Shown here: positions 1 through 64,000 of the stretch, in pieces | How positions within the stretch are numbered: the first letter of the stretch is position 1 | Layout of the letters: each line of letters starts with the position of its first letter | NCBI GenBank assembly: GCA_034406715.1 | Contig: CP137875.1 | Coordinates: 62,001-126,000, forward strand | From: Rhodotorula mucilaginosa | Taxonomy: Eukaryota; Basidiomycota; Microbotryomycetes; Sporidiobolales; Sporidiobolaceae | Direction of reading: 5' to 3' | Length of the DNA stretch: 64,000 nt | Program-made: the position numbers and the translations under genes | The notes under the pieces: model-generated | The model's input: the letters and a program-made list of their open reading frames with translations, nothing else | Database searches by the model: none | What the model was told of the DNA's origin: nothing

Positions 1-552
1 CGTCTGTTGATCATCCTTGTACGGGCCCGGGCTGTTGAACGACTGAAAGCGGGCTTTCCTTTCGTGAGCTGCGGAGTGCGATCGGAGCTTGTCTCGCGAT
101 GCGAGCCCATCTGCCAGCAGATCTAGCTGCATTGCCGGCAACTTGAGGGAATCTGGTCAGGCAGCTATAGGAGCACAAGAGAACTACCTGACGAGGAGGA
201 GGCGAAAGGGGGATTTCACGTTACGTCGCTCGCGCTCGTGACCACCCCTCCGGAGCGACCAGTTCCTCCATCACCGACGGCCACCGTAGGTGACGGTCGA
301 TCCGCCAAGCCTGAGCGCCCGAGGCAGGTCATAGAGTGAGGAAAAGGTGCGGAAAAAAGGCAGCTCTCCCTCGTCATGGAATAGGGATTCCGATCGAAGG
401 TTCCGGCGTCGAACGTTCTGGTTGGCCTCGTCGCGCGGCGCTGGCTTTGGAATGCCTTGCGCCCGAGTCGGTCGAAAGCGACGGGCGTGGGGCGAATGAA
501 TGCGAGCCGCGCCGTCCAAGTCCGCCGCCGGTTCCCCCTCCCGCCTGCTCAA
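1..552. other. No gene recognised
   Basis: I see no reading frame with domain signature or convincing host codon bias here. The overlapping open frames on both strands are arginine/serine/proline-rich, as expected from GC-rich non-coding DNA. The right part probably holds the 3' flank of the RNase P/MRP subunit gene, which ends at 553. Confidence 0.5.
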
Positions 553-1251
553 TCACGCAGCATGCTGCATCTCGACCTCCTCAGTCTGAGCAATCGACTG
601 CCCCTTCTCAACAGCCATGGCTTTCATCCCTCGCGCCCATTGCGCGTACCCTCGTGATCCGTGCCCGGCCGGACCGACGAGGCGAGAGAGGTCGGAAGAG
701 TGTCGCAGGACGGAGAGACGGAAGGGCGACGAGGTGGCGAGAGGGAGGGCGGTCAGGATCGCGTGAGTGGCACTGCGCGACGTTTTCTCGAGGATTAGCA
801 AGGTCTCGGAACGCTCGCTTGAAGATGGGGAGGATGAACGGTCTCTCTCTCACCCTGCCGGGAACCGAATCACGACCTCGCTCGCATTGTCGTCCTGTTC
901 CTGCCCTCCTCCTCGTACCGGCTCGATAGCCACGACGTCGAGTTCTCCCAGTGCGACGGGGCCGCCCATGGTGCCGTAGAGGTCTTGCAACAAGCGCGAG
1001 AAGAGTTGCAACACGGTCGCGCGGTCGATCACTGTCGCTGTCTCCGTACCGCTGGGCTGGGCGGCTCCGGTATTCGCAGAGATGGGAGTGCTGATTGATT
1101 CGGCAGGGCCAGTTGAAAGAGGGCAGGGCAGAGTGCCGTCAGTCGAGTGGTCGATTCAAGGGGATGAAGTGGTCCAGACAGAGACTGACCAGAGCAAGCG
1201 CGCATAGTGATAGCGCTCGGCCGAGTGCGGGGGTGCTCGTGCAATGGCCAT
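553..1251 (-). CDS. Pop8/Rpp14-like RNase P/MRP protein subunit
   Basis: Three exons on the minus strand (1251-1190, 1090-854, 772-553) join in phase to 172 aa. The start was chosen at the ATG giving MAIARAPPHSAERYHYARLL, a short leader before the conserved core. The core (about residues 10-130) reads YHYARL, then an Rpp14-like helix ATVLQLFSRLLQDLYG, a strand LGELDVVAIEP, EVVIRFPAG and, after the last intron, ATHAILTALPLATSSPFRLSVL. This strand-helix order resembles the Pop8/Rpp14 small protein subunits of RNase P and RNase MRP, nuclear complexes that process pre-tRNA and pre-rRNA. Both introns are GT-AG (donors gtcagt and gtgaga). An in-frame ATG at 1377 would lengthen the N-terminus. The family call rests on pattern resemblance only; the splice model is firmer than the name. 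The gene is divergent from the JmjC gene. Confidence 0.6.
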
Positions 1252-1471
1252 CTCTAGCCGGTCAAGTGCTGCTCCGACCCGCTGTAAGCTGTAAGACTCT
1301 AGAGGGAGAGTTGACGCTGAACGAGAAGGTCCCCCACTCTCGGACGCTCGGCCGAGTCGGTCTTCATTCGCCCCCACACGTGCTCTCGCTACACTCGCTG
1401 CATAGCTTTAGGCAGACTCGAGTCGCCTGCTCAGTCTGGTTTAAGCAACCCGCTCCTGCCTGGCTTCATGC
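1252..1471. promoter_or_regulatory. Divergent promoter region between RNase P subunit and JmjC gene
   Basis: Only 220 bp separate the two divergent start codons, so both promoters must lie here (or overlap the first exons). I see no TATA box and no copy of the CGG-N5-CCG site found upstream of the repeated gene family. Confidence 0.4.
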
Positions 1472-3685
1472 ATGACGGCGTCAACGAGCTCTCTCCATGA
1501 AGCACTCGACCTCCTCCAAGCGACATCTCAGGGTGCGTTGCCGCCTCTGTAGCCCAGCTGTGAACCTGAGCCTGCATCTGATTCCCAGCCGAGCGATTGA
1601 TCAGCACACACGCACCCAGACCTCGACGCTTGCGGACCCGCCGTCGGGCGTCTCCTCTCCCGCCTCTCCGAAACTTGTCTCCGATGCACCACCGCTTCCA
1701 CCGCTCCGCCCAGCCATGATCATGTCAAGGACAGCGCCGCCGCCGCTGCCGCTGCCGCCTACCTGAGCGAGACGTTGCGCCAACTCGCCGACGACAAACT
1801 CAACTCGTTCCCGTACCACGCCGTCCCGACATGCTGGCGTCGACTCTACACCGACGCAGTCCTGTACGGCGCCATCGCCCAGCTCGCCCACGTCGCCAAC
1901 TCCAACGAGGAAGGTCCTCAACACCTGCTACTGCTACAGTCCATCGGACGCCTCGACTCGGCGATCGTGATCAGCGGGAGTCCAGGTCCGATGCGACTCG
2001 AGTTGGCGCAGTCGCTCATCTCGCTCGCTCAGGAACGACTCGCGGCAGCACCGTCTAGACCGGTGGAGGCGACTACTTCTCCCGCAGATGGCGACGTCGA
2101 GGGGGAAGAGGAGAGGGAGAGGGAACGGCCGGCCAAGCGCCCTCGTACGACAACGAGGAGGAGCCCCTCTCCCCCTCGCACCACCACCACGACGACGACA
2201 GCAGCACCCGCAACAACCGAGAAACGGACGCACCCTCTTCCCTATATCCACGTCCCCCTGCGGGAACTCGCCTCCCTCCCGACATTCCTCGACCCGGCTC
2301 ATAACCCCGTCCATCGAGCACCTTTCATCGTCCGACGCGGGGCTGTTCATTTCCCCGCTTTCGATCCGGAACCTGATCCTCGCGTTCGCGAGTCTCCTCG
2401 AGACCACGACGACGACGACGACGACGACGAAAATGGCGATGAGGGGAACAGGAAAGCGGAGGACCACCACGGCGGCGGCGAGAAACGGTCCCGGCGGTCG
2501 CGGTGGTCCGACCTCACTTACCTCCGTCGACTAGCCGGACCAGGTCGAGTCGTCCCCGTCGAAGTCGGTGGGGATTATACCCAGTCGGGATGGGGTCAAA
2601 AGATGATGCCGTTTGACGAGTTTCTCGATTCGCTCGAGCTTGTCGAGCTTGTCGAGCTTGTCGAGACAAGGACGGGCGGGGAAGAGGACGGAGCGAGTTC
2701 GGCGAGGAGGAGGAGGATAGAGACGCCGTCTGGGGGCGATGACGACGAAGAAGAAACTGGAGGAGGAGGGGGACCAGCGTGTAACGGTGCGACAACGCCG
2801 GTTTCGACGAGAACAGCGGATTCAAATATGCACGAAGGCGACACGGACGGCGAGCGCCAGTCGTCGCCGTCCTCAAGAGCATTAACAACAACAGCAACAG
2901 CAGGAGCGGAACACGCCCCTCGGCGACCGATCTACTACCTCGCGCAACATTCCCTCTTTCGCCAATTCCCGGCTCTCATTTCGGATCTGCTGATCCCGGA
3001 CCTGGTCTACTCCCCTCCCGAGCACCACTACCCCTCTCCCTCCCTCGCTTCAAACGCGGGCAAAGAGACCTCGTCGTACGAACCGCCACAGTCCGAAGAA
3101 GGCTACGTGCTGAATGCGTGGCTCGGACCGGGCGGGACCAAGAGTGCGGCGCATACCGATCCGTGGTGGAACTGCTACGGTGAGCTTCCTTCTCCCCTCT
3201 TCTCTTCACTTCATCAGTGATCAAGCAAGCCGGCTTGCTTCTGGTTCTCTTTGCTGACTCTCGCTCGCTCGCTCGCAGTCCAGATGGCCGGGTCGAAATG
3301 GGTTTGGGTCGCCCCGCCCGAGTGCGGACCGTACATGGCTGCATTCGGAAAAGACGCTGCTCTCGGTTCCGAAAGCGACGACTACACTGGCGACGGCGAT
3401 GGTTCTGCAAAGCCGGACAGCAGCAGCACCAACGCCGCCGAGGAATACATGACCAACACTTCCTCCCTCGACGTGACCTTGCCGCCCTCTTCCTCGGACT
3501 CGGACAAACCCCAGCCCACCTCACCATCCCCGCCGCCGCCGTACCCGCCCCAATTTCTGCGGCACGTGCTCCCGCACGCGCGCCAAACCGTCCTTGAAGA
3601 AGGGGACGTGTTGGTCATGCCGCCGAAGTGGTGGCATGCCATGGTCGGACTCGAGACGAGTTTCAGCGTCTCAATGTGGTTCTAG
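1472..3685 (+). CDS. JmjC-domain 2-oxoglutarate oxygenase, JMJD5/KDM8-like
   Basis: Exons 1472-1532, 1620-3179 and 3279-3685 join in phase to 675 aa. The C-terminal JmjC (cupin) domain has the iron-binding triad: His and Asp of AAHTDPWWNCY (near residue 532) and the distal His of PPKWWHAMVG near the end, followed by the family-typical SFSVSMWF C-terminus. The segment YLAQHSLFRQFPAL before the HxD motif and the N-terminal CWRRLYTDA helix both resemble JMJD5, a Fe(II)/2-oxoglutarate hydroxylase of arginyl residues in chromatin or ribosome partners. Inserted between them is a long acidic/Ser/Thr-rich stretch (poly-Asp near residue 275, LVELVELVE repeat) and another near residue 600, so the protein is much longer than animal JMJD5 (about 415 aa). 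The upstream start at 1472 is chosen because exon 1 splices in phase to a helical N-terminus. Confidence 0.85.
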
Positions 3686-4456
3686 TTTCCGCGGGCATTC
3701 CCGGCTGCGAGGACTGCGACAGTGGTTTCGGCCTTTGTGACCTGCGGCGCGTCGCGGTTCTTTCGTTTGCGAAGCACTTCCTTTCACGCTGTGCAGTGTG
3801 GACAGGGCTGGCTCGCTGCCATACTTTACCATTTGCGCTGCTGCAGAGAGCCCCCGATAATCCTAACTCGCATCTCTTCCATCGTCGCTGCTGACGCCTC
3901 TTCCTTCCTCGCTGCCACGTGCTTTCGCTCGCTGGATCGCTAACAAGCCAAGACAGTGTAGATGGGTCACGTTTATGAGTCCTCAGGCCGCTGTCAAATG
4001 CGAGGCTTTTGCGGTTTGAGAAAGCAAGGTGCTTGCACGTGCTTGGCTGAAGTTACTTCTCTTCTGTCGCCAGCTTTGTCTCGCGCATCTGCGATCAGCT
4101 TTTCTAAGCCCCGCTTCCGCCTAATTCCAAGTGGAGCTGATATATGTTTTGATTGTGTTTGGTCCTGATTAATCCTAGAAGAGCGGACGTAAAGGTGTAG
4201 CAGCAAGGCAGAGTCGGAGAGTCGATTGTTGACGGAGCATCTCGGTCACCCTTGCTTCCACTTTTTCGGTGCCCCTTCTCCTCCCATGAGCAGCCTGCTC
4301 TGACCAATGGGTGTCACTATTCACTAGCTCTCAAAGACATTTACAAATTGCTACAGCGTAACCGGCACTGGAGGCCCTCTCTTGCTTAACACTTCGGGCT
4401 TCAAGCTTTGGAGTGCTGTCTGTTCCTGCTCCAGACCGAGGAAAAGGTCAACAAAG
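3686..4456. other. Intergenic, no gene seen
   Basis: AT content rises towards the right. The last 150 bp may contain the 3' flank of the minus-strand family gene that ends at 4457. No tRNA fold, domain or repeat is recognised. Confidence 0.4.
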
Positions 4457-5665
4457 TCACAAGCTGCAATTGGTGACACAGCTTGCTGTGTGTGACTTAC
4501 AGGTAGAGCTCCGCCGCCTGTGCGGGAGAAGGTCCCCGTCTCGGTGCAAGGGTGTTCCTGCACACCTTTGATCATCTTGCTCCAGCCATTTCTGTAACAA
4601 TGATGGCCAGAACCAAAGCTCAGAGGGGTCCTTCTCCAGTCTGCAGTCACAGTTCAGACCTGTATACTTGCCGTTAGCTGGGGATCCCAATAGCCCAAGT
4701 GCTTGCTGGCGGCTCTAACAGCCCTCTTAATGAAACGTAATTCGGAAACGTCCTGTCAGCAAACGTGGGCCATCAGCCTTGCGAAGCAGTCTCCCCTTTA
4801 CCACAACTTACAGGCAATTGAACATCTGGTCTGTTCAACTTATTCAAGGGCTCTTTGAGCTGCATAAGGAGGTACTCGCGATCCTGCCAGTACCATGCGT
4901 GATACTTGCTGCGGTCCACAGCCTCCAGGAGCTGCAGGAGATTCTCACACACTTCATTCCTGTGCGCAAATTCAGCAAGCAGCTTTATTCCTTGAGTCAC
5001 TTGCTCCCGCAGCTGCGTCCAGTGAATTGACTCACTAGTCAGCTCTTCCTAACTCTTGTTTACTCACCAAGACTTGGAATTAGAAAGGTGCAACTAACAA
5101 GCTCAAGTGTGTTTGCCTGACCCTGTAAGTCGGGCAAAAGTTCAGCTCCCTGACTGGCACTACCTCATCCTGCACAAGATGTCACACAGCTTACAGGTTC
5201 AGCAGCCTCGCTAGGGTTGGAGTAAACGGCAATGCTCCAATCAAAAACTGCCCTGAGGACTCGATCATACAGCTTCTGGTACTGTCAAGCGGAACTGTAG
5301 TGTCAGTAAGGAGAGAAAGAAAGAAAGAAAGAATTGAAAGACAACAAGTCCTTGGAAATGTTACTCACCAGTGTGTCTTCGTTGGTGTATTCGTCCAACG
5401 TATTGTCCTCCATCAGGCACTCTAACTCAACATGCACACACGAGATCATCGCCTCGCTCCAATCCTGGTAGTAATCTCCATTCAACCTGTTGATCATCTT
5501 GCGACCATGGTGAAAGCGCTTCGCAAATCGGTATGTCAACTTCCGAAACTCGTTCAGCAGCTGTCGCCGGGCCAGTTGATCTTGCAAGGCCTTCCATGCC
5601 GCGTTTGTAGCCTCAGGGTCGGATCTGTCCCGGAAAACCCGGGCGGCGGCAGATCGGAGCGGCAT
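4457..5665 (-). CDS. Repeated-family gene, copy on minus strand (unknown function)
   Basis: This is a divergent member of the multi-exon family that is tandemly repeated at 14.6-28.2 kb. The exons I can place are 5665-5369, 5281-5195, 5122-5099 (a 24-nt micro-exon, GQANTLEL), 5012-4812, 4752-4672 and 4591-4457, all phase 0. Exon 1 ends after an acidic tail. Exon 2 (YQKLYDRVLRAV...) aligns with the PFWxGSE exon of the other copies, exon 5 has WYWQDREYL in place of EWCxxDR, and exon 6 has IKRAVRAASKHLGY. The 18-nt exon 3 of other copies was not found; its absence keeps frame. The intron after exon 6 starts with GC (gcaagt). The C-terminus has drifted from the RQxxxY ending. A CGG-N5-CCG site lies 154 bp upstream. 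No catalytic motif or known domain is visible; the gene may be functional, but this is unproven. Confidence 0.6.
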
Positions 5666-5818
5666 TGCAAAGAAACCAAGAGCAAGTTTGCACTGTTGTC
5701 GGACTGAAAGGACTGAGTGTGAGCAGGACTCGAGGTTAGCTGCTGCTAGCTGCGAATAAGTGCGAAAAGAAAGGAAGAAAGAGAGGGCGAGGGAGCGTTT
5801 GGAGAAGGAAGCGCTGAC

Positions 5819-5829
5819 CGGACAAGCCG
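5819..5829 (-). promoter_or_regulatory. CGG-N5-CCG site upstream of minus-strand family gene
   Basis: Reads CGGACAAGCCG on the plus strand, i.e. CGGCTTGTCCG towards the gene starting at 5665. The same 11-mer precedes the tandem copies and several dispersed copies at a similar distance (about 90-250 bp). The inverted CGG/CCG pair is the kind of half-site arrangement recognised by fungal Zn2Cys6 factors; binding itself is inference. Confidence 0.5.
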
Positions 5830-5914
5830 CGGAGGTGCGTGCGCATGGCTCTGAGCTCGACACCGAATCTGCGTGGCAGGCACGTTTCAACAGACTATAA
5901 ATGCCTTGAGGCAG

Positions 5915-5990
5915 CGCTATACTGCCCATCAAGACTTCCGACCTGTCTAGGATGTCCTGAAGAAAATGAGCAAATGGACAAGAATGCCCC
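5915..5990 (+). repeat. Degenerate relic of the end of the TIR element seen at 30419-31613
   Basis: About 75 bp can be aligned with the left inverted end of the transposon near 30455-30535: both have an actgccc block, then gacctgtctag, an AAGAAAAT block and agaatgccccga in the same order and spacing. The copy is eroded and I see no second end, so it is a fragment. Confidence 0.5.
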
Positions 5991-6325
5991 GAGGCTTGCC
6001 GAGCTTATTCAGTGCGTCCGTGAATGCGCCACATCACGCTATCATGTTTTGACTGCCGCTCTGTAGCAAGCATTCTGCAAGATATATGTCTTCCTTGAGC
6101 AGAAACTGGGCATCTCCCTTGCAGCAAGAGTTGAACAGAAGCAAAGGAATCCGATGTCTTCAGAAACAGTAACCAAACTTTGTACTTCTGAAGATGGAAG
6201 TGAGCTGCAAGCGGCATACCAGAGAGCCTAGCTCTACAGGAGGGGATCAAGTCAAAAGTCGACGTGCGGCGGCAACGGCTCAGAGTGACACACGAAATTG
6301 ATCTTTGTGACAGGCTTGGATCGGT

Positions 6326-7075
6326 TCAAACAAGACGTCGAGGACCACCTGTGTATCTTTGTTGATAGACACGCTGCTGCCCGAGGGAGAGTGCCACTGG
6401 TGCACCATGCCCAGGAGCGTGGTGTGCGGCTGGCAAAGGATGTTTCTTTGCCCATTCCTGCAAGTCAAAGAGTAACAGACTGTCAGCTGTTGGATCTGCA
6501 TATACCTTGCAGAAAGCAGAGAACATGGAGTCACACTGCTGACTGCAATGCATGAGCAGCAGACTCACCCTCAGCGCAGTCGAGTTGGACTCGGGAATAC
6601 CAAAACGCTCATACGCGTGTTCGATCGTCCTCCTCAAGGGCAAAGTGAAAGTGGCTTTCAGGACATCCTCCTGCAGATGAGTAGTTGAGTCAATGGCCCC
6701 TCTCTTGAGTAGGACCAGGCACCAGAGGGCAACACTGCAACTCACACAGACGGTCTCGATTGCGTGAGCTGTCTTGGCCTGGTCGATTGCCTCCAGGACA
6801 GCCTCGAGCGCCTCAAGGACTTCCCGCCGATCTTTCCAGTACCAGTTGTGATATTCAGTCCTCTGCAGGGCCTCAAGGTATTCCCTGAAGGCGGCAAGGC
6901 TTCCAGAGCTCTGTGTGGTGAATTTGTCCTGCTTCTCTGTCAACAGCCGCAATCCCGTGCTGATCTGTTCCCGCAGCTGTACGCAGTGCAGTCATGCAAC
7001 ATTGTCAGCTCTGCCAACAAGGAACAGATTTTGAAGTGTGTGAGGACCAACCAGTTTGTTCGAGTCCTCCTTTCC
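6326..7075 (-). pseudogene. Repeated-family gene, 5'-truncated copy
   Basis: Exons 4-7 of the repeated family remain: 7075-7052 (24-nt micro-exon, GKEDSNKL), 6976-6746 (231 nt), 6670-6569 (102 nt) and 6457-6326, all phase 0 with good splice signals. Exon 5 shows YHNWYWKDRREVLEALEAVLEAI, shortened here to the key WYWKDR core; exon 6 ends HAYERFGI; exon 7 carries the C-terminal block LGQQRVYQQRY. Exons 1-3 are not recognisable in the 340 bp before the divergent E2 gene, and no CGG-N5-CCG site is present. The frame is also open through the introns from 6952 to 6326, so a read-through product is possible. Probably a gene remnant next to the E2 promoter. Confidence 0.55.
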
Positions 7076-7415
7076 CTACAGATTGGGGAAGCAGCGGAAC
7101 CGGACGTCGAGATGAACGGTGAGCGCCGGAGGGGAGGCGGCTGAACGCGACACCAACTTGGGAGGGAAGACGCGTTCGTGAGCCAGCCATAACTTGGTCG
7201 CCACTTGACTGCAGACACAGACGCGCACTTCCGAGCTGCCACAGATTCGCTAGCTCTCGAGACTGTCTCCAATTCCGGCAAAGGACAGCAGACGCCACCA
7301 CCGATCGCGTCCTCCACACGCGACTCTCTCTCCGTCGAACCTCTCTGCTCCTACCCGCATAGCTCCAAGCCCAGCCCAGACTAGACGCTTGCATTCGGAG
7401 CTCAAGAATCACGGC

Positions 7416-8483
7416 ATGGCGACTTCTGCAGCGGCGTTGCAGCTCACGAGGCAGTTGAACCGTCCGTCTCCCCTTTCTCATCCCGACTCCTTCCACCCCC
7501 TCGCGTACTCCTCGATCGGCACACGAGGGTGCGTGACATCCAACACGGCAGTGCTGACACGCTCCTCCTCGCCCTGTCCCGCGCCCCCCACAACACAACG
7601 CCAACAGAACTGCGCAAGAACCCCGTCGAAGGGTTCTCGGCCGGGTTGGTCGACGACGACAACATCTTTGAGTGGGAGATCACCATCTTTGGGTGAGCCC
7701 CGTAACTCTCTGCCATCTTGAATCTACGCGAAACTCACCTCCCGTCGGGACAGCCCGCCCGATTCGCTGTACGAGGGCGCGTTCCTGCGCGCCGTCATGA
7801 CCTTCCCGCCTGATTTCCCCCTCCGACCTCCCAAGATGAAGTTCCTCACCGAGATGTGGCACCCGAACGGTGAGTGCCCCCTTGCTGTCGGATTTGCAGG
7901 GGGAGGTCGGAATTTGGTACTGATCGCCGAGCGCTCCCGACCCCACCCTCGCCGCCGCGCGCAGTGTACAAGAACGGAGAACTGTGCATCTCGATCTTGC
8001 ACGAGCCGGGCGCGGACCAGTACGGGTACGAGGACGCCGGAGAGAGGTGGTTGCCCGTCCACACGGTCGAGTCGATTGTGCGTTTCTCTCTCTCTTTTGC
8101 CGTAATCTGCTCACAACTGCCCCAAGCGCCCGGAAACTGATCTCTCTACATCTGCGCTGTTCTGTTTCCACGCGAAACAGCTCATCTCGGTCATCTCGCT
8201 GCTGAGCCAAGACACTCCCGATATCAACTCGCCCGCCAACGTCGACGCCGCCGTACGTTCTTCCTCTCTTAGACTCTACTGCCAAGCACTCGACCGCTTG
8301 TTCGCCGCAAGCGGTCCTGCTTGTAAGCATGGTAGGGAGCAAGAGGAGAACATCGCTGCTGATACACCTCCTTCACCCTCTCGCCACCGCGCGCGGGCGC
8401 AGAAGGAAGTGCGCGAAGACATTGCGACGTACCGCAAAAAAGTTCGTCGGCTCGCGCGCCGCTCCGCCGAGGAAGGGTTCTAA
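7416..8483 (+). CDS. UBC7: Ubiquitin-conjugating enzyme E2, Ubc7/UBE2G type
   Basis: Six exons (7416-7461, 7608-7692, 7754-7869, 7965-8077, 8181-8252, 8403-8483) give 170 aa, the usual size for UBE2G proteins. The UBC fold spans almost the whole protein: [38 protein letters not shown], the active-site context [16 protein letters not shown] with catalytic Cys, then the extended acidic loop [20 protein letters not shown] that marks the Ubc7/UBE2G/Cdc34 class. Ubc7 transfers ubiquitin in ER-associated degradation at the cytosolic ER face, usually with Cue1-like and Hrd1-like partners. The first intron has an unusual donor (gtccgt) but restores LTRQLNQLRKNP exactly as in the family. Six exons in 1.07 kb is dense even for this genome. 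Confidence 0.93.
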
Positions 8484-9370
8484 AGCCTGAGGGCCGCCCG
8501 CTGTCGTCGTCGTCGGTTGGGGCTTCCCGCTGGACCCCCCTTTGTCGACGACTCGACTCGACTCCTTACTGCCCTCGGTTCCGGTTTTTTGCATGTTCTC
8601 TCCCCACGCCCGCGTGCTATTCTGTTTTGACGGTTTTGCTTCCTATGATCGATGATCTGAACTCGTCCCCCCTCTCTCGTCCCTTCCACAACTCGCCGTA
8701 TCATGTGTGTCTTTTGTAGCGTAAAACGCATTTTCTCCTCTCGCATTCCTCTCCCTGCCCTAGTTTGCCTTCCTCTTGTTTTGCGGCACCTACAGTGGTG
8801 CGTCGTCAGAGGCTGGGGTCGATACCTACGCCTATGGTATAGTCCGATCCGACTTTTCGGTCTTCGGGGCGAGGGAGAGCGGCCTCGCTCGCCACCCAAG
8901 GCAACTCGCCGCAGCCTCGCGTTGGCAACTCGAGCACCGACTTGCAACGAACAAGGCAACGGATGACTCTAGGCAGTCTTTCTTTCGTCCGCGAACTAGT
9001 TTTTGCTCCCGTAGTTGTCTTTGTTACGCGATGCTGTCCCTCTTCGACCGCTGGAAGTCTGTAGGGTTCTCAGCGGGGAATCTGAGAAAATGCCCGGGAG
9101 CTCCAAGCTGCCGCCGCCTTATCGTGCTGCTGCTGCTGTACACACCCTGCTTTTACACACGCCTTGAAGCTGTCGAGGGCAACAAGCACACCACGCCCAG
9201 CTGCACCTCGGCTTGTGTGCGCGTGCTCCCCCCGCGCTCTGGTCGAATTCCGCTCTACATCCCTCGAAACGTTGATCCGCCCCACTCTCTCTCTCTCTGT
9301 GATCGACTCGACCCGCACTTGCAAGGGCTGTCTCCGCTGACTATAGCCTTCCTGAGCTGAGCCCTTCTCC
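8484..9370. other. Intergenic, 3' flank of E2 gene and promoter region of MADS gene
   Basis: Pyrimidine-rich, with no domain-bearing frame. The 194-codon open frame in 8776-9360 has arginine/serine/cysteine-rich composition and no signature, so I treat it as chance. Confidence 0.4.
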
Positions 9371-12300
9371 ATGAGCGCCCGCTCTGCCAAAGGAGGTGGT
9401 GGTGGGGCCGCCAACGCCCCTCCTCGCTTTCACGTCGCACCGGAACAGGCAGCCCTGCGCGCTCAACTCGTACATCCAGACGCCGCGAGAGGCAAGTTCG
9501 GTCGCACCACCACCACCGCCGTCGCCGCTGAGGAGGACTACCCTCAAGATGAACCGAGAGGAGGAGGCGAAGTCCGGATGGTCAAGATGACGGGGAGGAA
9601 AGACCGTCGCACTACGAATTCACCTTCGCCTACCACCATGCTCGAAGACGACTTTATCGGCGACGACGACGACGACGAAGATGAAGAGGGAGGAGGCGCA
9701 TCAACCTCAACGGCGACGGGACCGACAACGAGGAAGGCGCGGTTCCCGAACAAGCGGAACGCGCAGAGCGTCGGGAGGAGAAAGATCCATATCGAGTTTA
9801 TCGAGGACAAGCCGAGGCGGCACGTCACGTTCACGAAACGCAAGAGCGGGCTCATGAAAAAGGTCGGCCTCTTTTCCCTCTCGCGCACCTGTCTCTCCCC
9901 CTGACGCGCCCTCGGGCGACTTTGTGTGTGCAGGCCTACGAGTTGTCCACCCTAACCGGCACCGACTGCCTCGTCGTCGTCGTCTCGGAATCCGGACTAT
10001 TGTACACCTTCTCGACCCCAGCCTTGAGCGGCGTGACCGACCACCCACGCGGGCGCGAGTTTCTCGAAGCGGCTTTGAGAGGCGAGATTCGAGGCGACGG
10101 GACGGGGGATTTCGATTTTGTTGCAGGCGGTGCTGATGGTGGAGGAGATGTGGCGGGTGCGGCGGCGGGCGGGGGATCAACGAGAGGCGAAAAGAGAAGG
10201 AGAGGAGGAGGAGGTGGTGCGACGACGACGACGACGACGGCGCGCCCGATCGGGACTGGCGAAGGGGACCAGCGCATGAACGAGCAGGAGCAACAACAGC
10301 TCCACCACTTGGGCGGGATCTCGGTCGAAAACGCCGCCGACGTCCACGCTTTCCAAACGTTCACGCACCCTCACCACGGCACCGCTGGCGGCGACGATTT
10401 CCAACTCGATCCGGCCCTGCACGGGTTGGACTTGCCCGTCCCGCCTCTACCGTATTCGCATCCGTCGCATCCGAACGCTCAGCAGCAACAATTGTTCGAT
10501 TTCCTCAATTTTGGTGGCGGCGCTTCGAGCAACGTCGGGGGCGGTGATCCTCCTCCTCACCAGCAGCAGCAACAGCAACAGCAACAACAGCAACAGGGAG
10601 GCGAGTTCGGAACTGCGATGTCGATGGCGCCCCCGCAGGGGTACACCACCACGACGACTTTCTCTCCCTCCGCACATTCGTTCTTCTCGCCGCCGCCGCT
10701 GCCGCCGTCCTTGCAACCACCACCACCACCCTTGACCTCGAACCCGACGTCGATGGCTCCTCACCATTCCCCGCACGACCACCACCACCACGGCCACGAG
10801 CACGGACGGCTTTTCCCGCTTCCTGGAGGCGGCGCGAGCACCTCCGCGACGACGACGACGACGGCGCTCTCGGACCACCACCTTTCTTTCCCTACCACTT
10901 CTTCGTCGGGCGCCGCCGGGTCCTCGTTGTTTGAGCATGGTTCGCTTGGGTTTCCCCTCGGAACTGGAGCGGGAGGAGGGACGAACCCTCTCCCTCCTCC
11001 TCCTCCTCCGCCGCACGCAACAACGTCGTTCGCTTCCTCCTCCTCGGCTCATCCTCCTCACATTACGGGAACGCCAGCAGGGACGACGACGACCACCGAC
11101 CGCGACCGCGAAGCCGTCACGCGCGCGCACGAACTGGCGACGAGATCGTACCGCGCCGCGTTGAGCGCCGCGGAAGCTTACACTTCGACATCCCCTCCGC
11201 CCGCTGTTGGTGGTGGTGGTGGTGGTGGTGGTGGTGGTGGTGTTTCTTCCTCCTCCCCCTCATCGTCTTCTTCTTCCTCTTCTCAGACGACGTTCTCGCC
11301 GAACGCGGGAGAAGATCAGGTCGCTCGCAGCGGTGGAGGTGCGAACTCGCACCCGAATCGCGGGAGGGGAAAGACCTTCCCGCGATTCGACCAATTCGAT
11401 ATGAACGAGTTGATGCTCGCCAGCGGTGGCGAGCATCTTGCCGCTCTTTCGAGCTCGAGTGCCAGAGCAGGCGCAGCAGCCGGGGGAAGGAGAAAGAGGA
11501 GCGCGGGAGCGATGGCGCTGCCCCTTGATGCGAGCGAGATGGGCTGGGACCGTTCAGCTTCGTCTTCGGCTACGACAATCACGGGGAGGAGGGTCCGGAC
11601 CCGCCTCCTCGATGGCGAGAACGAAGGCGGAACGATCGACTCGACGGGTCAGCAACAACCGCAGGAAGGTGGGGGCGCGCTCGACGGTCAGGGACAAGGA
11701 GAGGAGGAGGAGGAAGAGGAGGAGTCGGCCGAGGAGCGAAAGTTTAGGTGGCAGAAGGAGGCGAGAAAGGCTCTGAAGGAGGCGCAAAAGGTGCGTTGAT
11801 CAGGTTCTCACACCGCTCGGGTGACCTCTCTCCAGAGTTTTCGAGCCTTCCCACTGACTCTGCGGATGAATGCCAATGATCGTATACGCACAGAACCCGA
11901 CCATCCCTTCCTTCCTCCGCGCGCACGCCTACTCGCACTACTCCCTCCGCCCTTACCCACCTCGCTTCGACGCGTCCAAGCCGCTCTACTCGCTCGCGGG
12001 GGTGGACGACGCCCCGGCCATGATGTGGGCTTCGTTTGCGAGGATGTGCTGTCGCTCGGGGGTCGAGGAGAAGCAGGAGATGGTGGGAGCGGTGCAAGAG
12101 TTCTTGTCGAGGTGGTTGCGTGCGTTCCTCCTCCCTCCTCCTCCCTTTCTATCTTCCTTTCTCCCTTCTTGCGTCTTCACGCTAGTAGCCTTTGTGCGCG
12201 CAAACTATGCGTACTGACTTTGAGGTCGTTTGCGCCGCGCTACCTACCAGCCCACGAAATGCTCCGCAACCCTTCCTTCCACCCTTCGTTCCTCATCCCC

Positions 12301-12675
12301 GCCCTCTCTCACGCCCGGTCCGGCCTCCTCTCCCTCCTCGACTACCTCGAAGCACACTCGCTCCTGTCTGGTTTCGAATCCGATCGCGTCTCGGCGGTGT
12401 TGAGTGGGCAGATTAGGCCGCAGGCGGGGTATGAGGAGGTGCTGGGATTGGGGAGGGAGAGGGAGGGGAGGTTGTATGGCGCTCCTCCGACGGTGGCGAC
12501 TGCTTCTACGGGAGGTGGTGGCGTTGAGGAGGGTGGGATGGAGCTCGAGAAAGACGCGGGTGAAGCCGAGGGGCAGACGCGAAACGGAGCAGCGGGAGAA
12601 GGAGGCGAACTGGGAGGAGGAGGCGGAGGAGAGCAGCAGCAGGTCGAGCAAGAGAGGGTCGAGACTACGGGATGA
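9371..12675 (+). CDS. MADS-box transcription factor, SRF/Mcm1 type
   Basis: Exons 9371-9862, 9934-11790, 11894-12119 and 12251-12675 join in phase to 999 aa. The MADS domain (about residues 133-192) reads GRRKIHIEFIEDKPRRHVTF, then KRKSGLMKK|AYELSTLTGTDCL and LLYTFSTP; the RRKI, RRHVTF.KRK and VVSE.GL features are those of the SRF/Mcm1 (type I) class, which bind CArG/P-box sites and work with cofactors in cell-cycle, mating and morphogenesis control. The intron falls inside the DNA-binding domain after KSGLMKK. After it come long Gly/Ser/Pro/Gln/His tracts including polyQ, (GGT)n-coded polyGly and polyHis. The last 217 residues, after a basic/acidic helix, form an unusual non-repetitive segment (NPTIPSFLRAHAYSHYSL, then SGLLSLLDYLEAHSLLSGF) that I do not recognise. 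Its two introns keep phase, which favours one gene; a separate gene starting at 11870 is the alternative. Confidence 0.85.
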
Positions 12676-12866
12676 GCAGTGGCTTGGTGTAGCTTGCAAG
12701 CGAGCAGTCATCGCAGTACGCAGTGCAGTCTCGTTGCATTTCTTTCGCAATCCGCGCGAGGACGACTCATCGTTCCAGCTTGCTTCTCCTGCTGCGAACG
12801 ATTCCACGGACGGGGCTTGTTCAGAGTTGCAAAATGCTATGCGTAACGACTTTGGTATAAATCAAT

Positions 12867-14098
12867 CTAAGAAGAGGGCGCCGGAGGAGGGTTCAGGTCA
12901 TAGTCAAACACGATGTTGTCGATCAACCGCGTCCGGCCGAGCATGACTGCGCCGCTCAGGAGAGCCCCTCGCCCGGGCTCGACGACGTCGTCGCGGTCGA
13001 GGTCGGACAACTCGTCCGGGTCGTTCATGGCAATGTAGAGAAGTTTGACCTCGACGCCTCGGCCGCCTTGAGCCGCTTTCCGCTCCACCTCGTGAACGTG
13101 CTCTTCTGCGATCCGGAGCACGTCGCCCACTCGGACCTGCCCCTTCTCGCGACCATCACCTCGCTGTCTCTTCCACTCCTTCTCCGCCGCCTCCAACGCG
13201 TCCACCAAGACGGTGGCATACTCGCGCTCGTTCTCGGCGAGGTAGGCGTTCCTCGAACTGAGCGCGAGGTGCGAGCGTTGGTCGCGATAGGTGGGGAGGA
13301 TGACGAGGTTGTGCGCGAGCGGGAAGGGGACGTGCAAGTCGAGGAGCATGCGGCGGAGCAGGAGGGCTTGTTGAATGTCTTTTTGGCCGAAGTAGGCTCG
13401 TGTCGGCTGTGTGTGTGCGGTCGCTTGCGTCAGCGTAGAGCGTACGGTCATCCTCGGACAAAGACAGGACTCACCTGAACGAGGTTGAAGAGTTTGATGA
13501 CGACGGTCGCGACGCCCCGGAAGAAGCCCGGTCGACTCTTCCCCTCCATGACCTCCTGCAACCCTTTCACTTCGAGGAACGTCCCCCTCTGCTTGCTCAC
13601 GTCGGTCGTGATCCCGCTCGGGTACAGGGCCTCGACGGGTGGGAGGAACAAGGCCGAAATTTTGCGAGACGGGTGCGTCGGACTAGAGGCGGAGGCGAGG
13701 GCGGCGATGTCGGCTTCGAGGGTGCGAGGGTACGTGGCGAGGTCTTCGTGCGGGGCAAACTGGGCCGGGTTGACAAAAATTGAGACGATCGTGTGGTCGC
13801 ATTCCGATAACGAAGCTTGCACTGCAGGGTGCAGGAGGTCAGCGAAAGTTGTGCCAAGGGGAAGGAGGACGTCGCCCTCCGAGGCTGCGGCCAACTGACG
13901 GCCGCACGGAACGGACCGCAGGCAGAAACAGGAGGGCGTCAGAAAGTGCTCACCGAGGCTCAGGTGTCCCTGGTGCAAGGCTCCCATCGTCGGCACGAAC
14001 CCGACCGATTCTCGTCGTTCCATCAACTCGGCTCGCCATCTCCGCAGCGCAGCGACCGAAGTCAGGATCGGGAACGGCGCAGGTGGGAGCGAGTCCAT
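12867..14098 (-). CDS. PAN6: Pantoate-beta-alanine ligase (pantothenate synthetase)
   Basis: Exons 14098-13954, 13821-13475 and 13406-12867 give 343 aa. It makes pantothenate (vitamin B5) from pantoate, beta-alanine and ATP, the last step before CoA synthesis proper. Signatures in order: VGFVPTMGALHQGHLSL (the HIGH-like nucleotide-binding turn, residues about 33-49), SIFVNPAQFAPHEDL with the pantoate-binding asparagine and glutamine, YPRTLEAD, TRAYFGQKDIQQ and LALSSRNAYL with the KMSKS-like serine-rich loop. Intron 1 splits the HLSLG motif region. The right 260 bp (exon 1 plus the 3' part of intron 1 in genomic order) is the left edge of the tandem array, so six extra copies of exon 1 follow downstream. 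Only this locus has exons 2 and 3. Confidence 0.95.
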
Positions 14099-14592
14099 CG
14101 TGCAAGGCCGCTTTGCTCGTTCACAGGCGACTATGCGAGAGAGACAGCAACTCGGTGAAAAGTGGAGCGATGAAACGAGAAAATTCTCCCCAACTTCGGC
14201 TCGGCGGATCCGACTTGCCGGTCTCTCTCTCTCATATACTCTACACCTGAAGATTGTATGCTGACGGCTGGCTTAGCTCTACGTCCACTGCCGAGTTGGT
14301 CGCCTTGTCCGCCGTCGCTACCTTGACTGGCTCAACGTCGCTCATCGATGCCCGAGCGCTCGGCGCTCACGGCTACCGTTTTAAAGTGCTTGTCGCGCAC
14401 GAGCTCGACGCGATAAGGCGGGCGAAAACCTCGCACGCGAGCCTTGCCCACGCTGCGGCCCCTGCGAGCTTGGTTCTCGTACCTCCGCGGCTTGTCCGAC
14501 TGAAGTGCTTTGTCTTCGCCAAACCTCGTTTCTTCCCTCTTCTCCTTCTCTTACACTCAGGCGAAACTCTCCTGCTCTCACTTTAACTGGCT
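14099..14592. promoter_or_regulatory. Divergent promoter shared by PAN6 and the first tandem family gene; CGG-N5-CCG site at 14488-14498
   Basis: This 494-bp spacer separates PAN6 (-) from the first tandem family gene (+). It contains CGGCTTGTCCG at 14488-14498, 95 bp before the family ATG, set in a block (gcgggcgaaaacctcgcacg ... tcgtacctccg) also present upstream of the copy at 32105. It is repeated in each array unit with the site at 16950, 19412, 21874, 24336 and 26798. Confidence 0.55.
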
Positions 14593-15886
14593 ATGCTGAG
14601 TTCCGTCTTTCGTCGATCCGGGACCAGTGGGTCTGGAGGGCAACGCCCCGAGAAGCAACGCTCGCTTGATAATGAACTGGCAAAAATAAAGGGCCTTTCC
14701 AAAGATGCGGAGGGTATCCTCAGGCGATACATCAACGGGCAACCCCGCGCAGAATGGAAATTCTGGTTCGAGCAAGTTGTTTGTCGCGTTTTGCGGACCG
14801 TGAGAACAGACTCTTACATGATGCGGTACCCGCACGCGCCAGACCTGGCGCGTTTTCCACCATTATCATCCACCCACCCACCGGCCCTTGCTGATTGCTT
14901 CTCATACAGCTCCGCGCACTCAAGTTTCGAGTGGCAGCGGCTGTGGAACAACAACAGCCACGCAGTACGCCCTTCTGGAGTGGTTCAGAGGTATGCAAAA
15001 TGTTTGCTGGATCTGCAACTCTCGAGACACTCCTGGCTGACCTGCTACGATCACCCTGTGGACAGGTGGCCGAGAATGAACAGGTGCGGTTCAGCGGCGA
15101 TATCTTACAAGGGTTTCGGCTAACCTGCGGCATTCGCTTCGGAGGAACAGCAACACGCCCTGATCACTGTGCGCTTTGTGTTTCCAAGGCTATGGCATTT
15201 CTCATTTTGCCCTGTCTGATTGTTGTTGCATTACAGGCAGCCCAGGAGTCCCGAGCTCAGGTACCTGACTTCTTTTTCCAGGTAAATCTCGATGAAGGGA
15301 CACTTGTGTATTAATGCCCTCATCACTCTTTGGCATTTACAGTTCTGGCACGCATTGAACTGTCTCGGTGGCACAGAGGGAAGCTATGTCGGCATATTTC
15401 AGCAATATGTGGAACCGCTGCTTGTGCTGGAACTGGAGTGGTCTGCCGGAGACCGGAGGCACTGCACAGCCGAGCTTAACAGGTTGTTACAGGCTCTGTC
15501 TGGCGCTGGGCCTCAGGCCATCGATGCTGTGTTTGTGAGTGTCAGGTTCAAGCACGGACTTGACCAACACTGACGTTGTTTGTCCAAATCGCAGATAGGC
15601 GCAATGGCATCTGACTCTCCTCTTGTGAAAGCTATTTACAAGGCCAATCACCGTCTTGGCCTGGTGCTCCGTCGCACTACTGTGCATGGCATATCGGTGA
15701 GCTCTCCCCCTTCAGACTTGCCACAGAATTGGCACATCACGAGTCCCAGTTTATTCAGATGCTGACACCTTGATGGCACCTTTTCAGATCCCAGCCTCTT
15801 TCTGGCAACCTGCACAATCGACCGCAAATGCCCTTGGTCCACACCTTACAAGTCGCCAACAGCGCATCTATGGGAGGTTTGAGTGA
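14593..15886 (+). CDS. Repeated-family gene, tandem copy 1 (unknown function)
   Basis: Seven exons, all phase 0: 14593-14799, 14910-14990, 15066-15083 (18 nt), 15237-15260 (24 nt), 15343-15534, 15595-15696 (102 nt) and 15788-15886, giving 240 aa. Exon 1 ends with the QPRAEWKFWF block and CRVLRT; exon 2 ends STPFWSGSE; exon 3 is VAENEQ; exon 4 AAQESRAQ; exon 5 has LELEWSAGDRRHCTAEL; exon 6 has AIYKANHRLGLVLRRTT; exon 7 ends TSRQQRIYGRFE. Conserved Trp, Asp-Arg and Leu spacings suggest a mostly helical soluble protein. There is no signal peptide, membrane segment, zinc-binding pattern or catalytic motif that I recognise. The same exon plan in diverged copies elsewhere in the window supports this splice model. 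Phase-0 introns throughout allow exon skipping without frame loss. Function unknown. Confidence 0.7.
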
Positions 15887-16289
15887 TAGGCATCCATCTC
15901 CTTTCTCATCTGAGTTCTTCTTCTTCTCTCTTCTTTGTTCCGACGGCGCCCTTCTTTTTGCCAGACCTATGGTTTCTCGTGTATCAAAGGACCGGTTCTC
16001 AGTATCGATTTAACCCTTCCTCTGGAGGTCCCATGCTCGCACCCCTCTTTTCCCTCCTTTTTTTCTTTCCCTTTTTTAAGAGCCTCCGTCCCTTGATTTG
16101 ACATTATATACTTGACTCATAGTCTTTGGTGACTGGCGCTCCGAGGGCTACAAGGATATGATCGAGAGTGCCTGTCTTGAAACTTTGCTCCTCAACAATT
16201 TCAATTAATTCACATGGTGCACCTTTCACCTTGGCAACATGCGGTGACGCGCGTCACAGTCAAAAAATAGTAAGCGGTGCTTCTGGGAA

Positions 16290-16560
16290 TCAGCGAAAGT
16301 TGTGCCAAGGGGTCGCAGAAGGAGGAGAAGATTGGCCCTCGGGAAGTTGCGGCCATTTGACAGCCGCTCGAGACGGGTCGCCGGAGACAAAAGTCGGGCA
16401 TCAGAAGGTGCTCACCGAGGCTCAGGTGTCCCTGGTGCAAGGCTCCCATCGTCGGCACGAACCCGACCAACTCTCGTCGTTCCATCAACTCGGCTCGCCA
16501 TCTCCGCAGCGCAGCGACCGAAGTCAGGATCGGGAACGGCGCAGGTGGGAGTGAGGCCAT
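16290..16560 (-). pseudogene. PAN6 exon-1 fragment, array copy 1
   Basis: Repeats the PAN6 start codon, exon 1 up to the HQGHLSLG turn and its gtgagc donor, then diverged intron-1 sequence; exons 2-3 are absent. Compared with the true gene, Asp2 is Ala and one Ser is Leu (RRE-S/L-VGFVPTMGA). Unspliced reading gives a 116-aa frame running into flank sequence. It points towards the 3' end of the preceding family gene. Confidence 0.85.
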
Positions 16561-17054
16561 CGTGCAATGCCGCTTTGCTCGTTCAAGGGCGGCTATGCGA
16601 GAGAGACAGCAACTCGGTGAAAAGTGGAGCGATGAAACGTGAAAATTCTTCCCAACTTCGGCTCGGCGGATCCGACTTGCCGGTCTCTCTCTCTCACATA
16701 CTCTACACCTGAAGATTGCATGCTGATGGTTGGCTTAGCTCTACGTCCACTGCCGAGCTGGTCGGTTGTCCGCCGTCGCTACCTTGACTGGCTCAACTTT
16801 GCTCATCGATACCCCGAGCGCTCGACGCTCATGGCTACCGGCTGAAAGTGCTTGTCGCGCACGAGCTCGACGCGATAAGGCGGGCGAAAACCTCGCACGC
16901 GAGCCTTGCCCACGCTGCGGCCCCTGCGAGCTTGGTTCTCGTACCTCCGCGGCTTGTCCGACTGAAGTGCTTTGTCTTCGCCAAACCTCGTTTCTTCCCT
17001 CTTCTCCTTCTCTTACACTCAGGCGAAACTCTCCTGCTCTCACTTTAACTGGCT

Positions 17055-18348
17055 ATGCTGAGTTCCGTCTTTCGTCGATCCGGGACCAGTGGGTCTGGAG
17101 GGCAACGCCCCGAGAAGCAACGCTCGCTTGATAATGAACTGGCAAAAATAAAGGGCCTTTCCAAAGATGCGGAGGGTATCCTCAGGCGATACATCAACGG
17201 GCAACCCCGCGCAGAATGGAAATTCTGGTTCGAGCAAGTTGTTTGTCGCGTTTTGCGGACCGTGAGAACAGACTCTTACATGATGCGGTACCCGCACGCG
17301 CCAGACCTGGCGCGTTTTCCACCATTATCATCCACCCACCCACCGGCCCTTGCTGATTGCTTCTCATACAGCTCCGCGCACTCAAGTTTCGAGTGGCAGC
17401 GGCTGTGGAACAACAACAGCCACGCAGTACGCCCTTCTGGAGTGGTTCAGAGGTATGCAAAATGTTTGCTGGATCTGCAACTCTCGAGACACTCCTGGCT
17501 GACCTGCTACGATCACCCTGTGGACAGGTGGCCGAGAATGAACAGGTGCGGTTCAGCGGCGATATCTTACAAGGGTTTCGGCTAACCTGCGGCATTCGCT
17601 TCGGAGGAACAGCAACACGCCCTGATCACTGTGCGCTTTGTGTTTCCAAGGCTATGGCATTTCTCATTTTGCCCTGTCTGATTGTTGTTGCATTACAGGC
17701 AGCCCAGGAGTCCCGAGCTCAGGTACCTGACTTCTTTTTCCAGGTAAATCTCGATGAAGGGACACTTGTGTATTAATGCCCTCATCACTCTTTGGCATTT
17801 ACAGTTCTGGCACGCATTGAACTGTCTCGGTGGCACAGAGGGAAGCTATGTCGGCATATTTCAGCAATATGTGGAACCGCTGCTTGTGCTGGAACTGGAG
17901 TGGTCTGCCGGAGACCGGAGGCACTGCACAGCCGAGCTTAACAGGTTGTTACAGGCTCTGTCTGGCGCTGGGCCTCAGGCCATCGATGCTGTGTTTGTGA
18001 GTGTCAGGTTCAAGCACGGACTTGACCAACACTGACGTTGTTTGTCCAAATCGCAGATAGGCGCAATGGCATCTGACTCTCCTCTTGTGAAAGCTATTTA
18101 CAAGGCCAATCACCGTCTTGGCCTGGTGCTCCGTTGCACTACTGTGCATGGCATATCGGTGAGCTCTCCCCCTTCAGACTTGCCACAGAATTGGCACATC
18201 ACGAGTCCCAGTTTATTCAGATGCTGACACCTTGATGGCACCTTTTCAGATCCCAGCCTCTTTCTGGCAACCTGCACAATCGACCGCAAATGCCCTTGGT
18301 CCACACCTTACAAGTCGCCAACAGCGCATCTATGGGAGGTTTGAGTGA
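17055..18348 (+). CDS. Repeated-family gene, tandem copy 2
   Basis: Same exon plan as copy 1 shifted by 2462 bp. The one visible protein difference is Cys for Arg in the LGLVLR(R/C)TT segment of exon 6. Splice sites, micro-exons and the upstream CGG-N5-CCG site (16950-16960) are intact. Directly downstream lies a PAN6 exon-1 fragment facing this gene. Confidence 0.7.
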
Positions 18349-18751
18349 TAGGCATCCATCTCCTTTCTCATCTGAGTTCTTCTTCTTCTCTCTTCTTTGT
18401 TCCGACGGCGCCCTTCTTTTTGCCAGACCTATGGTTTCTCGTGTATCAAAGGACCGGTTCTCAGTATCGATTTAACCCTTCCTCTGGAGGTCCCATGCTC
18501 GCACCCCTCTTTTCCCTCCTTTTTTTCTTTCCCTTTTTTAAGAGCCTCCGTCCCTTGATTTGACATTATATACTTGACTCATAGTCTTTGGTGACTGGCG
18601 CTCCGAGGGCTACAAGGATATGATCGAGAGTGCCTGTCTTGAAACTTTGCTCCTCAACAATTTCAATTAATTCACATGGTGCACCTTTCACCTTGGCAAC
18701 ATGCGGTGACGCGCGTCACAGTCAAAAAATAGTAAGCGGTGCTTCTGGGAA

Positions 18752-19022
18752 TCAGCGAAAGTTGTGCCAAGGGGTCGCAGAAGGAGGAGAAGATTGGCCC
18801 TCGGGAAGTTGCGGCCATTTGACAGCCGCTCGAGACGGGTCGCCGGAGACAAAAGTCGGGCATCAGAAGGTGCTCACCGAGGCTCAGGTGTCCCTGGTGC
18901 AAGGCTCCCATCGTCGGCACGAACCCGACCAACTCTCGTCGTTCCATCAACTCGGCTCGCCATCTCCGCAGCGCAGCGACCGAAGTCAGGATCGGGAACG
19001 GCGCAGGTGGGAGTGAGGCCAT
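18752..19022 (-). pseudogene. PAN6 exon-1 fragment, array copy 2
   Basis: As array copy 1, shifted by 2462 bp; start codon and donor retained, no downstream PAN6 exons. Confidence 0.85.
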
Positions 19023-19516
19023 CGTGCAATGCCGCTTTGCTCGTTCAAGGGCGGCTATGCGAGAGAGACAGCAACTCGGTGAAAAGTGGAGCGATGAAAC
19101 GTGAAAATTCTTCCCAACTTCGGCTCGGCGGATCCGACTTGCCGGTCTCTCTCTCTCACATACTCTACACCTGAAGATTGCATGCTGATGGTTGGCTTAG
19201 CTCTACGTCCACTGCCGAGCTGGTCGGTTGTCCGCCGTCGCTACCTTGACTGGCTCAACTTTGCTCATCGATACCCCGAGCGCTCGACGCTCATGGCTAC
19301 CGGCTGAAAGTGCTTGTCGCGCACGAGCTCGACGCGATAAGGCGGGCGAAAACCTCGCACGCGAGCCTTGCCCACGCTGCGGCCCCTGCGAGCTTGGTTC
19401 TCGTACCTCCGCGGCTTGTCCGACTGAAGTGCTTTGTCTTCGCCAAACCTCGTTTCTTCCCTCTTCTCCTTCTCTTACACTCAGGCGAAACTCTCCTGCT
19501 CTCACTTTAACTGGCT

Positions 19517-20810
19517 ATGCTGAGTTCCGTCTTTCGTCGATCCGGGACCAGTGGGTCTGGAGGGCAACGCCCCGAGAAGCAACGCTCGCTTGATAATGAA
19601 CTGGCAAAAATAAAGGGCCTTTCCAAAGATGCGGAGGGTATCCTCAGGCGATACATCAACGGGCAACCCCGCGCAGAATGGAAATTCTGGTTCGAGCAAG
19701 TTGTTTGTCGCGTTTTGCGGACCGTGAGAACAGACTCTTACATGATGCGGTACCCGCACGCGCCAGACCTGGCGCGTTTTCCACCATTATCATCCACCCA
19801 CCCACCGGCCCTTGCTGATTGCTTCTCATACAGCTCCGCGCACTCAAGTTTCGAGTGGCAGCGGCTGTGGAACAACAACAGCCACGCAGTACGCCCTTCT
19901 GGAGTGGTTCAGAGGTATGCAAAATGTTTGCTGGATCTGCAACTCTCGAGACACTCCTGGCTGACCTGCTACGATCACCCTGTGGACAGGTGGCCGAGAA
20001 TGAACAGGTGCGGTTCAGCGGCGATATCTTACAAGGGTTTCGGCTAACCTGCGGCATTCGCTTCGGAGGAACAGCAACACGCCCTGATCACTGTGCGCTT
20101 TGTGTTTCCAAGGCTATGGCATTTCTCATTTTGCCCTGTCTGATTGTTGTTGCATTACAGGCAGCCCAGGAGTCCCGAGCTCAGGTACCTGACTTCTTTT
20201 TCCAGGTAAATCTCGATGAAGGGACACTTGTGTATTAATGCCCTCATCACTCTTTGGCATTTACAGTTCTGGCACGCATTGAACTGTCTCGGTGGCACAG
20301 AGGGAAGCTATGTCGGCATATTTCAGCAATATGTGGAACCGCTGCTTGTGCTGGAACTGGAGTGGTCTGCCGGAGACCGGAGGCACTGCACAGCCGAGCT
20401 TAACAGGTTGTTACAGGCTCTGTCTGGCGCTGGGCCTCAGGCCATCGATGCTGTGTTTGTGAGTGTCAGGTTCAAGCACGGACTTGACCAACACTGACGT
20501 TGTTTGTCCAAATCGCAGATAGGCGCAATGGCATCTGACTCTCCTCTTGTGAAAGCTATTTACAAGGCCAATCACCGTCTTGGCCTGGTGCTCCGTCGCA
20601 CTACTGTGCATGGCATATCGGTGAGCTCTCCCCCTTCAGACTTGCCACAGAATTGGCACATCACGAGTCCCAGTTTATTCAGATGCTGACACCTTGATGG
20701 CACCTTTTCAGATCCCAGCCTCTTTCTGGCAACCTGCACAATCGACCGCAAATGCCCTTGGTCCACACCTTACAAGTCGCCAACAGCGCATCTATGGGAG
20801 GTTTGAGTGA
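19517..20810 (+). CDS. Repeated-family gene, tandem copy 3
   Basis: Exons as in copy 1 shifted by 4924 bp; predicted protein identical to copy 1. The 3' flank shares substitutions with the next unit (ctacaggga, and gcgcatca for gcgcgtca), suggesting units 3 and 4 arose from each other. Confidence 0.7.
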
Positions 20811-21213
20811 TAGGCATCCATCTCCTTTCTCATCTGAGTTCTTCTTCTTCTCTCTTCTTTGTTCCGACGGCGCCCTTCTTTTTGCCAGACCTATGGTTTC
20901 TCGTGTATCAAAGGACCGGTTCTCAGTATCGATTTAACCCTTCCTCTGGAGGTCCCATGCTCGCACCCCTCTTTTCCCTCCTTTTTTTCTTTCCCTTTTT
21001 TAAGAGCCTCCGTCCCTTGATTTGACATTATATACTTGACTCATAGTCTTTGGTGACTGGCGCTCCGAGGGCTACAGGGATATGATCGAGAGTGCCTGTC
21101 TTGAAACTTTGCTCCTCAACAATTTCAATTAATTCACATGGTGCACCTTTCACCTTGGCAACATGCGGTGACGCGCATCACAGTCAAAAAATAGTAAGCG
21201 GTGCTTCTGGGAA

Positions 21214-21484
21214 TCAGCGAAAGTTGTGCCAAGGGGTCGCAGAAGGAGGAGAAGATTGGCCCTCGGGAAGTTGCGGCCATTTGACAGCCGCTCGAGACGG
21301 GTCGCCGGAGACAAAAGTCGGGCATCAGAAGGTGCTCACCGAGGCTCAGGTGTCCCTGGTGCAAGGCTCCCATCGTCGGCACGAACCCGACCAACTCTCG
21401 TCGTTCCATCAACTCGGCTCGCCATCTCCGCAGCGCAGCGACCGAAGTCAGGATCGGGAACGGCGCAGGTGGGAGTGAGGCCAT
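21214..21484 (-). pseudogene. PAN6 exon-1 fragment, array copy 3
   Basis: As array copy 1. Beyond the fragment, the unspliced frame carries Met for Thr (LTV-M-RVTACC), marking the units 3/4 variant class. Confidence 0.85.
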
Positions 21485-21978
21485 CGTGCAATGCCGCTTT
21501 GCTCGTTCAAGGGCGGCTATGCGAGAGAGACAGCAACTCGGTGAAAAGTGGAGCGATGAAACGTGAAAATTCTTCCCAACTTCGGCTCGGCGGATCCGAC
21601 TTGCCGGTCTCTCTCTCTCACATACTCTACACCTGAAGATTGCATGCTGATGGTTGGCTTAGCTCTACGTCCACTGCCGAGCTGGTCGGTTGTCCGCCGT
21701 CGCTACCTTGACTGGCTCAACTTTGCTCATCGATACCCCGAGCGCTCGACGCTCATGGCTACCGGCTGAAAGTGCTTGTCGCGCACGAGCTCGACGCGAT
21801 AAGGCGGGCGAAAACCTCGCACGCGAGCCTTGCCCACGCTGCGGCCCCTGCGAGCTTGGTTCTCGTACCTCCGCGGCTTGTCCGACTGAAGTGCTTTGTC
21901 TTCGCCAAACCTCGTTTCTTCCCTCTTCTCCTTCTCTTACACTCAGGCGAAACTCTCCTGCTCTCACTTTAACTGGCT

Positions 21979-23272
21979 ATGCTGAGTTCCGTCTTTCGTC
22001 GATCCGGGACCAGTGGGTCTGGAGGGCAACGCCCCGAGAAGCAACGCTCGCTTGATAATGAACTGGCAAAAATAAAGGGCCTTTCCAAAGATGCGGAGGG
22101 TATCCTCAGGCGATACATCAACGGGCAACCCCGCGCAGAATGGAAATTCTGGTTCGAGCAAGTTGTTTGTCGCGTTTTGCGGACCGTGAGAACAGACTCT
22201 TACATGATGCGGTACCCGCACGCGCCAGACCTGGCGCGTTTTCCACCATTATCATCCACCCACCCACCGGCCCTTGCTGATTGCTTCTCATACAGCTCCG
22301 CGCACTCAAGTTTCGAGTGGCAGCGGCTGTGGAACAACAACAGCCACGCAGTACGCCCTTCTGGAGTGGTTCAGAGGTATGCAAAATGTTTGCTGGATCT
22401 GCAACTCTCGAGACACTCCTGGCTGACCTGCTACGATCACCCTGTGGACAGGTGGCCGAGAATGAACAGGTGCGGTTCAGCGGCGATATCTTACAAGGGT
22501 TTCGGCTAACCTGCGGCATTCGCTTCGGAGGAACAGCAACACGCCCTGATCACTGTGCGCTTTGTGTTTCCAAGGCTATGGCATTTCTCATTTTGCCCTG
22601 TCTGATTGTTGTTGCATTACAGGCAGCCCAGGAGTCCCGAGCTCAGGTACCTGACTTCTTTTTCCAGGTAAATCTCGATGAAGGGACACTTGTGTATTAA
22701 TGCCCTCATCACTCTTTGGCATTTACAGTTCTGGCACACATTGAACTGTCTCGGTGGCACAGAGGGAAGCTATGTCGGCATATTTCAGCAATATGTGGAA
22801 CCGCTGCTTGTGCTGGAACTGGAGTGGTCTGCCGGAGACCGGAGGCACTGCACAGCCGAGCTTAACAGGTTGTTACAGGCTCTGTCTGGCGCTGGGCCTC
22901 AGGCCATCGATGCTGTGTTTGTGAGTGTCAGGTTCAAGCACGGACTTGACCAACACTGACGTTGTTTGTCCAAATCGCAGATAGGCGCAATGGCATCTGA
23001 CTCTCCTCTTGTGAAAGCTATTTACAAGGCCAATCACCGTCTTGGCCTGGTGCTCCGTCGCACTACTGTGCATGGCATATCGGTGAGCTCTCCCCCTTCA
23101 GACTTGCCACAGAATTGGCACATCACGAGTCCCAGTTTATTCAGATGCTGACACCTTGATGGCACCTTTTCAGATCCCAGCCTCTTTCTGGCAACCTGCA
23201 CAATCGACCGCAAATGCCCTTGGTCCACACCTTACAAGTCGCCAACAGCGCATCTATGGGAGGTTTGAGTGA
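21979..23272 (+). CDS. Repeated-family gene, tandem copy 4
   Basis: Exons as in copy 1 shifted by 7386 bp. Exon 5 has Thr for Ala just after its start (FWHTLNC instead of FWHALNC). Otherwise intact, with the same promoter site at 21874-21884. Confidence 0.7.
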
Positions 23273-23675
23273 TAGGCATCCATCTCCTTTCTCATCTGAG
23301 TTCTTCTTCTTCTCTCTTCTTTGTTCCGACGGCGCCCTTCTTTTTGCCAGACCTATGGTTTCTCGTGTATCAAAGGACCGGTTCTCAGTATCGATTTAAC
23401 CCTTCCTCTGGAGGTCCCATGCTCGCACCCCTCTTTTCCCTCCTTTTTTTCTTTCCCTTTTTTAAGAGCCTCCGTCCCTTGATTTGACATTATATACTTG
23501 ACTCATAGTCTTTGGTGACTGGCGCTCCGAGGGCTACAGGGATATGATCGAGAGTGCCTGTCTTGAAACTTTGCTCCTCAACAATTTCAATTAATTCACA
23601 TGGTGCACCTTTCACCTTGGCAACATGCGGTGACGCGCATCACAGTCAAAAAATAGTAAGCGGTGCTTCTGGGAA

Positions 23676-23946
23676 TCAGCGAAAGTTGTGCCAAGGGGTC
23701 GCAGAAGGAGGAGAAGATTGGCCCTCGGGAAGTTGCGGCCATTTGACAGCCGCTCGAGACGGGTCGCCGGAGACAAAAGTCGGGCATCAGAAGGTGCTCA
23801 CCGAGGCTCAGGTGTCCCTGGTGCAAGGCTCCCATCGTCGGCACGAACCCGACCAACTCTCGTCGTTCCATCAACTCGGCTCGCCATCTCCGCAGCGCAG
23901 CGACCGAAGTCAGGATCGGGAACGGCGCAGGTGGGAGTGAGGCCAT
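23676..23946 (-). pseudogene. PAN6 exon-1 fragment, array copy 4
   Basis: As array copy 3, sharing the same variant in the flank. Confidence 0.85.
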
Positions 23947-24440
23947 CGTGCAATGCCGCTTTGCTCGTTCAAGGGCGGCTATGCGAGAGAGACAGCAACT
24001 CGGTGAAAAGTGGAGCGATGAAACGTGAAAATTCTTCCCAACTTCGGCTCGGCGGATCCGACTTGCCGGTCTCTCTCTCTCACATACTCTACACCTGAAG
24101 ATTGCATGCTGATGGTTGGCTTAGCTCTACGTCCACTGCCGAGCTGGTCGGTTGTCCGCCGTCGCTACCTTGACTGGCTCAACTTTGCTCATCGATACCC
24201 CGAGCGCTCGACGCTCATGGCTACCGGCTGAAAGTGCTTGTCGCGCACGAGCTCGACGCGATAAGGCGGGCGAAAACCTCGCACGCGAGCCTTGCCCACG
24301 CTGCGGCCCCTGCGAGCTTGGTTCTCGTACCTCCGCGGCTTGTCCGACTGAAGTGCTTTGTCTTCGCCAAACCTCGTTTCTTCCCTCTTCTCCTTCTCTT
24401 ACACTCAGGCGAAACTCTCCTGCTCTCACTTTAACTGGCT

Positions 24441-25734
24441 ATGCTGAGTTCCGTCTTTCGTCGATCCGGGACCAGTGGGTCTGGAGGGCAACGCCCCGAG
24501 AAGCAACGCTCGCTTGATAATGAACTGGCAAAAATAAAGGGCCTTTCCAAAGATGCGGAGGGTATCCTCAGGCGATACATCAACGGGCAACCCCGCGCAG
24601 AATGGAAATTCTGGTTCGAGCAAGTTGTTTGTCGCGTTTTGCGGACCGTGAGAACAGACTCTTACATGATGCGGTACCCGCACGCGCCAGACCTGGCGCG
24701 TTTTCCACCATTATCATCCACCCACCCACCGGCCCTTGCTGATTGCTTCTCATACAGCTCCGCGCACTCAAGTTTCGAGTGGCAGCGGCTGTGGAACAAC
24801 AACAGCCACGCAGTACGCCCTTCTGGAGTGGTTCAGAGGTATGCAAAATGTTTGCTGGATCTGCAACTCTCGAGACACTCCTGGCTGACCTGCTACGATC
24901 ACCCTGTGGACAGGTGGCCGAGAATGAACAGGTGCGGTTCAGCGGCGATATCTTACAAGGGTTTCGGCTAACCTGCGGCATTCGCTTCGGAGGAACAGCA
25001 ACACGCCCTGATCACTGTGCGCTTTGTGTTTCCAAGGCTATGGCATTTCTCCATTTGCCCTGTCTGATTGTTGTTGCATTACAGGCAGCCCAGGAGTCCC
25101 GAGCTCAGGTACCTGACTTCTTTTTCCAGGTAAATCTCGATGAAGGGACACTTGTGTATTAATGCCCTCATCACTCTTTGGCATTTACAGTTCTGGCACG
25201 CATTGAACTGTCTCGGTGGCACAGAGGGAAGCTATGTCGGCATATTTCAGCAATATGTGGAACCGCTGCTTGTGCTGGAACTGGAGTGGTCTGCCGGAGA
25301 CCGGAGGCACTGCACAGCCGAGCTTAACAGGTTGTTACAGGCTCTGTCTGGCGCTGGGCCTCAGGCCATCGATGCTGTGTTTGTGAGTGTCAGGTTCAAG
25401 CACGGACTTGACCAACACTGACGTTGTTTGTCCAAATCGCAGATAGGCGCAATGGCATCTGACTCTCCTCTTGTGAAAGCTATTTACAAGGCCAATCACC
25501 GTCTTGGCCTGGTGCTCCGTCGCACTACTGTGCATGGCATATCGGTGAGCTCTCCCCCTTCAGACTTGCCACAGAATTGGCACATCACGAGTCCCAGTTT
25601 ATTCAGATGCTGACACCTTGATGGCACCTTTTCAGATCCCAGCCTCTTTCTGGCAACCTGCACAATCGACCGCAAATGCCCTTGGTCCACACCTTACAAG
25701 TCGCCAACAGCGCATCTATGGGAGGTTTGAGTGA
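24441..25734 (+). CDS. Repeated-family gene, tandem copy 5
   Basis: Exons as in copy 1 shifted by 9848 bp; coding sequence unchanged. A substitution pair in intron 3 (tctccattt for tctcatttt, near 25052) is shared only with copy 6. Confidence 0.7.
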
Positions 25735-26137
25735 TAGGCATCCATCTCCTTTCTCATCTGAGTTCTTCTTCTTCTCTCTTCTTTGTTCCGACGGCGCCCT
25801 TCTTTTTGCCAGACCTATGGTTTCTCGTGTATCAAAGGACCGGTTCTCAGTATCGATTTAACCCTTCCTCTGGAGGTCCCATGCTCGCACCCCTCTTTTC
25901 CCTCCTTTTTTTCTTTCCCTTTTTTAAGAGCCTCCGTCCCTTGATTTGACATTATATACTTGACTCATAGTCTTTGGTGACTGGCGCTCCGAGGGCTACA
26001 AGGATATGATCGAGAGTGCCTGTCTTGAAACTTTGCTCCTCAACAATTTCAATTAATTCACATGGTGCACCTTTCACCTTGGCAACATGCGGTGACGCGC
26101 GTCACAGTCAAAAAATAGTAAGCGGTGCTTCTGGGAA

Positions 26138-26408
26138 TCAGCGAAAGTTGTGCCAAGGGGTCGCAGAAGGAGGAGAAGATTGGCCCTCGGGAAGTTGCGG
26201 CCATTTGACAGCCGCTCGAGACGGGTCGCCGGAGACAAAAGTCGGGCATCAGAAGGTGCTCACCGAGGCTCAGGTGTCCCTGGTGCAAGGCTCCCATCGT
26301 CGGCACGAACCCGACCAACTCTCGTCGTTCCATCAACTCGGCTCGCCATCTCCGCAGCGCAGCGACCGAAGTCAGGATCGGGAACGGCGCAGGTGGGAGT
26401 GAGGCCAT
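26138..26408 (-). pseudogene. PAN6 exon-1 fragment, array copy 5
   Basis: As array copy 1; no coding difference within exon 1. Confidence 0.85.
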
Positions 26409-26902
26409 CGTGCAATGCCGCTTTGCTCGTTCAAGGGCGGCTATGCGAGAGAGACAGCAACTCGGTGAAAAGTGGAGCGATGAAACGTGAAAATTCTTCC
26501 CAACTTCGGCTCGGCGGATCCGACTTGCCGGTCTCTCTCTCTCACATACTCTACACCTGAAGATTGCATGCTGATGGTTGGCTTAGCTCTACGTCCACTG
26601 CCGAGCTGGTCGGTTGTCCGCCGTCGCTACCTTGACTGGCTCAACTTTGCTCATCGATACCCCGAGCGCTCGACGCTCATGGCTACCGGCTGAAAGTGCT
26701 TGTCGCGCACGAGCTCGACGCGATAAGGCGGGCGAAAACCTCGCACGCGAGCCTTGCCCACGCTGCGGCCCCTGCGAGCTTGGTTCTCGTACCTCCGCGG
26801 CTTGTCCGACTGAAGTGCTTTGTCTTCGCCAAACCTCGTTTCTTCCCTCTTCTCCTTCTCTTACACTCAGGCGAAACTCTCCTGCTCTCACTTTAACTGG
26901 CT

Positions 26903-28196
26903 ATGCTGAGTTCCGTCTTTCGTCGATCCGGGACCAGTGGGTCTGGAGGGCAACGCCCCGAGAAGCAACGCTCGCTTGATAATGAACTGGCAAAAATAAA
27001 GGGCCTTTCCAAAGATGCGGAGGGTATCCTCAGGCGATACATCAACGGGCAACCCCGCGCAGAATGGAAATTCTGGTTCGAGCAAGTTGTTTGTCGCGTT
27101 TTGCGGACCGTGAGAACAGACTCTTACATGATGCGGTACCCGCACGCGCCAGACCTGGCGCGTTTTCCACCATTATCATCCACCCACCCACCGGCCCTTG
27201 CTGATTGCTTCTCATACAGCTCCGCGCACTCAAGTTTCGAGTGGCAGCGGCTGTGGAACAACAACAGCCACGCAGTACGCCCTTCTGGAGTGGTTCAGAG
27301 GTATGCAAAATGTTTGCTGGATCTGCAACTCTCGAGACACTCCTGGCTGACCTGCTACGATCACCCTGTGGACAGGTGGCCGAGAATGAACAGGTGCGGT
27401 TCAGCGGCGATATCTTACAAGGGTTTCGGCTAACCTGCGGCATTCGCTTCGGAGGAACAGCAACACGCCCTGATCACTGTGCGCTTTGTGTTTCCAAGGC
27501 TATGGCATTTCTCCATTTGCCCTGTCTGATTGTTGTTGCATTACAGGCAGCCCAGGAGTCCCGAGCTCAGGTACCTGACTTCTTTTTCCAGGTAAATCTC
27601 GATGAAGGGACACTTGTGTATTAATGCCCTCATCACTCTTTGGCATTTACAGTTCTGGCACGCATTGAACTGTCTCGGTGGCACAGAGGGAAGCTATGTC
27701 GGCATATTTCAGCAATATGTGGAACCGCTGCTTGTGCTGGAACTGGAGTGGTCTGCCGGAGACCGGAGGCACTGCACAGCCGAGCTTAACAGGTTGTTAC
27801 AGGCTCTGTCTGGCGCTGGGCCTCAGGCCATCGATGCTGTGTTTGTGAGTGTCAGGTTCAAGCACGGACTTGACCAACACTGACGTTGTTTGTCCAAATC
27901 GCAGATAGGCGCAATGGCATCTGACTCTCCTCTTGTGAAAGCTATTTACAAGGCCAATCACCGTCTTGGCCTGGTGCTCCGTCGCACTACTGTGCATGGC
28001 ATATCGGTGAGCTCTCCCCCTTCAGACTTGCCACAGAATTGGCACATCACGAGTCCCAGTTTATTCAGATGCTGACACCTTGATGGCACCTTTTCAGATC
28101 CCAGCCTCTTTCTGGCAACCTGCACAATCGACCGCAAATGCCCTTGGTCCACACCTTACAAGTCGCCAACAGCGCATCTATGGGAGGTTTGAGTGA
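26903..28196 (+). CDS. Repeated-family gene, tandem copy 6
   Basis: Exons as in copy 1 shifted by 12310 bp; coding sequence unchanged, intron-3 variant as in copy 5. It is the last complete copy; the following unit loses its gene body by a junction at about 29173. Confidence 0.7.
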
Positions 28197-28599
28197 TAGG
28201 CATCCATCTCCTTTCTCATCTGAGTTCTTCTTCTTCTCTCTTCTTTGTTCCGACGGCGCCCTTCTTTTTGCCAGACCTATGGTTTCTCGTGTATCAAAGG
28301 ACCGGTTCTCAGTATCGATTTAACCCTTCCTCTGGAGGTCCCATGCTCGCACCCCTCTTTTCCCTCCTTTTTTTCTTTCCCTTTTTTAAGAGCCTCCGTC
28401 CCTTGATTTGACATTATATACTTGACTCATAGTCTTTGGTGACTGGCGCTCCGAGGGCTACAAGGATATGATCGAGAGTGCCTGTCTTGAAACTTTGCTC
28501 CTCAACAATTTCAATTAATTCACATGGTGCACCTTTCACCTTGGCAACATGCGGTGACGCGCGTCACAGTCAAAAAATAGTAAGCGGTGCTTCTGGGAA

Positions 28600-28870
28600 T
28601 CAGCGAAAGTTGTGCCAAGGGGTCGCAGAAGGAGGAGAAGATTGGCCCTCGGGAAGTTGCGGCCATTTGACAGCCGCTCGAGACGGGTCGCCGGAGACAA
28701 AAGTCGGGCATCAGAAGGTGCTCACCGAGGCTCAGGTGTCCCTGGTGCAAGGCTCCCATCGTCGGCACGAACCCGACCAACTCTCGTCGTTCCATCAACT
28801 CGGCTCGCCATCTCCGCAGCGCAGCGACCGAAGTCAGGATCGGGAACGGCGCAGGTGGGAGTGAGGCCAT
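28600..28870 (-). pseudogene. PAN6 exon-1 fragment, array copy 6 (partial last unit)
   Basis: As array copy 1 in exon 1. Its upstream sequence at 28921-28931 (tgcggcgataa) replaces the aactcggtgaaaa of the other units. The rest of the promoter (to 29173) resembles the first unit more than the inner ones. Confidence 0.85.
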
Positions 28871-29173
28871 CGTGCAATGCCGCTTTGCTCGTTCAAGGGC
28901 GGCTATGCGAGAGAGACAGCTGCGGCGATAAGTGGAGCGATGAAACGAGAAAATTCTTCCCAACTTCGGCTCGGCGGATCCGACTTGCCGGTCTCTCTCT
29001 CACACATACTCTACACCTGAAGATTGCATGCTGATGGCTGGCTTAGCTCTACGTCCACTGCCGAGCTGGTCGCCTTGTCCGCCGTCGCTACCTTGACTGG
29101 CTCAACTTTGCTCATCGATGCCCGAGCGCTCGGCGCTCACGGCTACCGCCTTAAAGTGCTTGTCGCGCACGAG

Positions 29174-30108
29174 CGATGCTGGAATGGCTCAGAGGTGAGC
29201 ACGACACTGGATCTTGATTTCCGAGACAGCGCAGCTGACCTGATATGATGGGCTGTGCACAGACAAGCCGGAATCCTCTGGTGCGCCCTCTCGATTACAC
29301 TTACACTGGCACTTCAAAAAGGGTTCAAACTGAACAGATATCGCTTGGGAGAGCAGTGTCGGCACCTGATCAAAGTGGGTCCTTTGTCTGCCTCCCAAAG
29401 TCCCTGATGACCCGAAGCTGACGTGCTGCGCGCGTGTTACCACCAGGCCGCGCGCAATTCCAAGAGCCAGGTGCGCAAATCAGTGATTCCTCGAGCAACC
29501 CCCATATCTGCTGAAACTTCACTTGTCTGCAGCTTCAAACAGCCGTGGTTCAGTTGGAGCAGTACATTGACCAACTCCAGAACGGGCCAACGGAAGGAGC
29601 AGCCTTCAAGGATTGGCTGCAAACCACACTGAGCAGCAGCTGGGAACCTGAGTGGTGCACCAAAGATCGGATTAAGGTTCACGAGAAGCTTGCAGCCATT
29701 ACGGCCCAGGTCAGAACTGCCATCCGCCGGCAGTCAAGCTCCGCCACCATCGAAGCTATATTTGTGAGGGAGAAACATGAAACTGATTGAGAGAATGCTA
29801 ATACAGTTCTCGGCTCACAGGATGCGGCCGAAGACAGGGACACTTCCCCTCTTCTACGGGCAATCAAGGTGGCTGACAGCCGTCTCGGTCTGATCTGATA
29901 TACCACTCAAATTTTACAGGCGCCTGTGAGTGTTCATTGTTGATTCTTTCCTCAAATACGCGGAACTGGACTTTAGGTATCCAGAACATATGTCAGGACT
30001 GACTGGGGTTGTCTTCAGCACCCTGTGGCGTCATCAGCAAACTCTCTCAGTCTCTCTTTGGCAGTGTTGACAAGTCGACAAAGCGTATCGGTGGGCAGCA
30101 CTGTCTAG
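29174..30108 (+). pseudogene. Repeated-family gene, 5'-deleted copy fused to the array edge
   Basis: The array promoter breaks off at about 29173 and continues directly into WNGSE, the end of family exon 2. Recognisable parts follow: a 24-nt micro-exon 29447-29470 (AARNSKSQ), exon 5 at 29533-29763 (231 nt, with EPEWCTKDRIKVHEKL), exon 6 from 29821 (LLRAIKVADSRLGLI followed at once by an in-frame TGA at 29896) and exon 7 at about 30020-30108 (LAVLTSRQSV). Exon 1 and the CGG-N5-CCG site are gone. The stop in exon 6 removes the C-terminus, so the copy is probably dead, although it was once a distinct lineage quite unlike the tandem copies. Confidence 0.65.
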
Positions 30109-30418
30109 TTGCATCCCGGACTATAGAGTGCCTAAGCCACTGAGTTCTCTTTTCCACTTTGCTTTCACTCCTGTAGATGCCCTTTCTCTGGAAACTTTGT
30201 CTTTGGTCAGTCCTCAAAAAAGAGTCTCTCAGCGGGAGGGCGCAAGTCGGAGACAGAGACACAAATTTGGTCAAGTTTGTAATGCCTGTCCATACATCTG
30301 CAAGATTCAGAAAGACATGGAAGCACAGGGAGCAATGATGCTATAGTAGGGCAACTTGCGTTGGCAGTGTCAAGAGTAGAGTCTCGAAGTGCGCGCATGG
30401 AAAAGAGTGCATTTTTCC

Positions 30419-31613
30419 GAGTTATCTTCTAGAATGCCCCAAGATTCCCGGGGCAGTGCTAGACTGCCCCAAAAAATTGTGACCTGTCTAGAATGCCCCA
30501 AGAAAATAACCGGGTCGACCAGAATGCCCCGACGCCATCCACACTGCCCCAGAGACGCCCCGGGTCGTGCTAGAATGCCCCGGATCAGTTTCCAATGCTC
30601 CTAAATGACCCAATATGCTCCAGAATGCCCCGCGACGGTGACCCCACTCTCTACAATGCCCTGCGCCCTGCGTCCTGCTCTGACACCTCCGCGGAGCTCG
30701 AGCTCAGGCCTCTTCCGCTCTGCACCAAAACCTGTGTCCGGCAAAGACTGCATACCCTGCCACATGATGTACTGCTACGCAGTCATCTCAAGCTTTCCCA
30801 GCCAAATAGACACGTCGCTTGTTCTGGATCGCTCACTGGTAGTTTGTAGTTGTCGAATCTGAACTTTTGTAATCAACGCCACGCAACGACGGACCTCCTC
30901 CGCTCTGTACCAGTCCTAGCCTACACTTAGACAGTGTCAAGACTCAGTGTCAGACCATAGTCATCTGCAGAGGTCTCTGCTTGACCTGAAGAGGCTCTCA
31001 GTTGCGCTTAATTATGATTGTTCGCAGTTTCTCCTTTCTCTCTCCGTTGTCTTCTGCCTCGGACCCGTGTTGTTGTACCTCAAGACCAAAGTTGTGGATA
31101 CAGACATCATTGTATCATTGTGCTACCGGTACATGGAAAAGGCTCTGGTCCTGCTGCTGAGGCCTCCGAGCTTTGCGTCTTGCACTACTCTGCAAAACCT
31201 CAAAGATTGCGCCATCTTTGTGCAATTTTGCTATTTACAGCGCTGTTTTCGCAAACTACCTTTCATAGCTCAAGATGTATAGGCGCCTTTGTAAGTAGGA
31301 GTTGTGGGAGGTCGTAACCGCAAAGCTGAAGAAGCCTGAACCTGAACTCCGCGGAGCCGCGTGACCGCGCAGGGCAGTGTAGAGAATCACGTCGCCGTCG
31401 CGAGGCATTCTAGATCAGGGTGGGTCATTCTGGAGGATTGGAAAATGGTCCGGGGCATTGTAGCGTGACACGGCGCGTTCTTGGGGCAGTCTGGACGGTT
31501 AGGGGCATTCTAGATAACCCGCTCTTTTCTTTGGGGCATTCTAGACAGGTTCCAAATCTTTGGGGCATTCTAGCACTGCCCCAGGTTTTTTGGGGCATTC
31601 TAGAAGATAACTC
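30419..31613. mobile_element. Non-autonomous TIR DNA transposon, Mutator-like by its ends
   Basis: The 1195-bp element begins gagttatcttctagaatgcc and ends with its inverted complement. The arms (about 30419-30740 and 31300-31613) are long imperfect inverted repeats. It is flanked by a perfect 10-bp direct repeat gcatttttcc at 30409-30418 and 31614-31623, a target site duplication. Each arm holds many copies of a GAATGCCCC/GACTGCCCC motif, about ten in the left arm, which could be transposase-binding sites. The middle has no transposase-like frame; the longest open frame (30947-31282) is leucine-rich and featureless. Long inverted ends with a 9-11 bp duplication fit Mutator-like elements; family assignment is inference. 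An eroded end lies at 5915-5990. Confidence 0.8.
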
Positions 31614-31905
31614 GCATTTTTCCCTTGACAAAATTTGGCACACCTGCTGGTTCAGCTGGTCTTGCGCCGTGCACTCTCACTGGGCAGAGACTGGAGGGGG
31701 CTCTATGGGCCTTGCCAAACTCGCTTTTGTCAATTCCGCCGTCGTGAGGAACAACGGGGGGGTGACCTTCTCATTGAGCTTCGCGCGCTCGCCGACGCAG
31801 CCTGCTGCACCGCTGGTCCAACAGAAGCCAACGTCACGGGGCAGGCGAAACCCTCGCAACGGCCCCCACGCTGCCGCCCCTGCGATATCGGCTCTCGTAC
31901 CTCCG

Positions 31906-31916
31906 CGGCTTGTCCG
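31906..31916 (+). promoter_or_regulatory. CGG-N5-CCG site upstream of family gene at 32105
   Basis: CGGCTTGTCCG, 188 bp before the ATG. About 80 bp around it is similar to the tandem-array promoter (cacgctgc.gcccctgcga and ctcgtacctccg blocks), so the promoter, not just the motif, is homologous. Confidence 0.55.
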
Positions 31917-32104
31917 GTTCGGGGTGCTTTTTCTGCGCGAGACCTCACTGCTTTCCTCTTCTTCTTGTTCACTCCCGGGTTACGTTGCCGACTGCCGCAT
32001 TCTGTGCTGCACGCCTCCTGCGCCGGCTGACTCGGCCGGATGACTCGGCCGGGGTACCTTTTTTCGCGCCCCTGCGCCAGGGTTTCCTCACTGACCGTTC
32101 CAAT

Positions 32105-33366
32105 ATGGCCCTTCAAGACTTTGAGACTTATTTCCGCCACGAGACTTATTTCCGCCACAGGGCAGACAGAACAACGGCCTTCATCAGAGACCAGCCTCGC
32201 CACCAATGGAAGCCCTGGTTCCGTGAACAGGTCAATCGAATCTTACGGCAAATGATATTGGATCCGCAGTTGAATTCCCTCAGCGCATCAGGACTGGTAA
32301 ACATCTGTTCTGACTGCCAAGACTACCTTGTACTGAAGGTTTCTCATTTCACACATAGTGCAAGGACCTCAAGAGGCGCGCAGCCCGCGCTGTTCAAGAG
32401 CGTCAAGATACCCCATTTTGGACCGGCTCCGAGGCAAGCAAGATGTTGGATATTGTTCTGTGGAGACCGTCCTGGCTGATCTGCTGTATTCTTCCTGCGG
32501 AAAGGTACCCGAGAACAACCAGGTGCGCTGTGTGATCATGCCCACAGCAGCATGTGGGTCATTGACTTCCTGCCCTTTATCTCGCTGGGAGAACAGCAAG
32601 GGCCCAAAATTGAGGTGGGTTGTGCTCAGTGGCAACATAGACAGAAAGGAGGTTCACTGACTTGCCACATTCACCATGCAGGCGGCAATTCAGTCAAAGG
32701 ACAACGTCAGGCACAGACTCAGTATTTCCAGCTCACTCTGTGTAATAGCTGATCTTGATCAAAACCTTGCTGGCAACAGTTGAGAAATGTTTTGCACCGT
32801 CTCACGCAGTCCATAAATGATCTTCCAGGGGGAGACCACGTAGAAAACTTCCTGCAGCATCTGAGGGACAAAATGGGGCTGCAGCAGGAGTGGTGCACTG
32901 GAGATCGAGATCGATGCATGCGAGAGCTCCGTGGGATCAGCAGCGCATTGCGTGATGCTCAGACAAGGAGAACACTGTTTCGCCGCCCCTCAGCCGAATG
33001 CATTGGTCGTCGGGCCCGAGACATACTTGTAAGTTTAAATTCTGGGTGCAGATTGAATAAAGCGCTGAAATTGCCGTGCAGAAGAAGGCAATGGAATCGG
33101 GCTCCCAGCTCAACGCGGCTTTCGAGGTGGCCAATGGCCGTCTCGGCCTGGCTTACCGTACCACTCTAGTTCTTCCTGCCGCAGTCAGTTTGGCCATTCC
33201 GCGTCCGTCTCAGCTTGGTGAGGTCAAAGCTGACTATTCGGTGACACCTTTTCAGCAGACTGCAGCAACGACAGCCCATGCTCTGGGCCTCCGGTCCCCG
33301 GTTCAACTCTCCCGCAGGCAGCAGGCACACTACGGAATGTTGTATGCCGGGCACCTCACTGAGTAG
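32105..33366 (+). CDS. Repeated-family gene, dispersed intact copy
   Basis: Seven phase-0 exons: 32105-32296, 32359-32433, 32505-32522 (18 nt, VPENNQ), 32682-32705 (24 nt, AAIQSKDN), 32780-33028, 33082-33183 (102 nt) and 33256-33366, giving 256 aa. The exon plan and the lengths of exons 3, 4 and 6 equal those of the tandem copies although the protein is strongly diverged. Signatures: DQPRHQWKPWFREQ, DTPFWTGSE, LQQEWCTGDRDRCMREL, AFEVANGRLGLAYRTT and LSRRQQAHYG. Intron 2 starts with GC (gag|gcaagc). Introns 4 and 6 use gtcag donors. Exon 1 contains a small internal duplication (ETYFRH twice). No stop or frame break was seen, so the gene looks functional. Function unknown. Confidence 0.7.
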
Positions 33367-33369
33367 TTG

Positions 33370-33591
33370 CTGTACACGCACCAAGGTCTCTTTCCTTTTT
33401 CTCCCAGGAACCCTTTCAATGGAACAAAGCCCTCTTGCCCCTCTCCCACTGCCCTGGTGCTTGTTCAAATAAGCGTTGTCCTGTACACGCACCAAGGTCT
33501 CTTTCCTTTTTCTCCCAGGAACCCTTTCAATGGAACAAAGCCCTCTTGCCCCTCTCCCACTGCCCTGGTGCTTGTTCAAATAAGCGTTGTC
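33370..33591 (+). repeat. 111-bp direct duplication just after the family gene stop
   Basis: The segment from ctgtacacgcaccaagg to taagcgttgtc occurs twice in a row (starts 33370 and 33481) with no difference that I can see. It lies in the presumed 3' untranslated region of the gene ending at 33366. Confidence 0.9.
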
Positions 33592-33821
33592 CTGCTCTCC
33601 CTGTGCTCGCTGGCATGATTTACTGCCTACGGGAAATCCGCTGTCCATGGATGATGGTTTGCCTGAGTATCATGCTCCACTCGGCGCACCGGCGGCAAGC
33701 TGCCGGCTACAGGTGACATGTCCGTCCCCTCGCAACTCTGTCAAATCCTGACGCAGCAAACACTTGCGCTCGCTTGTGCCCCAGTTTGAACCGGCTAAAC
33801 TTGGTCCGGCGGCGCGCTCCG

Positions 33822-33832
33822 CGGCTTGTCCA
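33822..33832 (+). promoter_or_regulatory. Imperfect CGG-N5-CCG site (CGGCTTGTCCA)
   Basis: Lies 164 bp before the family ATG at 33996, within gctccgcggcttgtcc. The last base of the CCG half is A. Position and context match the other family promoters. Confidence 0.45.
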
Positions 33833-33995
33833 CTCGAATTGCTCTTTCCTTCGCAGCTTTGCCAAACCTAGCTTCTTTCCTCTTCTTCCCGTTCTCCTGA
33901 CACCCTCTGCCTTCTTTACGCTAGACCGCGCCAAATGAGCCAATCTTGTCACTTTACCGCACCCTCTTGTGGTAGTTTCGCTCCTGCTTTGCAAC

Positions 33996-35040
33996 ATGCC
34001 GCCCTCATGGCGAGCATTCCTCAATCGAGGGGAGAGGCCGCTGTCGCTTGCAGACGAGCTGACAAGACTCAAGGCTCGCTTCAAGCACAGCGGACCTGCA
34101 GTGGAGGCCTGCATAAAACAGCAGCCTCGCATAGAATGGAAACCCTGGTTTGAGGAAATTGTCTGTCGCACCCTGCGGGAAATGAACAGCAACAGGAACC
34201 AAAGGGAGGGCAGTGCAATGGAACTGGCCAGTCCACTTCTCTGCCAATAAAGCTGCTTGAGTCTGATGCATTCAAAGACAGATCAATCACCTCAGACGTG
34301 ACCTTGCGGTGGCGGTTGAAGAGCGGGGTGAATCGCCATTTTGGCAGGGAACAGAGGTGATCAAGCGTATCAGTTCACTGCCAAAACTGCCTCAGCTGAA
34401 TACTGCATTTACCATTCAGGCTGTGCCAGTATCCGAGCAACATGTGCGACACATTGTCTATTTCAGAAGAATGCGGAAACTAACATTGATCTGGAACAAA
34501 AGCTTGATGAGCAGGTTCAATGCCTTGCCAAAGACTCGGTGGTCTCCATGCTCATCAAGGTTCATGTCACGCATGCAGACCGCTGGTCTGAAGAAGATTG
34601 CACACAGTACACCAATGAGCTTAAAGGTATCTCAGACACGGCCAACAACGAGAATGCAAGGCGAATCAACGCAAGTCAAAAAGTGAGCTGCGAGGTACAG
34701 AAACTTCTGCTGACCCTGATTTCCGTTCACACAGGGGGACGAGTATCTCAAGCTTGACCTACGGGCAAGAATTGCCGAAGACCGCCTTGGGATGAAACCG
34801 GGGACATGGTCAACTTGGCAGGTGAGTGGGTGACAGTGCTCTTCTACAGGGGGGCGAGTAAATGTTCAATGCTAAGGAGTGCTCTGTCTCTTCCTTGGCC
34901 TGAAGTACTCCTGGCTTGAGGAGCGGGGCTATCTGAAACCAAAGCGCCAACTCCGGGCTCTTGGCCACAGCGAATTGGTGGCGCTTTCGCCTCGACAGCG
35001 TTACCGATATGGCCAGTCGCACACACATGCGGCCTTCTAG
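33996..35040 (+). CDS. Repeated-family gene, dispersed copy
   Basis: Recognisable exons: exon 1 from 33996 (KQQPRIEWKPWFEEIVCR), exon 2 34282-34356 (75 nt, ESPFWQGTE), exon 3 34420-34443 (AVPVSEQH), exon 5 34467-34682 (DRWSEEDCTQYTNEL), exon 6 34735-34821 (AEDRLGMK) and exon 7 34906-35040 ending ALSPRQRYRYGQSHTHAAF. Exon 4 is not separate: only 23 nt part exons 3 and 5. The donor of intron 1 is unclear: no phase-0 GT lies before the stop at the end of the exon-1 frame, so either an odd donor is used or the gene is damaged. The C-terminal ending is nearly the same as that of the copy at 35902, its duplication partner. Confidence 0.5.
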
Positions 35041-35059
35041 GTGTACACACTTGCTTCAT

Positions 35060-35440
35060 CTGCTGTAGGCAATATTGTGGCTAGATGTGCATACGGTATG
35101 AATGGACACCACTGGTTCGAACAACTGTAGCGGAAGTAGCGTTAGAGCCCTCTTACAATCAGAATGCAACGCAAAAGTTGTCGAGATGTGCATGGCTGCT
35201 TTTCTTCTGAATTGCCTCCCTCTCGACTCACCTGCTCTCGCACAAACGGCCAAGAGGGGACCGGAGAGCATCTACGCAACTTGGATAATCTGCTACAAAG
35301 CCCGGACATTGCAAAAACGCCGCGCCAGCCCGGCGCCGCCGCATGACCGGTTCGTGCACGCGTCATCGACGCCCTTGTCTCGCCCCATGGACCATGCTGT
35401 ACGCTTGCAGGACCGTACAGGGCTTGGAAACAATGTAAAG
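35060..35440 (+). repeat. Copy of the upstream region and first exon of the SHPRH-like gene
   Basis: Aligns with 37020-37491: both contain tgtatacggta/tgcatacggta followed by tggacaccac, then ttcctgcacgcgtcatcg and the ATG of a short frame, MDHAVRLQDRTGLGNNV here against MEDALRLQDATGLGNNV in the real locus. Most differences in that frame are synonymous. It ends before any helicase exon, so it is a promoter-plus-exon-1 fragment. Confidence 0.6.
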
Positions 35441-35651
35441 ATTACCTGCTGTCTGTATTTTCCGATTGATGTATTTGTGGCGCGCGAAAAAGGAAAGAAA
35501 AAAAGAAAAAAAAGAAAAAAGGACTTCTGGTCAAAGCTGGCCGAGCCGGACGGCGGATGGACAGGTCACTGACAAAAGCTTTGCAGGACCGAAGCTCGCT
35601 TATCTAGCCAGATTCGTTATCGCAGCTGCGCGGCTTGTCCAAGCTCGTCCC

Positions 35652-35697
35652 CGGCTTGTCCGCGGGGTTGGATGCCATCGAGTCCGCGGCTTGTCCG
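35652..35697 (+). promoter_or_regulatory. Two CGG-N5-CCG sites, with a third imperfect one at 35631
   Basis: CGGCTTGTCCG occurs at 35652-35662 and 35687-35697, and CGGCTTGTCCA at 35631-35641. They lie 205-271 bp before the family ATG at 35902. This is the only copy with a cluster. Confidence 0.5.
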
Positions 35698-35901
35698 GGT
35701 GGAAATCGCGACCTTTTGGAACAACCGGACATTCGTCCGACTACTCTTGCTCTCCTGTTCACTCTTCCTTGCTCCTCTTGAGGTAGACCAATCCCTGTGC
35801 ATCTATAACCCAACAACTTTGCAGTTCAGTCACTGACTCTTGATTTGCACCACTGGTCTCACCACTCTGCAGAAAGCGCAAACCTCGCCCCAGCGTTTGC
35901 C

Positions 35902-36975
35902 ATGCCCGCAGAGACTACCCCCTACCTCCAGTTGCAGGACTCGCTCTCCAAATTCAAAAAGCTCTTTATTTTTGCCGGACACGTCTTGGTGAACGCCTTG
36001 AAAAAGAAACCATGCAGTGAATGGACCACCAAATTCATCAACATTGTCTGTGGTGTGCTCAAAAATATGAGAAAGCGGAAGGCAACGGTAAAAACGCGTG
36101 GAGATCAGACTGCATTGAGGATGAGACGAGCGGTGTGGTGCGTGCGCACTCGGTCCAATTCTTCTGAGCTAACGGCCGCTGCTAACTCCCACAACATCAC
36201 CACTAGATGTCATTGTTCCATACTGGCCTTGCACAGGCTTTCAAGCATGATATGTGGGCCTCACCTTTTCAGCAGGAAACCCAAGTAAGGAATGCATCCT
36301 TTGCCAGTCTTTGCAGCCATGGTATTGGCTGACCTTTCCCACCACCATAAAGTCAGCAAAAGACTCCTGGGAAGCGGTTTGCTCGTGCCCCGTCACAAAT
36401 TGCGCCATTGTGACCCAAGCTGACATAGACGTGTATTCAACAGCTCGAACAACAATTCAAGCGCCATGTTGGCAGCTCTGAGGATGCCTGGAGCCACATA
36501 AAGCAGCACCGGACCTATGCAGCTCGCTGGTCCTCATTTGATCGCAGGGAGTACACTCGAAGGTTGCAAACTTTCTTAGACCTGGCTGACCGCCAAGGCG
36601 GGAGGGACATTAGTGTAAGTCAACGGGAGAAGGTACAGTCAGCACATGCCTCTACTGACGCTCATCAATGGTACTGTAGAGGGAGGAGTACTTTGACCTT
36701 GATACTGTAGTGCTTCGGGCTGAGAACGCCTGGGCATGAGGTACGGAAACTGGAGGCCCCATGATGTGAGTGACTTTTTACTTGAACCAAATGTGTGCCA
36801 TATCTGCTCTGCTGTGATGCTGAGTCACCCAATGTTCCATGGCCCTTTACAGAACTCTGAGTATCATGCGGAGCTTGACAGGGCGTCCCACGCTCTTGGC
36901 CGTCGCCAGCTAGTGGCGCTTTCGCCCCGTCAGATTCGCAGGTACGCCCAGTCGCACACCCGCGCGGCCTTCTAG
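35902..36975 (+). pseudogene. Repeated-family gene, dispersed copy with frameshift in exon 6
   Basis: Parts: exon 1 35902-36087 (KKPCSEWTTKFINIVCG), a likely exon 2 at 36237-36284 (WASPFQQETQ), exon 5 36444-36614 (YAARWSSFDRREYTRRL), exon 6 from 36680 and exon 7 36853-36975 ending ALSPRQIRRYAQSHTRAAF. In exon 6 the frame REEYFDLDTVVLRAENA runs into TGA at 36737, while LGMRYGNWRPHD continues in another frame: a short indel near 36731. Exons 3 and 4 were not found. The promoter sites and the C-terminus are well preserved, so the damage is probably recent. It is the duplication partner of the gene at 33996. Confidence 0.55.
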
Positions 36976-37437
36976 GCAGACAGACCTACTTCATCTGTTG
37001 TAGGCGGTCTCGGGCTTTTGCATAAACTTGTGTTTCAAGCGCAGCAATTTGGACCAAGCTGAGCAATTGGCAGCCAGAGAGGTGAAAACGACGTCGGAAG
37101 TACCCCCTAAAGATTGGCTTGATGTGTATACGGTACGGATGGACACCACCAGCTCAATCAACCCTGTGGGGCGGACACTAAAGGCTCTTGTGAAAGAGAG
37201 ACATGGCAACGCAGCGCAGAGGAGTCGAGATGTCAACTTTGCGCCGGCTGCTTTTCCTCGCTTTCGCCTCGACTCACCTGCTCCCGTACAAGCGGCCGCG
37301 AGAGAATTGGAGACGTCTACACAGCTCGCAAAGTCCGCTACCGAGCCCGGACGCTGCGTGAACGCCGCGCTCGACGACGCCTGTAGCCGCCGCTCGACCG
37401 GTTCCTGCACGCGTCATCGCCGCCTCCATCTCTCGCC

Positions 37438-40400
37438 ATGGAGGACGCTCTACGTCTGCAGGACGCTACAGGGCTCGGAAACAATGTCACGGTGAGCCAC
37501 TCCGCCTTGCAAACGCTCTCGACAAGCCGGTCCGCCGTGCGGTCGGGTTGCTCCACTTTTGCCCGAGGCAACGCGCTCTCTGCGCTGCCAGGGTTCGGGC
37601 GAGCATGACCCAGGAGGCAAACAAGGCATTGCGACTCGGCCTACCTGCCAAACGCGCGCCCTCCGAGCCCTGGCCGCCTGCCAGCTCCTCCGCCCTCATC
37701 ATCGCCTTGTTCCGCGTGAAAACAGCACAGACTGACCTCTAAGTCGCCCCCCTGCAGCACATCTTCCGTGAAGCGATCACAGCCGCCGTCAAGGATGCGC
37801 TCATGTCGGACGACGCCGGCGACGACCGCCTCGATTCGGACGACTCGGTCGAGGTGATCCGAGTCGGCAAGAAACGCGGCGCTGCTTCGCCTGCACCCGA
37901 CGCGCCGGCCCTCAAGAAACTCGCCAACGGCAAGGGCGAGAGCTTGCCAGTTCTCCAACTCGACCTCGGCTTTGCGCCGCCCAAAGATCTCGACGAAACC
38001 TTGCGCAATTTGGTCAAAAAGCACGGGAAGGCTCTCCTGGAAGGAGAGAACGCCTCGCTCCCTCTCTGCGACATCGTGTTCCAGCACGCGCGCGACAACG
38101 CCAAGTCCCCTCACCGCTTGTACATCCGCCGAGCCGACACGAACGCCGCCCTCGTCGAGCTCGACCCCGTCGATCCGACGTGCGCCGTCGCGCAGAGTTG
38201 GGTCTCGTGGATCGCGCCGCCGCCCTTGACCAAGAGCGGGAAACCGTACAAGAAGGCGCGGAACGCGGCCAAGGCGCCGCAGCGCCAGCCGGTCGCGGTC
38301 GTTCCGACCGGGGCGGGCGGGTTGGTCGACGCGTTGGCGGTCCTCGGTGATCTGAACGGGCAGGGCGTCTCGGTCGTCCCGCGGTTCTCTCTCGAGGTCG
38401 CTGGCGCTTTTGGATCGATGGCAGAGCCGCAGCTCCGCATCCGCCTTCAGATCGAGGTCTCGATCGATCCGTTCGAGTTCTACGAAGCCGCCTACCATCG
38501 CTCTCGCCGCATCCTGATCGACTACCTCCTCCCCTCCACCGATCCGCTCAACACCGGCACGGACGTTCCCGCCGAAGCCAGCGTCGACTACTTTTACGCG
38601 TGCTTGCGTCGCGCTCCTCGGACTGAGAAGGGCCTGCCGATCTTGTCGGATGCCTCCGCTGCGCAAACACCCGCCGCAGCATTGCCCGCCGAATCGGACG
38701 AAGAACGCGAAGCGCGTCTCCGCCGGGCCGCCAAGGGCAAGCAACGTGCGGTCGATCCCGATCCCGATCCCAATTCCGAGGCCGGTCCAGTCGGCGAGGA
38801 GGGCGGTGCCGCCATCGAGAAGGAGGACGAGATGTTGTACCCTCAAGGGCTCACGGTCGGATTGATGCCGTTCCAGGCTAGGACGATCAGGTGGATGCTT
38901 GCGCGCGAGGGGAAGCGGGTCAATCCGCGCGGGGGCGTTGAGGAAGAGGCGACGGGCGCCAATGGCCGTGGTGAGGAGGTCGAGGAGATGCGGAATGGCG
39001 ACGGGATTGGCGCGGCCGACGAACCCGAAGACGACGACGACGACGACGACGACCTCTATGCCGCGCCCCGTCCGTCAAACAGCAAGAAGGGCAAGGGCAA
39101 GGCGCGCGTCGAGCCCGAGGAGGAGCAGGAGACTAACGGTTCGCCGCCCGAACTGGAAGATCTCGACGTCGCCACCTTGCGGCGGATGAAGCGCGGCCCG
39201 CTCTGGGAACAGGTCGAGCTTCCCAACCTCGACTCGTGCACTCGCGAACCCGCCGGCTTCAAGCAACTGTGGTTCAATCGCACGCTCCTCTCGTTTAGCG
39301 TCACGGATCCGGTTGACACGGTTGGACCGAGTGGGGCGGCGACGCCGGTTGTCAAGCCTGAGCCTTCGGATGGGGACGAGATCGCCGAAGCTGCGGAGGA
39401 GCATGCGTCGAGGAAGGTTGTTGGTGGGAGGGAAGGGCACGGGTTGCTCGCCGAAGAGGTCGGGTTGGGCAAGACGGTCGAGGCTCTCAGCTTGATCTTG
39501 ACGCGTAAGGCTTCTACGTCGCCTTGATTCGGCAACCGTCTGCTGACAGAACCGCCCTTCATCCCGCCGCAGACCGTGACGACAACCGTCGCAAGTTGCC
39601 GGCGTACTACAACCCCGTCGTCGACTCGGAAGTTCAGCCGTGCGGCGCGACGCTCATCATCGCTCCGACCGCCATCATCGGCCAATGGGAGACCGAGATC
39701 GCCCGCCTCGCTCCTCAGTTGCGCGTCCTGCGCTACTCGGGCGTCCGCTTCCTCAACAAGCAGCACGAGAAGCACGACAAGAGATGGATGGCCAAGCATT
39801 TCGACATTGTCTTGACGACTTTTGACGTTCTGCGGAAGGAGGTGGCGTTTGCTCGTGCGCCAACTCAGCGCGGGCTGCGGAACAAGCGCGAGGTGCGGTA
39901 CCGCCGCTCGCTCCTCGTCGAGCTCGACTTCCTCCGCGTCCTGATGGACGAAGCGCAGATGTGAGTTCCCCTTCGGATGCGCATCTTCCTCTTCATTTCC
40001 TCTGACCGACCTGGATCGTGCGTGGACAGGGTCGGAGACGCCTACGGCCCGACGAGCGAAACGGCCAGTCTCATCTCGCGCCGCTTCAGCTGGGCGGTCA
40101 CGTCGACCCCGCTGCGCGACAAGATCGCCGACATCAAGCCGCTCTTGACCTTCCTGCGCGTCGAGCCGATCGCTTCCGGCAAGGCCAACATCCAGAGGCT
40201 CCTTGACGAGACGGCGAGCTTCAAGAAGCGTGAGCCGCTGCTGTGGTACCTCTGCTTCGATCGATCCAGGTACTGACCGTGCGAACCCCTACCCCGCAGT
40301 CTGGAACGAGATCGGCGAACGCACGCTCAAGTCCCAAGTCCAGCACGAGCTCTTCCTGCCGCAGCAGATCCGCTACATCGTCCCGATCGAGCTCACCGCC

Positions 40401-43400
40401 GTCGAGCGCTACTACTACGACCAGCGGTACAACGAAGCGCTCAAAGTCCTCGGTCTCGACGAGGAAGGTTTCCCCGTCCAGCCTCCGAACGATCCGGAAT
40501 GGACGTGGGAGCCGGACAAGAGCGAGATGCTCCGCGCCCTCACGACGCTTCGCCAACTCTGCACGCACCCTCAGATCGGCAGCTCCAACAAGGAAGCGCT
40601 CGGTCGAGTACTGAAAACCGTCGACGAGGTCTATGCGGCGATGCGCGAAAAGGCCGTCTCGGAGATCCAGTCTGCGCAGCGGGCGATGCTGCAGGCTCGC
40701 GTCAAGCGTGCTCAGTACCAAATGTGGGACAAGGACGACACGGAGGAGCGGTTCGCGCGTGCCCTCGCGCTGTTCAAGTCGGCTACCGAAGAAGTCGAGC
40801 CGATCATCGAAGAGGTCTCGAATGAGATTCATGCCGTGTGGCAATCGCGCAAGCCCGATCCGAGCCGGGACTCGCCGACCGACCTGGCCGACAAGGGCGT
40901 CGCCGGCGCCCTCGAGCTCGGATACCGCTCCGAAAATGTCGATGAGAACCAGATCATGAGCGAGACGGAGCGCAACTTGTCCACTCGAGTTTCGGCTTTG
41001 AGGAACCGACTGCGCGACCTGCTCTTTGTCAAGCACTCGAGCTTGTTCTTCAGCGGACACGCCTGTTTCAAGTGAGTCGGGGTCTTTGCCTTGATAAAGT
41101 CTGTGGTGACGTGATGGCTGACGGCGCTTCTGTGCAGCATGAAGCGGTCCGAGGAGGAGTCGCTCTTCTACCAGACGGCCGAACACCTTCGTCAGACAAT
41201 CCTGCAGCCGTACGAGAACGCCGTCGAAAGCGCGCAGGCGACCTTGAAGCGTCAGATTGACATCCGCGAGGCCGAGCACGAGCTCTCGATCGACGACTTT
41301 GAGATCCAGTTCGACACGCAGGGTCACGGCCTGCGCGGCATCACGACGTTTGAGAAGATCGGCTTGACGAGCGACCTCATGAACGGCTACGCAGAGTTGT
41401 TGTTCTCGTACCGCGAGCAGATCGTCCAGATGCTCCTCAAGGTCGTCTCGATTGCCGGCGACAATGCTACCGGCGAGGAGTATGGTGAGGCATGAGTCTT
41501 GCCGACGTTGCGAAGCCGGAGACTAACCCTTTCTTCGATCCGAACTTTACAGAGGAGCGCGCTGCCTTGCAAGAACGCTTGAACGTCTACCTCGAGTGCG
41601 TAGTCTCCTCAGCGTCACCACACACGTTTTCACGGGGCTGATCGATCTCGGACCGCGCAGAGCCTACACCGTCCTTGTCGGCGAGTGGACGTACGGTGTC
41701 GACGGCACCCGCTCGGCTCTTTCGGACCAGTACAAGGCCGAGATGTCCGCTTACCTGTACAAGCAAGAAGTTCTGCCCGAGGCCAAGTCGCCTCCGCCTG
41801 GAGGTATCGAGCCGGATGCGCCTATCGAGGATCTCCAAGAAGCGGTCGAAGACGCGCTGATGGCGATTGCCGGACCTTCTGGTCGGAACGCTCGCGAACA
41901 AGCGAACGAGGACGACAGCGAGAGCGAAGAGGAAGGCGGCGGGAAGCGTAAGGGCAAGAAGAAGAAGGGACAGAACAAGAAGAAGGAAAAGGCGAGTGGG
42001 CGGTGCTTGCGCTTCTCTCCTCTGGTGCTGTACTGACGAGACGACTCCTTGCAGTCTCGCTTCCAAGCGAAGCGCGGTGCGAACCTCAAGACGAACAGCT
42101 ACAAAGACTTTCTCGCTCCGACGCTCGAATCCGGACACGCGCCCGCCGACGTCCTCCGCTACGAGCTCCTTGTCGAACGCCTCGAGTCGAAAGGCGAAGA
42201 CAACGAGTTTGCGGAGGTCGTGCCGATTCGCCAGCTCATCAAGACGCTCAGGGACGCGGAAGAGGCGGCCGGGTCTAAGAAAGAGGTGGCGCTGCTCGAG
42301 CGTGAACGCAAGCGGCTTCAAGGCTATGTACGTCTACCCCGTCATTGTCATACCGATTGGTATGGCTGCTGACCCGCTGCTGTGCAGCTCACGTCGCTCG
42401 GCAAAGTCTCCGACCGCCTGCGCGCCGAGTTGTCCGACTTTACGAAGGCTTTCAACGCCCGCCTCACGTACTTTGCCAACTTGCAGCAGATCAGCGACGA
42501 AGTCGCCGATCCCGACATGGACAGCAAGCAATGGCGCGGGCTCCTGATCGAGATTGAAACCCTGCGACAAGAAGAGCGTGAGTGTCCGCTTTTCTCCTCG
42601 ACCACCGACATCTCGCTCACGGATCTTCCGCCCGTCCCCCGCAGTCGAGCAAAAAGCCGCCATCGAATCGAAGCAGTCTCGTCGTCGCTATCTCGACAAC
42701 CTGAACTCGCCCGCCGAGCGGGAAGAAGCCGAAACGACGTGCCCGATCTGCAGCGAGCACTTCACGGCGGGCATCTTGACCAATTGCGGCCACTTGACGT
42801 GCGCGGCGTGCTTCCGCAAGTGGCACTCGGTCTCGAAGAACTGCGCACTGTGCAAGCAGACGCTCGGAGCCGGATCCTACACCAACGTGTCGGTACGTGC
42901 TCCGCTCAAGTCTTCGGCGCGGGAAAACGAGTCGGCGTTGACGGTCTCCCGGATTTGCAGTACCGCAAAAAGGCTACCCCGCCACCGTCGGTGGGCGAAG
43001 CACCTCAGAAGTACATCGACTCGCACGGTATCGAGCACGCGTTCGCCGAGCAGGCGCCGCTGCTGTCCGAGATGGATGAACCGATGCGCGAGGCGATCGC
43101 CTCGATCGAGACGACAACGCCGCTCTCGTCCAAGAGCGACTTTATCGTCAAGCACGTTAAGTGAGTCGGGGCGTGCTTCTCCGGTTCTCTTTACTGCACG
43201 CCCGGATGCTTACTCGCACCCGCTCCACAGGTACATCCGCCGTCGCGATCCGGACGCCAAGATCGTCATCTTTTCCAACTGGCAAGAAGCGCTCAGCCTC
43301 CTCATGGAGGCCTTCTCGCGCAACGGCGTCCGCTACATCCGCCTCGAGGGAGTCAACGGCCAGGGCAAGAAGGAAGGCGTCGTGAAGCGGTTCCAGGAGG

Positions 43401-44398
43401 ATCCCGACATTGCGGCGTTCCTGCTCCATACGAAGAGTCAGGCGGCGGGCTTGAACTTGACCGTCGCGCGATACGTCTTCTTGGTCGAGCCGTTGCTGCA
43501 TCCGAGTCTCGAGGTGAGTTGCTTTTCGTTTCGCAGTCGCGACAGTCCGCCTCCGGCCACTGACGATCAAGAGCCTGACCCGCGCATCTCCTTCTTTGCC
43601 AGCTGCAAGCCGTTGCTCGTGTACACCGGATCACCCAGACCAAGGACACGTACGTGTATAAGTACGCCGTCAGCGACACGGTCGACCGCCGTGTCGAAGA
43701 GCTCCGCGCGGTGAGTCGCGCTGCCCTTTAAACCCGTCTTTCGGCGCAAGCTGTCGCTCCCCGTTGGCGACTCGCGCTGATACGTCGCATCGGCTATGAT
43801 CTCACAGAGCCAGAACACCTCGCTCTTCCTCGCTTCGGACGGCGGCGTCAACGCCGCGAAAGAGTCGCGCATGGTGCAGCAGACGGAGCGTGCGTCGGCG
43901 GCGGCGAGAAAAGTCGCCAAGACGGACGAGCTGATCGACGACGAGGCGAGTCGATCGTCCTCCTCGGGGCGAGCCGGGAGAGCTGCCAAGCTGACGTCTG
44001 CGTGTGTTGCGCTCGAGCAGGACCAAATCGCCCAGATTTTGCTCTCCCCCTCGGCGTTCCAGAATCTGCAGCGGTCGCTCCTCCCCGCCCGTCTCCGCAC
44101 GCAAGAAGGCGGCGCGGAGCCGCGCTCGAACGGACCCCGAGCAGCAGCAGCCGGCGAAGACGAGGGCGTGCGAGCTGCGCCCGTCGCCGGAGGCAGCGGC
44201 GGAGCGATCCATGCGGCTGGAGGTGCGGCTGAGCCGGCTGCGCTGGCTGGGATCGCTGCGGCGGGCCGGGCAGCGCAGGAGGAGGAGGAAGAAGCTGGTG
44301 TGCGTGCTTACGAGGCGCAAGGTCAAGACGCCGCCGAGGCCGAGATGATGGATGTTGACACGGCGGCGGCGGCGGCGGCGGGACCTTACCATGAGTGA
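37438..44398 (+). CDS. SNF2-family helicase with RING finger, SHPRH/Irc20 type E3 ligase
   Basis: Fifteen exons (37438-37491, 37758-39504, 39573-39960, 40030-40229, 40300-41071, 41138-41484, 41553-41595, 41661-41991, 42055-42327, 42388-42577, 42645-42892, 42961-43160, 43231-43513, 43603-43710, 43808-44398) give 1924 aa. Helicase motif I is LLAEEVGLGKTVEALSLIL (near residue 580) after GLMPFQARTIRWML; motif II is DEAQ (VLMDEAQMV, near 724), as in SHPRH; the RING (near 1480-1520) is CPIC-x12-CGHLTCAACF-x-CALCKQ; the helicase C-terminal half has FSNWQEAL, KSQAAGLNLT and the motif VI form RVHRITQ. The long SNF2 halves split by a RING define the SHPRH/Irc20 class, nuclear E3 ligases linked to PCNA ubiquitination and recombination. 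Exon 1 (18 codons) is inferred from phase and from its duplicated copy at 35387; otherwise the start is the in-frame ATG at 37803. Intron 8 is GC-AG (aag|gcgagt). The C-terminal 150 residues are acidic and Ala-rich. Confidence 0.88.
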
Positions 44399-44640
44399 GC
44401 CGGAGCGTGGTGGTGACTGTTCGTGTGGCTTGTTCTTGTCTCTTGCTTTCTCGTACCTTTGTCCTGTGCTTGTTGCCATTGATACATAGCAGTTTCCCCT
44501 TCGACCGCACGTTCCTTGTCGATTTCACGTGTCAACGGAAAACTCATGACGTCGCGAGTTGCTCGGCGACGAGCGTCCGTCCGTCTCTCGCTCTTCTTTC
44601 TTTCCTTTACGCTCTTGACCAGTCATTGAGAAAGTGCGAG

Positions 44641-46354
44641 ATGGCAGGCAGTAAGAGCTACGCTTCTGCGACGTCGGCGTACGCTCCCCTCGGAGTCGAG
44701 CAACCGCACCCCTCGCTCGCCTTGCTCGACTCGACGCAGCCCGCGAACCGCGACGCTCTGCTGCGCAGGCACCCACACGCTCTTGACGGGATGGACGGTG
44801 AAGTCGACCACCAGCAGAACGAGGCCTGCATCAAGTCCGGGTCCGCGAGGAAGACCAACGGGTTCGAGCGCGAACACGAGTCCGACTCCAAGCACACGCA
44901 GGGCAAGAAGGACAGCGAGGACAGGAGACCTGGCTCTGGGTTCGAGAGTACCATCAAGGGTCATCCGGCCATGGAAGGCAGGGACCCGCCCGAGAAGATT
45001 GGCGGACAACTCGTCGAACCTTGTCAGTCGCTCGACGTGCCACTTTCCCTCTGTCAGCAGAGAGTGTCCACACGAGGCTAGACTTGCTGACTTGGTGCCT
45101 GGCAACGCGGTCCGTGCGACAGGGGTCCCTCGCGCCAACATTGCCGCGACGCCGGACAAGCCGGACGGGACTCAGGAAGGCGGATGGGCCAAGGCGCACA
45201 GCAGGCAGAGCGTTCTGCAGCAGCACTGCGCGTGGTGGGACCCGGTGCGTCACGCTCCCCTACCAGCGGTGTACGCTGGCGGCTGACCGCTGCTCTCCTC
45301 CCACAGGACGGCGACGGCATCATCTGGCCGTGGGACGTTTTCGTGCGTCTTCATTCCTTGACATTGCGTCCTGACTCTGCTTTGTCTGGGAGCCAGGTGC
45401 AATTATTGACAAGGACCCCAAGCCGCGCAGTTTGGGTTCCACCAGCTCGGCTACGCCTTGCCGTGGTGCATCCTCGCCGTCTGGTCCGTCCTTTCCTTCC
45501 TGTCCTTTCCTTTCTCTTTGTGCCGCGAACTCGCGCCCCCGAAGAAACTGACTCCGGCTTCACTGATCGCCCACAGCATCATTTCGCCTTCCTTCTCGTG
45601 GTTCACCTCCGAGTCGTGGATCCCGCACCCGCTCTTCCCGGTCAACATCAAGAACATCCACCGCGCCAAGCACGGTTCCGACACGGCCACGTACGACACC
45701 GAGGGCCGCTTTGTCCCCGCGCGGTTCGAGGCCATCTTTTCCAAGTAGGTTGGCTCGGTCCTTCGAGTGACTCTCCCTGGGCCTGCAAAATCTTTGCGGC
45801 CCTGAGACAGTCTCTCGTCGCTGAGCCTTCGGTTCCATCGTACAGGTTCGACCACAACAACAAGGGCGGCGTCACGTTCTTCGAGGCTCTCCAGGTACGT
45901 TCTATTGCATTCGGTTAAACTTCCGCACCACTCCTGACGCCGCTTTATCGAGCGCACATAGATGATCCACCGCAACCGCAACATTCTCGACTTCCCCGGC
46001 TGGGTCGGCGAATTCTTCGAATGGTTCGCGACCTACCTCCTCATCTGGCCCGCCGACGGCATCCTCCGCAAAGAAGACATCCGCGTCGTCTACGACGGTT
46101 CCGTCTTCCCCATCATCGCCGCCCGCGAACGCCAACGCCGCCTCAACGCCTGGAACGCGGGCTGGCTCGTTTGGCTCTTGTCGCTCTTGCCCCTTAGTGG
46201 GTGGTTCAAGGAGAACCGCGCCCAGACGGACGTTGAATACAAGAAGGACAAGGACTTGGAAGGGAAGGGCGCTTACTGGAAGGAGCGCGGGCTGGGCAAA
46301 GTCTGGAGCGAGGAGGCGAAGAAGGCGGAACAGACTCGCGCGTCGAGCTTCTAA
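44641..46354 (+). CDS. Caleosin (lipid-droplet calcium-binding haem peroxygenase)
   Basis: Seven exons (44641-45022, 45123-45244, 45307-45342, 45431-45483, 45577-45744, 45846-45894, 45962-46354) give 400 aa. The core begins [20 protein letters not shown]: the HCA histidine is a predicted haem ligand and D-x-D-G-D-G is the EF-hand loop (near residue 167). It continues with a short hydrophobic hairpin [18 protein letters not shown], the proline-knot-like [10 protein letters not shown] and the strongly conserved [20 protein letters not shown]. Caleosins sit on lipid droplets or ER and oxidise unsaturated fatty acids, a sensible activity in an oleaginous yeast. The N-terminal 130 residues are hydrophilic and longer than usual, as is the basic C-terminus. 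Intron 4 is 93 nt, free of stops and in frame (see findings). Confidence 0.93.
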
Positions 46355-46573
46355 GGTCGAGCAGAACTTTGGAGTCTCGAGTGACTTGTACATAGTACGC
46401 TTGAGACGAAAAACAGGAAATTGTAGCTGCTGGTAGATAACCTTCTCCCTTTTCTTTCTTGTTCGCAGTACATAGAAACCGTGCTCTCACAATTTTGTTA
46501 AGACATTCAGCGGTTGCAGAGACAGATGAAAGCGTGCAGATCAGCTTGCGCTGAGCGGACGCCGGAAACAGGT

Positions 46574-47773
46574 CTAGTTTGGAGACAGATGATGTCGAGT
46601 CGTTTCCGTGTACCGTTGGCAATGCTCCCGATTAACGTCCCACAGGGAAGTATTGAGCCAAGCAATGGTTTGAGATTGTGAACTGAAGTTTAATCTGTGT
46701 GCACCGGGACAGGACAGATGTGAGCACGAACCCAGAGAGTCAGGGCCTTTTTTTTCTTTTCTCGCATCAGCTGACTCAGCAGATCTTACCTTGTCTATGC
46801 TGGGATCCTTTTGGCGCATTCCATGCAGTTCATTGTGATACCTCCTGATGGCAAGCTTGAGGGAGACCACCAAGCGATCCTGCAGGCCAATGTCTCCTCA
46901 GCCTGGAACTCCTTGCGGCGCCGGAACCACTCGAGGCTGCAATTGGGGCAAGGAGCTTACCAGAGTGTCCTGGCCTCCCAGTTCCTCTACCCACGGTACA
47001 TACTGCTCCAAGCACTCTATCACAGGATTGAGTGCCTCACTGTGCAGAACCAGTACCGGGATCGGTCCCAGCTGGCGAGCAAGCCAAAAACAGACTCCGT
47101 CCCAGATTGCTTGGGCATTAGACATGTCCTGGCTGAAACCGCGGCGGTATTCCCAGAAATAATTCACCCCCAGTTTGTCAAGCGCTTGCTGGAGGGTATA
47201 AGATGTGTTGAGCTTGGGGCACGCAAGTAGTTCCTTGTCAAGGTGGTGCAGATTCTGAGTGATCTGTAAAGCATCCTGCACACTAATTGTGTCATAGCAG
47301 TTCTGCAGTGCAATGGGCTGTAATTTAGGCTCTTTAGCTCACTGCAGGCTCCCAAAAAAATTCCCGTGCGCTTTCTTACATTTTGACCAAGTGGTTTCTG
47401 CATGTGCCCGCAAAATTGCAAGTAGTGCTTCCACTGCTCACAGCTGAGTTTCATGGGAGACTGGTGTAGGTACTGGGGGCATACAGCAGTATCAGCATTG
47501 AGCCCGTAAGCAACAGTCAAGTAGCCTCCTGGTGTTGGCAGCGCTGAGCATGCAACGTACCAGTAGCTCGGGATCCTCAGCAATCTGTTCCAACCTGTGG
47601 TAGATGTCCCAGAGGGCAGCAATAGGAGTTGGACAACACGGTCCGAGGTGGTGATCAAGCCATGTGTAGAATGCAGACCAAGCACTCCGGTTGCCGATCC
47701 GAGCTTTGTACGATCCTGTCGCCCGATTCAAGGCGGCCTGCATGTGACTCCCCTCCGTGTTCACTACGGACAT
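46574..47773 (-). CDS. Repeated-family gene, most divergent copy (minus strand)
   Basis: Exons that can be placed: 47773-47561 (71 codons), 47472-47380, 47302-46961 (342 nt) and 46879-46790 (90 nt), all phase 0, then a last exon to 46574. Similarity to the family is weak in sequence but clear in plan: an N-terminal helix followed by an SAWSAFYTWL block, exon 2 of similar size, exon 6-like VVSLKLAIRRYHNELHGM, and a C-terminus AWLNTSLWDVNREHCQRY echoing LTSRQQRIYG. A perfect CGG-N5-CCG site lies 89 bp upstream. Micro-exons 3 and 4 appear fused to exon 5. The acceptor of the last intron is not resolved; the frame is also open straight through it. Assignment to the family rests on the promoter plus exon layout. 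Confidence 0.45.
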
Positions 47774-47861
47774 GGGATACTGACGCTCCGTTTGATCTGG
47801 TGACAAGAAGAGAAGAAACAAAGTGCATTGCGACAGCGATGCAGCGAGCTCCAAATCTCCG

Positions 47862-47872
47862 CGGACAAGCCG
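47862..47872 (-). promoter_or_regulatory. CGG-N5-CCG site upstream of minus-strand family gene
   Basis: CGGACAAGCCG on the plus strand, i.e. the same CGGCTTGTCCG facing the gene that starts at 47773, 89 bp away. Confidence 0.5.
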
Positions 47873-48304
47873 GTCGGCCTTGGCCTGCGCGGACCGCGGC
47901 ACCGCCGCTGCAGCGCCTCGCGGCCAAAGTGTGTGACCCCCTCCTTCCTGCAGCGTGTGCAACAGCGTAAGCTCAGCTGCGGTAACGACGTACGAGCACT
48001 GCGTCCAGAGCACCACCAACGGCCTCCGGCTAGCGCTCGATCGCCGAACTGCGCGAATTCTCATCACTGGAAACAACCCTCTGCTTTCCTCGCTCTCATC
48101 GAAGCATAGCATATGGATATGTCTTTGCGGCTTCACAGGACTCGCCGCTTCGACATAGCGTGAATTGCTGCTCTTCAGCGCTCGGAGCGGGTCCGTGCAC
48201 GAGGCTTTCTGTTCTCGAACCGCTTTCCGAGGACATGCCGCACACTCCCCAAGTGGCTCAGCTCTTTCCGACTCTGCCTTTCAGGCTCAAACTGCGCACT
48301 GGCT

Positions 48305-51300
48305 ATGAAGAAGATCTTTGGCGGCTCGAAGCGATCCAAGACGCCCGCTGTCGATGTCGCTGGCATCGACGGATTCGGTACCGTCGCCATGTCAGGTGGT
48401 CCTGTCCAGCATGGTGAGTAACGCCCTCGTGTTCCAATCGGAAGGACACCATCAATGGACTGATTCGAAAGACCTGTGACAGGCGCGGCTATGCCGCCTA
48501 CGCTGGCGGGCGTGTCCTCTTTGATCAAACCGATTCCGACTTACGCTCACACCTCGCCTCAACTTGCGCAATCAATCTTGGCGTACCCTTCCCCTCCCTT
48601 GTCGAATCAAGCGTTCTCATTTCCCGGGGGACATGCTCAGCCTCCCGGCGCCGGCTTGACTGAGCGCATGATGTCGCCGGCTCCGCCCGCGACAGCCTAC
48701 GCTTCGCCTGCCATCGTCAGTTCAAGCCATGCAGCTTCACCGATCAGATATGGGACCATGAGCGACAACGGCCATGCGAGCCCGCTCGGCGGACAAGAGG
48801 TGGTCGCCGAGGCGGATCCTTCGGCAAACTTGGCGGAACTGGAAGGGAAACTCAGCGTCGGGATCGACTTTGGGTGCGTGGGCGAGCTCCAAGTCTGGGT
48901 CACAATCATATGTGCTATACTGACTGATCTTTGCACTCATCGGCCATCAGCACGACCTTTTCCGGCGTCGCGTACGGCTCGAATCGGCACATGGGAGGCT
49001 CAGTCCGGCAGATTCTCAACTGGCCCGGAACCTACGAGACGTACCGCAAGGTGCCGACTGCGATCGTGTACTACCAAGCGAGTCCGGCCGAGGAGGCGGT
49101 CATTGTCGCTTGGGGGATCGAGGCAAAAGCGATGACTCTGCGGCCTGGGTTTTACAAGTCAGTCGGATTCGTAAAGCCCGATCACCTCGTCCCGCTCTGT
49201 TTTCTGAATCGCCGCTGACGATTCTGGTTTATGCTCTTTGACTGACAGGGTCGAATGGTTCAAGCTCTTTCTCGATCCGGCCGTCTTGCGCGAAGGTCGA
49301 CTCGCCACTTCCGCTCGACTGCCCGACCTCCCTCCCGGTAAAGAACCCATCGATGTCGTCACCGACTATCTCAGCTGTCTGTGGCAGTATGCGAAAGAAC
49401 GAATCACGGAAGAGATCGGAAGCGTGGCAGATCTCGGTGAGTCAGCGGACTGCTTTGCTTTCGACCTTGCAGGCTGTCGGTCGGTTACGCGCAGGCCGAG
49501 GCTTGCATCCGCGTTGTTCTCCTTTCGCTGACTCTTACCGTTCCTGTACAGAGTCTGCTGATGTGATCTTGACGGTCCCCGCAGCGTGGGACGCTGCCGG
49601 ATGCCAACTGATGCGGAACGCAGCGATCAATGCCGGCATGGTCCAGAGCGCTCGCGCCGGCGACCGGAGTTGGCGCGAGCGCCTGCGCATCATCACGTGA
49701 GTCTCTCCCTGTCTGTCTTGACACTCACGCCCGAGGTTCATCGATGAGATGCTAACGTGGCACTTTTGCTTTCGCTTTTGGCAGAGAACCGGAAGCAGCC
49801 GCGATTCACGCTTCTACCCTCTCGTCACTCTTCAAGTTGAAAGCCTCGCAGACCTTCATCATCTGCGATGCAGGTGGCGGCACAGTCGATACTGCCGTGT
49901 ACAAGCTGATCGGGCAGTTGTCTCAGCTCGAGATTGCGGAAATGTGCGCTCGGAGCGGAGCCAACTGTGGCAGCTTGTTCCTCGACTTGCGCTTCGAGGC
50001 ACTCGTCAAGAACCTGTGAGTGTTTCTACCTGTAAGATAGCGGATATCCGCCACCTTCTGCTGAGGGACGCATCTCGCGGAGAGCCCTTCGCGCGGCCTC
50101 GTGCAAGCTCCTTCGCGCGCGATGCCGGCAGCGGACTCTTCCCGGAGGCACATTATCAGTACCGGCACACTGACTACGTGCTCCCGGTCCCGGAAGGCTG
50201 CGTGATCACCCCGTCCACCTCGACGAACCGTCCCTGATTGCGTTCCGCCACTCATTTGCCGACTGCGACAAGCTCATGTACCGCGGCGAAGCCGACGACG
50301 ACACCGGCTTCCGCTTCAACTGCTTCAACATTGAGGATGCTCATGATCCCGAGATTGGGCTCGAGTTTGGAGAGCTCGTCATTCCCGGAAGCGTGTTGAG
50401 GAGGGACGTGTTTGATCCGGTCATTGGTACGCTCGAGTGGCCGCATGTCCTTTCAGTCTAGCTTATCCCCAACTGGGCGAAGGTCTTACTGATGGGTACG
50501 TGCAAAATCGCGTACAGAGGACGTCCTAGCTCTCCTGCAGCATCAACTCGCAAAGCTCCCCGCCGGCAAAGTCGACGCCCTGATCCTCGTCGGCGGTTTC
50601 GCCTCTTCTTCCTACCTCTGCAGCCGCATCCAGGCCACTTTTGGCTCGCAGATCCCGATCGTCGCTCGCCCGACCGATGCAGATGTCGCGACTCTACAAG
50701 GCGCGGCGAGGTACGGGTTGGGATTGATCGGCGGGAAGGGGACCGTCAGCAGCGTGATTAGCCCGCGGAGCTATATCATGAAGTGCAAGTTGCCGGCAAC
50801 GGAGGAGGATCGATATCAAAGACCAGGTGCGCTACATCCTTTCGCTTTATGACTCGGTCTTGGTGCTGGACTTCTCGTCTGGCGCGCGAAACTCATCAAG
50901 GCGGATTGTGTTGTTCCCGCACAGGCTTCATTTCGCTCAACGACGCCGGCGTCGAAGTGTGCGCGAACCGACTCTCGTACCTCGTCGCAAAAGGAGGTGA
51001 GTCTCTCCGCTGCAGATCCATGTTGCGGAGAATCGAGCTGGAGAACTCACGCAACCCCGTCATGGTGCAAAGCCGTGCTCCGAAAGGGTCAGCGACTCAA
51101 GTCTCGCTACTGCAAGGTGAGCCGGGGCAGACTACAGCTTTTCAGGCGTCTCGTCTCGATGATTCCACCCGTGTGCTGAAGTCCCTCTCTCCGATCTCGC
51201 AGTTTAGCCGCGCTCCGACCGACAGCATCTTCACCGCTGTGCTTTACGTCTCGGACTCGGACACAGTATACCGCTACACGGACGAAGGTGCGTCTCCTTC

Positions 51301-51688
51301 CGGATCTGCAAGACTACATAGTCCCCTTCCCCCATAAGGGAGCCGAGCTTGCTGAAGATAACCCACATGAGCGCGCAGGTCCGATCGAAGAGCTCTGCCG
51401 CTGGACGGTCGACCTCTCCCCTCTCCCGGCGTTTCAGCAGAATGCGCAGCTTGCCAGGGAAGGGAACGCCGGAGGCGGGAATCAAGGGTTCTACACAGAA
51501 TTTGCGCTCGGGTTGGTCCTCGACAGCGCCGAAGTCATCGGTGTGTTCCTTTCTCTTGCATGCTCTCTTCTGACCGGCGTGAGTGTGTCAGATACAAAAG
51601 ACTAAACAAGCGAGACTTTTTGAACACAGGTGTGTTGCTGACTGACGAGGGCGAAGAAGTCGGGAGGGCGACGTTCGAGTTCTTGTAG
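48305..51688 (+). CDS. HSPA12-like Hsp70-family ATPase, copy 1
   Basis: Thirteen exons (48305-48413, 48483-48873, 48951-49157, 49249-49436, 49552-49696, 49785-50015, 50197-50426, 50518-50826, 50925-50996, 51073-51116, 51203-51287, 51379-51540, 51630-51688) give 743 aa. The actin/Hsp70 ATPase fold is seen in order: phosphate 1 loop SVGIDFG|TTFSGVAYG (near residue 165), LTVPAAWDAAG, EPEAAAI, phosphate 2 loop ICDAGGGTVDTAVYK and adenosine loop ALILVGGFASSSYL. The DAGGGTVD and VGGF motifs with a shortened C-terminus and no peptide-binding Hsp70 tail mark the HSPA12-type branch that is much expanded in basidiomycetes. The N-terminal 150 residues are Ser/Pro-rich. Intron phases match those of the neighbour gene at most positions, showing tandem duplication. 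The cellular role of these proteins is not established. Confidence 0.88.
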
Positions 51689-52789
51689 AAAGCGGAGTCG
51701 GTCGTCTGCTGCAACTCCATCCATACTCGTCGCTGGGTCAATAGAAGCGCCAAAATAAACGGCAAGGTGGGAGCCATACCTGTCGTGACTGTCCAAGCAG
51801 CGAGCGAAGGATGGTTCGGACAGGACGACCACGAGGCCACAGTTGGCCATGCGCGGAGTAGCTCACGTTGTGCATACGCTCTGTAGCGGGAGCATCTGCG
51901 AGCGCTCGCTCTTTCGGCGAGCCAGGAAGTCATCAGGAGTGTCGGAGCGCGAAGCTGATTCCAGCGAATTGCAAGCTGCTCTCGAGCCGACAAATCCGAC
52001 GCGCAGTTTGGGAACTTGCGCGCGTGCGCAGCTCGTGCACGGCGTAGAGGGAATCGGTCGAATCCAGCGTGTAAAGGTAAAGTCGGAGAGCCTGCCGAGA
52101 ACCTGAGCTCGAAGAAGCAAAGGATGCGGTCCCGCGCCGCCGGGAATTCGAGTCCTGCAGGAGCTGAGCAAAAATGATCTCGTGACGCTTCGGAGCGGGC
52201 TTTCACGCGCGCGTGAGCCGCGCGTGCGAAAATTTGAGTTAAGCTGCAAGAAGGGGCACCAGGGTGGTGGTGACGAATCCAACTTGGCGGGGTGCGGGCG
52301 TTTTTAACGTTGCTGCGCAGATCCCAATCGTGTTGGTGCGCGCTGTCAGCTGCACGCGCGTACGTACGCTCAGCGAGTTAGGGGCCTGTGTGCACCGCAA
52401 GCGTGACGCGGATGAGCGAGTACCCTTGAAGTTGGAACGGAGTCAGGAGGCAAACTGTCGCTGCAATTGGGCGTGCGTAAGCTGTTTTCTCCGCAGCGTT
52501 TGATCGGCAGAAACACCGTTGAAGGGTTTCGCACGCGGAGTCGAGTCGCCGCTTTGAACGCTCCGTCCGGTCGATTTTCACACGCCATAGCTGCTCTCCT
52601 GGCAGGAGCCACGCTCGCTTGACTGCTTTCCCGGTTTTTCGGGACTCTCAAATTACACGAACGCGCCGAGCTGGGCGAGCGAGGTGGGAGAGACGTTGAA
52701 GAAGCGAGGTTCTCAACCTTCGAAACCCGATCTCCCGCCTGCATAACGCGCCGGAGCAGTGCAGGACTTGGCAGAGCAGCACGCCAGGC
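51689..52789. other. Intergenic between the two Hsp70-like genes
   Basis: About 1.1 kb with no recognised gene. The 223-codon minus-strand open frame (52206-51535) overlaps the last two exons of the Hsp70-like gene and has no signature. Promoter elements of the second gene presumably lie on the right side. Confidence 0.4.
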
Positions 52790-55700
52790 ATGGTCAAGGC
52801 GTACCAGGAGATCGTCCGCGCGTCCTCGCGGCGAGATCCGGCGTCAGGACGCGCACAACCGCTCGCTTCGACTTCAATGGGAGCCGCTTCGACCGCGTCC
52901 GCCACGCCTGTGGGACTCGCGCCGCCAGTCCAGAACGGTACCAAATCAAAGGACAAGTCGACCGAGGGAGGCGGCGGGGAGAAGAAGGGCAGGTTTCATC
53001 GACTCGCGAGGTTGCAAATCGGAGGGTCGTCCCACTCGGCTGCTTCGAAGAGGGACAAGGGCAAGGGGAAAGCAGGCAAGGCGGACGACGACGTGGATGC
53101 GAATTTGCAAGAAGAAGGAACCGTCGATGCTGCGGTCTCACGAAGGACGCTCAACGGGAAGGGCGGCTATCCCGCCAGCGAAACCGACGGCCGAGGAACA
53201 CTCGCCCTTTCGCATAGGCCGGCGTATCCCCACCCGCACCCGCACCACCACCGCTACCCGCAGCAGCAGCAGTTCCTCGCGCCGCCTTTAGTCGGTCCGA
53301 ACGGCGCGTTGATGTACCCGCCTCCGCCGCCGATGGGGTACCCGTATCCGTATCCTCCGCCGCCAGCTCCTCCGCACCCGGGGATCTACCCCGGATATCC
53401 GTATGGGCCTTACCCGCCACCTCCGAGAGACCTCGCGCCGCAGCAGCACTACGCCAACGGCGGGGGTTACTCTTCTTCGTCGGCCGCCGCAACCGCGCCG
53501 ACTCTTCCTCCTCTCAGCGCCGCCGCTTCTTCCTCAGCAGCGAGAACCGGCACAGGCGCTTCGACCTCGCCCACTTCACCCAACACGCCCACTTCGGCGG
53601 CTCATTACTACCCGTACGTCGCGAGTCAGCCGAAACGACAACAAGATCTTCAGAGTCGGGACGCGATGGCGAGTCCGCAGTCTTTCAGGAGTCGAGGTTC
53701 GGGAGGTCAAGGCGGTGGAGAGGACGGTGATGTCGAGGAGGTCGAGCAGGAAGCGTTGGACGAGTCGGGACGGCTTGTTCGAAATGGCGACGGAGGGACA
53801 GATTTCCGTTGTGGCGGCGCCCGAGATGGTGACGACGACCACGGCGACGTCGGAGAGGCGCGAGAATCTCTCGGCAACGGCTACGCGAACGGTTTTACTG
53901 GCCCGCTGTCTTCCGGGCGAGTCATCTCGGGCAGTTCCGCCGCCTCTACCAACCCGAACGGATCGACCGGCCTCCCTCCCGGAGCCGCCCCTCCTCTTCG
54001 TTCTCCCCCCTCGATCGCGCCTTCCCACCGTTCAGGTCGCTCCCTCGCGGCGACGTCACACCGATCTGGTCGGAGTCGAACGTCTGCAGCGATTCCAGGC
54101 GGGATGGCGGGTCCTCCTCCGGTCGGGGCTTATCCCGGAGGAGGAGGCTACCCATATCCATATCCGCCTCCTCCGCCAGGTTATCCCCCCATACCGCCTT
54201 ATGGGTATCCTCCTTACCCAGGCTATGGTCCTCCTCCACCTCCACCTCCGCCACATATGCGCCTCGCGCCACCTTCGCCTGCGCCAACATCCTCGACAAC
54301 TCGAGCCACGCCGGCGAACGGGAACGGGGGCAGGATCTCGCAAGGCCCCCGATCTGTCGCGAGCATGTCGCAAGCGTCTTTGGCGGCGTCGAGCTCTCGA
54401 GGAGGTGGGGTTCCGAATCCGGGAGCGGCGGCGGCTGCATACCCGTACCCCTACTATTCGCCGATGATGGCTCTTCCTCCTCCTCCGCCGCAGCCGCCCG
54501 CACCACGTCAATCCCAAGTCGGTTCAACTTACGACCCCGCCGTCTACGCCGTCGCTCAGAACATGGAGCGCGAAAGAGAACGAGAGAGGTTGAGACTCCG
54601 GACGGATCTCGGGCAGGTTAGTAAAGGCAAAGAGAGGGAACGGTTGGGACCTGGACCGTCGGTCATGAATTCGAGAGGGCAGGCCAAGACGCAGGCGCAG
54701 AGGGAGGATGAAGGCAAGATGAGTGTCGGGATCGATTTCGGGTGCGTTCCGTTTCTCTTCTGTCTCGGTTCGAACGTGTTCCACCAGCCATGGAAACGTC
54801 GGACTGATGCCGATGTGTGTCCTTCGCACAGAACGACCTTTTCCGGTATCGCGTACGGCTCGTCTCGAGTCTTTGACGGCCAGATCCGACAAATCCTCAA
54901 CTGGCCGGGCAGCTACGAAACCTACCGCAAAGTTCCGACCTGCATCCTCTACGAACAACACGACCCCTCCGAAGAAGCCAAGATCGTCTCGTGGGGACTC
55001 GAAGCGAAGAACACGACCGTGCGGGAAGGGTTCGTCAAATGCGAGTGGTTCAAACTGCTCCTCTCGCCGGAATCGCTCCGCTCGGGAGTGCCCGACCCGT
55101 GGTTGCCGCCATTGCCGGCGGGTAAGAACGTCGTCGATGTGATTGCCGATTTTTTGAGGTGTATCTGGCGGTATGCGCGGCGGGTCATCACGGAAGAAAT
55201 CGGCAGTGTTGTCGACCTCAGTGAGTCGGCTGGCCTCTCTTAACCACGTACCTCTCTCGCAGCCCTCTCGTAAAGTGGCACGGTCAGGGGATAAGTTCGT
55301 GTTACGGTCGACTGACTTGACGTTCCTTGAACAGATGCCGCCGACGTCCTGTTGACCGTACCGGCCGCGTGGGACGCCGCCGCTTGCTCCCTCATGCGCG
55401 AGAGCGCTCTCCGCGCCGGTCTTGTTCAAAGTTCACGAGGTGGTGACACGCAATGGCGTGACCGTCTCCAGATCATCACGTGCGCAAAACCCCGTTCCCG
55501 CTCTTCGCCAAGCCGGAAACCTCCCCGGCTGACGAAAAACCGCGCTCTTTGCCTTGTCTGCCCACAGTGAACCGGAAGCAGGCGCGATCCACGCCTCGAC
55601 CCTCGCGACGCTGCACCACCTCCGGCCGTCGCAGTCGTTCTTGCTGTGCGACGCCGGTGGCGGTACGGTCGATACGGCCGTGTACAAGCTCATGGGCCAG

Positions 55701-57427
55701 CTCTCGGAACTCGAGATCGCCGAGATGTGCGTTCGCAGCGGCGCCAACACTGGCAGTCTGTTTGTCGACCTCAAGTTTGAGGAGCTCTTGCGGAGGATGT
55801 AAGTGGGGTTTACCGCCTCAGATTGCTAGGTCACAACTGACACCGAGCATCCCCCTCGTAGTCTCAAGGATCACCCGGTCCACCTCGAGCCGGCGTCTAT
55901 GGCGACTTTTATTCACGCCTTTGCCGAGGGTGACAAGCTCGCTTATCACGGCACGGCAGAAGACGATGGTACGTCCCGCGTCGAAAACACACGCCCGAGC
56001 GTCGAGAACACAGCCTCGAGCGAAGACTTGCTGATTCGCGCGTGCCCACATACAGAGGCCATCTTCCGCTTCAACTGCTTCAACGTCGAAGACTCGCATG
56101 ACCCGAGTGTTGGGCTCGAGTATGGCGAACTGGCGATCCCGGGCAAGATGCTCAAGACGGAGGTGTTTGATCCCATCATCGGTGCGTGCACCATCGAGAA
56201 CCGCTTTCGGTCCGCTTCGTCTCTTCTGAACAAGCGATCTGATGGGTTTTTCGCTGTGACCTGCACAGACCAAGTCCTCGAGTTGCTCTCGACCCAGATC
56301 GCCAAGATCGGCCACACCTCGCTCGACGCCATCATCCTCGTCGGCGGTTTCTCCGCGAGCGAGTACCTCTACACGCGCGTGCGCCAAGCCTTCGGCGCCG
56401 ACGTTCCCGTCGTCGTCCGCCCACAAGATTGCGATACCGCCACCTTGCGCGGGGCGGCGCGGTACGGGTTGGGGTTGAAGATGGGGAGGGGAGGGGTGAG
56501 CAGCGTGATTTCGCCGAGGAGTTATTGCATGAAGAGCAAGTTGCCGGCGGACGAGGAGGACCATTGGAGGCGGCCGGAGTATATCACGACTAACGATGGG
56601 GGCACGGTCGTGTGCGAGAATCGGTTGAGCTGTGAGTCTTTCGCTCTTCCTGCCTGCGGCAAACCATGTGGAGTCGGAGTCACCGACTTTATTGTTGGGG
56701 GACAAAAAAGGTCGTCGCTATTCGGCTGTTGGTAACGGGGAGGACTGACTCGTGACTCGTCCCCTGCGCAGACTTGATCGCCAAAGGTGCTGTCCTCCGC
56801 AAGGGCGAACGACTCCGCTCGCGCTTCTGCAAATTCATCAAAGGTCGGTTTTTGCTTGCGGAAGAGTCTATACGTCTCGTATGCGTAGAGTCTCAACTGT
56901 GCCGCGCATGCTGACTGCTCCTACGTACCCTCCCAAAAATCGACAGACCCGCACGATTCGGTCTTTACGGCTCATCTCTTTGTTTCCAATTCGGAGGAAC
57001 TGTACCGCTACACCGACGAAGGTACGTCCGGTCCCTTTTACCCGTCAACATCTGGTGGCATGCTGACGGGCTCTGGCGCGGTCAGGCGACTTGGCCGAGT
57101 TGTGCCGCTGGACGGTCGACCTCGCTGCGTTGCCTCGGTTCCGCGAGATTGAACGCGGCGGCGGTGGCTACATCGAGTGAGTTCCTGGTCCCGTCCTCCT
57201 TGCCACCGCCATATGAGATGCATCCTCATGGCATCTCTGCGTGGCTGTGGTTTGAGCGAATGGAGAGACCGGATCTCTAACTCATTCTTTCCTCTCTTGC
57301 GCCTCGCTCGTGCGTTTTCAGGTTCGACCTCGGCTTGCAGCTCGACTCGGCCGAAGTGCGAGGCGTGCTCATGACCGAAGATGGGATCGAATGCGGCGCC
57401 GCGACGTTCGAGTTCCTCGGCACTTAG
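52790..57427 (+). CDS. HSPA12-like Hsp70-family ATPase, copy 2, with long Pro/Tyr-rich N-terminus
   Basis: Eleven exons (52790-54741, 54832-55220, 55335-55479, 55568-55798, 55862-55968, 56056-56181, 56269-56631, 56772-56843, 56947-57021, 57086-57176, 57322-57427) give 1218 aa. The C-terminal about 570 residues are the same Hsp70-like ATPase as its neighbour: SVGIDFG|TTFSGIAYG, LTVPAAWDAA, LCDAGGGTVDTAVYKLMG and ILVGGFSASEYL. The first 640 residues are low complexity: basic then Pro/Tyr/Gly-rich with repeated GYPYPYPPPP and PPYGYP units, and end in a charged ERERERERLR helix. Such PY-rich tails often mediate condensation or SH3/WW binding, which here is inference. Introns 1, 3, 4 and later fall at the same codons as in the upstream paralogue. 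Confidence 0.9.
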
Positions 57428-57921
57428 CCTCCGTCCCCTTTCTTGACGTGCTCGCCGGAATGCCTGGAATCGCTTTCTTCCTTTCGCCTCGCCTCGAGAC
57501 TATCGATCGACCTTTATACCCGCCCGCGTTCCATTTCGTCTTTCCTTTCGCTATACCCTTGCGCAGTCAATCCAGCTTCAAGATGCTTCTCCGTTATTTT
57601 TGCCCTATCTCATCTCTTGCATAGAATCCCACTCCTTTTGTTTTTGTGTGCGCAAGGAGTATATCTGCTGTTTTGTAAATGATCCCCCTCCCTGCATATC
57701 ACATTCTGCTTGTTCGCGTGTATACAGTCTGAGGTTGTCGAGAGGATTCGGTGACGCGGCCACTTCGACTCATTCGCCTCTCGACCCACGCGACTTGCGG
57801 CTGACCAGAGCGAATTGCCACTAGCTTAAAGGCATTCCCATAGCGAGACTACAGCGCCCCGCGCCTTTCCAACGACTCTCTACCACCAGTCGAGCAGGCA
57901 AGAGACCTCGTCGTCGCCGCC
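57428..57921. other. Intergenic, 3' flank of Hsp70-like gene and Rpn9 promoter
   Basis: T- and C-rich in the middle, as usual for fungal terminator/promoter spacers. No gene or repeat seen. Confidence 0.4.
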
Positions 57922-59830
57922 ATGTCATTCCCGACCGCATCAACATCCTCAGCACCAGCAGACGGACAGCAGCAGCGTGATCCGGAGACGTACCTGGCGC
58001 AGGCGTTGACGAGCCCGCACCTGCCGAGCGAACTCAAGCCGTTCTATGAGGCGTTTGACCGCTTTTACCGCAACAGGTCAGTCTGGCCTTGCCCGCTTCT
58101 CTCTTGCCTGGGGCTGGACTGCACCAGCGCGATCTGGACAGTCCACTCTTTTCTTCGGCTGGGCGAGGCGGCGAATGACGCCTCGTGTTGCCCGTCCCTC
58201 TCCGAACCTGGAACCCTCCCCGCTAACCACTGCAATACCCAACTACAGGCTCTGGTTCCAGTTGACGCGGACGATCGAATCCTTCTTTGCCGTCCCGTCG
58301 TCTCAACCGTTCCGGATCGACCTGTACGAGCAGTTCATCCGCGACTTTGGCGGCAAACTCGACCCCCTCAAGCATGCTGCCATCGCCGTCTCGGTCGCGA
58401 GGTCTTACGAAGGTGAGCGTCGCCGCTGCTGCTCGGGTGATTTCCGGGGTCGGACTGATTCTAAACCGGGAATCCTTGGAGCTCAGTAAGACGCTGACAC
58501 GCTAGCGAGACTCCCTGCCAGACCCGCGGGCGTCGATCGCGTTCCTCGACCCTCTCATCCCGACGTTCGACAAGCCCGAAACGCGCGAAGCTTTTGTCCT
58601 CGCGACGATGGAACGGAGTCACTTCCGGTTGCGGGCGGGCGAGTACGACGCGGCCAAGGAGGCGCGCGACCAGTGCGAAAAGATCTTGGACCACCTCGAC
58701 GCGGTCGACTTGGCCGTGCATGCGAGCTTTTACCGCGTCTCGGGGGACTATTACAAGGTGCGTGGCGTGACTCCTAACCCGGCTCCGGTTTCCCGTCAAC
58801 CGCGAAGAACGCTAAATCTCGCTCTCCCGACCTCTGGTTCTCCGCGTACGTCGTCTTTCCCGCACAGGCGAAAGCCGAATTCGCCGACTATTACCGCAAC
58901 TCGCTCCGGTACCTCGCGTGCGTCGACATCGAGAAGGACCTCACTGCCGCCGAGCGGATCGAGCGCGCGCACGACCTCGGGATCGCGGCGTTGCTCGGGC
59001 AGTCGATCTACAACTTTGGCGAGCTGGTGCGTCGAGATCTCCACCCTCCTCGACTCTGCATCTCCTGTCGGGCTGTCGGTGGCAGACGGTAGCTGATTTG
59101 TCGTTACGCCGCTCTGCGTACAGTTGATGCACCCGATCCTGGACGCGCTCAAGGGCACCGAGCACGACTTTATCCGGAGCTTGCTGTTTGCGTTCAACGC
59201 GGGCGACATTTCCAAGTTCCAGACCCTCATCCCCGAGATGAACGCCAAAGAGGTGTGTCCCGTCCCGTTGCTGTCTTCGCCTCTCTCACACGAAAATGAA
59301 GTCGCCAAAGACTGACGCACGAGACAACACCCTGCTCGCCCCGCCCCCTCCCCCGGCAGCCCTTTTTGGAGCAAAACTTGGCGTCGCTGCGACAAAAGAT
59401 CTGCATGATGGCGTTGCTCGAGGCCGTGTTCAAGCGCGCGACGCAGGACCGCGCGACGTTGCCGTTTAGCGTCATCTCGAAGGAGGCGCAGGTCCCGATC
59501 GACGAGGTCGAGCATGTCATCATGAAGGCCCTTGCGTGCGTCGGCGCCTTCTCGCCTTTTCCGGAGTCTCTTGGAGAGGAAGAACGAGGTCGGAACTGAC
59601 GGTCGCCGTTGATGGTCGTGCGTGCGTGTGTGTCCGCCCGCAGACTGAACCTGATCCGCGGGACGATCGACCAACCGGCGTCGGTCGCGAGCATCTCGTG
59701 GGTGCAACCGCGCGTGCTCGACCGGGACCAGATCGCCGGGTTGCGGGACCGCTTGGGCGACTGGAGCGACAAGGTGACGGCCATGGGCGAGTTTGTCAGG
59801 AGCGAGGGCCGCGAGCTGTTTGTGCAGTAG
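57922..59830 (+). CDS. RPN9: 26S proteasome lid subunit Rpn9 (PSMD13)
   Basis: Seven exons (57922-58076, 58249-58412, 58510-58757, 58868-59026, 59124-59252, 59360-59535, 59644-59830) give 405 aa, close to the usual 380-395. It is a structural PCI-domain subunit of the regulatory particle lid. The N-terminal helical repeats carry LAQALTSPHLPSELKPFYEA and FYRNRLWFQLT; the middle has FYRVSGDYYKAKAEFADYYR, shortened here to its key FADYYRNSLRYLA block; the PCI winged-helix part has ISKEAQVPIDEVEHVIMKAL and NLIRGTIDQ, ending with the Rpn9-typical SWVQPRVLDRDQI. The acceptor of intron 2 is the unusual gcgag at 58509; the nearby tag at 58505 would break the frame. Confidence 0.92.
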
Positions 59831-61184
59831 AGACGGGTCCGCTAGCTTTACGTCGATGATGATTCACAAAAGATCCTCTCTCTGCAAGGTGCTAACTATG
59901 GGGCGGAAGAGATACCTTTCATGACTTGCGAGAGGAGGTTTCCCCCTAAGTTCTGTTTTTGCGACGAGCGTTCCGCTCGCTCGACGCGGGCTCGGGTTTC
60001 TCGCTCTCGCCGTTCTGCATCCGCTCTGATCCTTGACGAGGACTGCCACTGGCTGGCTTCTGGCCGAGCCGAGCGAAGAGTTGCTACCTACAGCTCGAAG
60101 ATCAGCTCGGCGCCGCGCAGAGGGTCTACGGTGCGGCTTTTGAGCTACCGCAACTTGGTCACCTCGACGAGTTCGCTCGCTCGCTCGCTCTCTTTCTCGA
60201 GACGTACCTCGCTTGAATACGACAGATGCCAACGCCTTGCTGTACACGTGAGTCACACCTTCCAGCCTCGCGCGGTCCTGTGTTCGGGGATCCAAGCGAC
60301 CAGCCAGCAGCCCCAAGCAGCAGCAGCAGCAGCAGCAGGGGCAGATCGGCCCCCGCCCCAAATGATGTTACTTATAGATTGGGACAACGTAGGACGGACG
60401 TTCGTCCCCTCCTCGAGGGGGGACCGCCCGGTTGGGAAACCGGTGTCGGCGTTATTCACGTCGTGACGATTAATCTTGTTCACACACCGCTCCTTGGAGA
60501 CAAGCGAGTGGCAACTGATGGGAAACACTCCGCCGTTTGCTGCTGATGCTGCTGCCTGCTGCCTGCTGCTGGAGGCGCCGGACTCCGCGAGGCCAATGAG
60601 TTTGATGAGTCGGATGGGGAACTCACTACTGACTCTTGTTTCGTTCGCACATAGGCGCACACTACATTATGCAAAACAACCACACTCAGACAAGGAGCAT
60701 TCCAACTCTTTCGCTTGTAGATTGGCTCTATGGCTTCTCTTTTCCTTTTCCGCAATGTCGAAACCGGTCGTTCTTCTCGAAGTGCACGATTGAAGGCAGC
60801 CAGCGCGCGCGGATGAATCTCGCTATGGTCAAGACTGTTGCCATCAAGCTACGCGCGCCTACACGCTGCAACTCGACCATCCGAAAGCTGCCGTTGGATA
60901 TCGTATGGTGTCTGCTTCGGCGAGCTGTGTCAGGCTTTCGGCGAAGGGGGCATGATATCTGCGGCCCGTCGATGTGTCCATGTTTCCAACGGTTCACCGT
61001 TGTGATTGTCCTTATGTACGGCCTACAACTCCTCGGAGCTCAATGTAACGCGGCTGATATGCGGAAAAGAGAAAAGCGCGTGTCGTCATCCTCTCGGAAA
61101 GAAAGCCTTGGCGGGGCAGCGGCGATGTCTTCCTTCTCACCTTCCGCACGCCCAGTCTAAACAGCGTAGAAAGGAACAAGAAAC
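59831..61184. other. Intergenic, with an orphan coding-like segment at 60094-60216
   Basis: About 1.35 kb between Rpn9 and the vWA gene. At 60094-60216 a 40-codon frame (LEDQLGAAQRVYGAAFELPQ ... FLETYLA) follows a good acceptor (tgctacctacag) and has host-like GC-ending codons, but I cannot connect it to convincing upstream exons. A CAG/CTG-rich stretch follows at 60300-60345 and 60540-60575. Other frames here look like chance. Confidence 0.35.
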
Positions 61185-63965
61185 ATGGGTCTCGCTGGTA
61201 AACTCGCGGCCGCTCAAGCTGGCGCAGGAGGCGCTCCTCCTCCTCCCGCCGCCTCAGCTGCTCGTCCTCCGTTGCCGAGCGCTCCTCAGCCTTCGCAGCA
61301 GCAGTACGGACAGCCCCAGCAGCAGGCGTATGGCGGACAGCAGCAGCAGTACGGACAACCTCCCGCCTACGGTCAGTCCCAGTCTCGTTCCACTCATCGG
61401 TTCTTTCCATGATTCGAGGACGACTCGATGGGTGGGGCCGCGGACAGCTTGCGCTCGCATCCTCTCCGACGGAATGCCGGCAAGGGACGCCAGAGCGAGG
61501 GTAGAGCATTGTTGGTGCAGCTGCCCTCATGGCCGGTCCGGTCCATGCCCGGCGAGCAGCTCGGTGAGGAGACTGGGCTTCGGCTCATCCCGCCGCCCGC
61601 TGATGACCCGCCGCCCATGTTTCGCCGGGAGCCGTCATCATCAGCCCTTTGCGAGCATTCTCCAGAGCTGACCTGGTGATACGCGATCCATGGAACAACA
61701 GGCTACGGCGCTCCGCCCGGTGGCAGCGCTCAGTCGCCGTACGCTCCGCCTTCGGGACCTCCCCCTCCCGTCGCGAACCGTCCGCCTCGTGAGCATCGGC
61801 TTCCCTTCTTCCTCTTTGCGATTTGAACTTTGCGTTGACTCTTCATACTTCATGTCACGCCAGAGTCGAGTTACGCACCTCCCCCGGGCCCGCCGCCCCC
61901 TGTCGGTGGCGCTGGCGGTTACGGAGGAGGAGGGTACGGCCAGCAGCAATACGGTCAGCCCCAGCACCAGCAGCAGCAGCAGTACGGCCAGCCTCCGCAG
62001 CACCCGCAATACGGTCAACCGCCTCAGCAGCAGCAGTACGGTCAACCGCCCCAGCAGCAGGCTCCGCGCCCGACCGGCGCTGGTGGCGTCACGTTCGAAA
62101 ACATTCTCAAGTTGCTCCAGTTTACGGTGCAGGACCAGGTCAGTGCTCGCATCTGAGTCGCCTTTTCTTGAGCCGCCTTCCTGGGCTGTCCTTTCGAGCT
62201 CGGGGTACCGGATGTGGGCGTCAGATCACGGAGCACTCGCTGACTCTTTCGTTGTGTCTCTTCTCCATTCCGTTGCGACCCCGCGCCACGTACACACACC
62301 CACACACACACACACACACACACAGGGCATCCAAGCCTTCTTCCCGGACCCGCGTCAACTCGAGCCGATCGCGCACCGCGTCGTCCAGAGTGGCCAGATC
62401 GAGCACCTCGCGGCGCAGTGGAGGCTGCCGCTCGAAATTGCGGTCGACTTGGCCAAGTTGGCGCTGTTCGATTGTGTCATCTACCTCGACGACTCGGGCA
62501 GTATGGGTGAGTTTCCGTTTCCCTCTTCCGTTTAGGTCGCCACCGCCGGCTCTTTTTGCCGGGGCCGCTCGAAAGAGAGAGACTCGCCATTCTGATCACA
62601 CCTGTTGTTGTTGTTGCGCGCAGCTTTCGAGGAAGGCGGCACGCGCATCGACGACGCCAAGTTGATCGTCTCGCGCGTCGCGCAAGCGTGCAGCGCCTTC
62701 GACGACGACGGTATCCAGGTCCGCTTCATGAACAGCCGCGTCGAGGTGAGGCCTGCAAGGACCGCTCCGTCTCTCTTGTCCAGGAACTTTTCTATCCGTG
62801 GTACAGCGTACTGACCACAATGTGTGCGGGCGCAGGGCAACGGGATCAGGACGGAGCAGGAGGCGACTTCGCTGATCAGCCAGATCAGGTTCAGCGGTCT
62901 CACCCCGCTCGGAACGGTCAGTCCCCTTCCTTCCCTCCTGGACCAGTCTCTCTGTGTCAGCTTTCGGTCTTTCGCGGGCCCGTGGCTGACCTCGTTCACG
63001 GGACCCGGACTGGAACAGGCGCTCGACCAAAAAGTCCTCCAGCCGCTCTTGCTCGGGCCGGCGCGCAACAACCAGCTCAAGAAGCCGTTGCTGATCATCG
63101 CCGTGACGGACGGCGCTCCCGGCGGGGAAGACCGCAACACGCTTGTCCGCGTCTTGGTCAACGCGAGTCGGTTCCTGAAACAGACGCGGTACGGTCCGGA
63201 CGCGATGAGCGTCCAATTGGCGCAGATTGGGAACGATTTGAAAGCGAGGCAGTATTTAGAAGAGATCGATTCGCATCCTGAGGTCGGAGATTTGGTCGAC
63301 TGTACTTCGTTGAGTCCTCGTTCTCTCTTTTCGTGCTTTTTCTCTCTTTTCGTGCTGTTTCTCTCTCTTAGGGTTTGCTCCGCCCCGGGGCGGGCCCACG
63401 GGATCGAGACTGTTGAGGTAGCACGATGAAGCTGACTACGACTGTACTCGTTTTGCAGCAACTTTGAGAACGAGCAGGAAGATCTCGCCAAGCAGGGTGC
63501 GGCCAACTCCCCTTCCCTCTTCTCTTCCCTTTCACTCGAGGCCGCTCTCCTCTTGTCATACAACTCACTGACTCGAGACTCTTGCCTTTTTGAACAGGCG
63601 TCGACCTTACTCCGTGCGTCTGGGGAGACGTTATGCGTGGGTTTCGCTATGAGTTTAGCAAGAGGCTGACCTTGCTTCTTTTTTACTTCCGGCCGCACAG
63701 CGAGTTGTGGCTCGTCAAGGTACGCACATCCGTCTCACTCTCGCTCTCTATAAATTGTGGGGCACACGCAGCTGACTGACATGTGACGACAACGACGACG
63801 GAAACAGATGCTCCTCGGTGGAATCGACTCGAGCTACGACAAGACGTAAGTCTCCCTTTCCCCGCACGGATTTGCTCGGCGCCTGTGGACCCGGAGTTTT
63901 CGTTGAGACAAAGTGCTGATGGCTTCCGTCCCGTCTGGATGACCTGCAGCGACGAGGCCAAGTGA
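61185..63965 (+). CDS. vWA-domain protein with QYGQP-rich N-terminus
   Basis: Twelve exons (61185-61371, 61702-61788, 61864-62138, 62326-62506, 62624-62745, 62836-62916, 63019-63308, 63459-63496, 63598-63613, 63701-63719, 63808-63845, 63950-63965) give 449 aa. The first 150 residues are Gln/Tyr/Pro/Gly-rich with repeated QQQYGQPP units, a prion-like composition. Then come a helical stretch (FENILKLLQFTVQDQ) and a von Willebrand A domain with the metal-site motif IYLDDSGSM (MIDAS DxSxS), the TPLGT threonine and IAVTDGAPGG (MIDAS Asp). The final exons are tiny (38, 16, 19, 38 and 16 nt) but all keep phase and restore a plausible WLVKMLLGGIDSSYD end. Partner and pathway are unknown; vWA proteins of this kind are common and uncharacterised in fungi. 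Confidence 0.8.
62292..62325 (+). repeat. (CA)n microsatellite forming the acceptor of vWA-gene intron 3
   Basis: About 17 CA units run directly into the cag acceptor before exon 4 at 62326. Length changes here would alter the tract upstream of the splice site. Confidence 0.85.
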
Positions 63966-64000
63966 AGCCGCGATCAAGCCGTCACATCAAGCTTCTTCAA

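Follow-up and report, generated by a model that had tools for sequence, protein, structure and literature searches.

A tandemly multiplied family of spliced genes and its shared upstream element near a chromosome end in Rhodotorula mucilaginosa

The 64,000-nucleotide stretch of Rhodotorula mucilaginosa DNA analysed here (the window) carries a family of spliced coding genes, family A, which has multiplied by local tandem duplication, for which no relatives were found, and whose copies are preceded by an element shared with other gene families. The original prediction of a multi-copy spliced family in the window largely holds and is confirmed in part: of its 13 copies of one spliced gene, spliced-profile alignment assigns 12 to family A, whereas the locus at 46574-47773 belongs to another family, D. 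The 12 consist of six intact copies in a tandem array (T1-T6), one other intact copy, and five that are degraded or doubtful (Table 1), and six more copies flank the window at C12:37.2-42.5 kb and 126.4-130 kb. The genome-wide count that had been proposed gives 18 copies, all at C12:37-130 kb, that is, in a stretch of about 95 kb near the telomere; 8 of the 18 are broken, partial or doubtful. The expected mixture of recent and old, live and dead copies was indeed found, with the intact array and the 32105 copy on one side and truncated, frameshifted and stop-bearing copies on the other.

Spliced-profile alignment was used because signature patterns miss diverged copies. The short signatures that had been said to persist do so in the array and the copies at 29-34 kb, while their strict forms alone match no other copies. 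The first profile was built from four copies (T, 32105, M2 and 33996); with it, the 6326, 29174 and 35902 copies, which are not in the profile, scored 72, 97 and 106, against 29-41 for the eight negative stretches used as the null, and both 4457 (38) and 46574 (40) fell inside this null range. A nine-copy profile raised 4457 to 284, versus 255 for the best non-member, and 4457 pairs with 6326 in the tree of copies (support 93/87). Locus M3 scored 62 with the four-copy profile and is not among the matches listed with the nine-copy profile; both profiles include some of the copies that they score. The output of tblastn with a single protein under loose settings was mostly noise, and an ab initio gene finder, whose exons were incorrect in some known genes (32105, M1), served as a guide only.

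The complete gene has seven exons in the order E1, E2 ending in PFWxGSE, a 6-aa exon, an 8-aa exon, E4 with WxxxDR, E5 with AxxRLGL and E6 with LSxRQQxxY, the introns being in phase 0 and the two microexons having 6 and 8 residues. The proposed common exon plan stands in full for the array and the 32105 copy; in the other modelled copies the 6-aa exon was not found. The array is composed of head-to-tail copies with a period of exactly 2,462 bp, in each of which the spliced gene is open with GT-AG at all six introns, and only two amino-acid differences occur across them (R201C in T2 and A114T in T4). The second intron of the 32105 copy begins with GC, the donor of intron 1 in the 33996 copy is GC instead of GT and possibly impaired (read by eye), and the C-terminal motif was not found in the 4457 copy, whose sequence was also read by eye. 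Family A proteins are 240-315 aa long, with a fixed core (WxxxDR...L, AxxRLGL and C-terminal LSxRQQxxYxQ) and a variable rest. No membrane segment was found in 21 models of families A, B and C, some of them partial (19-residue hydropathy at most 1.41). Nor was a signal peptide found in the models by the hydropathy of the first 30 residues, used in place of a dedicated predictor: the 35902 copy reaches up to 1.85 over 11 residues and the other models at most 1.02.

Table 1. Features of the window (positions in the window; exons in order of translation)
Feature	Position	Strand	Remarks
Array T1-T6, family A	14593-15886, 17055-18348, 19517-20810, 21979-23272, 24441-25734, 26903-28196	+	240 aa each
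T1 exons	14593-14799, 14910-14990, 15066-15083, 15237-15260, 15343-15534, 15595-15696, 15788-15886	+	
32105 copy, family A	32105-33366	+	intact, 256 aa
32105 copy exons	32105-32296, 32359-32433, 32505-32522, 32682-32705, 32780-33028, 33082-33183, 33256-33366	+	
33996 copy, family A	33996-35040	+	8-aa exon merged into E4
35902 copy, family A	35902-36975	+	sister of 33996; E5 frameshift, by eye
29174 relic, family A	29174-30108	+	5'-truncated, broken within E2 at array junction; stop in E5
4457 copy, family A	4457-5665	-	model from ATG through E5
4457 copy exons	5369-5665, 5195-5281, 5099-5122, 4812-5012, 4660-4752	-	
6326 copy, family A	6326-7075	-	5' end missing; E4-E6 open; terminus ...LSLGQQRVYQQRYTGGPRRLV
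46574 gene, family D (not A)	46574-47773	-	relatives on C16 and C2
Element CCGCGGCTTGTCCG of 4457 copy	5819-5832	-	exact
Element of T1	14485-14498	+	recurs at 2,462-bp intervals to 26795-26808; six copies, all exact
Element of 32105 copy	31903-31916	+	exact
Element of 33996 copy	33819-33832	+	one mismatch
Element of 35902 copy	35684-35697	+	exact; weaker copies at 35628, 35649
Family D form of element, CGGCTTGTCCGCGGA	47858-47872	-	upstream of 46574-47773
Last duplicated panC 5' end with T-type upstream DNA	28600-29174	+	90% identical to 13839-14404
Decayed duplicate of 5' end of RAD5-like gene	35078-35436	+	original 37115-37487, 69.7%
Upstream region of 32105 copy	31840-31966	+	79.5% identical to T1 upstream 14417-14547

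Between T1 and the 32105 copy, second codon positions are kept at 0.63 and third positions at 0.36, with dN about 0.6 and dS about 2, near saturation, and in the complete family A pairs compared the second positions are much more conserved than the third. As judged from these codon-position patterns, family A is under purifying selection, and diversifying evolution is therefore unsupported; the label 'fast-evolving', taken as diversifying selection, is likewise not supported. The codon-position pattern, the phase-0 exons at 34-44% identity and the intact splice sites of the array also show, at the level of sequence, that family A consists of real coding genes. That they are not genes, only decayed repeats with chance open frames, is disfavoured and scarcely credible: the many broken, partial or doubtful copies would suit it, and the codon-position pattern, the conservation of the phase-0 exons and splice sites intact in 6/6 array copies all argue against it.

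The duplication of family A was local, DNA-based and tandem. The duplicated units captured the 5' ends of panC and of a RAD5-like gene; the last panC duplicate stops where it meets the 29174 relic, the RAD5-like fragment is a remnant of the duplication that produced 33996 and 35902, and the tree of family A copies pairs neighbours together. The phrase 'inserted between housekeeping genes' is thus misleading, because the copies arise in place and the 5' ends of flanking genes are duplicated too. A mobile-element cargo or a domesticated transposon protein, which the many copies and an inverted-repeat element at 30418-31614 between them might suggest, is likewise disfavoured and very improbable. 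The introns are retained, flanking-gene 5' ends are included in the duplications, one arm of the inverted repeat, when searched for in the genome, matched only its own two arms, and transposon profiles gave sub-threshold matches only (Retrotrans_gag, E 0.13, in one of nine family A members). In the two duplications looked at for terminal repeats, flanking-gene fragments were found instead, and retroposition or transposition is disfavoured on these grounds. A gene for a STE3 pheromone receptor is found on this chromosome too, some 370 kb away from the family A cluster, which is therefore not at the STE3 locus.

The earlier statement that no family with this set of signatures is known agrees with the searches: no relative appeared above the cut-off in Pfam, in PDB sequences or in a search of 5.8 billion proteins, which scored 2,832 and 7,999 word-sharing candidates in a database that, by a control search, does contain Rhodotorula proteomes. 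This large search covered family A, and families B, C and D were checked against Pfam; no model of any of the four families exceeded a Pfam-A gathering cut-off. PDB profile matches (best E 0.087, apolipoprotein E) were taken as noise, and a metagenome match (P0001, 69 aa) was rejected as a relative, since it is the 35902 copy's own last-exon frame. Among open-licence papers nothing recognisably concerned family A or the promoter element, and the papers listed when 11-mers of the element were searched for as text bore unrelated titles.

In family A copies whose 5' end is present, a sequence like CCGCGGCTTGTCCG stands some 105-220 bp upstream of the ATG. The 11-bp core of this element, CGGCTTGTCCG, reads CGG-CTTGT-CCG, that is, two inverted CGG half-sites, and is likewise found before families B (C3), C (C8, C6, C2) and D. 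Zn2Cys6 target sites are of the type CGG-Nx-CCG, which the core resembles; the binding factor here is putative. The window has 9 exact copies of the element versus 0 in 20 dinucleotide shuffles; the genome has 153 sites with at most one mismatch versus 26 for the reversed pattern, and 213 sites of the D form versus 2. Among loci found without the element, it precedes 7/7 distinct family A loci with a 5' end (4457, the array counted once, 32105, 33996, 35902, C126 and C128) with 0-2 mismatches, and its core precedes 4/4 family D loci, one with a mismatch. An exact element occurs at 5 of 11 family C loci found in this way and is missing from the other 6, as from C3:1122497, the only B-like locus found from protein alone (E 0.04). 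Loci first noticed through the element (M1-M4, B1-B4, L057 and L059-L062) were excluded from these rates; the start of M4 was placed a few bases off in the survey. Upstream regions exceed shuffles in only two of four pairs (T1-32105 and B1-B2). A one-mismatch element also occurs at C12:56062 (minus strand) without an adjoining family gene.

The 14-mer was dropped as a family-A-specific mark because other genes, unlike these families, carry a CCGCGGCTTGTCCG-like element too (e.g., L048-L050 and L056); since it precedes dissimilar genes, its role may be that of a general promoter element. Genome-wide there are at least 167 distinct exact sites, clustered mostly on one strand: 26 neighbouring pairs lie within 5 kb versus 5.4 expected, 23 of the 26 on the same strand (two arrays excluded), the expectation assuming random placement, ignoring gene density and taking mean lengths for seven of the contigs. 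Of 134 sites, array copies counted, 46 lie within 100 kb of the end of a contig versus 22.5 expected, and within 50 kb only 16 versus 11.2. This distribution relative to contig ends, the purifying selection, the six near-identical array copies and the presence of the element before other genes would all suit an ordinary lineage-specific dosage family, in which tandem copies raise the output of a niche-useful protein without any conflict and the element acts as a strong promoter element of general use. Such a family is a serious possibility, short of being probable; against it stand the lack of a family A relative among proteins that include many Rhodotorula proteomes and the fact that several families behave alike.

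Families B, C and D have mostly phase-0 short exons and no Pfam match. In profile-profile comparison (hhalign), which covered A, B and C, A-B scored 15.8, with 25 shuffles reaching up to 17.6, and A-C 15.9, with shuffles up to 16.2; B-C, at 21.2, is slightly above most shuffles, 24 of 25 of which are at or below 16.6 and one at 133. These comparisons yielded no match that would show a shared origin of the three families. The promoter word common to these families hints at a jointly controlled gene set.

Several known systems invite comparison. PAU, COS and DUP240 are subtelomeric yeast families, which family A resembles in being clustered toward a chromosome end and tandemly duplicated; family A differs in being spliced with microexons, in having no Pfam match and in sharing its element with other families. 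Micro-exon genes of schistosomes likewise have short symmetric exons and encode secreted proteins, whereas no signal peptide was seen here by hydropathy. The wtf drivers of Schizosaccharomyces are membrane proteins, while family A, which belongs to another phylum and is likened to them by description and not by sequence comparison, has no membrane segments. The wtf drivers are described as multi-exon genes with many diverged, intact and broken copies, some of which share a transcription motif; for the poison isoform this motif lies within intron 1, and exon 2 has an in-frame ATG close to its start (PMC9562144). Family A is comparable in its exons, its diverged intact and broken copies and a motif shared in part, and differs in intron 1: a search for the element (at most two mismatches) rather than for FLEX found it upstream of exon 1 and not in intron 1. 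Four of six modelled E2 exons have no Met and the other two have one in mid-exon only. A selfish, wtf-like spore or gamete killer family is accordingly unlikely: copy-number behaviour, the mixture of intact and broken copies, their concentration on a single chromosome arm, the one shared element and STE3 on the same chromosome speak for it, and the lack of the element in intron 1, the lack of a conserved exon 2 ATG, the absence of membrane segments and dN below dS speak against it. A driver, defence or effector role for family A remains an analogy, some hallmarks of wtf genes and of secreted effectors having been sought and not found.

The explanation proposed here, which is held tentatively and is possible rather than probable, is a co-regulated gene set amplified by tandem duplication and acting as a co-induced arsenal in intracellular conflict. 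Family A proteins would be soluble and probably helical, their copies multiplying in place by tandem DNA duplication near the telomere, with copy number setting the dose of the product. The copies would be transcribed from the element that also precedes B, C, D and some other genes, on which a Zn2Cys6-type factor may bind the two inverted half-sites, and the element-bearing families may be co-expressed. The fixed core would serve to bind a shared partner and the variable parts different ligands, and the conflict might be with mobile elements, viruses or non-self; the purifying selection on family A speaks against an arms race in this conflict. More doubtful is the wider idea of an unrecognised genome-wide system in Rhodotorula, in which many mutually unrelated, locally amplified families with no known relatives, under one CGG-CTTGT-CCG switch, would supply variable soluble proteins for a shared purpose, for instance gene drive, defence against parasites or self/non-self recognition.

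Genes that lack relatives tend to be found singly, and here one promoter word flags a whole set. With the element, clusters of unrecognised families could be picked out from the sequence of other red-yeast genomes, and the function of the whole set would become approachable via one transcription factor. The finding bears on the origin and spread of new gene families, and on the question whether intracellular conflict systems like those of fission yeast also exist in basidiomycete yeasts.

Family A, the spliced multi-copy family on contig C12, is a coding family that has been amplified locally and has no known relatives. It comprises 18 copies, all at C12:37-130 kb (see the table, where copies are named by window start or by handle; M1-M4, C126 and C128 flank the window). 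The array copies T1-T6 form six tandem units with a period of exactly 2,462 bp, one gene per unit; units 2-6 show 1-3 base differences from the first over the part compared, and the six proteins two residue differences in total. Their genes have 7 exons, 240 codons and GT-AG introns, all of phase 0.

A first spliced profile, for which T, 32105, M2 and 33996 were used, scored the copies outside it at 72 (6326), 97 (29174), 106 (35902), 90 (M1), 126 (M4) and 62 (M3), while eight negative stretches scored 29-41; both 4457 (38) and 46574 (40) fell inside this null. A nine-copy profile was run over 216 kb of C12 and eight loci (574 stretch-strand combinations), where 4457 reached 284 and two loci were newly detected, C126 (286) and C128 (285), against 255 for the best non-member. 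The models of C126 and C128, the two most diverged copies, are complete, with an 8-aa microexon (AARGSQWL and EAQESLQA, respectively), and both carry the C-terminal motif, which reads SPLSxRQQHxYxQLCHG in these two. The C-terminal motif is present in 9 of 12 distinct models and absent from M2, 29174 and 4457. A start-to-stop open frame exists in 10 of the 18 copies (T1-T6, M1, 32105, C126, C128), with one GC donor apiece in M1 and 32105.

The original prediction counted at least 13 copies of one gene in the window, with 13 loci listed; 12 of these loci stand as family A, and the thirteenth belongs elsewhere. Besides its profile score in the null, 46574-47773 matches two genes on C16 (best E 1.8e-15) and a locus on C2 (E 1.6e-13), which share its first exon (AW[SN]xF..., PELL at the splice) and, across well-matched exons, its phase 0 introns. 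To judge from these matches, 46574-47773 and its relatives are a separate family, named D.

Features in the window (plain numbers) and elsewhere in the genome (contig:position or locus)
Feature	Position	Remark
Family A, within window (12)	4457, 6326, T1-T6 (14593-28196, +), 29174, 32105, 33996, 35902	
Family A, outside window (6)	M1, M2, M3, M4, C126, C128	M3 partial
Family D	46574-47773; C16:653665-656533; C2:598412-599211	
panC 5' end copy in array unit	13839-14404; 28600-29174	90%
RAD5-like 5' end copy	35078-35436; 37115-37487	69.7%
Tandem duplication, 111 bp, exact	33370-33594	right behind stop of 32105
In-frame duplication, 18 bp	32123-32158	exon 1 of 32105
Inverted arms, ~300 bp	30418-31614	77% identical; TCTAGAATGCCCC-like repeats
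86-bp piece	5910-5995	resembles 30418-31614 (self-comparison)
Second duplicated segment	48948-50809; 54829-56560	66-77% identity
STE3-type pheromone receptor gene	C12:498066-498830	
TATAAAA / GATAAAA	C12:126299 (C126) / C12:128488 (C128)	just 3' of element
Family C loci with exact element	C8:77467, C8:206561, C8:290460, C6:1370582, C2:1490894	
Element sites, other or unclear content	L048-L051, L053, L054, L056, L058 (two), L065-L067	
Three copies, 4,692-bp spacing	C4:515-530 kb	both element forms in each, on opposite strands
Same-strand runs, 3-4 exact D-form elements	C10:102-120, C14:50-54, C3:1470-1481 kb	gene-sized spacing
Perfect inverted repeat, arms >=248 bp	L051 (C2:188100-189700), 894-1141 and 1354-1601	downstream of element-bearing gene, to end of piece

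C12 is 828 kb long and opens with CCCTAA repeats, so that the window starts 62 kb from the telomere. The neighbours by Pfam are a MADS-box protein, PanC and an SNF2/RING protein, taken for a RAD5-like gene, with a KDM8-like repeat below cut-off; a ubiquitin-conjugating enzyme gene is also present. The pantoate-beta-alanine ligase shares 97% identity with its counterpart in Rhodotorula sp. JG-1b and 85% with the one in R. dairenensis, so the organism is probably a near relative of JG-1b within Rhodotorula. The second duplicated segment is separate from family A, and the frames tested in it had no Pfam match; a genome search with one arm of the inverted-repeat element matched only its own two arms.

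In self-comparison, the array unit includes a copy of the panC 5' end, and the 29174 relic starts right at the array junction; 33996 and 35902 derive from a tandem duplication that includes the RAD5-like 5' end. The tree pairs neighbouring copies (33996-35902 94/93, 4457-6326 93/87, 32105-29174 81/85, and C126-C128 100/100 as the sole starred pair), with 5 of 9 inner branches unresolved. By these results family A is copied through DNA duplication in place rather than by retroposition, and transposition is disfavoured.

Codon alignments of four pairs gave identities at codon positions 1/2/3 of.57/.63/.36 (T1-32105),.56/.65/.40 (C126-C128),.50/.59/.39 (M2-33996) and.58/.56/.39 (a family B pair, from contig C3). 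With dN of 0.57-0.68 against dS of 1.8-2.3, near saturation, the family A and B genes compared are, by these estimates, coding and evolve on average under purifying selection, which speaks against the fast evolution claimed before, in the sense of diversifying selection; this could act at single sites. The array excepted, the copies of family A are old.

Family A had no match above the Pfam cut-off, no PDB sequence match of note and no match in a sequence search of the protein database; a profile search there returned a single match, the window's own last-exon frame, from metagenomes. This agrees with the original prediction, which recognised no family with this set of signatures. A control query from the same window retrieved 2,530 proteins with E-values of 1e-10 or below, and the matches listed include many Rhodotorula, Rhodosporidiobolus and Sporobolomyces species. 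Because the database search depends on shared 5-residue words and annotated genes, diverged or mis-annotated orthologues may escape it. For families B, C and D the search covered Pfam, with no match above cut-off, and PDB sequences for one C protein.

Upstream of the start, T1 and 32105 are 79.5% identical over 132 bp, against 36% at third codon positions. Upstream identity lay above all shuffles in two of four pairs (T1-32105, B1-B2) and within the shuffle range in C126-C128 and M2-33996; some introns also exceed shuffles, T1-32105 intron 2 foremost. The shared upstream region contains a putative promoter element, CCGCGGCTTGTCCG (the A/B/C form), found in the window 9 times exactly and 11 times at <=1 mismatch (20 dinucleotide shuffles averaged 0 and 0.05). 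Across 21 genes compared it lies 91-218 bp upstream of the start in sense direction, the direction being by design for genes picked via the element. Genome-wide (20.35 Mb in 19 contigs) this form occurs at 153 sites at <=1 mismatch, its reversed pattern at 26; for the D form, CGGCTTGTCCGCGGA, the two counts are 213 and 2. Both forms share the core CGGCTTGTCCG, and upstream of 46574 the exact match is limited to this 11-bp core. Distinct exact sites number at least 167 (68 of the A/B/C form, 100 listed of the D form). Leaving out the T array and one C4 array, 26 neighbouring pairs lie <5 kb apart (5.4 expected), 23 of them on the same strand.

Among loci found independently of the element, all 7 distinct family A loci with a 5' end have it with 0-2 mismatches, and 4 of 4 family D loci have the core, one with a mismatch. 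Family C (contigs C8, C6, C2) has the exact element at no fewer than 5 of 11 loci found by protein match (weakest E about 0.01); at these five it precedes the matched exon by 0.6-1.1 kb and shares its strand. The sole further family B match (C3:1122497, E 0.04) has no element among the sites listed. Other loci were picked via the exact element: 23 A/B/C-form sites outside C12 (L048-L067) and one D-form site (L070, from the D-form runs); the C8 sites were picked as a cluster, and family shares here are not random. Four of these sites fall in family B (L052; three in L055) and four in family C (L060-L062, and L057 at 9e-11 with the L060-L062 profile). L059 is borderline to the family C profile (0.0067; best of 300 shuffled sequences 0.055), and L063 does not match it. 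Nothing exceeded the Pfam cut-off in L063, L064, L056 (one C4 copy) or L070, which contains an unrecognised gene.

A putative promoter word is common, at the sequence level, to family A and at least three further unrecognised families, and the genes bearing it may plausibly answer to one factor. Soluble products with a constant tail in variable surroundings, together with repeated amplification, would fit a role in intracellular recognition, but an ordinary dosage family is no less likely.
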